Below, piece by piece: positions 1-60,000 of a stretch of DNA of 60,000 nucleotides. The stretch spans positions 1-60,000 of the forward strand of contig NW_027437476.1 in NCBI RefSeq assembly GCF_964204645.1. The letters are read 5' to 3'. Each line of letters opens with the position of its first letter. The first letter of the stretch is position 1. The DNA is from Tubulanus polymorphus. Lineage: Eukaryota > Nemertea > Palaeonemertea > Tubulaniformes > Tubulanidae. The notes under the pieces were generated by a model, which was given only the letters and a program-made list of their open reading frames with translations, had not been told where the DNA came from and did no database searches. The position numbers and the translations under genes were made by a program.

Positions 1-265
1 GAAAAATAATTGCAGTATTATTGTCTTTAAGTTGTGAAATGGAATAAAAATTTGAATTATTTCAAATAAAGAAGTGACTAGAATAAACTTGTTGAATCAG
101 AATAAATTACTTTTTCCTCCATGAAGGCATACAAAAGAGTGGCGTTGGCGTTTTATCAATTTTTTACTCTGTGTCCATGTGACCATGCTCCAAATTGTAA
201 ATTATGAGCTATCCCACCAAGATAATAATGTTCGAGTTACTCAAAAAAGAAAGTAACCTGCCTAG

Positions 266-472
266 AGAATTGATGCACCAGAAGATAGAATATGTGCTGC
301 AGTTGTACTTGTATCCGCCCCTGTTTATGATCCAGAGAAGAACCCCCCCCCTAAAAGAAACCTGTGTATGGGTCGGTTGGTACCCAGTTCTGGAATCCAG
401 TTAGAGAGATACATAAATGAACTATTTGATTATCCCGTGTCCTTGGAAACTGCTAATTTGCAAACATCCTGA
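266..472 (+). other. Exon-like open stretch in left flank, unrecognised
   Basis: An acceptor-like CTAG at 262-265 is followed by 69 codons ending in TGA at 470-472. The composition looks protein-like (for example DAPEDRICAAVVLVSAPVYD near the start, and LERYINELFDYP later). I do not recognise a family. No donor or start codon is evident, so it could be a terminal exon, a broken gene or chance. It lies outside the inverted-repeat unit and may belong to the host or to a decayed element. Confidence 0.2.
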
Positions 473-959
473 TGGGTTATTTGGGTGGATGAAGCCGGAA
501 AAATCTGTAGCGATTGCTGTAAGGCAGTCGGATCACATCGGGTCGAAGGCTCACCAACCAAAAAGTCAAGTTTTGAGAAAGTCACAATTATTGGAAAAAA
601 ACAAAATGATTAAAAAAACAAATCTGCTTCAAATCATCTTTGTTACATTATGAAAGATACATTATCAAACAGATACCTGAATGAATACAATTTTACCTCT
701 CGCCCCATCAAGAGTGAAAGACCCACTAACTGACTTCTACGTGGTTAACTAACAGTCTAGTTTTGCAACTGCGAAATATATGAGTACACGAAAAAAACCC
801 CAGCAAAACAGCCACATAAAATTTCATGTTTCATAACTTCTGATAATGCTAATACTTTTTTGGTTTGATTGCCATGACAAAATTCATTTTAAAATTAACG
901 ACGCTTAAAATAAACTGCACTACTTAATACCAAGACTTATATCGCTAAACAAATTCCAG

Positions 960-1097
960 CTGTTAAGGGAGTGCTTCATACATGAGAAAGCAGGAGGACA
1001 TCATCATTATTGGATGAAAGGTGCTGCTGTTGTTTTCGGTAATAAGGAATCAATTGCTTCTGGCCTCTATCGTGCCATTGATGGGCTTACATCATGA
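960..1097 (+). other. Exon-like open stretch in left flank, unrecognised
   Basis: A good acceptor (AAATTCCAG, ending at 959) is followed by 46 codons to TGA, including the conserved-looking segment GGHHHYWMKGAAVVFGNKES. In a second frame, 1021-1215 is also open, so a frameshifted remnant is possible. The family is not recognised. It could be the last exon of a flanking host gene whose other parts lie upstream. Confidence 0.25.
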
Positions 1098-1750
1098 CGA
1101 TGTTCTGGCAATGGATAATTATTCATCGGTGGTCCCATGGCCAACTGTGGTCCAAGCGACTGTTGAAGATAATGACTTTGCCCAAACATACCATGAGCTG
1201 AAATATTTGATCTAGAAAATTGATTTTAACAGTCTGTTTTCTTTATAGAGCCATGACGCTGAGCCATGCTAATTACATAGATACTTATCTTTGTAATGTG
1301 TAATTGAAATAGTGGATAATCAAAGAAAAGTTGTCAATGGGCATGATAGGTGCACTGGTAAAATGGACTGCAAAATGCTTAGAACACAAAACAAACGTAT
1401 TCGGAATATCTCTAATTTTTTCCTCGTGTAGCCTGAAAATAAAGGATTTTTCCTCTTGTATAGATGGGCGGTATATCTCCTCGGATCCATCCTCTCCGGA
1501 AGGGATTTGAACATGATGGCATCGAGACTGCCACGGTATGAAACCAAGCCACTGGACGGAGTGCGCAGCTTAGATGATGTCATTTTCTTGACATAAAGAA
1601 ATCCTCTTTAGTTTCAGCCCGGGTCTTTCCATAATTCTTCCGTGAAATTTGCCCCAGTTATTACATTTTGGGCAATCTGCTGATTCTTTCTAGTGTGGCA
1701 GAGGTTAGGCTAGGTAGGTTAGGTTAACGTGAAAATAGATTTTCCTATAT

Positions 1751-1822
1751 CTATTTGTGTGTGTGTGCGCATGTGCGCGTATGTATGCGTGTATGCGCGT
1801 ATGCGCGTGTGCGTGTGTGTGG
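1751..1822. repeat. TG/CG-rich microsatellite
   Basis: Alternating purine-pyrimidine run, mainly TG with interspersed CG and TATG steps. No coding signal. Confidence 0.9.
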
Positions 1823-1886
1823 CAACTGACTCCAAGGTTAAGTTTTGTAAGATAGTAAGATAGACATAAAGAATATTATTTCTTAA

Positions 1887-2459
1887 CCCTTTTACCTTTA
1901 AGTATTTTTCGGCCTACGAGAGATTTTGGACCTTGCTCAGTAGATGTGAGGGATAACCCCATACTGTATGTTTTTTATGAAAGCTCTTTTCACATGCTTT
2001 CAAATGATACCATGTTTGCGAACTTTGGGAGTTACCTTCAGGGTCTGAACCCAAGGTCACAGATCCCAAGGTCATCCAGATTTTTGGGCCACCCATAATA
2101 AAAAACTGTCATGAGATTCATCCCAATATGAATTATCATCAGAATCTTTCATTACTATGTCCAAAATATCAGCCAAACTCACTAGAGAACGTCTTTAGTG
2201 CATTGGCCATTACTACTAACGATATTCTCAATTTTGGAAATCTGACCCACGCGACATGTGGTTTCCATACCCCCTTCTACATGCCAAATGTATGATATAT
2301 CACTTTCCAACCTTGTTAGACATTGTAGGCCGTCTGGTGTCGCCATCTGCTGATAGGAAAATGAGTTAGAATGCTTCGCTGAAATCAATACTTGACTATT
2401 CTATTCACTATAGCTGGTCTATTCAAATCGGTCGCTAGCGACCGATTGCCAGTTAAAGG
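1887..2459. mobile_element. Possible piggyBac-type MITE with TTAA target duplication
   Basis: TTAA at 1883-1886 is followed by CCCTTTTACCTTTAA. At the other end, the reverse complement of 2440-2463 reads TTAACCTTTAACTGG. TTAA duplication with CCYTTW ends is the pattern of piggyBac-type elements. The interior (573 bp) has no convincing ORF. A perfect 20 bp palindrome sits at 2427-2446 near the right end. The match between ends is short, so this is a tentative call. Confidence 0.45.
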
Positions 2460-2660
2460 TTAAGCACTGCATTTTTACATTTTAGGTTCTTTTAGTGAAG
2501 GAGAGTTTTCTAAACAGACAAAATTTGCAAGTATGTTTATTTAATGTAAATCAAAATTCTCATACTGATTCAAATGTGTACCTATCCATGATTGAAAATA
2601 TGTGTTAATTAGTTTGATGAATTTGAAAGTACATAGTCTGAAAAACTATCAGATTTGCAG

Positions 2661-2787
2661 CATCGGATCAGAGGAGGCTATAAATTATCTGCCTAAACCA
2701 ACCTTGGCATATGATGCGTACAGAACAATGGCGGCGGGGCTCGGCCATGTTTTTGAATCGTTACTCGCTTGGCAGAAAACGAAATAG
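2661..2787 (+). other. Exon-like terminal exon candidate, unrecognised
   Basis: AGATTTGCAG (acceptor) ends at 2660. The following reading frame is open for 42 codons after a split codon, ends in TAG and reads like protein (for example LPKPTLAYDAYRTMAAGLGH). No family recognised. It lies about 400 bp outside the satellite array, so it may be the 3' end of a flanking gene disrupted or bordered by the large inverted-repeat unit. Confidence 0.3.
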
Positions 2788-3179
2788 ACATACGCCTTGA
2801 CATGTGTCAGTCATCCAGCGGACAGATCCGGTTCTGGTCAAGCAAGAAACCACAGTGCCATTTTACGGACCTTATCATTATTCAACTTAGTTCATAAAGT
2901 GCCTTAAGTCGTTTCATGGATAAAATTGTAAATATATTTCGGTAGAGCCTGTTCATCAACCGTCGGATAATGATTGGACTTATTTATTGAACATGTTGAA
3001 CAAATTCGTAATACACATAACCTCGTCCGAAAAAATAATGTAAAATCCGAAAAGATACATTTTTTGATTCTGTTTTGATGATTTTTTTTCGTGAAAAATC
3101 ATCTTCTTTGAGGCTGTTTTGAAGCGAAGGCGTTCCTCAAAAAGGTGTAAAATCAAATTTTTTGGCACTTAAACAGGGG

Positions 3180-4353
3180 CGTCTCTAAAAAAATTGTAAG
3201 CTGTTTTGGCACTTAAACGAGGGGCGTCCCTCAAAAAAGTGTGAAATCTCTGTTTTGGCACTAAAACGAGGGGCGTCCCTCAAAAAAGTGGGAAATCACG
3301 GTTTTGGCACTAAAACGAGGACCGTCCCTCAAAAAGTGGGAAATTACGGCTTTGGCACTGAAACGAGGGGCGTCCCTCAAAAAAGTGGGAAATCGCGGTT
3401 TTAACACTAAAACGAGGAGCGTCCCTCCAAAAGTGGGAAATTACGGCTTTGGCACTAAAACGAGGATCGTCCCTCAAAAAAGTGGGAAATCAAGGTTTTG
3501 GCACTAAAGCGAGGGGCGTCCCTCAAAAAAGTGGGAAATCACGGTTTTAACACTAAAACGAGGAGCGTCCCTCAAAAAGTGGGAAATTACGGCTTTGGCA
3601 CTAAAACCAGGAGCGTCCCTCAAAAAGTGGAAAACTACAGCTTTGGCACTAAAACGAGGGGCGTCCCTCAAAAAAGTGCGAAATCACGGTTTTGGCACTA
3701 AAACGAGGGGCGTCCCTCAAAAAAGTGGGAAATCACGGTTTTAACACTAAAACGAGGAGCGTCCCTCAAAAAGTGGGAAATTACGGCTTTGGCACTAAAA
3801 CGAGGAGCGTCCCTCAAAAAGTGGAAAACTACAGCTTTGGCACTAAAACGAGGGGCGTCCCTCAAAAAAGTGCGAAATCACGGTTTTGGCACTAAAACGA
3901 GGAACGTCCCTCAAAAAGTAGGAAATCACGGTTTTGGCACTAAAACGAGGAGCGTCCCTCAAAAAAGTGTGAAATGACTGTTATTGCACTAAAACGAGGG
4001 GCGTCCCTCAAAAAAGTGGGAAATCACGGTTTTGGCACTAAAACGAGGAGCGTCCCTCAAAAAAGTGTGAAATGACTGTTATTGCACTAAAACGAGGGGC
4101 GTCCCTCCAAAAAGTGGGAAATCACGGTTTTGGCACTAAAACGAGGAGCGTCCCTCAAAAAAGTGTGAAATGACTGTTATTGCACTAAAACGAGGGGCGT
4201 CCCTCCAAAAAGTGTGAAATGACTGTTATTGCACTAAAACGAGGGGCGTCCCTCCAAAAAGTGGGAAATCACTGTTATTGCACTAAAACGAGGGCCGTCC
4301 CTCAAAAAAGTGTGAAATCGTTGTTTTGGCACTAAAACTAGGGGCACCCAAGC
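3180..4353. repeat. Left satellite array of 48-49 bp units
   Basis: About 24 tandem copies of a 48-49 bp unit. Each contains GGCACTAAAACGAGG, then the interrupted palindrome GAGGGGCGTCCCTC, then CAAAAAAGTGGGAAATCACG. The outermost copies (3120-3250) are degenerate and the innermost ends in GGGGCACCCAAGCG. Interior subgroups (GTGTGAAATGACTGTTATTG variants at 3960-4280) show local unit amplification. The same array in inverse orientation begins at 59326. The unit is nearly free of stops in some frames, producing spurious ORFs. Confidence 0.95.
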
Positions 4354-7300
4354 GTGAAATCGCAATTTTGGCGGTGAATCGATAAGCTCCTCGAATAAGC
4401 GTTAATCCCAATCTTGATGGTGAAAAGAGAGTGCCTCTTGAAGAAATCCGTTTTGACGATAAGATGAGGAATGTCACTGCAATATGTGCGAAATCGCATA
4501 TGTTCAAACATCAATGATAATTTGAGAGTATTCAACGTGTATCAAAAATGTATTTATTGACCATTAGAAATTTCTATCAATTTGATAAGCACAAATGTTT
4601 GATTAATTTTACATAATTCTTGATATTCAATTCATAATATTTATTGATGAACACATGACTTTTAAACACGCGTTGTATCTAACAACGCTGAATATTTTCA
4701 ACGAAAGTGGTTATCGTAATAAGTCTTTATTTCATAAAATATGTACACACCAGGTGTAAAAAGAACATACACAATTAACAACAAGTTCATATACATGGAA
4801 AAAGTGTCACCGTATGTATAATCTGAATGCATTATGATTATGGCATAGATTAGAAAAATACTCTCACTCTCATTGGCTTTATTAACAGATACAATAGTAT
4901 ATAACAACTGCATAATGCTGGACAGAATAAAAGATATGTACATACGGGATCAAATTAACGTGTACAAAATATAGAAATTGACTCAACTATACATAAAACA
5001 TTGCAACTGTGCAATTTATCGTGGTTACAAAATATGTTTTCAGTTTCCTATACACGGAATTATTGAAATGTTGTGTTAATTTAATTTACTCATCCAAGTT
5101 ATACAAACGGGTCTCACATTATTCAACAAAATAATTATAAGAAGGCCGTCTACTAATGACGGCGGAATGAGAGAAATGATAAATGTTATAAAACATGACG
5201 CAGGCATTAAACATGATGATTTTTTGCGGATGATTATGGTTCGATAGAAAATAGCGGATTCACCGTGTATCCATCAAATTCGAACGCAGCTTATTAAGGG
5301 GAGAATTAAGTACGTAACTAAAATCTAGTAAGTTTCTACTTATTTTACTTGAATGGAGGTAAAACTGGTAGTTCTCTGAAGATTTACTTTATTTAGATGA
5401 AGCTTCCACCAATATCATTTTTTCCTAACAACCACGGCATTAATTTGTTGAAATTGCCGCACAGTCAATTCTATTTATAGTATATTTTCAGAAATTCTAT
5501 GAAATTTCAAATCAGCCCCCATGTCGGAATATGATAACAAATGACTTGAGTTACAATGTACTAGTAAGAAAAATTCAAATTAAGAATTTAAAATACACAA
5601 ATAACTGTTCATCTGAAAAATTCTAAGACAAGATTATCAGTACACCTAATGTAAGATCTTTGGACGGTATCGCGGGATAAGTCCTCTTAAAGTCACTTTA
5701 AGACGCAACGGTTATTGTCGAAATTCGATATTCTGCAAATCGAACTTAGTACAAAGAGGAAAGCATTTTTTCACTCAAATTTCTCTGTCAAATTCGAGAC
5801 AAGCAAATTCATTTGTTTTTCTATAGAAATCGCTTAAACATATTTCAAAGTTAAGTCTTCACTCAATATCTATTGAATCGACATAAAACAGGCAGCACTC
5901 TGAGGGTTTTCTTTATCTATTTGGCAAGTAAGAGTTTTTTTCTGCTAGTCTAAAGAAGCGACCCGATGAAGCTTCTATAAACTAGTAGCGATAGATCGTA
6001 TACATCAAATAAATGTAGACTACCAACAGAGTACTACCTGTTTAACGTCAATTCTTTTGGTTAATGAATTTCGGTCAATTTATTCTGGTTAAAACGGCTT
6101 GCTTCTTCTTAATTTTACCTATGAATATATGTAGACTTTATATCATTCTAATCATTTCAAAATATCGTATAGCACTTAATTGAACGAATAATGATTATCA
6201 TTGAGCGCTAAGTAAACTAAACCCATTTTCCTGGCAATCACGGAACTTATTTGTTGAAATTTTCGCACAGGCAATTCTAATTATAGTATGTTTTCAGTGA
6301 TCCTATGAAATGTCAAATCAGCCCCATTGTCGGAATATGATAACGAATGACTGAGTTACAATGTACTAGTAAGAAATATTCAGATTAGGAATTAAATACA
6401 CAAATAACTGTTCATCTGAAAAATCAAAGACAAGATTATCAGTACACCTAATGTAAGACTCTGGCGCCCAATAAACTTCCTATCAGCGAAACAGAAACCT
6501 GAATGTCACCGTGGACCAGAATTTCTTATCACACCAGTTAGAATACTAGACTATGAAACTTACACCGGCCGAGGCAAGGATTTAATCCCAGGACCCCGGA
6601 GACGTCAAATCTTTGGACAATATCGCGAGATAGGTCCTCTTAAAGTCGGATATTGAGACGCAACGGTTATTGTCGAAATTCGATAATCTGCAAATCGAAC
6701 TTAGTACAAAGTGGAAAACATTTTTTCACTAAAATTCGAGACAAGCAAATTGATTTGTTTTTCTATAGAAATCGCTTAAACCTATTTCAAAATTAAGTCT
6801 TAACTCAATATCTATTGAATTGACATAAAACAGGCAGCACTCTGAGGGTTTTCTTTATCTATTGGGCAAGTAAGAGTTTTTTTCTGCTAGTCTAAAGAAG
6901 CGACCCGATGAAGCTTCTATAAACTAGTAGCGATAGATCGTATATATCAAATAAATGTAGACTACCAACAGAGTACTACCTGTTTAACGTCAATTCTTTT
7001 GGTTAATGAATTTCGGTCAATTTATTCTGGTTAAAACGGCTTGCTTCTTCTTAATTTTACCTATAAATATATGTAGACTTTATATCATTCTAATCATTTC
7101 AAAATATCGTATAGCACTTAATTGAACGAATAATGATTATCATTGAGCGCTAAGTAAACTAAACCCATTTTCCTGGCAATCACGGAACTTATTTGTTGAA
7201 ATTTTCGCACAGGCAATTCTAATTATAGTATGTTTTCAGTGATCCTATGAAATGTCAAATCAGCCCCATTGTCGGAATATGATAACGAATGACTGAGTTA

Positions 7301-9102
7301 CAATGTACTAGTAAGAAATATTCAGATTAGGAATTAAATACACAAATAACTGTTCATCTGAAAAATCAAAGACAAGATTATCAGTACACCTAATGTAAGA
7401 CTCTGGCGCCCAATAAACTTCCTATCAGCGAAACAGAAACCTGAATGTCACCGTGGACCAGAATTTCTTATCACACCAGTTAGAATACTAGACTATGAAA
7501 CTTACACCGGCCGAGGCAAGGATTTAATCCCAGGACCCCGGAGACGTCAAATCTTTGGACAATATCGCGAGATAGGTCCTCTTAAAGTCGGATATTGAGA
7601 CGCAACGGTTATTGTCGAAATTCGATAATCTGCAAATCGAACTTAGTACAAAGTGGAAAACATTTTTTCACTAAAATTCGAGACAAGCAAATTGATTTGT
7701 TTTTCTATAGAAATCGCTTAAACCTATTTCAAAATTAAGTCTTAACTCAATATCTATTGAATTGACATAAAACAGGCAGCACTCTGAGGGTTTTCTTTAT
7801 CTATTGGGCAAGTAAGAGTTTTTTTCTGCTAGTCTAAAGAAGCGACCCGATGAAGCTTCTATAAACTAGTAGCGATAGATCGTATATATCAAATAAATGT
7901 AGACTACCTACAGAGTACTACCTGTTTAACGTCAATTCTTTTGGTTAATGAATTTCGGTCAATTTATTTTGGTTAAAACGGCTTGCTTCTTCTTAATTTT
8001 ACCTATAAATATATGTAGACTTTATATCATTCTAATCATTTCAAAATATCGTATAGCACTTAATTGAACGAATAATGTTTATTATTAAGCGCTAAGTAAA
8101 CTAAACCCATTTTCCTGGCAATCACGGAACTTATTTGTTGAAATTTTCGCACAGACAATTCTAATTATAGTATGTTTTCAGTGATTCTATGAAATGTCAA
8201 ATCAGCCCCATTGTCGGAATATGATAACGAATGACTGAGTTACAATGTACTAGTAAGAAATATTCAGATTAGGAATTAAATACACAAATAACTGTTCATC
8301 TGAAAAATCAAAGACAAGATTATCAGTACACCTAATGTAAGACTCTGGCGCCCAATAAACTTCCTATCAGCGAAACAGAAACCTGAATGTCACCGTGGAC
8401 CAGAATTTCTTATCACACCAGTTAGAATACTAGACTATGAAACTTACACCGGCCGAGGCAAGGATTTAATCCCAGGACCCCGGAGACGTCAAATCTTTGG
8501 ACAATATCGCGAGATAGGTCCTCTTAAAGTCGGATATTAAGATGCAACAGTTAATGTCGAAATTCGATAATCTGCAAATCGAACTTAGTACAAAGTGGAA
8601 AACATTTTTTCACTCAAATTTATCTGTCAAATTCGAGACAAGCAAATTGATTTGTTTTTCTATAGAAATCGCTTTAACATATTTCAAAATTAAGTCTTAA
8701 CTCAATATCTATTGAATTGACAGGCAGCACTTTGAGGGTTTTCTTTATCTATTTGGCAAGTACGATTTTTTTCTGCTAGTCTAAAGAAGCGACCCGATGA
8801 AGCTTCTATAAACTAGTAGCGATAGATCGTATATATCAAATAAATGTAGACTACCTACAGAGTACTACCTGTTTAACGTCAATTCTTTTGGTTAATGAAT
8901 TTCGGTCAATTTATTCTGTTTAAAACGGCTTGCTTCTTCTTAATTTTACCTATAAATTTACCCATTCTAATCATTTCAAAATATCGTATAGCACTTAATT
9001 GAACGAATAATGTTTATTATTAAGCGCCAAGTAATCTAAACCCATTTTCCTGGCAATCACGGAACTTATTTGTTGAATTTTCAGTGATTCTATGAAATGT
9101 CA
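4354..9102 (+). repeat. Left arm of the giant inverted repeat
   Basis: This stretch is matched in reverse complement by 55746-59325. The outer 1.07 kb (4354-5424) is unique sequence. From about 5425 inwards come repeated units: a diverged, shorter outer unit (about 5425-6224), then three near-identical units of about 938-941 bp (6225-7163, 7164-8103, 8104-9043) and a partial fifth ending near 9102. The landmark ACCCATTTTCCTGGCAATCA recurs at the unit boundaries. The arms differ by unit number, small indels and scattered substitutions, so they are old enough to have diverged slightly or are maintained by conversion. No gene is supported here. Confidence 0.93.
6458..6609 (+). repeat. About 150 bp insertion carried in each inner arm unit
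   Basis: The inner units contain about 150 bp from CTCTGGCGCCCAATAAAC to GGAGACGTCAA that is absent from the outermost unit, where GTAAG runs straight into ATCTTTGGAC. Further copies are at about 7400-7550 and 8342-8492 on the left and in inverse on the right arm. It has a weak tRNA-like stretch (GGATTTAATCC, resembling a T-arm). It may be a short SINE-like insertion that preceded amplification of the inner units. Confidence 0.6.
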
Positions 9103-10376
9103 ACAAGTGACTCCACAAGTTTCAGTCAACAAGTCCCCCCTGCGCACTAAGGCCAGCCTAGCTATCGTCTTCAAAAAATTATACCAATTACGAAGATACA
9201 ATATCTCAATCTGCTACCACCGACAGTGGTTGGCAGGAACAAATACTTCGGATCGGTTTGTTTTCCTATATGAATCTGAAAATGAATGAAATTGATCAGA
9301 ACTGAATTTGGTTTTTTTGTCGAATATAATTAACTTGATATTGAATTTGCTGATCTGCCACTTAATGGTTTAATTTAATTCATATGACTATTAATACTTC
9401 ATTAAAGTTTCTGAATCTCAAGCTGTACCAACTAAGAATGCGTTACATTGATTTCAACTGCTTAGTGAAATATGGCTTAATCGAGTCACGATGATAGTTC
9501 AAAAGATCGAGAGGTACATTTGAATTTTTCAATTGTTGATAACCATCAATTTAATTTTAACCATTAGAATATTGCAGTGGAACTTCTTCAATATACAGGA
9601 GGAAAAATGATGCTCATGTGCCCATAAACCCTTTGAGTAACTAGGTTACTATAGGGTATAGACATATTCATGTAAAATGTACCGCATTCTTTAAAATAGT
9701 CATTTGAACGGTTCACAAAGTAAATTGATATCTTGTCTCCAGTCATTCTTATAGAATTGTGGTCTTGGAAATATATGGTTGGGACAAACTTTTCTGAACA
9801 TCTACCTCGGGGATTTTTTAAAACTTAGTGAGATTTTAAACTATGTAAATTTACATGTTCCAACCATAAATTACCAAAAGAGACTGGTAGATACGCATAT
9901 TGCATATTTCGAAATGAATTCACTTGTAAACTATTCTTTGAAGAATTAAATCGCCTCCATCAAACTTAAAATATTACATCTATATTTACATACTATCAAT
10001 GATACTTTTAAATTTAGTGCTTAAAACGTATCCATTTACCCAATATTATTCAAATTAATATCTAAAAAATCGTTTTGTATTCATTGTTTTTAACATTCGA
10101 GTATCATTCTTGTAAATCGCTTAGAAACGCACATATAAGGCGGTATAACAATCATTACCTGGAATTGAATAATAATGGTAATACCATTATTATTCAATTT
10201 CATTTGAAAAGCGAACTCCATAGCCGCGCAATAGAGGGTAAAAAAGTCAGAGCAGATCCAGGTGGCTAGAGGCTAACTTCAGGCATTCAATGAATTCACA
10301 CAGTTATCTGTAAAGAAAATATAAGATTAGACAATAGTCCTTTCATATTAAAGCAGCTTTTTGCTAAAGCAGCATC
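9103..10376. other. Spacer between left arm and DUF7869-type gene
   Basis: Contains no supported gene. It is AT-rich with a perfect hairpin at 10163-10199. It is the 3' side of the minus-strand gene ending at 10377, so it should hold that gene's 3' UTR and polyadenylation region. A small plus-strand open stretch (9092-9289) is not supported by splice sites or similarity. Confidence 0.6.
10163..10199. other. Perfect 17 bp-stem hairpin
   Basis: Inverted repeat with left arm AATTGAATAATAATGGT, loop AAT and right arm ACCATTATTATTCAATT. It sits about 180 bp past the stop codon of the minus-strand gene, within its likely 3' UTR. It could be a tiny inverted-repeat remnant or an RNA hairpin; function unknown. 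Confidence 0.8.
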
Positions 10377-13300
10377 TCACTGAAACTTCAACAAAAATAA
10401 TTCAAAAATAGAAATAAAACATACCACTGGATTATCTGTTCCTGCAACTTGTTGAAGCAGGTTAGCAGGAGTTTCTGGCACTGCATCAATCAGATCCGAC
10501 AACTGATATTTCTTAAAACGAGGCAGAAACCAGTATGCATCTGCCATTGAATGGTTCTCCAAAAATTTCTTGTCATGTTGTAGTCTTTTTATGGTGTCAA
10601 TGTATCTTGTCCACCAGTTCACCGTATTATCGTCCAAAAAGTTTTTCCATTTGTTTAGATTAGTAAGATATTTGCTTGATAAAAAGTCATCATAACATTG
10701 AATCAAAATTTCTGGCCGACCGACAGGTATTGAATTCAATAGTCCACCTCTCAATACACGCCATGTGCCCGAACTTGACTTTCTATAAAATAAACTGCAG
10801 CCATCCTCTGTTTTGCGGAAGCAAAAATTTCTTATCTTTGAATGCCCAGATATATTTCTAATATGGGGCTCAAGCCACGCCCTTATATCAAAAAGACCAT
10901 TCAAAAATTGACCACCGATTAATTTCTGCAGCATCGCGTCAAGGGTTAAAGCTTCCTCCTTTCGTAAAGTTCCTGCGATTACCGAAAACATTTGATCAAC
11001 ATCCTCGTGTGTGTGACCGACAGATAGAAATGATAGATTTGTCTGCAAAATAGAATCATGACAGTAGGGAGGTGAAGAAAGGCAAGGCAAAATTAATTCC
11101 ATATCAATCTTTTGAATCTGGAACGAGTGATATTCATTTATGAAATAGTCATGTCTTACCTCATGGCATATTCCAAGTCGTACAAAAAGTTCCAAAAAGG
11201 CTAATAGATAGCGATTTTTGTTTTCTCGACATGTATTATCCGCTTGAAGATAAAGAATTGGCGGTAAATGACCATTCTGAAAATAAACATACATAACGCT
11301 TTATCAACACTTTTTTGAAACCTACTTATAGTAAATTAGCTAAAATAGGGGATATGTTGTTTGCTAAATTATAAATTAGGCATCCAGGGATCCTTTGAAT
11401 ATAGAACTAAAATGCTTGACAACTTCTGACCACATTTAATATTCAAATCCCGCTAGCTATGAAAAAGAGCTATGAAAAAGATATTGCTGACCTTGAATCT
11501 CACCATGATGATATTTCATCAACCATAACTTTGTAACTCATTATCGTTACAAAATATGCATAGGTTCCATAATCAAATCATTAAATTTTTCAATGATGGT
11601 CCTTCGTGAAACTTGCCTCAACAATGTCAAGGTACGTAGGACTAAAACATCAAAAGCGTACCATATACGTACAAGGGTAGGCAAGGAAGACACATCAAGA
11701 TAATTGATTAAAGCCTATTAAGACCTTTCGTGGGAAACTTCAGAACAACAATGGCTGCTCGTTGGCCATCATGATACTGATCCGGCCAGTTTTTGGGCAG
11801 CAGATGTGTCTAGCCACATGTATAAACCAAATATCAGCAAAATCAATTGAAGCGTCATAGAACTTTTTCCATAACAACTGGATTCTTTCAAAGGATGAAC
11901 AGATTGAGAAAAAGCTTAAGACTCAATACTTACCACTGACTCCTTCCACAAAGTCTTCAATAACACATTCATTACCATGTTAGAATCATGCGGATACTGT
12001 AAGACATCTAAGTAGCAATACCTGCGCTGCATAGCATGACATATGACACCAGTCACGTGTGTTTTTAACAACTCATTAGAGCTAAATTCCTGCAAATAGT
12101 GTTAACCATTAAAAGAGTATGTATTTTCGTATGGAAAGATTATTGCTTTAATCAACATCGGCTTCAAACTAACCTTAGGAACTGAACCAGTTAAATGAGG
12201 AATGTACGTTTTCTTCTGATCCATGCCATCGATGATTAATGATGTATAGCGTTGTGGGTTAGCTTTAGCTCGATTCCTCCTTACCGTATATGCCTGTCTA
12301 TCCATTCTAAATAAAATCCAATTGCATACTTTAATAATCAGCTGTGTTAGGAGATATGAATATCGATGTCAATCGGTTATATCACTGAATCCCAAAAAAA
12401 TCTGTATGGAGCATCAATTACTAAAATTCAAGGGAAGTGTTTATGTATATCTTATGACAGTGCCTTGCAAAAGCCTACTTTCCTTCTTAACACACAGCCA
12501 CCATAAGAATGGTTTTGGTCTTGAACTGTTGGCCAATTGTGGAAAAATATCTAGTTGCCAATAATCTTAGACATAACAGAAATGCATGCCCGTATTTAGG
12601 GGGTTCAGGGTTCGCTTATTCATGAAGTTCCACTCTGATGTCAGCCTGACAAAAACTGGAGCATGACTCATTTTTGTAAGTGCTCGCTCAAATAGGAGTC
12701 GAACTTAATTCGAGGCAGTTTTTTGGAGACAGAAGTATTGAAAGTTGCTCCTTGTTGTATCTATTGTTTTAATGATTTTCTGGGGTAGCTTTACATGCCT
12801 TGGGTGGCATATTTATCACATATGAGTTAAACTTTCCTTAAAATTCAACCCCCCCCCCCCCCCAAAGACAGGGCTGGCAATGGGCCTGAAATGCATCATT
12901 TTATAAGTACATACGTTATCTGGTCATAATGAGTTTGCCTCAAGCTTTTAATACGCTCTTTCATCGCTGGATCAGTTGTTGCTTGCATCTTACGATTTAG
13001 AATGACGCAAGTTGTGCATTTTGTGAAGGCATTTCCCTTGAAAATATATAGAATTCATCAACAATTACAAATTTCCAAATGAGTGAAATGAGTTGCACTT
13101 CAATAAAAAAATTGTTTGGATATAAGTAACTTAAGTGATTTAAATAGAAAGTAAATATCTTCCTCGCATACCTTCCGGATTTTAACATTTGGGAAAGATT
13201 CTTTCCATAACTGATAGAACGAAGTCCGCTTTAGGTATGGCAGGTTATGGTGATCTCTTTGTTTGCGGTAAAATTTCCAGACGTCAACCTTCCGAGTAGC

Positions 13301-16300
13301 GGATGGAAGCCATGCTTCAGCTTTGTGGGGTGCATGCTCAGCATTTTCGGTCAGGTATTTTTCTAACCAAGCCGATGCTTCGATGTTGACAGCTGTTTTA
13401 GAACGTGCACCCACCCTGACACGGCTTTTACCGGAGAGAACATTGCTCAGTGTCACAGCATGAATACCGTGAGCCATCAACCAAGCCTTCTGACACACAC
13501 TCACACCTTTCACTGTATAGCTTTTTGTACTGCCCAATGAATCCTTTATAAACTGGTGACGTTCTCGCCACGATCTTGACCAAACGCTTCGGCGAATTTG
13601 CAAAATATCTTCTCTCAAAAGGAAGCTGTTGCAATGGTTCTTTTTACAGCACGGCATTAAAGCACGTGCTATTTGCCTTGCTGCTATTTTTTTCAGCAGA
13701 ACGTTTGGTTTGGGATTTGATGAACCTACAAATGATTGCAATACATGTATCAGATTTAGTATTCATTGGGGTAACAAACTTAAACATCATTAAACTCATT
13801 GCATCTCCTCCTGCAATCAAGTGTATGATTAGTGGAACGAAGTGTGTGCACTAAGCAATAGCTATATCCCCTTCTACTACTTACTTTAGCCTATCCCTTG
13901 ACTGAAATGCTCCAGGGCACCAGATTGTATTTTTACAAGGAGCAGACTTGTAGGACCGTGTACCCCTCCCAACTTTCGCTATTAAACTACCAGTCCTCTC
14001 ATTCTGGTAAGTATAATTTCATTTTTTGAACCCATAAGTAGGTGCCTGTTTGAATAGTATTATAGGGGTCAGGCCATAAATGTGATCCCCTTCCACTATG
14101 ATCCCTTTCAATTTATGATAGTAACTTCTTTCTGAATCTTTCTTTATCATGATACCTCCTCCAATACCATACCTTTTTTAATACATTTTCTAGGCTCCAC
14201 TGGTTTGATAACGCAATCCATAGCAACAGGGGATTCAAGCACTTCATTTCCATCAACTGTAAGGCAAAAGATTTTCACAAAATACATTTTTGATATCATT
14301 TAATAACTAGGGGTCCTGGGAAAACATGGCCACTTGGGAGTTGGCTTGAAATGCTAAAAAATTAATTAAAATTATTCTTCAAAATTTCCCCTCAAAAACT
14401 TCAAATACATGTATAAACCAAATATGAAGACAATCCATAGAGATGCGAACAGCAGACGAAATAGCCTGCCTAGGACTGGGCTAAGTGGGCTAAAAACTGG
14501 TTTTAACGTGGCGTTAAAACAAAAGACTGGTTTTCATACTTTTTATGAGTGTTATATTTTTTTCTTAATGTGGCCCGAATCAGCCACCATATGATGGGCT
14601 CTGAGGGATACAAATATATATGACAGATCAAGATAAATCATTGAGGGGTCTTCAAAATTTCCTCGATTAACCCTCGATTACAAGATAATTTGCTTTAATT
14701 CGACGAGAAAATGAAAAATGGCCCTTTCCACAAATAAAAACTATCCATAAAATCAATGGTAGTTTTTTATTTTGAAAATCCCTACGAAATAGTAGAGTAT
14801 TTACAGAAGTATAGCTATTTTAGAAGTAGAATTTCCGTTTCCCTTACAAAATTCAGTGTAGGGATAGGGACCTGTGTTCTGGCAAAATTTAAGTTTTAGG
14901 TTATGAAGCCTTAAATAAATGCATCTTCTTATTCAGCTTGTGGAGAGGTTATCAGGGCGGGGATTAAACTCAAAGGACTAATGTTTTTTAAACTTAAGTC
15001 ATTTTTAATGTGCGGAACTAAATAGTAAATATTGGTCCGGCCAATAAGGCCCCAAATGCCCCGGTTCCGCTGCCCATGGCTGGGTAGGACATATGTTCAA
15101 AGTGGGCTAAAAATTGATCTATAAAGGAATTCCCTGAAAATTTAATTCTATTAAGCCTATTTACCTTTGATGACACTAGTTATAGCGTTCAGGGTTGTAC
15201 TCAAATCAAACTCGTTCGATTCTGAAAAAACACATGTGTTAAATGAATGATTTTGCTTTAGATGTCCATATGTTTCGTTGATTTTACAAATGCTTATTTC
15301 TTTTCGGGTAAACCTACGTTCATTTAGATCTATATCTTCATCATACAAGGAACGATTGTGTGAATTTTCTTCAACTAGCAGTGATCCCATATCTTCTAAA
15401 AATGATTTTATAACACAACATTTGCAATTTTCCTCATTACTGCAATGAACTGCAACTCATATTTAAATTTCAATTAGAACTCATTAAAAAATGAAAATTG
15501 TTTTTTATCAACATTGATCATTTGGGCCAAAAAACTAGATACCTTGTTTTTTATTACTATTTCTATTATCTTTAAGAAAAAATAAGTTTGTTATAAGACA
15601 ATCACAAGCTTGCTCTCAGAAAACATGAAATACTTATTGAATATAAAACATTAAGGTAAAGGCTGACTTATGTCGACAAGCAACGCGACACCTATCGACT
15701 CGACTGAGAGCACCAGCAATCGCAGCCCAGCTTATGTCGACTGCGCTCCGATTCGCAGCAACTGATGGCTCAGATGGTCACGCGATAAACATTTAAAGAA
15801 TAAATTTATATTATTTTGAATTATAGGGAAATATGTTTCTAGTTGAAAAGCTATTTCTTTAAGATCTTATCTTTCTGATTTTGTTTTGAATACAATGTGC
15901 TAGCGACATCATATAAAGATGGCCGCCCACACGGTAATTCTACCAATTTCATTTCTAGATCGCCGGTCCAGTCATCTGCCGTGCTGAAGGTTTGGTTTGC
16001 CTTTGAAATTACTTAAAGGGCAAATGCTGTCAAAATTGATCTTTCAGTGATTTCTTAACCAGAAGAAACTTAAGTATAATGACCCGAGACCTGACTTATC
16101 GAAAAAGGTTGCTCGAATTAGCCGTAAATTAGTCATTTATCCTTCACTCCGTGCGTATATTTCACATACAATACAACGCTAACTAGCAGTCAAAATTTGC
16201 ACTGTACATATTCGGTCTCTGATTGGCTGGAATTCATGCGCTCAGTTCCATCGCGTCGTAAATGAGCTTATGTCGGTTGCGATCGAAAGCAACTGCCCGC

Positions 16301-19300
16301 CTGCCATAGGCCGGAGTAGAACATGAGCAACTAGCCGGATACGGTTTGCAACGAGTCTGTAGGCGTCGGGTTGCCGTCGCAAGCCGATTTATGTCGAACC
16401 GATAGAGCAGCAACTGGCGGCCTCTCGTAGGCCGCTATTCGGCGATAAACCCAGTTGCATCGGTAGGCATTGAGTGGCTTGTCGACACCAGCCATTCATG
16501 CAGTTCAGATTTTATCTATACTATTGAATTTTCAGGTCACTCTACAATCCTGGGCAATTTCGTTATCATTTAGCCTATAATTGTTTACATAAAAATTGAG
16601 ACATGGGTAGTGATGAGAAACAAGGTATCTTTTTAGCCCTAATTAATTAACTTAAAGGGTTCATAAGATCCTATAAATTACACTTCAGTTTATCGTACCC
16701 CTACCTTCAAAGAGACCGACACCTATTTCACCTCCTTGCTGTGAAACGTTTTCAATTATTAGTGACTCCAATCCATCTGAAATTTATATTTGCAAGATTG
16801 TGATAAACAATTTTCATTCTGACTTTTCAGATATATTTCTATATTATCTTCATTTGATACTGTTTCTTGTGACAAACTTTTTGATATCAAGCCATGCAAT
16901 GAGATTCCACTCCGCTCTAGATCATCAAAACCAGTTTTAACCAGGTTCACATATTCTCTGAGGGGTAATCAGATGTCACCTATGATCCGAGGTCACTGTT
17001 CTATGCAATCATTTATGAGAATTGGATAGTCGACCTCTCTCACGTCAAAATACATGATGTACTTATTTTCACAGTAACAGAATATAAATTAACTTTCATG
17101 ATGCGGTCGCTTGGCTAAGGGATGATAAACTGGGGTCCGTGGACTTATGTTCACTTGGTGAAATGCTTGACAATCTGACAAATATAATATCCAATGCTGT
17201 GATGACTGACCAATTGTGTATGAAAATTGACTGATAAAACACCTGTGTGACAAAACAAAGTCCTATCCGAAGTATACCATCATGAAGTCCATCATGAATT
17301 TCAAATGACACACACCATGAATAAGCTACAGGGCATGGAAAATGTCTAAGTAGCGTCCAATTGACCTTGTCGAAAAGTGGCGTGAAAGACTTTACCTTTA
17401 TGATACCACAAGCAAGGCATACGCAAACAGAACCACTAAACGCGCTGCCCTCCAGTCACATGGCGCCGCCTTGCTTTTCCCTTGGTATTCAATTAAATTC
17501 AAATTTATTTAGATAGCGCGTGAGTTGCCTTCGATGTGCGCACTGTGGATCTCAACGATCGGCAAGTCCCATGCAGTTGCTGCAACTAACTGGTTGTAAC
17601 TAGAATTTTGATTTGTGCGGGGCAATCACTTGTTAGTGGTCTCCAGTCGCTTTGTCAATGTACGCTAGGCTTAATTTACCAGGTTCATGTATTGATCTCA
17701 ATGTAATCGTGTTGGTTCAGCAGCGACCACTAATCAGATCGTTAAAGAGTTCTTAGAATAGCCAGAAAAAGAGTTATGGTCAGCGATTTAAATTTTTTAC
17801 CCTGCTGTTTTGTTGCACAATTATTCATTGTTGTAAGATTTCCACATGAGATTTACTTTGGACATGTCCGCGAATAGCTGCAACTAACAATATGTAAAAA
17901 GTACTTCTCGGTGAACAGCAATGGCTGCCAGCCAGCTAACTAGAATCTGATGTGTCTAGGGGTAGATACACGTATAGCCAAAATATCAAGGCAAAACATT
18001 GAACAGTCTTCGTGAAAAATGAACACAATTGCTTATTGGGACTAGGCTAAAGTCCTAAGTGGGCAAAAAATGAATTAAATAAATAAGAACTTACCAGTTC
18101 TCTCCTGTGGGGCTACAGATAATTCTAAGTCCTGATCGGCGTTGATGAGTGAGACATCTATGTTCTCCGAAATCACACTGCCTTCTGCAACTACAATGCA
18201 TAAAACCCCTTATTTTAAAGCATATATATGGAAATAAAAACAAACATTTATCATTCGTTTCCACTGCCACATCATCTTTTGACATCACACACGCGCGCGC
18301 TCGCGCGCGCGCACCCACGCACGCACGCACACACACACACACAATGGATGGATACATTTTCTCGGGTTAGTTCAGTGAATAGCAACAGTTATTTGTGTGT
18401 GGGCAATAAAAATATGTGTGTAATAAAACGCTTACCAGTACTCTCCTGAGGGGCTACAGATAATTCTAAGTCTTGATCAGCGTTGATGAGTGATACAATT
18501 GAGACGTCTATGTTCTCCGATATCACACTGCCTTCTGCAACTACAATGCATAAAAATCATTTTCATGTTATCCCTGTTAATAAGATAAAGGTTATTCATG
18601 CAATTGGTCATGATACATACCTTTAAGTAGGGGTGAGCTTCTTTTCTTATTCGGAGTGCTTGAAAACACATTCATTGAAGTCACATCAACTGAAAATAAA
18701 ATAAATGGGGTCCATATTTTTAAGTAATTTCTTTATGTATTAGCATATAACTTGATATTGGTTGCCCCCTAGCTAAAGGATAATAAAATAAAGTTATAAA
18801 GTTATCCCGATTAGATAAAAACATTACAAAATTTTCCTCAAAATATCCTTGTTCCTACGTAATGAGGTCAAAATGGTAGCCTAGCTGATTACGTAATAAC
18901 ACACTGCTCCTACAACCCATCAGATATAAGGTTCTTCCCTATCATTCATACCTCACATTTCACTATTATATGCAAACCATTAAAGATCAAGTGTAGCCTA
19001 TTCATCAACATTCTTATTATGATCTCATTCCATAGATATACCAGGAGAAAAAAGTTATTTTTTCGATAAATACTGAACTTCAATAAATATATGGATTTGA
19101 GAAATGAATAACAGGTACGCAAATTTTCTGAACGCGCACTGACTACTCGCGCACTGACTACTCGCTATGCATATGAAGTCGAGGGGGCTACAGTGAATAC
19201 AACACAACGTGCGCTGTACACACATTGTCAGTATAAGTCTTATCAGTCTTTTTATATTTCAGTAATCCATCACTCATTACAGCTAAAATTTCTCCAGAAT

Positions 19301-22300
19301 GATAATTATGAATTTATGTAACATAATCTATTGTTAAACACAAAAGCTATCTTGGGCTACACTTGATCTTTAAGAATCTGTAAGCCTAAGAATTCTAACC
19401 ACAAAAACACTTTTTTGGATAATGCCATCGCATAGGTAAGAGTTTCTGATACCGCTAAATTTCATTGCAATACTGGGCTCTTATGTAAGTAGAACATATA
19501 CACACTTAATATCAAATAAATTCATTGGGTTTTAACATGCTGATTTTGCGAAGAGGGGTTTAGTATGATCGTGCCAGATTTGGGCTGCAGATGTGACTAC
19601 ATAAGCTACAAGTAGGCTTATAACCAATTCCAAAAAATCCATCTTAGTGTCATCAAAACATCCCAAATTAAGTGGATTCCATGTACAGATGGACTACGGC
19701 AAAAAAGTAGATCCCCAAGTTGACTCGGGGTTCTCTGACATAGAAATCCAGAAAACTTTAAAAAAAATGCTTACCAGTACTCTCCTGAGCAGCTACAGAT
19801 AATTCTAAGTCTTGATCAGCGTTGATGAGTGATACAATTGAGACGTCTATGTTCTCCGATATCACACTGCCTTCTGCAACTACAATGCATAAAAATCATT
19901 TTCATGTAATCCCTATAAATAACTCAAGGCCGTTTTTCATTATTAGTTGGGATTACGGATCCGCCGCAAAAATTTTCCGATTCTAGATGTAAACAGAAAT
20001 CTTATTCTTATCCCCCCCCCCTTATACTTAAGCATATACTATACGGATATAAAAACAAATAGGCCTATTTATAACTAGTAAAAATACCCATCTTCGATGG
20101 GTTGGAAGATTATGTGCGGCTTCTTAAATGTCAGCCTAATAAATCCCGATTGACCTTTCCAATTAAATTCAAGCGATTTTTCCTCCCTCCCCTGAAATAA
20201 TCCCCATTCTCAACATGCCCCTCAAGCAACATTTCCTCCCAGAAGCCTGGAGAATGTCTACCCCTTTATTCCTGGATCCTTACTATGCCTTACAATAAAT
20301 ATTTATTTAGAAATTTATTGTTCACCCCGTACTGAGAGTGGCTGGTTTGCAGCGGATACAAATGGTTCAGTGAAATTCGGGTCAAATTGAGTAAAACACC
20401 CCCACACAACACTGCAGTAACAGATAACACAGCACATGCGCATGTACACGCAATCTACTTCCAACTTCTGGAATCTACTGGGATTTTGGGGTCAAATTGA
20501 GTAAAACACCCCCACACAACACTGCAGTAACAGATAACACAGCACATGCGCATGTACACGCAATCTACTTCCAACTTCTGGAATCTACTGGGATTTTGGG
20601 GATTTAAATGCAGGTGAAATTAGACCCTGGATCCAAAAAAGTTGTTATCTTTACCATAAGAAACCATCCCTCTATGCACATGCCAAGTTTCATTGCCGAA
20701 CAACGAAGAGATTTCGCGCAAACTGGTAACGAAAAATGACAGTCCCCTTTATAGTATAGATTATTTTCCACTGCCACATCATCTTTTGACATCACACACA
20801 CACAATGGATGGATAAATTTTCTCGGTTCGTTCAGTGAATAGCATCACTTGCAAAATGATTACGTCAGTTATTTGTGTGTGGGCAATAAAACCTTGTGTA
20901 ATAAAATGCTTACCAGTACTCTCCTGTGAGGCTACAGATAATTCTAAGTCCTGATCGGCGTTGATGAGTGAGACATCTATGTTCTCCGAAATCACACTGC
21001 CTTCTTCAACTACAATGCATAAAACGCCTTATTTTAAAGCACATGAAAATAAAAACAAACATTTATCATTCTTTTCCACTGCCACATCATCCTTTGACAT
21101 CACACACATAATGGATGGATACATTTTCTCTGGTTCGTTCAGTGAATAGCATCACTTGTACAAATGGCGACGTCAGTTATGTGTGTGTGGGCAATAAATA
21201 GGCAATATTCGGGTATTATTATCTCAAAACGACCTCCATGATAGTTTTATTATTTTTCAAATCCCGCTCCCTGATCACTTATTTAGTAATGAATTCAATG
21301 CTTTGAGAGAAAAAGAATGTTTGCTTTTTAATTCTTTTCTTGCCTCTGCAATTCTTTCAAGTGCATCAAATCCGTGATCCAACTTATAAAAAACACCCCA
21401 TTGGAGTCACATCAACAACTGAAGAGAAGTTGAGAAGTTCTTGATTTCTCAAATTTTGGCCCCAAAAAAATAAACTTAGGTGTCAAAATATTTGTTCACC
21501 ACACACAACCATAATTCACACAATTCCTTCTGAGCACAAATGCAGCAGTTTCTTTACCCAGAGATGAATAAACAAGAAACTTCAGTCACAAGCAATCCCA
21601 AAAGGAAATTGCCAAAAAGATAAAAATGACATCAGTTGTCAAGCATTCATGCATATCATGGAGATCCTAAACCGCCTGATACCAGAAATTTCTTTTTTTA
21701 AATTCCATCTTATATAGCCCAATGAACTATCTCAGAGTACGAAAATGTACACTCAAATTTAATTTATAATGCATGTTGATTAACTAGTTTTCTCGAGAGA
21801 AATAAAGCATCTATTTCTCTCAACTTCAGATTCAAGTTGTGTTGAGGAAAATCTAGCAATATTTATTGTTCAAAGACATGACTCAACTTCAAAATAGCTT
21901 GGCATCCTCGTTTCCAGTTGCTCAATTAGGCCTACTCAATGAAAAATTGTGTAGGCCTTGTGAACCTAGCACAACATTTGGTGCCAAAAAATCTTACCTA
22001 CCTATCAGACTTATGCTAGTGTCAGTACAATCAGTTGATTCACCACCTGAAAGTACATATCGAAGGGAACTCATTATGAATTCTAATTTTCTAAAAGGGA
22101 TAAAAATGTTTTAGATATGACCAGAGAAAACCGGTGTACACCCCACTTTGCTATCAATTGCTATAAAAAAAATTAATAATTAGGGATAAAATTTGGTAAA
22201 TTACTGATATTCTAGGCAGATTCTAAATAATATGATTTATGGCAGGAATCTGAACAAAAAGTTCAATTAGAATAAAGATAGAGTTTGGCGTGTCTGTTGC

Positions 22301-25300
22301 TGTTAACTTAAAAAGGGGTCGTCTCATTGCTCCGAAAGACCCATTACTCCGAAAATCCATTAGATAAAATGTAGTTAAAGCTGGTCCCATTACTCTGAAG
22401 TCGCAATACTCCGAGGTCCCAATACTCCAAACAATTTATTTGTGAGGATCAATAAAGCAGGACTGAACTTAAGATTTCATTAGGAAAGCTAGGCCTGATA
22501 GCACAAATTATGAAAAATGTTTAATTCAAGGCGCCGAAATAACATCCTTGAAAACGTTCTATTGATTTTTACAATAACATAATGCCGGGGTAGATAGTGA
22601 TATAGGGTACGGCGACTTTACGATCAATTCCCCGTTTTTGAAATTCCGTGGCCAGGCGAGTTGTTTCAAAGCGAGTTGTTTAAAAGGCAACCAAAAGGCT
22701 CCCAATCTGAACCCTTCAAATAATGTTCATCAATGTCGTGATTGTGTCTCTTTTACCCCTTTCAATATAGGCCTAGTTACAAATGGATTAAAAATTAATA
22801 TATAGGTCAACTGCCAGTGCTTTCAGGTTTCAATGCAGACTTTTTAGCAATCCTTCAATGGGGCCTACAGTGAAGAATTTATTAGAAATTAATGTTTTAG
22901 GTCAACTGCCAGTCCTCTCTGGCCCTAAAAAGACTTATATCAGGTATGTACCTCCAAAACTGACTGAGGTAGCCCACCTGGTATGCTCTCAAGTCAGGGC
23001 GAAATAGACATTAGACATTGTACTATCTGCATGAGGCCAAGGCCTAATTACCAATTAGGCCTTATTTGGCCTAATTACCAAATCACAAAATTTTTGATAA
23101 AAGGTATAGTTCCATCATAGCTTGGTCATTTTGATTACTTAAAAAGGCACTTTTTTGCTAAAAAAATTACACTAAACATGTATTTATTTAAAAAGGATAT
23201 CATTGACACTGATGCCTTTTTTCTTAAATGCCTTTTTTCAAATTCTGACATGGTCAGAAATAACAGCTAGATCCACCCTGATCCTCACTTGCCAGGGTTT
23301 GATTGCTTCCCGCCGCACAGCTCACACCAACACAAACCCTCTAGGCACCCACCAGTCTATGTATTAACCCAATCAGACACGCTACTTTCCATCTAGGTCC
23401 TATTTAATTTAAACACCATCAGAGGGGCCTGACAAAAACTTTTTGACCCCAGTATCAGGTACTATTCTTAAAGGGTAACTGACACTTTTTTTTAATTTCA
23501 AAATATGATGTATTCTATTGATCTATACACTCATCTTCAACCGTTCTGTTCAAAAATGTTAAGTTCACGCGCAATTTGTGATTTTATAACATGATTTTTG
23601 ACCTCATTTCGTTGTTTACATCGCTTACTGTTCAGCATCGGCTAAATCAGCAGGGGCGCGCTGCAACGTCATTAACGGGACAGCTGAGAAATAGCCTAGC
23701 GTCTATAGAAATGCGTTGTTGAATTTTGAGGAAACTGCGTGTATTTTCTGTTATATCTCAATGCCTGATTGTTCTTCAGCTTTGAAACTGGCCAGGAAGG
23801 CAAAAGGATCTATTGTCTATTGCATAAACCTATTTCAAAGAATCAATGAGTAGGCCTAATTTGAATAGGCTAAATCCATCAAATTGAAGATGCAGATTTC
23901 AATGCACTGCGTAACGGTACACTATGCTAAGCTCTCAGCACTGTTACTGCTGTTCTACAGTTCACCTATACAAAATGTAGTTCAGCACCACAGGCACAAA
24001 ATGTCTTAGCTGGTAGGGTAACTCCACGTAATTTCGGAAGGTATTTTCGGATGCGCTGTTTTGACGGATGATTTTCGACATGAACAAATGCCGTTGGAAG
24101 GTGGATATTTTTACAGCCTGATATTTCTGCTTCCAAATATTACTCCAGAATCGATTTGAAATATATCCATTAAAATAACTTACCAGTATGAGACATTTAT
24201 AGAGACAACATAATTTCGGAAGCCCGGGTTACGTAATTTCGGAAATAGTCAACATAAATTCGGAAATGCATATATTCGTTATTTTTGTGTATGCGTTCTA
24301 TGAAACTAGGCTAGAACGTATTTGGGTTATACTAATTGCTTCTACAGGGGTGGCAGCATTTAGTAACAGCTGGTTAGATCAGAAACATCTAGGGACAAGA
24401 CACCATTTGGGTTCGAATCCCATAAATATTTTTTTTATCCGAGTGGAATTTCCAGCAATTGTATGAATTTCTACAGCCTACTAGATGGTGGATATGGTAA
24501 TCCCAATTCACCAAGATAAAAGGAAGACCGTTAGAAATGCAGCAACCGTCGAGAAGGTACATGTAATAAACTGATTAACTAACATGTAATGTAGGCCTAA
24601 AAGGCGTAACAGAAAGTAATAAATTTTTATTGCACTATTTATAAACATTTTTAAGACTAGATGAGTAACAAAAAGAGTAACAAAAAACAAACATACATAG
24701 GCCTACATATATACACATACATACATACATAAATACATACACACATACATAAATACTTGGTAAATACATACATACATACACACATACATAAATATATACA
24801 TAAATACTTGGTAACTACATACACGCATACATAAATACATACACACATACATAAATACATACACACATACATAGATACACGCACACGCACACACGTATAT
24901 ACAATACAATAGCAATACAACTTTAAGGCCTCTCTACGTAACAAAACGTAGTAAGCCTATTACATGCAAGCGAACAAATCGCAAGTCTTTGAAAATTCAT
25001 CAACTTGAAATGCCATCTGCATCCTCGTATTTACCACCTCAGGCGGTTTCAAGTTGTTCAGTACATTCTCAACGGGATGCTCTTCGATAATATCCACATC
25101 GGGCCAAACGAATAAATTTTTCTTGCAGTGTTGTTCAAGAAACTGAACGGATATTACTTCTCCGAAGTCCAATATCTCTAGAATCTGCAAGCAGTTAAAC
25201 ATAACAATCACAGGAGAATTGTATTTTTCCTTTCAGATAAAATAATTCAGCCGATTAATACATACCACTCCAAAGTATAAGTGCTTCCTGCGCTTCTCAC

Positions 25301-28300
25301 CTTCCTGATAAAGGGCAATATATGAACCTTCACTACAAAGTAAGTACCCCGGTACAAATAAATTATTCATCACTAGTGACTAGATATTTATATTTTATAT
25401 TTAGAAGCGCAGCAAGTTATTTACCTTATGTTGATTTCGTAAACCATGTTGACACCACTTGTCTCAGGCACAGGATCCTGAAATTCAGAATTACACATTA
25501 TAGCCATTCTCAATATGAAATTTTAATTAAACGGTTTAATTTTTGTTCAATAAACTTATATATAATTTTAGCCTACCGGTTACCGGGTACCTCAGTTACT
25601 CATATTACAAATAAACTGACGAAAGTGAACACATATAACATATTTTTTTACTCACATGAACTACGGCTAATTTTTCCTTGTCTGGTCTTGATGGAGCCTG
25701 AACAATAAAGGAATACAAAGTATGAATATTATTTTCATTAAATTTGCTCATTTCAAGAGATCTTTTTCAACTTACAGGATTAATGGAGCAAGTTCCATTT
25801 TGTGGTCTTGTTGAAGCCTGCAAGAGTTTTTATTAATTATTGAATTAATTTCTTTATGATGTGTGTTTTTCACCGTTTGATATGAATCGTAGAACTGTTC
25901 TTAAACTTACCGTTGTCAAACATTTCTTTTTCCTTCTTTCTAGTTTTTCCTTTTCTTTTTGTTCTTTCAACTTCTGTTTTGAAACCGCATTTGCATATGC
26001 ATCATCCGCAGTTAGAATGAAATAACGCTTATCATCGCGTTTTCTTTTCTTTTCAGTTGGCATCAGTACGGGATAATCCAGCACATCATTGTCGGGATCA
26101 GCTAAGTACATCAAAATTAATCAGTAAGTATATGCAATTTGTTTGTAATTATATATTATTTATACTGCATATTTACATGGCGAATAAGTATTATCATTAT
26201 TTTAAAAATGATCTTAACTCTTACCTGGGGATGAGTTATTTTCGATCGGGAAGCTATCGATAACTTCAGCTGATGATTTAGTTTTCAAAATTTTCCATGC
26301 TGAATACAGTGCATCATTAGTCAAGTCACAGCCTTCGGTGTATCGTTCTTCAAATTTTTTCTTCATTTCCGAGGAAATGGCTGATTCCATTGCCTTTAAG
26401 GCAATGGAATGACCATCGATAGTTATAGGCAGTGTCTACAAAATAATATGGTCAACCACTGATTGAGAAGATTATAAAACAATTCACAAATTAAAATATC
26501 TCATCCATTTGAAATCATCAATAAAATCTGCAATTATCATTTTGAAAAGGATATATTGTGCTTGGACTTGAGAGACTGAAAAAATCAATGATCATGAAAA
26601 AGGTTAGAAACTGTAACACACAATGCAACAAACACTCGAACAGGTCATTAGTCCAAAAACAATCTAAACAAATTAAATTAATCATAAAAAAGTTGAAGTG
26701 AAATTAAATCACTATTCACACCTCACGAAATGGTTTTTCAACTGTTGTCAATACATTAGATGCAGATTCCTAAGTAAAAAGTAATGTGAAGAAAATTTTT
26801 TTTTTTCATCTTTACATTTGATAATATATATGGAACTAGGTTCTCTTAGATATATTTTAGATTTTTGTGCAAGTTTTACGAGAAAAATACCTTCGATAAT
26901 CCTGAAAATGGATCTTGCATCGTTTCAATTGTAGGATCTGATACCTATAACCCATTATAAAAAAAAACATGTAGGTACAGTTAACCTCAATTAAGGGCAA
27001 TACGGGTTACTTATTATTCAGTAACTCACCACATCAGCAACTCTTGTGCTTGATGGTAAAAAAGCTTCCTTGGGAATGATCTCGGGATTGAATGGAAAAA
27101 GACCACATGCTCGAAAACCATTTATAAGGTTCTCCGGGGTTATACTGAGCCATGTTGGTCTGAAGATCTCAAAGAAACAACTTTTGTTCACTATACGTCC
27201 CGGATTTTCGTTATGAAAATTCAAACATAGGCGATTCCATGATGCTTTCAATGTCTTAAAGCATGATCTTCAAAGAAAGTGAAACATTAATTAGTCAGTT
27301 GAGGTCTAATTTCATTGGAAGATGTATTCTTTAATAAAATCTGTAAGAAGTGTGTTTACCGATCTAAAGGTTGCAACCAATGTGAGGTATGTTCTGGTAA
27401 TTCTAACAGTGTTACTCCATTTTCTCTTGCCAGCTCGACCAATTCAAGAAAATTGTGGCTGTTATGTCCATCGGATATCAAAATCTGTGGACGAGCCGCT
27501 CCAATAGCAGGTAAAAAATTTTTCTTAAACCAAATCGTTGCAATTCCCTGTTGAAATCATGAATACATGAAATTTGACAATGCTTTTCACTTCAGGAGCC
27601 TGATTCAAAATGTGACTGACAACTAATTACCTGTTTCGTCCAACCACTCTCCGATACAGAAACTGTCGTACCTGCCGGTGCGTTCATTGTGTCAACTGAG
27701 AGTAATGATGCTGCCGTCTTGCCCTTAAAAATAACGTTAGGGGCCAGCATCTGCCCAGCAGCATTTCCACATGCCATGATCGTAACTGTTTCGCGATTGC
27801 CGCTGATTCGAGATTGAACATACTTGCTCCCTTTTCTGTAAATAAGAGTTTTGAAAATAAAATTTTCATCGTTATAACGTTCATTCCTAAATCTGTTGTT
27901 TTATGACTGTGGTATTGAGTTTCTGTATCTGGATGATTGCTGATAGTCGGAAATTAAAAATACTTCAACAACTCATTAGAATATTGCTGGGCTTAATAAC
28001 TTGGGTTTGATAAGGGCTATTTATAGACCAACAGTTGAAGTATTTAAATGATAGGCTAATTTAGTTCAAAGCCTACCGTGCAACAATTTTTCCGGGGACA
28101 TGAGAAAACTGAACGCCAGTTTCATCGAGATTCCAAATATGCATCGGTTGAGCATTTAGCAATACTTTTGTGGCCGATCTAAAGAACATTCCAACCTTCT
28201 TAACATTCATGCACTGATGTCGGATTGCCGCAGTGCCCTCTGGCTTTCGGAGTGCAACAGTGGGGTTTCTAGTTTTAAAGCCAGCCCAGAACTGGTCACT

Positions 28301-31300
28301 CGGGATAATCTAAAAGTAAAATATATATACCAGTATTAATTATAAGGGATAAACAACAACCTTTTAGTGAAAATCGTTGGCCTACCTGTTTAAATGGTGT
28401 CCCCCTTTTTAAGGCGAGATCACCCGCATATTTCAATAGATTTCCCTTTGAAAAACCGTAACCGAGGTCTGCACGGTTTTTCGCGAAATCCGCAAGTTTT
28501 GATTCATCTGCCTCAGACAGATTCGTCGGTCGACCTAGTTTCCTTCCTGCAGGAATTTTCCCACTTATTCGGTCATGTAATGTTGATTTTGGTACGCCAA
28601 AGTTTTTTGCTGCCGATAATATTGACATCCCATTCTGAACAGCCTCAACAGCTTCACCCATTTGCACTTCTGTCCAACGCCGATACACTTTTGACATACT
28701 TAAAAATAAAAAACATTGTAAATATCATGTTGATTATAAAAATAATAATAAAATGAATTCATTTTCTTTTATAAATAAGCCTTAATTATTTTCCTTAGTA
28801 AATATCATCACATGTTATTAGTTACAACCTGATCTCAGAATGGCATTTTCATAATTTAGGCCTACTGATAACTGTGTTATGGAGACTAGGTTATAGGCCT
28901 AGGCTCTGGGGCTAAAATGATGAATCAATTTGCATTTGTTTTCAGTATGCACTCTTTTGTGACAGTTATCTCAGAAAAAGGCCTGTTTGATGATAGACTA
29001 CCGAGAAAACACACACAAATACCATCTATACATAAATTCGGAACTTCCGAAATTACGTGAACGAGCCAGAATAACCGGGTATACGATATCCGAAATTATG
29101 TGTAGGCGAGCGAGTTTCTAAAAATCGCTGATATTTCATCAATGACCGTATTCCAATAGCGAATGAATGTTTATAAACAAACTTTTTACTTCCTAGAACT
29201 TCTTAGTAGTGTTTACATAACAGCTGGCCGCGAAATGCCGTAAAAATGGGGCAATCAATAATGTACTTACATGACCGATTTTTATCTCCTGCTTCGCTGG
29301 TTTCGTGTGCCGGGAAGAAATGCGTACTACGTCATCAAAACGGCGCGGATTTCCGTGGAATTCCCAGGAAATACCAACCTACCTCCCCTTTTTCAAATTT
29401 AAGCTCGTCCGAATAGGTATTCCCTCTACGCGACTGCTGAGAGGCCGTAGAAGAAAACTTCCGAAATTACGTGGTCTTCCGAAATTACGTGGAGTTACCC
29501 TAAAAGTGCAGATTCGCACCTCTCGTGATTGACGCAATCTACTGAATTACAAATCACTGTTCTAACTTCAGAATGTCTCACAGAATCCAATGCAGTTATT
29601 TATTTTATGATATCTCTTCTAGAGAGCAGATTTTTGGCCCGGTTTTTTATCCCAGAATCGTGACGATCTTTCAGTAGGATGCCTTATTGGATTAGGAAAT
29701 CTAAAGTTAAGATTTGTCTTAAGTTATAACTGAAACGATGTGAGGGTAATCAGTAGGCCTACATAAAACTAATCAAATTTTTGTCAACTGTCACTGGGGT
29801 TATTAATGCTAACCAAATTTCAAGATATCATCGTTGAAATAGACAAGAAATTTATATTTTCTTCCTCAAAATGAATGGGTCATGAAACATTGTTTCAGCA
29901 ATATTCTAAACAAATCTTCACTTTAGATTGACCCATCCAATATGGCGTCCGGTTCAAAAATCGTGACGATCTCGAGACAAAATACAGGCTAAAAATGTAC
30001 TTTCTAGTGAAGATACCATAAAATAAACCAGTGTACTGAATTGCTGATGACATTTTGGGTCTGAATCAGTGATATTTAATGTAGCCTAATTGATTGAACC
30101 ATTTTAAGAGAGGTGCGGATCTGCACTTTTACCTCTTAGCCTATAGGACAGATTTTGATCTCAAAAATAAATAGGCCCTAAATTCATATTCATTTGCTAT
30201 TTATCCTACTATTTTTCATAGGCCTAGGCCTGTATAATAGCTAGATATAGACTAGTGCCGAGCAGCAACCTGTCTGCCCAGGTCTTGGACGGTGTTAGGC
30301 AGACCAATCGGAGGGTCTGCGGCCGGGAGACAACCCAATCGAGGAGCATGGGTCTCATAAACATTAGTCATCACTCTAGTCTCTAATCGTCTACAATAAT
30401 AATAAAACCATGTTTTGTCCTTACTTTTAACTTTTTCGATGTGGCTCTGTTTTTACCGTACTTTGTTTGTGGACTCGGAGGAGGCAGGTCGGACAACAAA
30501 ATGAATCGGCTAGCTAGGCCTAATAATGTTACGAGCCCTTGAAGTGACACTTTAGATATGTGAAACTGGTACCACTGGGGTAAAACACGTGTAGCCGTGT
30601 AACTCAGCAGGCTCTAGCAGAAATTCAATCGAAGGATCTTAAATAGGGCCTATTAAAGCGGATACTCCACACACCGCTTCTACGGTGGCCGTGACGTACA
30701 TAACGGTACAGTACGGTGATCCGTGAGTGCAAATCGTTGCACTTTTTTCTCTAAAGATCCCCTGCTAGATGCACCCCGATTTGATCGATTGCTTTCCAAA
30801 AGCGATTAGGGCCTGGTCTAAATGAGAAAAGCTGACGAAAAAGAATTCCAAAGCCAACTTGAAATTCATTGGATGTAGCTGCTCTTAATAAAAGGCCTAC
30901 AAGCTGCAGGCCTATGAAGGCGAATAAAGGAGGGTACGGCCTAAACACTATATCGAACAATTAAAAATAACTTATTTTCAATTTCAGGTGTCGGATAATA
31001 TTCACTTAGGGATTAACCTCGGGACGGCAGAGGAAATTTAAATATTCTTTTCTTAAATCCCGTTATTAAGCGCTTGATCATATCATATATCACATATTTT
31101 AAAGATTTTATTAACTTCCTATATTTATTGTCTAAGTTTGCGATTACGTACTGGTACTTTTTATCTTTTAATATTTATTGTCATAAATTTGTACCGTCGG
31201 AATTATATGGGCATTTTTAACATCCAACCAATCTATCACCTAGGGAAAACTCAATCAACCACTACGCGCGTAGCCTCCATTTAAAACGATTTGACGAGCG

Positions 31301-31546
31301 CCTCCCAAGAGAGGACTGGACTAGGTCTATAGGCTCTTGAAAAAGTTGGTTAAAGATAACCGGCGGATACAAGTCAACTATCCATTATGGTTACTCTAAC
31401 CATGGACGTATATACGTCCATGCTCTAACCAACTTTTGACTGAGCAACTCACCCGAGATGGTACAATAGGCCTAGGCTAGACTAAATAATGATTATATTT
31501 TCAACTCACATATCGTCAAACTTATTTCACTGCTACCACAATCCAT
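10377..31546 (-). CDS. DUF7869-type protein, candidate DDE transposase, 16 exons
   Basis: Exons in order of transcription: 31546-31510, 22046-22002, 21009-20914, 19879-19775, 18689-18621, 18540-18436, 18190-18095, 16776-16705, 15395-15165, 14256-14173, 13725-13172, 13036-12915, 12306-12174, 12089-11934, 11276-11160, 11042-10377. All introns are GT-AG, all phases join, and the product is 895 aa. Residues 13-313 come from short phase-1 exons and look disordered and acidic. Residues 314-895 match the eukaryotic DUF7869 family as I remember it: a cysteine cluster (C339, C340, C345), LIIDGMDQ (565-568), [21 protein letters not shown] (D648) and [10 protein letters not shown] (E687, D690). D565, D648 and E687 are spaced like an RNase H-fold DDE triad, so I infer a transposase; the family has no proven function known to me. 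A 45-nt GT-AG intron (10424-10380) would end at the same stop but is probably too short. The first exon is the least certain. Intron 1 holds a complete pogo element. Confidence 0.82.
12849..12863. repeat. Poly-C tract
   Basis: Run of 15 C in an intron of the DUF7869-type gene. Copy number is likely to vary or be mis-sequenced. Confidence 0.9.
15661..16493. mobile_element. MITE with GTCGACAAGC-bearing inverted ends
   Basis: The left end reads GGCTGACTTATGTCGACAAG. The reverse complement of the right end reads GGCTGGTGTCGACAAGCCAC. The 833 bp interior is GC-richer than its surroundings, repeats CTTATGTCG and GTCGACTGCG-like words, and holds no ORF. It lies inside the intron between exons 16776-16705 and 15395-15165 of the DUF7869-type gene, so splicing should remove it. 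Confidence 0.7.
18284..18344. repeat. CG/CA microsatellite
   Basis: Run of ACACACGCGCGCGCTCGCGC type followed by (CACG)n and (CA)n, a potential Z-DNA former. Shorter versions accompany the duplicated copies near 20796 and 21103. Confidence 0.9.
20381..20600. repeat. 110 bp direct tandem duplication
   Basis: Two essentially identical 110 bp units (20381-20490 and 20491-20600), each beginning GTCAAATTGAGTAAAACACC. Intronic and recent by identity. Confidence 0.92.
23471..23990. mobile_element. Truncated copy of the GGGTAACTGACAC-ended MITE
   Basis: Starts just after TA (23469-23470) with AAGGGTAACTGACACTTTTT. It is the reverse complement of about 41800-42298, including the segment around GCTAAGCTCTCAGCACTGTT. 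The other terminus is missing. It lies just outside the pogo element, in intron 1 of the DUF7869-type gene. Confidence 0.75.
24690..24902. repeat. CATA/CACA tetranucleotide microsatellite
   Basis: About 210 bp of CATACATA and ACACATAC repeats downstream of the pogo transposase stop codon, inside the transposon. Its translations (runs of MYVCMYLCM type) are not genes. Confidence 0.95.
24960..28697 (-). CDS. Pogo/Tigger-like DD35D transposase, 14 exons
   Basis: Exons in order: 28697-28386, 28309-28077, 27835-27631, 27547-27360, 27267-27030, 26944-26891, 26769-26722, 26435-26225, 26101-25911, 25817-25776, 25697-25656, 25477-25425, 25332-25266, 25184-24960. Every junction is GT-AG and in phase, giving 702 aa with no stops. 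Residues 1-50 are a Psq-type helix-turn-helix ([19 protein letters not shown]). The catalytic DDE_1 domain has WNLDETG (D166), LISDGHNSH (D276) and [13 protein letters not shown] (D312), that is DD35D. A lysine-rich region ([10 protein letters not shown]) follows in the 26101-25911 exon. The C-terminus ([30 protein letters not shown]) resembles an SH3/Tudor-like fold that I cannot name. The intact frame, intact ends and TA duplication suggest recent activity. Confidence 0.92.
29503..30130. mobile_element. MITE with AAAGTGCAGATTCGCACC ends
   Basis: The left end AAAGTGCAGATTCGCACCTC and the reverse complement of the right end, AAAGTGCAGATCCGCACCTC, differ at one base over 20. TA flanks both ends (29501-29502 and 30131-30132). 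About 628 bp, no ORF. The pogo element lies immediately against its left TA, so pogo inserted at the MITE's own target duplication. Confidence 0.75.
31401..31422. other. Perfect 22 bp palindrome
   Basis: A perfect palindrome centred on GACGTATATACGTC, in intron 1 of the DUF7869-type gene about 90 bp after its first exon. Function unknown; it could be a protein-binding site. Confidence 0.8.
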
Positions 31547-32177
31547 CTCCTTAATGTTGTAGATCAACTTCAGTATAACCACACGCCTTAATCCCAAAAA
31601 TTTGACTGAAATGGTAAAATATTTCAAAATTGAACACAAGGCATGATACAGACAATCAATCATCCAAATCGAATACCCGGTATCTAGATCAAATTTATGA
31701 TAAAACAATGTTGTTGGCCTTCGTGTGAAAAATTAAATCGAGACTCTAAAAGAAAACCTTACTTACGCGGACGCGAAACGGCTCGTGGAATGAGCGGAAT
31801 GAGTGGAGTGGGAGTTCCAATGCAATCGCGTAGTGCGCAACCAATCATGTACCCGTATATTCATAGGCGCTATGCCTAAAACGTATCATGTGAGATAAAC
31901 GCCAGAAGCGGGCAGGCATTCTTTATCACTAGGGGCCTAGATACTGAGTTAATGGCTAGATCTTGTTTTATTCGATCATTAGGAGAAACCCGGCGGAATG
32001 ATCCTTAAGGCCTTTTTGAGGGCACGGATTATGGGAGGATAACAGGGAAAACGCAATTTTTTCATTATTCTATTAATTTTCAATAAAGTATTTTCCTGAC
32101 CGAATCTTGAAAACATCCAAAAATTAGCGAAAATTGTTTTTAAATCAATTCAAATGCTGGGGAAGAGAAGCAACATA

Positions 32178-33190
32178 TATGAAAGGCTGAATCCAAGAAC
32201 ATGTCTATCGCACTTTTGAGCCCAAACGTCTACTTTTACTTAATAGTCACTTGAGAACAATAAGCAATTAACTATATCGGCTACTTTTCCAGTAGTATAC
32301 ATTTCAAAACAGTCACTCTGAAATTGTATTCCTTTCAATTCGGTTGGTTTTCTAAAGTGGCTGTTTGGAATAGTCTACTATTGAAAAGTGACCATGAAAA
32401 CATCTGGTTGCGATAGTGCACACAAGCAGTAGAGGTGACTGTAAAACCACTCGCCTGTAAACAGTGACTTTGTGATAGTAACTCCTACTATAACGGCTGC
32501 TCCAAAACATATCGTTTCTAAAAGTCAGCTATTGAAAAGTGACCATTTTGAGATCGCTTGCCAGATTCCCTGTTATATATACACTGTAGCAACATATGCT
32601 TCAGATTTGCAGTGATACGTGACAATATAAACATACTGAGAAACTCTACTCACGCTGTATAGTTCTATTTAGAGTGACTCAGTTAAGATCTGAAGATATT
32701 GTAGATACTCTTTGAGGATGTGAAAAATAATAAAATAATACGCCAAAATGTACGGTGTTCGAACTTCGCTGAATCGATGAACCAATGATCATTTAAGATA
32801 ATTATCAGTTTTTTCCAACTAAACTCTTTTTCACAAATTGTCGTAAAATAATAACTACTAATATGTGGCACCATATTCGACGACAGAAGTGCATTCAGAG
32901 TAATAACGTTACCAATACTTGAATTCCGATGCGAATGCGGGCTAGAACCAACAAAGGTACCGATTTAAGGTGCAGATATACAGGGAATCCCTATCATAGC
33001 GACCAACACGGTTGTATATCGCTTCCGTGCCGAAAAGTGAATAATTTTCAACCTAAACGACTACAGGACCCGACGAAGTCGAATAAAATACTCTAATCCG
33101 TTAACTGTAGATAAATGAAGAAATTCCACGATAGAATTTTGTATCATAAAATTTACTAAGTTAACATGTTCTTGGATTCAGCCTTTCATA
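32178..33190. mobile_element. MITE with TATGAAAGGCTGAATCC ends
   Basis: The left end TATGAAAGGCTGAATCCAAG (continuing AACATG) is matched exactly by the reverse complement of the right end, with TA on each side (32176-32177 and 33191-33192). About 1.0 kb, no ORF. A fragment of the right part recurs at about 48020-48110 (AACACTCTAATCCGT). Confidence 0.85.
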
Positions 33191-34615
33191 TACTCAGGTC
33201 GAAATTTAGAAAATAATTTCAAATCCAAAATCAGAATTTCAAATCCTACGTTGTAGATTGAGTTAAAGTGAGATCTTAATTAGTCTGAATGTAGGCTAAT
33301 AAGTGGAATGATTCATACCTTTAAAGAATAAATGATACGTGATATTGTGCAAATGTGATATGTGAATCCTTCATATACAGAGTCGATTTGCAAGCTTTAG
33401 ATAATATTTTCTAGAAAGGATTCATGCCACGAGCAATCATCTCAATGACATAAATGCTCGTAGATTCATGTGACAGGTTTGAGGCCTCTGGCAACGGATA
33501 ATGCCAGATTGCCAAGAAAACAAACTTTGAGTAGCCTATAATCAGGTCGCCATTAAGTATCTCAGCAAACATAGGCCTAATGCTTGTTGATTTTATAACA
33601 AATAATAGGTGAGAAGCTTCCTCAGACCAGAGCAACCAGGTTTAACTACCATAAATGATAAAGAGAAACATGAAAATAATCTTAGATATTATTCTAATAT
33701 AGGCCTTTATCTGAAGAGATCGTTTCGCAGATCAAATCTATGTGTATAACATGTCATGATTATTCATAAAATAAAAAAGACAAATTAAGAAAGTACATGT
33801 ATAATATTTCATAAACTTGATTGTTTTGCTATATAGGCCCCGTAACGAGCTGAAAATCGTGCTGTGCACGTTGCGTCCGCATTATTCGGTATATGGTCAA
33901 AATGTCCCCGGGAAAAATTGTCCCCAGAAAAAATGTCCCCAGTCTATCATTACTCACTTGGTAATGTAGTTAATTTCACATCATAATAACTCCAGAGAAC
34001 AAACTTGGTAAAATATTTGATAACAATTTAAACATTTTATGACAAATAATGGCTCTACTATGATTTAATTATATTTGCATTTTAGATTTAAAATGTTCCT
34101 AAATTTGACGTATTAATTGAAGAAACTGTGCATCTACTTTATAACTTTTCATAATTTTTTCTATTAATGATGTGTAATTTAGCAAATGGCGCATTCAATT
34201 CAACAGTAAAATCTTCTTAAATTTGACGTATCATGTAATGAGTTCACGTGTTCTCAATAGGCAAAATTGATTAATGCCAAAGGCCTATAATTCTCATAGT
34301 CACTCAATGAATTCTTTTTTTATGGTTAATGTGCAATTTACTCGGTGTTTTGATGTAGTTGTTTGATGTGAAACTTGCTAAATTTTTCATTGGATAAAAT
34401 TAACCCATCTTCAAGGCATTCAAAACCTCAGAAAGGCAAATATCAATAAAAACCATTCCGACTAAATGACTTTCGAATTCCCGCCTCGATCGATTTGCTG
34501 CTCGTCGAGAAATTCACGATTCACATGTACCACAAAATTCACGAAATCACGCTGATGTTATATCATATATTCACGTGCACCAGTGCCTCTCACTATTATC
34601 AATCGATATTGCATT

Positions 34616-34853
34616 AGGCAGGCGGATCCAGGGGGTATCGGGGGTTTCGGAACACCGTCGAGCTTTGTCCATGCTCCTGGACTATCCCTCAATCTATTAC
34701 AAGTTTAGTATAAAAGTTACTTTGTGTCATATTAGTGAAATATTAAACTTCATTCACATGGCAAAATGTCCCTTTCTTCTCAGTTTTGAGTTCGGCCTAT
34801 TGAGTGCTCTTAATTTGGAACACCCTCGAGAGAGGACCCTGGATCCGCCCTTG
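34616..34853. mobile_element. Short MITE with GGCGGATCCAGGG ends
   Basis: Left AGGCAGGCGGATCCAGGGGG; the right end in reverse complement reads AGGGCGGATCCAGGGTCC. About 238 bp. Single-ended relatives of the GGATCCAG motif occur near 37549, 44715 and 45604. Non-coding. Confidence 0.7.
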
Positions 34854-34857
34854 ATAA

Positions 34858-35601
34858 ATCGGTTGTAGGTAAAAATCCCCTGGGTAAAAATCCCCTAGGT
34901 AAAAATCCACAAATATTCAAAGTAGGTAGAAATCCCCACTTGTTGAATTTCAAGGACATTTCAAAGCAAGATGTTTCTCCAATTTTGTTCGTTTGCAATG
35001 AGACTGAAATATGTTTAAACTGTGCAATGAAATCTTTTGTTGCGATAAATTCTTAAGAACATTCTTAGAATAAAATAAATAATTGTTAGAATAAATAAGA
35101 ATAATGAACTTTTTATTTGTAATATCTTAAAATTCGAACTGGAATATTTTGAACTGTGAACTCTTGTTAACTTGTGGTATATTTCAGCTGTGCGATGCCA
35201 TGAATTATTAGAAATAATGTACTTTTAATTTGAACTATTTTAGATTTAAGCTAGTGTAATTTAATTTGAACTATTTTAGATTTAAGCTAGTGTATTTGAA
35301 ATGTGCGATGAACCTTTTCATTCAGTTATGCGATCACTTTAAGTACTAATTGAGTATCAATGAACTGTTAATTTGTAGTGTTTTAATTCAAATAGTTTAA
35401 ACTATAGTTTGTATGCTCATGATATCCTTATGGTGTTCCACAGAATAATATGAATAAATTGGATATATGTATCAATAATATGAATTGATTAACCTAAAGA
35501 TTGTATCTACTTAGACTGCATTCGAAAGGAGGGGGATTTTTACGTACCTACTTCGAAGAATTGGGTATTTTTACCTAGGGGCTTTTTACCGCTAAACCGA
35601 T
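34858..35601. mobile_element. MITE with repeated GGTAAAAATCCCC ends
   Basis: Left ATCGGTTGTAGGTAAAAATC; the right end in reverse complement reads ATCGGTTTAGCGGTAAAAAG. ATAA flanks both sides. The ends contain several spaced copies of GGTAAAAATCCCC. The interior is AT-rich and non-coding. An inverted relative starts at 39828, beginning ATTCGGTTAGCGGTAAAAAT. Confidence 0.75.
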
Positions 35602-36059
35602 ATAAATCTTGTCACAAAATCGTTTCACTATTCATTATAGCTAAAATTGTTTCACTGGCCCCCAATGACCCCCACCTGTTTTAGCGTATAAAAATACGTT
35701 CCGGTATAACCTGGCGCGGGCCTGCTGTTGAATGTTAGCAATCTCTATTTCAAAATCGATGATTTCAAAGATCATGTTAGTTCGCTAGATCTACGAGCAC
35801 TGAAACGTTACTCGTGGGCTAGATCAACTTTCATCAATTCTTCCACAAATAAAATGAGTCGCAAAACGAAGACAATTTTCGACAAAACGGCACGATTTAC
35901 TAACATGGCACCCATTTCATAGATTAACCCAGGGCCGGGGTACTCGAGATATTTGTGGATTTTTTTAAAGTCACCTCGGGCCATCATATATGACCTAATA
36001 ATCTTAAGTCGCAATGAAACATTCTATAATATGATCATGAGACAGTAGGCATTAGGTTT

Positions 36060-36330
36060 AAAATAATGTCATTTTTATGCACGTAGCTTGGTAAAAGGCA
36101 CAGATTATCCAAGGTGAACATTGTGAAACACCACGGCAAATTTGAAATTTTTGAAAACTATTAAAGTTTTTCATAACATAAGAATATACATACATATAAG
36201 AATATATATACATAAGTATCTTATTGACTTTTGCTGTGAAATCAAATTTGGACGGTTTTTTATCCGGGAATTTTACCTGAGGACATTAACCGGGGGATTA
36301 CGTATTAGGCCTACCTGTTATCGATAAAAA
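36060..36330. mobile_element. Partial MITE related to the 44003-44665 copy
   Basis: The segment from ATGCACGTAGCTTGGTAAAA through CAAGGTGAACATTGTGAAA to ACCGGGGGATTACG is clearly homologous to about 44440-44650. Only the right part is recognisable. Non-coding. Confidence 0.6.
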
Positions 36331-36458
36331 TATATATCTGAGTTGAAAAATGAGTGTGCGTTTTATTGTTTCATAATTTTTTTTGGAATATGCACATGTC
36401 CTTAATCTTCTAAAATGAATTTACTTTTTATTTCTATAGGCGTTGATGAATATAAAAA

Positions 36459-36500
36459 ACTCATAAACTGAAAAGAAAGATCTTTTCGGTTTATGAGTTT
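36459..36500. other. Strong hairpin, about 19 bp stem
   Basis: AACTCATAAACTGAAAAGA, a short AAGA loop, then TCTTTTCGGTTTATGAGTT: one mismatch in the stem. Function unknown; possibly a remnant of a small inverted-repeat element. Confidence 0.8.
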
Positions 36501-38020
36501 GCAGAACTTTACTTGTTCTATGATTTAAAGTAAATGACACGGGCGTTTTTAGACCACAAAATTGTATTTCATTCATTCTTCAACAAAAGATCACATGAGG
36601 CCAAATATAAAACTGAAGACTGGCGGACTGTGCTTATACATGTATCGTTTATGGTAGATACTCGTTCCAGATGTTAGCATTTCCCGCCGATTGCCACAAG
36701 GGATAAGAATAGCATTGTAGCCAGCTGAAACCACACACGAAAATCTAAATAGCAGCAGAGCGGAGACCTTCCCGTAGGCCACATGGTGCACTGTAAACAA
36801 CGCTCAAGTTTGACCTATGCCGTATCTGAGACCGTGTACTCTAAAATGCTGAGAGCTCCCGCCGTAGAAACATATTTTATTCTAAAGCCTTTGCAAATTT
36901 TGTCAGTTTTACAACCTGTATAGTATATCCTGTGGTGTGAATATGTCAGCTGATGTTCATGTCAGCATCCAACATCAAAGTGATATTATGATCTTGTGAC
37001 TAAAAATACGTATTTCACTATCTTGATATTCTTATCATAATCGCAAGTTCCAGACGTATTAAAAGAGGAATAATTTCATTCAAATTTTGAAAAATCGAAC
37101 AAAAACTGGTTCTATTGAAAATATGGATTTTCTGTTTAGCGGAAATTATGAGCATTTATGAAATGTAACGCATTAACAAATCTCAGTGTTGTTCACGGCG
37201 TGAAGACCATACTACTATTCTATTTTGGGGGTAGATTTTCCATGGACCCAAACTCTGTGAAAATATGGTGAATAAAGTAGCTTTTTGTAAAACACATATT
37301 TTTCGACCAAACCTTTAAAAACATTCTAGCTGCGCAACCGCGAAATATTTTCTTCGGGCCTGGTTCGCTTAAAATTAAATACCTGGCTTGTTGTCGTGTG
37401 AGAACAATGGTCACGATTTTAGTTATTTACCCCCTAATGATATTGATCGTAAACGATTGGATTTTTAGAGCAACCGGTTAAAATGCCGTCTCAATATTTG
37501 GCCAATACGTTTTGATCTTCGGCATATGTCTATCCACACCAGGGACGGATCCAAACCGTGTCACGGGACGGCCAAAATTGTTTGTGCCCTTCGAAAATCT
37601 ATTTGATTATAAGGTTATTTGGCCCACACGGCCGTTAGAAGCTATGGACAACGCCTGGTTCAGGGGTCATAACATTTGATACGTGACATGTGACGTCTTT
37701 ATTATATATTGATATAGCCGGGCCTCCTGCATGTTCTATCTAGCGAGGACCCCATTATCAAATAGTTAGGCCCGCTAGGCTGTTAGAGGTTGGGCAACAC
37801 AACCCAGATCACAGAGGAAAAAACCATAAATATGGATTCCCGTTTTTTTGTATGCAGTGAAGTTTGTATTTCATGACCAGAATAAAAATTTTTTGCGTAA
37901 ACAATTATATGATTTATTGTATAGTTTTTAAAAATCCTTGTCGACTCGATTCAGCTTGCGACTTAATGAAATACTGAACTTGTAACATGTGCTCTCAAAG
38001 TACGATCTATAGCTATTGTG

Positions 38021-38060
38021 GGATAGACCTACGAGCAATTGTTAGATAATTGCTCGTAGG
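38021..38060. other. Hairpin with 13 bp stem
   Basis: CCTACGAGCAATT, loop GTTAGAT, then AATTGCTCGTAGG, perfect. The flanking words GATAGACCT are direct repeats. Function unknown. Confidence 0.75.
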
Positions 38061-39623
38061 ATAGACCTTCCGTTTTATATCACTACTCTACTATCATAGA
38101 CCGGTCTAAATTTCGTCGTGTGAACGCGCCTTATCATATTTGATTGTTCGAGGTTCCTGAAATCCCCGATCGGTTGTACTCGATTCTGAATAATGAAAGA
38201 GTAATAAAACAAAGAGCAGAGGCATACGGGATTTTCACGTGGAGTGGGGGTGTTTTTAGGCGGATTTCGCTGCTCGTCGTCCCAAGAAACCTTAAAAATT
38301 AGTCCTATTTTCATGCATTCTGATAATCACGATTCAAAATGCACCTTGTATGCCTACTTTGCAGTAAAGCGTTGAAAGACTGGGTATAGATAATAAAGAA
38401 AGATTTTCAAAAGTTAATCATTTGTTGATTTACGTTAAAACTCAAGTTAGTCTCTTTCGATTTTGGAACCTTCTTCTTCACATGTCATGTTATTGTTACA
38501 CCTTGGATCAGTAATCATATGGTTACACTGCACATGCACTATATCCGATACAGTTGATCAGCAAGCGTATTAACCGAATTGGTTTACTAGGGAAATGAGA
38601 CACTGTTCGAACATTTATCGTTTTAACGAATTGTTCGTATCATCGTGTTAGTTCACAGTATCAAACTACTTGTATTTTTACTAGTAATTTGTGTACCGAT
38701 ACATTCCACTATGTTATAAGAATTAACAAAATCGTATTTTATTCAATGACAATCATGTTCCTGACGATGACTGTCTTTGTATCCTACAAAGATATGTTTA
38801 ACCGTTCAAATTATTAACAGCTCCTGCGCGTATATATTCGTCTTGAAAGTACATATTTCTATGATGAATCTTATCTTCAATCTTATTTGTATGAAGAAAT
38901 GAAATGTTGTGTAAACCTCATTCATCAATTTGACTTGTTAGATATATGAACGAAATGATGAGATAAAACTGGAAATGATATGGAGAAAAATTTCAACAAT
39001 GTGCCTGGGTAAAAAGGCTTTGTAGCCGACGAATATGGCTATGCGGTGTAGAGCTCTAAAGTTAGTGGATTACATGTGGCTGTTTACTTAGGACGCCATA
39101 CAATTAGGTTTTTATGCGAAATATATTCATTTTCTTGATTCGCGGAAAGTTCGGTGATAAGTCCAGCCCTTGATAGAACGCGTACAAAACGATTTTAGCC
39201 CATTTTTAACACGGAACAAGCTTTTCTGTTCGACTTCCTGTGAATTTTGTCTAGTGGAGGTATATTAAATGTGTATTTAACCGATTTTTTTTTCGAGTAT
39301 CAATTCCTTTTCTGAAGACATAGCAGCGATCTTAGACACAGAATGAATAATGAAAAAATGATTCTCCAAAAAGTTCATCGAGCAGCAATCTCCCGCATAA
39401 TATCCACCAACCCCCTTGATTTTGACGATTTTACTCTACTGTAAATTCTATCATTTATCTTAACTGGGTCAAGGAAGTGTAAGTTTCCGGACTAGGTCAA
39501 CTACGTACGTACCATCTGTTTGGCCGGAGTCTGAATGCGCGCACTTTATTTCGAGTGGTCGAGAAGTCGCACGAAGCAAAATCGGGTAGCAGCTTTTCTT
39601 AAAAGTTCTAATAATCTATCGAG

Positions 39624-42600
39624 ATGTGTAGCAAAAGTGATTCAAATGGATGGACATTTTTGTATGCGGATGGCTTAACGAAAAAGGTCATGTTAAGAAT
39701 CGGAATGCAGGTTGTCGGTCAAGTGAAGAAGTTGCGTTGTGATAAGACCACGAATGACGGATTCATATCGGTAAGTGACTTTAGATTCATTGTCTTAAGA
39801 AATTCACCATGTAAATGAATATGAAAAATTCGGTTAGCGGTAAAAATTCCCAATTCTTCAAATAGGTAAAAATTCCCATTTTTTGACTTAGAGTGTTAGT
39901 AGATACAATCTTAAGGTCAATGTAGTCAAATTATTGATACAATTTAATTCATATTCACATTTACTGTACGGTATAACATGAATATCATGAGCATTCTAAT
40001 TATCGTGCAATTGAAATTAGAAAATACTACAAATTAACAGTTTATCAATACTAAATTAATACTAAAAGTTATCGCACAGCTCAAATATATCGCAAATTGA
40101 AAAAGTGTTCATCGGACTTTACATTACGCTAGGTTGAAATAAAAATAGTTCAAATTAGTAATTCATCGAAGAATTCAAAGTAAAATATACAACAAGTCAA
40201 AAGGATTTCACAGTTCAAAAATATTCGAGGTCAAATCTATAAATACTAGGATAGAACCTGTCCTGGACACGGATTTTATCATGATTGAGTTTGAGTTGAT
40301 TATTTTCTCATCTTGAAAATTGGTCCTGCTTATTGAAATCATAAATTTCGAAATCCACTAATTTAAATACTGGTTTTTCTCCACATAATCAATTATTATC
40401 CAGACGTATCAACTCTACTTGATTTTGGTAAATGTCACTATGTGTCACTCTGTTATCGCCACCCTCTTCAGTCCACTTCACTTAGTTACATAATTTGTTT
40501 TTACTCTGAACTGTTTAGAATTGCTGTGGTTTCCACGGTACCCCTTGGTGTTTTATTGCTTGGTCTGTTTATCTTTATAGTTTTGACACACTGCTTCTAT
40601 TTTAGATCCTGTGAGTTAATATGCTTTGTTACTTGTTTTTCTGGTCATTCCATCTGATGATGGCTGTTAATCAACAGCCGAAACGTTGTGGTTTCATAAT
40701 AATAAATTGAATCGTATAATTTTAAATGCGAAGTGTGGGATTTCTTCATTTTTTATACGTAACGTAATATATAGTGAGTCACTGCTGTATAGGAAAGTTT
40801 CAGTTACCAGGCGCCTTGCCATTTTGAGGCGGTCCCACAGGTCCCGCATTATTGCACATATTTTACAGGGTAACTGACACTTTTTTAAAGATTTTCTACT
40901 ATTCAATACTTTTCTACTATACAATAAGGCTAGGTGATTTCATAATTGGAAAAATCTTTTCAATCTAGTCAGAATTGATGATTTTGATGTTCGCGCACCT
41001 GTTCAGTGTATACATTGCTTCTGCTGAACGCGTGGTACTGTGTCTATTAATAGAACTACGTCACTAAAGTGACGGCTCGGAAATGATGTCTATAGAAATG
41101 AATAGGAAATAAGCTATAAAAGCAAGCAATTCAACAAAAAAAAAGCAATTCAACTTAATTTTATACCTATTTGGCATTCGAATTGAGCCAAAATGCCTCT
41201 TGATTTTGAAAGTCTACATATTAATGATTATAATTAGCTGTTGAACGGACCATATCCGTTCAAACTAAGCGCAAAAATAGGATTTGAATAGCAATCCATG
41301 GCATTTTCTAGTAGACAGCAAGGAACACGGATGTTTAAATCATCGTTTTGTATTATCATTTAGTGATAGTAAGTATGATCATGGTTAGATCTAAGAATAT
41401 TTTCACTTATGAACTGATGAAACTTAGACAGAATTAGCCGCAAGAACAATTTCAATTCCTTTCTTGAAATATACCTCGTATTGGTAGCGGCTTTGGTCAC
41501 AAAATTAGAATATTTCCTCATCCATCCTATTTTAAAACTTAGAAATAATGTTTGTGAAAGATTTGTGATGTATCTATCAAAACTCTTCTGCAGCGTGAAA
41601 CTTTAATCGAAAAACATTATTCCTTTGAATATTTGTTGTAAAGGCTGTAGAAATTTATTAAAATTTTTTGTAGTGTTAGTTTTAAAACTACTTAGTCTTA
41701 AATGACTATGAAAAATAGTAAATAGTAAACGAATATGAATCTATTTATTCTTTAGCGAGATCGAAATCTGTGATCGCTTATAAGACACTTAGTATAGTAT
41801 GCTTGTGGTGCTAAACTATAGGTGAACTATGGAGCAGCAGTAACAGTGCTGAGAGCTTAGCATAGTGTATTAGCTTCATAGCTGCGGATTGAAATCTGCA
41901 TCTTCAATTTGATCGATTTAGCCTATTCAAATTACTCATTGATTCTTTGAAATAGGTTTATCCAATAGACAATAGATCCTTTTGCCTCCCTGGCCAGTTT
42001 CAAAGCTGTAAAACAATCTGGCATTGAGATATAACACGCAAACACACGCAGTTTCCTCAAAATTCAACGCATGACGCTATTTCTCAGCTGTCCGGTTAAT
42101 GACGTTGCAGCGCGCCCCTGCTGATTTAGCCGACGCTGAACAGTTAGCAACGTAAACAACGAAATGAGCTCAAAAATCTTGTTACAAAATCACAAATTGC
42201 GCGTAAACTAAACATTTTGGAACAGAACGGTTGAAGATGAGTGTATAGATCAATAGAATACATCATATTTTGAAATAAAAAAAGTGTCAGTTACCCTTTA
42301 ACATTTTCTAAAGTAAAACCTTTAGCGCGATTAATTGTCGTCCATCCCTCTTTTGACACAAAATTTAAACTCATGAATCGTTAGAAAGGTGACAATTTCT
42401 ATTTTCCGATGGTGTTTATTTAATTTTTCTCGGCTGCAACAATCGAACACAGTTACAGTTAAGATATGTCACTTTTAGGGAGGCACCTAAAAAAATTGGT
42501 AGTTTTGTGTCGTTGGCTGAATGAAAATAGAAATGGTCACCATGCATTCTGACGATTCATAAATTGAAATTTTGTGCGTAAAGCCCGCCGCACACGGCAC

Positions 42601-45600
42601 CGAAAAAACGTTTTTTCCTCGTGAAAAAAATTTAAATCATATATTGATATAATGTATATACTCGAATTTATTTCAAATCTTAGAGATTTCTCCCATAAAT
42701 TTGATAATTTACAAACGATTTTATTCATTTATAACAAAGATTGTTGTATATCATGGAGAAAATAAGCAGTTATCTTGATCACTGTGTTGCGGGGCGTGGG
42801 TGGCATCCTGTATACGCAACTAAATTGACCTTTTGAAATCTAGATCTTTAATTACATCGCAATATGATAACAAGTTTATCTCATTTGATAGCTTTTACTC
42901 CAATCAGGGACTAGCGAGTGCAAGGAGAACATTATTTGTAGATCCATTGTGGAAGATTCCGGCGTCGATCTCCGTAATTATGTAACAACTCATGATTCGG
43001 TGGAATGTCATATTTCGCGTAAACTTCCAATGTGTTATTGCCATCGTTTTTTATAATACAGTTAGCGTTTAACTTAGAATGGTTCAAATATGCACCTGGA
43101 TTATCCTCTATGGCCAAAAGTGTTCCATTTTTATCTCGACTACCATCGAGCCAGAGATTATTGCCCATATCATACATTGTTACGATCTCTCCGTTGCGTT
43201 GGTAGACTTTTTCGCGTTCTATTCCCTCTTTTTTACTTATTATCATACCCTTGTATTCGCAAATGAATTCACCGGCTTTGATAAATCGCGAAGAAATCGC
43301 CCCGTGCCCCTTTTCCTTGCATATAAATTTGTATTCCAACTTAACATCCTGTCTTTTTTCACCAACGTCGTCATTTTTTATATCTGCGGACCTATGTCTT
43401 GTCACCTTCGTAGTTTGAACCATATAACCGCGTTGTTTGTGCGAACAATATTTCCAGCCACGGATACCTGCCTCAGTTGACAATTGCTGAAGTAAAAGAT
43501 GAAAGTGATAGCTATTTTATAATCTATGAAAAATTATAATCTAGATAATGATTTTGATAACTTCGATTCAATTATAACATACCCTACTGAATCTTTGAAA
43601 TCCTTTCCCGATATCAATCAACTTTGGTTCACATGTTTTGATCTTAAGCCATGCTACGAACTCCATATGAAGTTCACGAGTACTCGTGATATTTTCATCG
43701 CTTTTTATTTGTTCATCACAAAATTCCTTCAAGAAGGGAATACTTGCTTTGACGTCGTTCGGAAAAGTTGAGCCTCCGTGGTGATGTCTTGCTCGTGGCA
43801 TTTTCTCCTCATTAAAATGCCGACAATGACGTACGGTAACCTGTCTGCGCGTGGGCGTGTTTTGTGTGTATAATAGCTAGTGCGGTACACTATTCGACGG
43901 GGTTGATTGATGCGTACACATTGGAATGATTTGTCCAATTCAAGCGTACACGTTGATTCACATTGATTGCGCAAATACTTTTGATAGAATGTATGTATAT
44001 ATAGTAATAATCCCCTGGTAAATATCCCCCCCCCCCCGGTAAAAATCCCTCTCAACGGGTAAAAACCCATTTCAGTTTTCTATCATATTTAAGTATAAGT
44101 CCTAAATGAAAATAGATTATACTTTTTAACAATAATATTCAGGAATATATATGTAAACCGCCTATCCCAAAGAGGAATATCGGTAGCCAATCTTTTAGCT
44201 TTATCTCACCAACACTATAATCTTACCAATATATATTCGGGTGAGCGAGTCGATTCAAATAAGAAAAAATAAAAAAAGGAAGACTTAAAACATATTTTTG
44301 ATGAAATTTAAAACTGGAAATGATTTAGCTAAAGGGAATATTGTATTTCAAACTGTTATGTTGAACATTTTTTCGTGAAGCGCTCTGAGACATTATGAGA
44401 TTTAGCGCTAAACAATAATAAATTTTGATAATGTGATTTTTATGCACATACGTAGCTTAGTAAAAGTCACAGATTATCCAAGGTGAATATTGTGAAAAAC
44501 ACCACGGCAAATTTAAATTTTTTTATCAAACTATCTAAGTTTTTCAACATAAGAATATCGAAGTATCTTATTGTATTTTGCTGTGAAATCCAATTATTAG
44601 GGGATTTTTACCGGGGGTTATTTATCGGGGGGGGGGGGGTTGACCTGTTACCGTTTTGATAAGCACGATCCACACAAAAATATATACTATATGTCGGTAC
44701 TGATTAAGACGCAGGGGTGGATCCAGAGGGGGTTCGCGGATCCGAACTTTAGACCAAGTGCCCTTTCGAAAATCACATGTGGATAATTCCACACGACATT
44801 GATCTATGACGAAAGTCCACACCGGCCATAGGCCTATATTTGATACATTTTTAAAATATCTTTTCTACTGGACTGTGAAAAAAGAAGGGATCAAGCATTG
44901 GTTCTTTTCTTTGTTATTCAGTTAGGTTAAAATGTACATAGTTCGCTAGTTTGAACCGAGAGGTGGTGTAAAATATATATGATCGAATATCAATTTCGGG
45001 GATTTCGATTAAAACTAGAACACCAAGTAACTGATGCATAATGGCATAATATTTTTCTGTGAAACAACTAACAAGAAATCTGGATAGATTTACAGAATGT
45101 CATGAAATGCCCAATCAAGAAACAATATAGGATCTCGGCGCATTCGCTTGTCGCCTGGTTTTTTTTCATGGGTGTCATACAGCTTCTTGGAACTAATTTT
45201 CTTGTTTAGAATATCTGTAATAGGCTACTCCTCTACAAACCAAAATAAAACCTCTATAAATCAAAACTCGTAAACAAACAGCTCACGGGACTAGATAAAA
45301 CATCTCATTTCACGATAAAAACTTTTACTAATGGTAATGTCACCTCTTATCGTCTAGTTCTTTTCCTTGTAGATTATTCTAAGATCGAATGAAGTCAAAT
45401 GTTTAGCGCTGAATGACTTCAGGTTCCGAACTTCTAGTGGTACTTTCACGCCACAAGCATCGGAGTCGCGGACGATCTTCAGTCGAGAATTTAAACAAAA
45501 CTTCTCGGTCCAATCAAGATATGTTGTTGATGAGACGGATAATGGTAAGTATAGCGTCTTAAATCTAAATTTGTTTTCATTTCTTTCTATCCACTAAGCA

Positions 45601-48600
45601 GGCGCAGATCCAGGATTTTTCCCAGGAGGGGAAAAATGTTAATGTTAAACTGCCGACTAAAATCTCTAATCATAGGGGCCTATTCGGCATATTGTTTGGC
45701 CAAACATAAGATGATATGGTACCATCGGAGCCATCGGATATTTTAAGCTGGTTATAGGTTTTTATGATAGGTGGGTCGTTTAGGTCGCCCTTAGTCATCA
45801 TTGGCGAATGCGCGACTCATTTGAGCTACTAAACTACTATTAGCAGCGACCGTCAGCGAGACCCCGATATGTTGTCAGTTGCATCTATGGGTAATCAGAC
45901 TGAATTACTCCAAGGTTGCATTGGCCCGAGCATGTTTACAACACTAGCCGCGATCACACAAGTGTTTTTGGGCCGGGCCACCCGAGCCAAATTCTAGCAC
46001 GAGACAAATGATTGCGTTTGAATTGCAACTGGTACCGGAAAAAACCCCACTTCGCTTTGTTCGAGCATTGTTTTAGTATCGATTGAATGGTTTGCGTGTG
46101 AACGCACTCTCTAATTAGGCACGGGCCAAATCGTCTCCGAGTGATCGCGGCTAATGTCAGCGACGAAAAATACCAGTGGCGAGTTGCGCACTAATGAGCA
46201 TGGCGTCTGAACGACATCACTCGTTGCTGAATGCACGGGGTTTTTGTCGACCGAGCGCTTCTGCGTCGCGATCGCTCCAAGGCTGACCTACCCCGGGTAT
46301 ATGACCTATATGACCTCTAAATAGAATAGGTTTAAATGCAACATTGCAACAAGCGTTTCAATGCTTGAAACAATAAATTTTCAATATCAAAATCACTTAT
46401 AAATAATTAGTGTGGATGTCAAATAAAAAACTGAATATTTTTGACGCTTATGCTTCGTTGTATGAATACGCAGAATTCCTTTTTCTAGGCATCGCTCCCT
46501 CACTAACTGAAGAACAGCCCGAGTCATCTGTTTATGGTAAATTATATTCCATTAATATCGACCCAAGCAGAAGCACAGTTTTATCTGCACTTAACACGAA
46601 AATGTCTTAATGTTTTAGATTTTGGACACGATATTCCAGAACATTTTACAAGTAAGTAGAGTATGATGGATGCTTTAGAAGCTTCATTAATGCAATCCCT
46701 TTAGCATTCAAACATACCATATTCAACAATTAAGATTAATCAATCCATAACGATTAAATTTTAAAATATTTCCTTTATAATTCCTCAATTTTTAATTTCC
46801 GTTATAGGTCAATCAGTTGAATCAGCGAATGAAACGAGTGAAAGTGAGTACCGGTAATTGTAAAATGAAAGCAGAATAATGACGCCTAATATGTTTTATA
46901 TGTAATGGGTTTATCAAATTACTTGAATTATCATATGAATAACATGTTTCCTGCCCACAGGTCAAGAAATCGAACCTCAGACATCGCGTGAGTTACTAGC
47001 AAGTACGTTATATTTAAAATTATTTTTGAATTGAAAAATAATCCATATGCCATCTAAAAGATTACCTGAAACCACCTTCAAAATAAATAGATAGTATATG
47101 TAGGAATATCAAATGAGCATGATTTATCTAATATCACCTGAAACATTGTAGGAACGCGTTTGCTGAAAGATGATACTATGAAATTCTTCATAGGTGAGCT
47201 TAAAAGTTATCCTGAAAAACGAGATCTCTAGATTCCCCTTTGTACGATGGTTGGGTAATTGAAATCCCTCCCGGTTGTGCAAACTGCTCTTGAGACAATA
47301 ACGTCAATTTCTATGTGTCTTAATTCGAGCTAATTTTAATGATCATTTACGAAAAATAACATCTTGTGATATTTCGAAAGACGAATAACTCGCGCCGATA
47401 AACCTCATTAAGAAATTTTATCTGACCAACTGTAGGAACTCAGCCAGTACCTGCGTCAAAAATTCGACAGACAGAATGGTGCCGTTCAGTGCGGGAATTG
47501 AACGGCGATCATGTTTCTTATCTCGAAAAACAGTTTCTCGAGAATCCCGCATTCTATACAATAATGTTGGTGCGGCAGGATGGAGCGGGAGAATTCGAGG
47601 TTATCGGAGGAAATCACACTCTGGCGGCGCTAAACAGAGTTCTATTAAAAGAAGGTAAGATGATTTCTGATCCCTGTCGTGATGACGTAAAAATTGAATT
47701 ATTGCAACCAAGTCCCATTTATTCTTTTCAGATCTAGGAGATAAACGAAAGGTTTATGAGACGCCGATATGCAGCGTATACTCCGCCCAGATGCCGGATG
47801 ATTTAGCGAGATTTCTGGCTGCCGACCATAATCTGGCACACTCCCGGATACTTGACACTAAGTATACCGACTTGGTTCGGTCAGCCAGAATCGTTCTCCT
47901 TCAACTCGAAGGAAAATCTGACTTCGGGGAAGAAATCGCGGCTCGAAAAGAGATAATTCAGAGATGGAAAGCTTCTCTAGAAGTTATGTTTGGTCTCAAT
48001 GTAAGTTTTCAAATACTTGTATTAGAATAAAACACTCTAATCCGTCTAAACTATAGAGATAAGTGGAGAAGTTCCCCAATAGAGTAGTATGATAGGTTTA
48101 GTATATTGCATTAATGTGACTTGTATAGTTTGGACGATTTAAAATGGTTCTTATAAACAGGTATCAGTTAAAATGATCCTTCCAATCTAAATTTGCTTTA
48201 TCTATCAGAGCCGAGAAATGTGGGGTCTTAAGTTTAGTAAAGTATATATAGGTGTCACTAAACCTAAGAACCCCTAAACCCAACACCTAAGAGTAAGGGG
48301 GTCTTATTACAACGAATCCACAACGTTTCGGCTTTTGACTAACAGCCATAATCAGATGGAATGAGATTATCATCCACCTGACTATGGCTGTTAGTCAAAA
48401 GCCGAAACGGTGTGATCTCGTTGTAATAATTGCCATCGTGAATCTAGAATTCTATTATGTGTGACTTCTTTGATTATTTCAAATACTTGAGAATAATGGT
48501 ACGTAAGTGAAACTAAAAGAGTCAAGTCGTTGTGATTTGTGGTTTGAACCGTCGATATAGCACTCGGCAGTGTTGCTTTTGGCAGATCGTTTCCCGCTAA

Positions 48601-51600
48601 TGGAACTGTATTTTTTGGAATGAAACGAAACACTACAGAGTTTTTGCACAACGTTATTTAGACCGGTCTAAATTTGATCCGGTCCAATTTAGACCCGACC
48701 AAGCGTTCACACCGGCAAAAATTCCGTTCCAAATTGGCCCGGTCCATTTTAGACCGATCTAATTTTGACCACAAAGAGTGAACCAGGTCCGGTCCAAATT
48801 TTGGTACGGATTAAATCTCTAGCCGCGTTCACACGACAACTAGTTAGACCGGTCTAAATGAGTCAGTACCTGGGGCCAGTTGCATAGTCGTGGCTTAGAC
48901 TTAAGACCAGTCTAAGACCAACTTAGTTCTATAGCCAATCTAACAAATTAAGATCAGTCTTAAGATTTAAGACCACTTTTAGACTTAAGTCACGACTGTG
49001 CAACTGGGCCCTGGTCCGGTCCAAATTTAGACCGGACCAAATTTTGGTTAGCGTTCACACGGCGTTTTGACACGCGTTGATAAAATCGCTTGTCTCTGGG
49101 CCCACAATATGTTGCCATCTGCTAGATAATTAACTGGGCCTGGATGAAGTCTTACTTCCAGATTCCAAGTAGAGCAAGACATTCTTCATTTGACGAATTC
49201 GATTCTCTCTCAGTTTTAGACATTTTTGATTCAGACGCACTCATTTGTCCTGGACACAAATTTGGTCCGCCCAAGTCCGATGTTTTTGGTCGGGCCAAGT
49301 TTGACCCTCAAGCAGACACACGCCAAAAAGGGTACCCGTCTAAACAGTTTTCCCGGGCCAATTTGGCCGGTGTAAAAATGCCAAAAATGCTCGTGTGATC
49401 GCGGCCATAAACTGGTATCACACTCAAACCAATATTTTCTTTTAGCGCAAGCAACTCAACGATCGGTACCGTATCGTCATTAAAGCAGCACAAATGCCCA
49501 CGTGTGCATGGCTGCTATGGGAAAAAATGATCGAAGGATGGTCGAAGGGGCATATCAAAGGCCAAAAATATGAAACAATCGACAGGAATGGCGAAAAAAG
49601 GAAAACATTGGTACCTTTTGGGTCAAGGAAGGTCAAATCTTTGGTATCATTACCTGTACCGGATATGATGGCTATCATGAAGGATATTACCAACGGAAAA
49701 ATCGACCAAAAAGACATTATTCCATTATGCAGTAGTAGAGCCAGGTTAGTTTGCTATTTATCTGTTATATATATAATGTCTATAAATCATATTTTAATTT
49801 ATTTATTCATTCCATTTACAGGGTTACTAAGACTACAGCTGCTAAGACTAGGGAAGTAAGTATAACAATTTAGTAGCTTCTCATTTAAAAATTAACCAAA
49901 CATGTCTGATATGGATTCTCATACTGATATATTTCATTTGTTTACAGCCTGCCGTAGAACGAGAGAAGAATGAACAAGCTGAAAATGAGGTACAGACACT
50001 TACAGCTCATATAGCTCTTTTTTCGTATATGTCACATTTCTTACAAATGATGAATATGTTTCATGAGTTATTATCAAGAGGGAGATTTTGTTTCAGCAAA
50101 ACAGAGCAAATTTAGATCGACGAGTCACCGGAGAGGTAATTTATGATTGTAAAAATATTATCACTTCATAAGAACTTAAAGCATGGACGATTAGTACAGA
50201 AGGAGTGGATTCAGTTGGGTTCTAGGAGCCCTCCCCCTCCCCGATTTTTGCCCAAAAGAAGATTATTGTATATTAGTGGTTTGTCTTAGGGCCTTAGGTT
50301 TATCTGAGGCCCACTTAACTTAAGTTATGTTTGAGGATGATAAACCTTTGACTGTGAACAGTACGTAATCTCTCAGTTAACTCATTTTGATTGATAGTCA
50401 TCAGTGTTCAATCAACATTCTTTTATTGGAAGTCATGATCAAAGGAATTTTCTCATTTCTATTCGGTTTCAGTTGGAAGTTGACCAGTCATCATTTGCAG
50501 AAGATATGGATATGGAAGACGACCCTAGTGTCTTCATAGTAAGTATATGACTATTGCACGGGCACGTTGAGCATTTTTGAGGTTTATTTCTTTGTCAGTC
50601 ATCGGCTGCCTAGGCGCATTTTCATTAAGATTTTCTGAGAAAAAATTTAGTGCATTATTTCTCAGCACGTATAAGATGGGCTGGCTGGCTGGTGAATCAA
50701 GGCACACGCGTCCTCTATGTATTGAGATGCCTTTTTGCTCTGGTTGCGTGGGTGATAAAAACTTAATTTATAAGAGTAAAATCAGAATTCATTAATATAC
50801 TTTTTTCTTTTCAGGAAAAAGAACACGCATCAATCAGCCAAGAGGTATGGAATATGTCATTTACGTAGATATTGTTGTTACAATTTTTCATTGCTTGTCT
50901 AAAAGCTTACACCCATTCTATGCGACCAACTAAGTTTTTTTTCAAAATCAACATCGATTGTTACAATTACTGATATTGTAGGTCAATGAATTGTTGACCT
51001 CTATATGTTATCTACTTCTACTAGCTTCAGAGTACCTTTATTGATGGCAATAAACGAAGACGTCCGCGCCACGATTTAGAGGTTAGTTATCATTCAAAAA
51101 AGTTTAAAATGGGAAGCGTCCTAGGAACATTGAAAACATTTTTTTAAAAATCCTATTTTCGAAAAATATCCAACGTCTGAATTAAACAAAAATAGAATTT
51201 TTGAATAAAATACCCAGGGCCTGGTGTTATAGACTGGTATTAACTTTTAACCGAGAGGTTAACTCAATTGAAAATGAATTGAGTTAGCTCTGGGTAAAAG
51301 ATAAATACAATTCTATAAAGCCGGCCCCAGGATTTTTTAATCAAACAATGATATTTTCCAGGACGCTTCCGTAAGGGTTAAACGTATTTACATTATATTG
51401 TATAATCACTTGTGTTTTTTGCACTTGTAACTCATTAATGTTGATAAACCAATGATTACACGGATACGTGTTAGAACAGTTCTTTTTATATATCCAATCA
51501 ACCATTAGTCATGTTATATGTAACTCAAGTGCATATTTCTTTAGATATCCCATGTTCTACCTACGAAGAGTTTACGCTTACAGGCAAGTAAATCTTAGTA

Positions 51601-54600
51601 TTTTTGTTTATAAAAGAAAAAACTGTATTTGCCGTCGCTTTCCCTCTCAGTGAATTATACAGTTCATAACGACCCTACCACTACTTGAGAACGAAATCGG
51701 TTTCAGCTATGTCTCGCTTTCTACGTTCAATGGTAACTGCTGTGTATTTTATAGGTGAATCAAATCAATGCGACAAGCCAGACCGAACCTAGTAATGAGG
51801 TATATATCGATAATGTAACCCTCAAGTTGTTTCAAAGGACATCGGGTGCCACAACAACAGTCAGTTTTGGTAGTATGTACTTGACATGTGTCAAAATGAT
51901 CAGCATGCTAAACCAGAGAAATAAAATATCGATTCTCAATCCATCCTGTACTGCATGGCCCGATTTTATAGACTGGTATTAACTTTAACCCGGGGGTTAA
52001 CTCAATTGAAATTGAATTGAGTTAGCCCCCGAGTGAAAGTTAATACCTGTCTATGAAACTGGCCCCAGGAGTTGAAGAATTGCATAAAATTCTTTTCACA
52101 AGGTGAATCAGAGAAAAAGTCACTCCAGCCGTAAATCAAGTTTAACCCATATATACCTATAGGGACATTGTTAAACATAAGAAAACAATTAGGTTTTTCT
52201 TCATTTAACAAAATTGGAACTGCGCATCTGTGCTGGTCATTTTAACACCTTTATCAGGTGAACTAATCGAGTTATGGCACCCCGGCTTCCTTTCAAACGT
52301 CAAGTCGAAATTTATACTAATGGCAACTTGCATCGAATTTTACAGGTTGTTACACAACAGCTCGTTACAGAGCTGAGGGAAAAGCTTGCCACCACTGAGA
52401 GAAGGCTTAAAGATATTGAGGTAAGGTTTGCGTACTTGATAACAATGAAAATCATCTAAAACATGTATATACAGTAAAACCTGCGATCATACGGAGACGA
52501 TTTGGCCGTGCTAAAATTTGACTCGGGCCTGCTCCGACGTTTTTGGTCGGGTTAAATTTGTCCCGGGTCTAACTAGCGCGCGCCTATTTGTCACCCCTGC
52601 GAACGGTAATTGTAGGCCTAATTTGGCACCCGTGTGATATAATTGTACTTAATATAACTTTTTTTTAAATTTTGTTTTAAGATTGAAAAACAGTTCTCCA
52701 CTAACATGATACAAGGCTTAGAAGAAGAATTGTTGGAAGTAAAGGTCAGTGTCACCAAATCTTACTACAAATTTGCCAAACTACCGGGTACAAAAAGTAT
52801 CCCATTTCATGGTCCTGTACTAACCATGTCCTGATCTGGAATCTATGTATATTTTTGATAGAACTGTAAGGACTACCGCACTCCTTTTTCTGAAAATCAT
52901 ATCTTCATGGTTTTGTCGGCTCATCACCAAAGTGTGCGCTTTCAATATTGGCCGACGACTTTTTTGTACGATATCTTAAACATCGCGCGGCTGTGCGCCG
53001 CAGTAATCAGCAGTGGTTCGTGGACTAACGTCGACATAGGCCTAACTAACGGCTTCATTGTTTTTTTTTTTTATTTATAGAAGTCTAATAAGGAAAAAAA
53101 CGAAAAGATTCATCTCTATGAACAGGTATGCCAATTTGATTTTTTTTTTTCTTGGAAAAAAGTATTTAGTATGCTCTAACATGGGATGCTTCAACGGTAA
53201 AAAGCGATAATTATAACAGCTGTGCCCTTCAGTTACACTTCTATGGTTCCTGGGACCTTGGAGTAATCAGACTGGTGAAATCAGAGAGTACGTTCACACA
53301 CGTGATAGTGAATTGACTACAGACCACTGGCCCCCGTAATCTATTAATGACTGCAGTTCATCATTGTCACCCGCACCTACACTCTAAACATCAAGTAGCT
53401 GTAATGAGTGTGATGGATTACAGAAATATTTATGATTCAAAAGTGTAAATTTGAAGGATTTTTAAATCTTATTACTTCAAGGTTTATCTAATCAAAAGTA
53501 CGCTTAGTTAAAAACGGTGCTGATGAAGACACGATAGGGGCGATATGCTAAATTCACGTCAGTGTGAACTCCTAGCTACACACTGATATTCATTTCATCT
53601 ACCCAAAGTTATCCCTGTAGTAATTATCTTATCCAAAGTACGCTTAGTAAGTTAAACTCAGATGAACCAGCCCCAGATTTTATGTATTGAATTTGAAAAT
53701 GCAGTGGAAAATAATTTACCGTGATGGCTTTCTGTATTTAATGTTCTAATATTCATACAGTGTGCTTACATGTATTTCTAGGAATTGAAAAGGATTCGGC
53801 ATCAAAATCCACAAGATGTAAATTGTAAAGGTAGATCATTTTACTTTATTGAAGGCCCACTAAACTGTCACTTAACCGATTTGGATCCTTCTTTTCGTCA
53901 AACATACATGTATTACTGTGTTATATTCATTTCTGTAATCAAAATGTGTTTAGATCATCCTCTTTTGAGAAATATAGCTTTAGAATTTATCTCTTCAAAA
54001 TCTATAAAATCCCTGCATAACATAAAGGGGGAACTAGCTTAGTTCAAATTCAGATTCAGATTACACATAAACAAAATGTAGGCTAATTCAAAGTACAAAT
54101 ATTGACAACTTAAATACCCGTAATTATCATCATTATTGTTACTGTTACTCATTTCAAGTGCTGAAGTCACTTTGAGCGGTCTTGGTCAAGTGCCAGTATC
54201 CACTGCAATTAAGTGATCACTTGACACATGGCTAGTGGGGTAAAATATTATTGAGCAGCTGCCCTTGAAAATAGGTGGATCTTAAGAGTATTATGAGTTT
54301 TCAACGTGTGTCAGGTTTAACCGTGTTGGGCCTACAGTACTGTTGTGATCGCCAACCATTATCGCTGTGAATATTATAAATAGGCTAACAGTAGCTAGAG
54401 GGAAGGCCTAAGTGGCATATGTGGCTGTAGAAATGCGTTACTGATATATATATATATATTTTTATTGTGCAGTTTGGATATATTATGATATAATTTCGTA
54501 ACATAATTTGATGATGCATTACTAAGTTGATTACTACTGATACATGGAATAGAGGGGCTGGGGGTAACAATACCAATTTGGGGCGAATTTGATCTAGATT

Positions 54601-55727
54601 CTGTTTAGGATACCTGCGCTTTATAAATGACATTATAATTATTGTTATTATTATTACTATTATCATTATTATAAGTTCATAGATATATACTGCAGTATTT
54701 GACAGATAATATGCCTGTTATACTGCTCCTCAGCCCAAGTTACTAACACAAACAATAGACAGACGATCATCATGATGATCTATCTAAAAAAATTAGTTGT
54801 GACTCCATTTTACGTGTTCAAGCTCAAATTCATGTGAAATATAAATTTTTCGTGAAAGATTAAACATACCCCAGCATAGCTCTTATTGGTAAAAATGAAA
54901 TGATCCTTTATAATTTACACAATTTACCGAAAAACTATGGGGCTAACATTAAAATGCATATGGTTTGAAATTGATATTTTCCAGCGAAAACGGCAGACAT
55001 ATCGCTGATTTCCCCAAATTTTAGTGATGAACTGCCATTAGTTGACATTCCCATGCAGACGAAGCAAACGGTAGGTTTTATAATACAGCCCCGGAAAAAT
55101 CCCAAGTTCTGTTATTTTGTGTTAAAGAATATTTTTGGACTACATTTTTCCATCACTAAATAGAATGTTCCCACCATCATGCAGGGACTTAGTCTTCATT
55201 TATGAAATTCACGCATCTTAATTGAAATACTGAATAACATAATAACTTGCTAGTTCTCGGAAACTATAAATAGCTGCAATACGCATGCGTTCGACATGCA
55301 CATATAAAAATATGCTGCTACTGCACTCTGGGTTTTGAAGGGTTTATGGGAATTAGCTATGTATATATCATTAAGATTTAGATTTATTGGATTATTTATT
55401 AGATTTATTATTCTCTTTTAGTTCGATGAAGGCGACGTCCTCCTTGTCGACTGGACAAGATTTGGAATCTATTTGGCAGCAGTTGATTCCACAAAAAATC
55501 TCATTTCCTGCCAAAAGCATATATGCAAAAGACCGTCGCATAACTTCAGTGACGCCTTAGAAACAAGAGTCCTCAACAAAGAGGACGTGCAAAGTATGAA
55601 GTCGGTCGACCTGAAGATGGTCATTTGCAAGGTGCCGAATGCCAGGCGAGAGGACGACGCAATAGTTGGTGTAGATTACATTTGGGTACACGCCATGGTT
55701 AAAAAATACACCTCCCAACATTCTTAA
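39624..55727 (+). CDS. ParB-like domain protein, 23 exons, 745 aa
   Basis: Exons: 39624-39770, 45373-45544, 46489-46536, 46620-46652, 46808-46843, 46961-47002, 47152-47193, 47436-47654, 47732-48000, 49446-49744, 49821-49854, 49948-49989, 50097-50135, 50473-50538, 50815-50844, 51031-51081, 51755-51799, 52346-52420, 52682-52744, 53081-53125, 53782-53830, 54985-55070, 55422-55727. All are GT-AG and in phase. Residues 174-336 look like a ParB/sulfiredoxin-type fold: a nucleotide-binding-type motif GGNHTLAAL (231-239), then MPDDLARFLAADHNL (267-281). A conserved-looking block follows (337-436), then many tiny exons giving an acidic stretch, a basic NLS-like KRRRPRH (514-520) and charged helices suited to a coiled coil (about 539-600). 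The last exon (645-745) is a compact unrecognised domain. Intron 1 (5.6 kb) hosts an antisense SET gene and MITEs. The stop lies about 20 bp from the right inverted arm. Function unknown; DNA binding is inferred. Confidence 0.85.
39828..40260. mobile_element. Partial MITE, GGTAAAAATTCCC family, inverse to 34858-35601
   Basis: Starts ATTCGGTTAGCGGTAAAAAT and continues as a diverged reverse complement of 35000-35590 (for example the reverse complement of ATCGCACAGCTCAAAT). No matching far end was found. It lies 57 bp after exon 1 of the ParB-like gene. Confidence 0.6.
40650..40700 (+). ncRNA. Hammerhead-like core motif, incomplete
   Basis: CTGATGA at 40656-40662 is followed by a hairpin (TGGCTGTT, loop, AACAGCC) and then GAAACG. 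This matches two of the three conserved boxes and helix II of a hammerhead ribozyme, as known from Penelope-like retroelements. I could not find the cleavage triplet with a matching helix III, so activity is doubtful. Related copies are at 48305-48431. Confidence 0.35.
40866..42298. mobile_element. Non-autonomous transposon with GGGTAACTGACAC ends
   Basis: The left end CAGGGTAACTGACACTTTTT and the right end in reverse complement, AAAGGGTAACTGACACTTTT, are flanked by TA (40864-40865 and 42299-42300). About 1.43 kb, no long ORF. A half copy lies in inverse at 23471-23990. The GGGTAACT start equals the first eight bases of the pogo element's terminal repeat. It is in intron 1 of the ParB-like gene. 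Confidence 0.8.
42932..43801 (-). CDS. SET-domain protein (KMT5A/SET8-like), 257 aa, 2 exons
   Basis: Exon 1 is 43801-43583 (73 codons, ATG at 43801) and exon 2 is 43486-42932. The intron is GT-AG, phase 0. SET-domain proteins transfer methyl groups from S-adenosylmethionine to lysine. Seen here: EKGHGAISSRFIKAGEFICE (131-150), the cofactor motif NHSKLNANC (208-216) and ELLHNYGDR (239-247), whose Y244 fits the catalytic tyrosine. Spacing and the YGDR ending are closest to KMT5A (histone H4K20 monomethylase). No pre-SET cysteine cluster is seen. Residues 20-95 (FLKEFCDEQ, then KGFQRF and KQRGYMV) recall the winged helix that follows D5-like or plasmid-type primase-helicases, a weak inference. 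The gene lies antisense within intron 1 of the ParB-like gene. The host histone is a possible substrate, not shown. Confidence 0.88.
43802..45372. other. Intronic stretch upstream of the SET gene
   Basis: Between the SET gene start (minus strand) and exon 2 of the ParB-like gene. It should hold the SET promoter, which I cannot identify. It contains a MITE (about 44003-44665) and a single-ended GGTGGATCCAGAGGG motif at 44714. No further coding sequence is supported. Confidence 0.6.
44003..44665. mobile_element. MITE with GGTAAAAATCCC repeated ends
   Basis: Left CCCCTGGTAAATATCC and CGGTAAAAATCCCTC; right GGGGATTTTTACCGGGGG and a G-run, in inverse. The interior shares CGTAGCTTAGTAAAAGTCAC with 36077-36240. 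The exact ends are blurred by C and G homopolymers. Confidence 0.6.
45945..46153. mobile_element. 209 bp MITE with TAGCCGCGATCAC ends
   Basis: Perfect 13 bp inverted ends, TAGCCGCGATCAC and GTGATCGCGGCTA, enclosing GC-rich non-coding DNA. It is in the intron between exons 2 and 3 of the ParB-like gene and shares its ends with the 48821-49407 element. Confidence 0.82.
48305..48431. repeat. Head-to-head pair of a short repeat (long hairpin)
   Basis: Two inverted copies of about 55 bp around GGCTGTTAGTCAAAAGCCGA, separated by about 18 bp. Each resembles the 40650-40700 motif, but the boxes are altered (CTGATTA and CTGACTA instead of CTGATGA), so neither is a standard ribozyme core. It lies in the intron after exon 9 of the ParB-like gene. 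Confidence 0.75.
48821..49407. mobile_element. MITE with TAGCCGCG ends, containing a nested hairpin MITE
   Basis: Left TAGCCGCGTTCACACGA; right TCGTGTGATCGCGGCCA. Internally rich in GACCGGTCTAAAT and GGTCCGGTCCAAATT repeats, which also fill 48657-48820 as an adjacent partial copy. A second element (48872-49011) is inserted within it. Non-coding, in an intron of the ParB-like gene. Confidence 0.75.
48872..49011. mobile_element. 140 bp hairpin MITE
   Basis: GGGGCCAGTTGCATAGTCGT pairs with the right end ACGACTGTGCAACTGGGCCC. The inner parts (CTTAAGACCAGTCTAAGACC) also fold back. Nested in the 48821-49407 element. Confidence 0.85.
51215..51331. mobile_element. 117 bp fold-back MITE
   Basis: Ends AGGGCCTGGTGTTATAGACT and the inverse CTATAAAGCCGGCCCCAGG, with an almost complete fold-back around GTTAACTCAATTGAAAATGA. 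Its sister copy is at 51957-52069. Intronic. Confidence 0.85.
51957..52069. mobile_element. 113 bp fold-back MITE, sister of 51215-51331
   Basis: Starts GGCCCGATTTTATAGACTGG and ends AACTGGCCCCAGG, with the same GTTAACTCAATTGAAATTGA centre. Intronic. Confidence 0.85.
54440..54462. repeat. TA microsatellite
   Basis: Short (TA)n run ending in T-rich sequence. A second low-complexity stretch of ATT/ATTATT repeats is at 54628-54672. Intronic. Confidence 0.85.
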
Positions 55728-55745
55728 TAATTATTTTTCTGTTTA

Positions 55746-58700
55746 GATTACTTAGCGCTTAATGATAATCATTTATTCGTTCTATTATTTGATATATACG
55801 ATCTATCGCTACTAGTTTATAGAAGCTTCATCGGGTCGCTTCTTTAGACTAGCAGAAAAAACTCGTACTTGCCAAATAGATAAAGAAAACCCTCAAAGTG
55901 CTGCCTGTCAATTCAATAGATATTGAGTTAAGACTTAATTTTGAAATATGTTTAAGCGATTTCTATAGAAAAACAAATCAATTTGCTTGTCTCGAATTTG
56001 ACAGATAAATTTGAGTGAAAAAATGTTTTCCACTTTGTACTAAGTTCGATTTGCAGATTATCGAATTTCGACATTAACCGTTGCATCTTAATATCCGACT
56101 TTAAGAGGACCTATCTCGCGATATTGTCCAAAGATTTGACGTCTCCGGGGTCCTGGGATTAAATCCTTGCCTCGGCCGGTGTAAGTTTCATAGTCTAGTA
56201 TTCTAACTGGTGTGATAAGAAATTCTGGTCCACGGTGACATTCAGGTTTCTGTTTCGCTGATAGGAAGTTTATTGGGCGCCAGAGTCTTACATTAGGTGT
56301 ACTGATAATCTTGTCTTTGATTTTTTAGATGAACAGTTATTTGTGTATTTAATTCCTAATCTGAACATTTCTTACTAGTACATTGAAACTCAGTCATTCG
56401 TTATCATATTCCGACAATGGGGCTGATTTGACATTTCATAGGATCACTGAAAACATACTATAATTAGAATTGCCTGTGCGAAAATTTCAACAAATAAGTT
56501 CCGTGATTGCCAGGAAAATGGGTTTAGTTTACTTAGCGCTTAATAATAAACATTATTCTTTCAATTAAGTGCTATACGATATTTTGAAATGATTAGAATG
56601 ATATAAAGTCTACATATATTTATAGGGAAAATTAAGAAGAAGCAAGCCGTTTTAACCAGAATAAATTGACCGAAATTGATTAACCAAAAGAATTGATTTT
56701 AAACACGTAGTACTCTGTAGGTAGTCTACATTTATTTGATATATACGATCTATCGCTACTAGTTTATAGAAGCTTCATCGGGTCGCTTCTTTAGACTAGC
56801 AGAAAAAACTCGTACTTGCCAAATAGATAAAGAAAACCCTCAAAGTGCTGCCTGTCAATTCAATAGATATTGAGTTAAGACTTAATTTTGAAATATGTTT
56901 AAGCGATTTCTATAGAAAAACAAATCAATTTGCTTGTCTCGAATTTGACAGATAAATTTGAGTGAAAAAATGTTTTCCACTTTGTACTAAGTTCGATTTG
57001 CAGATTATCGAATTTCGACATTAACTGTTGCATCTTAATATCCGACTTTAAGAGGACCTATCTCGCGATATTGTCCAAAGATTTGACGTCTCCGGGGTCC
57101 TGGGATTAAATCCTTGCCTCGGCCGGTGTAAGTTTCATAGTCTAGTATTCTAACTGGTGAGATAAGAAATTCTGGTCCACAGTGACATTCAGGTTTCTGT
57201 TTCGCTGATAGGAAGTTTATTGGGCGCCAGAGTCTTACATTAGGTGTACTGATAATCTTGTCTTTGATTTTTTAGATGAACAGTTATTTGTGTATTTAAT
57301 TCCTAATCTGAACATTTCTTACTAGTACATTGTAACTCAGTCATTCGTTATCATATTCCGACAATGGGGCTGATTTGACATTTCATAGAATCACTGAAAA
57401 CATACCATAATTAGAATTGTCTGTGCGAAAATTTCAACAAATAAGTTCCGTGATTGCCAGGAAAATAGGTTTAGATTAGTTAGCGCTTAATAATAAACAT
57501 TATTCGTTCAATTAAGTGCTATACGATATTTTGAAATGATTAGAATGATATAAAGTCTACATATATTTATAGGTAAAATTAAGAAGAAGCAAGCCGTTTT
57601 AACCAGAATAAATTGACCGAAATTCATTAACCAAAAGAATTGACGTTAAACAGGTAGTACTCTGTAGGTAGTCTACATTTATTTGATATATACGATCTAT
57701 CGCTACTAGTTTATAGAAGCTTCATCGGGTCGCTTCTTTAGACTAGCAGAAAAATCTCGTACTTGCCAAATAGATAAAGAAAACCCTCAGAGTGCTGCCT
57801 GTTTTATGTCAATTCAATAGATATTGAGTTAAGACTTTTTGAAATATGTTTAAGCGATTTATAGAAAAACAAATGAATTTGCTTGTCTCGAATTTGACAG
57901 AGAAATTAGAGTGAAAAAATGTTTTCCTCTTTGTACTAAGTTCGATTTGCAGAATATCGAATTTCGACAATAACCGTTGCGTCTTAAAGTGACTTTAAGA
58001 GGACTTATCTCGCGATACTGCCCAAAGATCTTACATTAGGTGTACTGATAATCTTGTCTTAGATTTTTTCAGATGAACAGTTATTTGTGTATTTTAAATT
58101 CTTAATTTGAATTTTTCTTACTAGTACATTGTAACTCAAGTCATTTGTTATCATATTCCGACATGGGCTGATTTGAAATTTCATAGAATTTCTGAAAATA
58201 TACTATAAATAGAATTGACTGTGCGGCAATTTCAACAAATTAATGCCGTGGTTGTTAGGAAAAAATGATATTGGTGGAAGCTTCATCTAAATAAAGTAAA
58301 TCTTCAGAGAACTACCAGTTTTACCTCCATTCAAGTAAAATAAGTAGAAACTTACTAGATTTTAGTTACGTACTTAATTCTCCCCTTAATAAGCTGCGTT
58401 CGAATTTGATGGATACACGGTGAATCCGCTATTTTCTATCGAACCATAATCATCCGCAAAAAATCATCATGTTTAATGCCTGCATCATGTTTTATAACAT
58501 TTATCATTTCTCTCATTCCGCCGTCATTAGTAGACGGCCTTCTTATAATTATTTTGTTGAATAATGTGAGACCCGTTTGTATAACTTGGATGAGTAAATT
58601 AAATTAACACAACATTTCAATAATTCCGTGTATAGGAAACTGAAAACATATTTTGTAACCACGATAAATTGCACAGTTGCAATGTTTTATGTATAGTTGA

Positions 58701-59325
58701 GTCAATTTCTATATTTTGTACACGTTAATTTGATCCCGTATGTACATGTCTTTTATTCTGTCCAGCATTATGCAGTTGTTATATACTATTGTATCTGTTA
58801 ATAAAGCCAATGAGAGTGAGAGTATTTTTCTAATCTATGCCATAATCATAATGCATTCAGATTATATATACGGTGACACTTTTCCATGTATATGAACTTG
58901 TTGTTAATTTTGTATGATCTTTTTACACCTGGTGTGTACATATTTTATGAAATAAAGACTTATTACGATAACCACTTTCGTTGTAAATATTCAGCGTTGT
59001 TAGATACAACGCGTGTTTAAAAGTCATGTGTTCATCAATAAATATTATGAATATCAAGAATTATGTAAAATTAATCGAACATTTGCGCTTATCAAATTGA
59101 TAGAAATTTCTAATGGTCAATAAATACATTTTTGATACACGTTGAATACTCTCAAATTATCATTGATGTTTGAACATATGCGATTTCGCACATATTGCAG
59201 TGACATTCCTCATCTTATCGTCAAAACGGATTTCTTCAAGAGGCACTCTTTTCACCATCAAGATTGGGATTAACGCTTATTCGAGGAGCTTATCGATTCA
59301 CCGCCAAAATTACGATTTCACGCTT
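55746..59325 (-). repeat. Right arm of the giant inverted repeat
   Basis: Reverse complement of the left arm. It starts about 20 bp after the stop codon of the ParB-like gene with a partial, internally deleted 940-bp-type unit (55746-56534). A nearly full unit follows (56535-57481), then the diverged shorter outer unit (57482-58250) and the unique outer segment (58251-59325). It has one full unit fewer than the left arm. Small differences such as a one-base shorter T run in CACTTTTCCATG (58876-58887) separate the arms. Non-coding. Confidence 0.93.
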
Positions 59326-60000
59326 GGGTGCCCCTAGTTTTAGTGCCAAAACAACGATTTCACACTTTTTTGAGGGACGGCCCTCGTTTTAGTGCAATAA
59401 CAGTGATTTCCCACTTTTTGGAGGGACGCCCCTTGTTTTAGTGCAATAACAGTCATTTCACACTTTTTTGGGGGACGCTCCTTGTTTTAGTGCCAAAACC
59501 GTGATTTCCCACTTTTTGGAGGGACGCCCCTCGTTTTAGGGCAATAACAGTCATTTCACACTTTTTTGAGGGACGCTCCTCGTTTTAGTGCCAAAACCGT
59601 GATTTCCCACTTTTTTGAGGGACGCCCCTCGTTTTAGTGCCAAAGCTGTAGTTTCCCACTTTTTGAGGGACGCTCCTCGTTTTAGTGCCAAAGCCGTAAT
59701 TTCCCACTTTTTGAGGGACGTTCCTCGTTTTAGTGTTAAAACCGTGATTTCCCACTTTTTTGAGGGACGCTCCTCGTTTTAGTGCCAAAACCGTAATTTC
59801 CCACTTTTTGAGGGACGCTCCTCGTTTTAGTGTTAAAACCGCGATTTCCCACTTTTTTGAGGGACGCCCCTCGTTTTAGTGCCAAAACCGTGATTTCCCA
59901 CTTTTTTGAGGGACGATCCTCGTTTTAGTGCCAAAGCCGTAATTTCCCACTTTTTGAGGAACGATCCTCGTTTTAGTGTTAAAACCGCGATTTCCCACTT
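59326..60000. repeat. Right satellite array, runs off the window
   Basis: About 14 copies of the same 48-49 bp unit as at 3180-4353, in inverse orientation (GAGGGACGCCCCTCGTTTTA). The array continues past the window end, so the outer right boundary of the unit is not visible. Confidence 0.95.

Follow-up and report, generated by a model that had tools for sequence, protein, structure and literature searches.

Polinton/Maverick elements generate 6-bp target duplications, the enzyme of Teratorn is of the DDE type, and the inverted ends of the foldback (FB) family consist largely of satellite-like tandem repeats. In the portions of the literature available to us, Tetris is described as a foldback-type element with long inverted ends of tandem repeats (PMC4079207), Teratorn as a 180-kb fusion of piggyBac and a herpesvirus (PMC10175614, PMC5601938), and the duplications of Kolobok and piggyBac elements, including Teratorn, as TTAA-specific (PMC9587614). 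Starships are presented there as giant cargo-carrying elements of fungi that are classed by their tyrosine recombinase (PMC12289983, PMC12134995), and KDZ transposons as giant DNA transposons with accessory genes (PMC12477816). Sola elements are characterized by a DDD transposase, 4-bp duplications, and terminal inverted repeats (TIRs) of 11-1124 bp, with some elements exceeding 15 kb (PMC10741241). In the account of a 21.5-kb Sola1 element of the brown alga Ectocarpus, Sola1-1_Ec32, a ParB-like plus DNA-methyltransferase protein is encoded on the other strand from the transposase (PMC12477816).

The window analysed here is the entire 60-kb contig C59 from the 268-Mb genome of Tubulanus polymorphus. 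Positions 3019-60000, together with 848 bp probably located on scaffold C11, very probably represent a single copy of a giant, autonomous DNA transposon of the cut-and-paste type. The contig lacks about 850 bp of the outermost right end, giving a full length of about 57.8 kb. A first-pass annotation had proposed a mobile element starting at base 3180 with the same modules in inverse order on both sides. The inverted arrangement was confirmed by self-comparison and TRF (3674-7896 versus 60000-55785; 4252 columns, 95.4% identity in the self-comparison), and the module borders were corrected (Table 1). The outer left border was moved to a sharp terminus at base 3019 because the 110 bp preceding the satellite recur at nine genome ends. 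Including the tandem arrays, the inverted ends of this family (family 1) measure about 5-6 kb.

Table 1. Features of the window (contig C59) and the evidence for each.
Feature	Position	Strand	Evidence and remarks
Left flank, outside the element	1-3018		Dispersed repeat at about 1883-2463
Left terminus, 110 bp, begins AACCTCGTCCG	3019-3128	+	Recurs at nine genome ends including this one, 96-100% identity; flanks unlike at each
Left subterminal satellite, 49-bp unit, ~25 copies	3129-4345	+	TRF
Left unique arm, ~1.07 kb	4346-5419	+	Nine near full-length genome matches including itself, 98-100%
Left tandem units, ~942 bp (5420-5663 partial unit)	5420-9082	+	Self-comparison
DUF7869 gene, putative DDD transposase, six exons joined	10380-13725	-	Splice model, 0 stops
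Nested pogo-like DNA transposon, TA target duplication	24016-29500	-	HTH_psq and DDE_1 domains; missing in C4 and C8 copies
SET-domain protein exon, KMT5A/SET8-like, 194 aa open	42935-43516	-	PF00856, E 4.8e-15; best PDB sequences are KMT5A
ORF-B, nine exons joined; first exon and possibly others missing	47436-55727	+	Splice model, open to terminal stop
Right tandem units, ~947 bp (58022-58263 partial unit)	55785-58263	-	Self-comparison
Right unique arm	58264-59329	-	98% to left arm
Right subterminal satellite, cut by contig end	about 59330-60000	-	TRF; match on C11, where it probably continues

Extension past base 60000 yielded a candidate for the missing right end, an 848-bp stub at C11:7099503-7100350 that adjoins a gap of 100 N. 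The stub shares 846 of its 848 bases with the outer right end of the copy on C4, and the edge of C59 falls at offset 850. The outermost right end of the C59 element is therefore probably located on C11 beside the gap, as judged from this fit. When the left flank of C59 was sought elsewhere in the genome, repeats alone were found among the 40 candidates scored of 1145.

Two complete further copies of family 1, of 52.1 kb on C4 and 48.9 kb on C8, have the same ends in unrelated flanks, and broken copies on C7 and C12 also have element ends as in C59 next to unrelated flanks. With the outer left arm of the C4 copy excluded, C4 and C59 are 99.87-100% identical in aligned blocks. At the nine genome ends, the shared sequence breaks off at an identical base. 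The expected target-site duplication was recovered, but not at every copy: it is exact in two of the four family-1 pairs (AAAT and GTTA), and the other two pairs match at 3/4 and 2/4 positions. At each end of the C8 copy, the empty site was read in 2/2 uninterrupted copies of the repeat. The joined flanks of C4, C8, and C59/C11 gave no listed genome match extending more than about 4 bases past the junction among the 40 candidates scored of 198. The C4 insertion is flanked on either side by coiled-coil-looking frames, which suggests an intronic site.

A diverged second family, 29.6 kb in length, has the same design, including divergently oriented DUF7869 and ORF-B genes, subterminal satellites, and inverted termini (TIR at least 338 bp). 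This family sits in a tandem array that provides empty sites (3/3 paralogous units read), and its 4-bp target duplication is AAAG. We read the element as mobile because near-identical copies with sharp ends lie in unrelated flanks and are accompanied by 4-bp duplications at some insertions and by paralogous empty sites. This supports the original proposal, and the copies on C4, C8, C7, and C12 contradict a single-copy occurrence. The empty sites are paralogous units (family 2) and repeat copies (C8) within the same assembly, and transposition is deduced here from sequence.

The Pfam domain DUF7869 has no assigned function. The exons of the gene model (13725-13172, 13036-12915, 12306-12174, 12089-11934, 11276-11160, and 11042-10380) join in frame, with a provisional 5′ start and 3′ end, and show zero mismatches between C59 and C4. 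The protein matches PF25273 (E 4.9e-64; 215.9 bits versus a curated cut-off of 26), and 255 residues of the model are identical to the NCBI-listed protein P0097. Alignment and the predicted model of a homologue place the invariant residues D417, D500, and D542 on an RNase H fold. Because of this predicted fold and the three invariant aspartates, the protein is predicted to be a DDD-type transposase. Two protein searches, which returned 82 and 38 proteins that overlap in part and often lack names, gave named matches in molluscs, amphioxus, acorn worms, echinoderms, cnidarians, sponges, and an amoeba. The named animal matches are mostly entered as uncharacterized or hypothetical. Neither DUF7869 nor a named DUF7869 element was found in the literature searched, and the matches listed there for the catalytic motif string were unrelated, as judged by title.

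Three intact multi-exon genes had been annotated within the element. Two of these are represented by open models with provisional or missing ends. The SET gene is seen as a single open exon, and therefore the multi-exon label is not upheld for it. The SET exon has only four genome matches, all within family 1. The joined ORF-B model comprises, in order, 47436-47654, 47732-48000, 49446-49744, 49822-49855, 49948-49989, 52346-52420, 52682-52744, 53081-53125, and 55422-55727. Collinearity with family 2 extends to four of these exons, weakly for one, and ORF-B is divergent from the DUF7869 gene in both the window element and the fully mapped family-2 element. The model had zero homologues among 7998 scored candidates, and its earlier ParB-like label found no match in Pfam, NCBIfam, or PDB sequences, nor by hhalign to one ParB sequence. 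A GGNH motif was noticed by eye. A single-sequence fold of an ORF-B exon-1 peptide was poor (pLDDT 53.3) and was set aside. The nested pogo element was confirmed, and its empty site was read in the C4 copy.

Presumably, the DUF7869 protein would serve as the transposase by binding sites within the two subterminal satellite arrays, pairing and cutting the element ends, and joining them to a target cleaved with a 4-bp stagger. For ORF-B, an accessory role in DNA binding or synapsis is proposed. The product of the SET gene would be a captured chromatin modifier that may shield the element from silencing or tune insertion.

The element resembles giant Sola elements as these are described, and we give nearly an even chance to its being a giant member of that superfamily, with DUF7869 a renamed Sola (Sola1-like) transposase. 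This would alter the classification and leave the mechanism unchanged. Consistent with such membership are a DDD triad, assigned by alignment and the predicted homologue model, a second gene on the opposite strand, and 4-bp duplications in both families, those of family 2 with empty sites in every unit read. Compared by description, Sola1-1_Ec32 shares these features and its large size (PMC12477816, PMC10741241). The elements here differ from that account in their length of 49-58 kb, composite satellite ends, a SET domain instead of a DNA methyltransferase, and an ORF-B without ParB support. Relative to the TIR range given for Sola, the family-2 repeats fall at 338 bp or more, and those of family 1 reach several kilobases when their tandem arrays are counted. 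Against membership, no named alga occurs among the 38 proteins from a profile search built on 51 DUF7869 sequences, in which several proteins are unnamed and sensitivity is limited. In addition, no methyltransferase domain was detected in the scanned ORF-B pieces, and ParB likeness failed every profile test. Alternatively, and somewhat short of an even chance, DUF7869 elements may form a eukaryotic DDD transposon superfamily that has gone unrecognised, spread across marine invertebrates and defined by 4-bp duplications and a DUF7869 plus ORF-B core, whose large satellite-ended members captured a histone methyltransferase for control of their own chromatin.

It is unlikely that the element is mobile but non-autonomous, with an unrelated transposase acting in trans and DUF7869 as a passenger. 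Several DUF7869 matches in the genome do carry stops, and the transposase role is a prediction, but both families encode DUF7869 and each has termini of its own, a homologue of DUF7869 has a predicted DDE fold, and the DUF7869 exons are unchanged between C59 and C4. An endogenized virus or virus-transposon fusion of the Polinton or Teratorn type is very improbable. Size and gene capture could be seen as virus-like, but only DUF7869, SET, HTH_psq, and DDE_1 scored above the Pfam cut-off among 23 window peptides, none of 45 pattern matches in viral contigs was confirmed as a DUF7869 relative, and the duplication is 4 bp. The first-pass annotation had seen no hallmark genes of known giant elements, and these 23 peptides include no capsid protein or protein-primed DNA polymerase B as in Polinton/Maverick and no tyrosine recombinase captain as in Starships. 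The 4-bp length disagrees with the 6-bp duplications of Polinton/Maverick, and the duplications read (AAAG, AAAT, GTTA) are unlike the TTAA of Kolobok and piggyBac. A segmental duplication or assembly artefact around inverted repeats is the least probable reading of all, since the short unplaced contig ending within a satellite and the C11 gap at its probable missing end are outweighed by C4 and C8 stretches that read without N, the common stop base, the duplications, the empty sites, and the fit of the C11 stub.

Read as a giant autonomous transposon, the element resembles Teratorn, as described, in being a giant animal DNA transposon with a (here putative) DDE-type enzyme, and differs in lacking viral genes among the scanned peptides and in its duplications. 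Its ends are mostly satellite-like tandem repeats as in foldback-type elements, but they surround a long protein-coding region that includes the element's own putative transposase. Starships, from their descriptions, are likewise giant, cargo-bearing, and eukaryotic, whereas the enzyme here is putatively DDE-type. KDZ elements, as portrayed, are also giant DNA transposons with accessory genes; they differ in transposase domain and duplication length.

The ribbon worm genome thus holds several near-identical elements of 49 to 58 kb that appear to be moved by a DUF7869 enzyme, and therefore a common animal gene family of unknown role gains a likely function. If true, this assignment would explain the scatter of DUF7869 proteins across animals and an amoeba, and would let annotators remove them from host gene counts. 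The element has defined ends and target duplications, exists in near-identical copies, and carries an accessory SET enzyme, which makes it a test case for the movement and silencing of animal DNA transposons of about 50 kb.

The proposal in the first-pass annotation that the window element (bases 3019-60000) is mobile is upheld by near-identical copies, insertions at new sites and 4-bp duplications at some of those sites. Its description of inverted composite ends is also borne out, with window bases 3674-7896 aligning to the inverse of 60000-55785 at 95.4% identity over 4252 columns. The left-side modules are listed in the table, and the right side carries them in inverse order. Within the element, an inverted repeat pair of ~500 bp (23468-23970 and 41817-42301; 89% identity), present also in the copies on contigs C4 and C8, looks like an older nested element. 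A dispersed repeat of ~580 bp with many genome copies (79-97%) lies at window bases 1883-2463.

Coordinates of giant elements and of the left-end modules of the window element
Feature	Location	Length	Remark
Full copy	C8:2858417-2907359	48,943 bp	
Full copy	C4:5822826-5874964	52,139 bp	
Family-2 element	C9:4232628-4262232	29,605 bp	holds DUF7869 and ORF-B pair
Left satellite	window 3129-4345		49-bp unit
Left unique arm		~1.07 kb	
Left tandem units		~942 bp each	

Further copies, for which the annotation had recommended a search, are present on C4, C8, C12 and C7. Across the genome, the unique arm is matched over nearly its full length at nine places, two each on C8, C4, C12 and the window contig (C59), and one on C7. 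The terminal 110 bp are likewise found at nine ends (two each on C8, C4 and C12, and one each on C59, C7 and C11), with two further partial matches that are weaker (84%). All nine ends share the start AACCTCGTCCG, and the preceding flank is different at each. The main aligned blocks of the C4 copy are 99.87 to 100% identical to the window, except for its outer left arm, which is ~93% identical to the window's left arm; the longer interior blocks of the C8 copy match at 98.1 to 99.9%. In the stretches read, the match of the C7 copy ends at window base 17437, and C12 retains everything from base 40863 through to the right terminus, as well as a separate left end reaching only as far as 5701. A diverged remnant (85%) is found on C10. 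Same-strand reading frames with a coiled-coil appearance occur in both flanks of the C4 copy (stretch C4:5822576-5875214), and the sequence suggests that this copy sits within an intron of a host gene.

The window is the whole of contig C59, one of 77 in the 267.8-Mb genome, and its edge at base 60,000 lies at an offset of 850 from the element end. Scaffold C11 carries a single terminus and satellite, 848 bp in total (C11:7099503-7100350), followed by 100 N (to 7100450), and this stub fits as the continuation of the contig edge. It differs from the outer right end of C4 by two mismatches (846 identities) and from the seven other ends compared by 21 to 36. Comparison of the left flank of C59 with the C11 sequence across the gap revealed no overlap. 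Judged from these sequences, C59 is probably the unplaced content of the gap, and this placement would give a window copy of 56,982 + 848 = 57,830 bp.

With AACCTCG counted as terminus, the expected target-site duplication is seen in part. The C4 copy is flanked by AAAT on both sides and the two C12 ends by GTTA, whereas the flanks are inexact for C59/C11 (ACAT/ACGT) and C8 (AACT/TATT). Per flank pair, a chance match is expected at 0.5% for four of four bases and 6.2% for three or better. The C8 mismatch is explained by the derivation of its flanks from two different dispersed repeats. Each of these repeats is unbroken through the insertion point in both of the copies read elsewhere, and thus both C8 ends are sharp insertions. 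It is nevertheless likely that the flanks were not originally adjacent, consistent with later recombination between giant insertions. The C12 ends (C12:8749255-8754129), which face one another in reversed order across 4.87 kb with GTTA beside both, could be a product of aberrant transposition or duplication.

Three of the window genes were examined further. The first 255 residues of the NCBI-listed protein P0097 (259 aa) agree with the splice model for DUF7869, a putative DDD transposase. The SET exon, whose nearest PDB sequences are KMT5A/SET8, occurs in four places among seven candidates scored (C4, C8, C59 and C12, the last with 21 gap positions), all within the window family. ORF-B, a nine-exon gene model, has a GGNH motif reminiscent of ParB. 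Profile searches gave no support for ParB similarity, and the earlier ParB-like label should not be used as fact.

A second, diverged family supports the design seen in the window element. Its element on C9 has inverted termini (95.6% over 339 columns), subterminal tandem repeats and an AAAG duplication, and it lies inside a tandem array whose site is uninterrupted in all three paralogous units read. DUF7869 and ORF-B point outwards, as in the window. Four ORF-B exons are collinear between the families at 32, 34, 21 and 37% identity, of which the 21% match is weak (E 0.005, the level of chance hits in its list), and in the C9 gene the reading frame appears broken between the first exon pieces. 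Two more ends of this family each have unrelated flanks. Genome-wide, DUF7869 yielded 66 matches grouped into 37 loci, and ORF-B eight loci outside the window family. Their arrangement speaks against a fixed layout. Four of these eight pair with DUF7869 within 60 kb, two divergently on C9, one convergently on C36 and one on the same strand on C8; the remaining four have no DUF7869 match within 200 kb. At C10:8119898-8120467 and C36:87617-88186, the DUF7869 domain lies in a single intronless open frame, and these loci would be a further family.

By description, Sola elements are the closest known kind, and the window element may belong to them. They have a DDD enzyme and 4-bp duplications (PMC10741241), as does the window element, in which the DDD enzyme is putative. 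A giant Sola1 of an alga also has a gene resembling ParB, encoded on the strand opposite its transposase (PMC12477816). DUF7869 was not mentioned in the papers searched by word, a search that does not bear on Repbase or closed journals.

DUF7869 and ORF-B form a two-gene core common to both families. In the mechanism we propose, the transposase would bind repeated sites in the end arrays, pair the element ends and join these to target DNA whose two strands are cut 4 bp apart. Recombination may also involve the long inverted arms, a proposal prompted by the mixed C8 flanks and by a stretch of the left arm of C4 (C4:5823286-5825000) that is 100% identical over 1,715 bp to the right arm of C59 (window 58286-60000), such that the arms of these two copies look homogenised.
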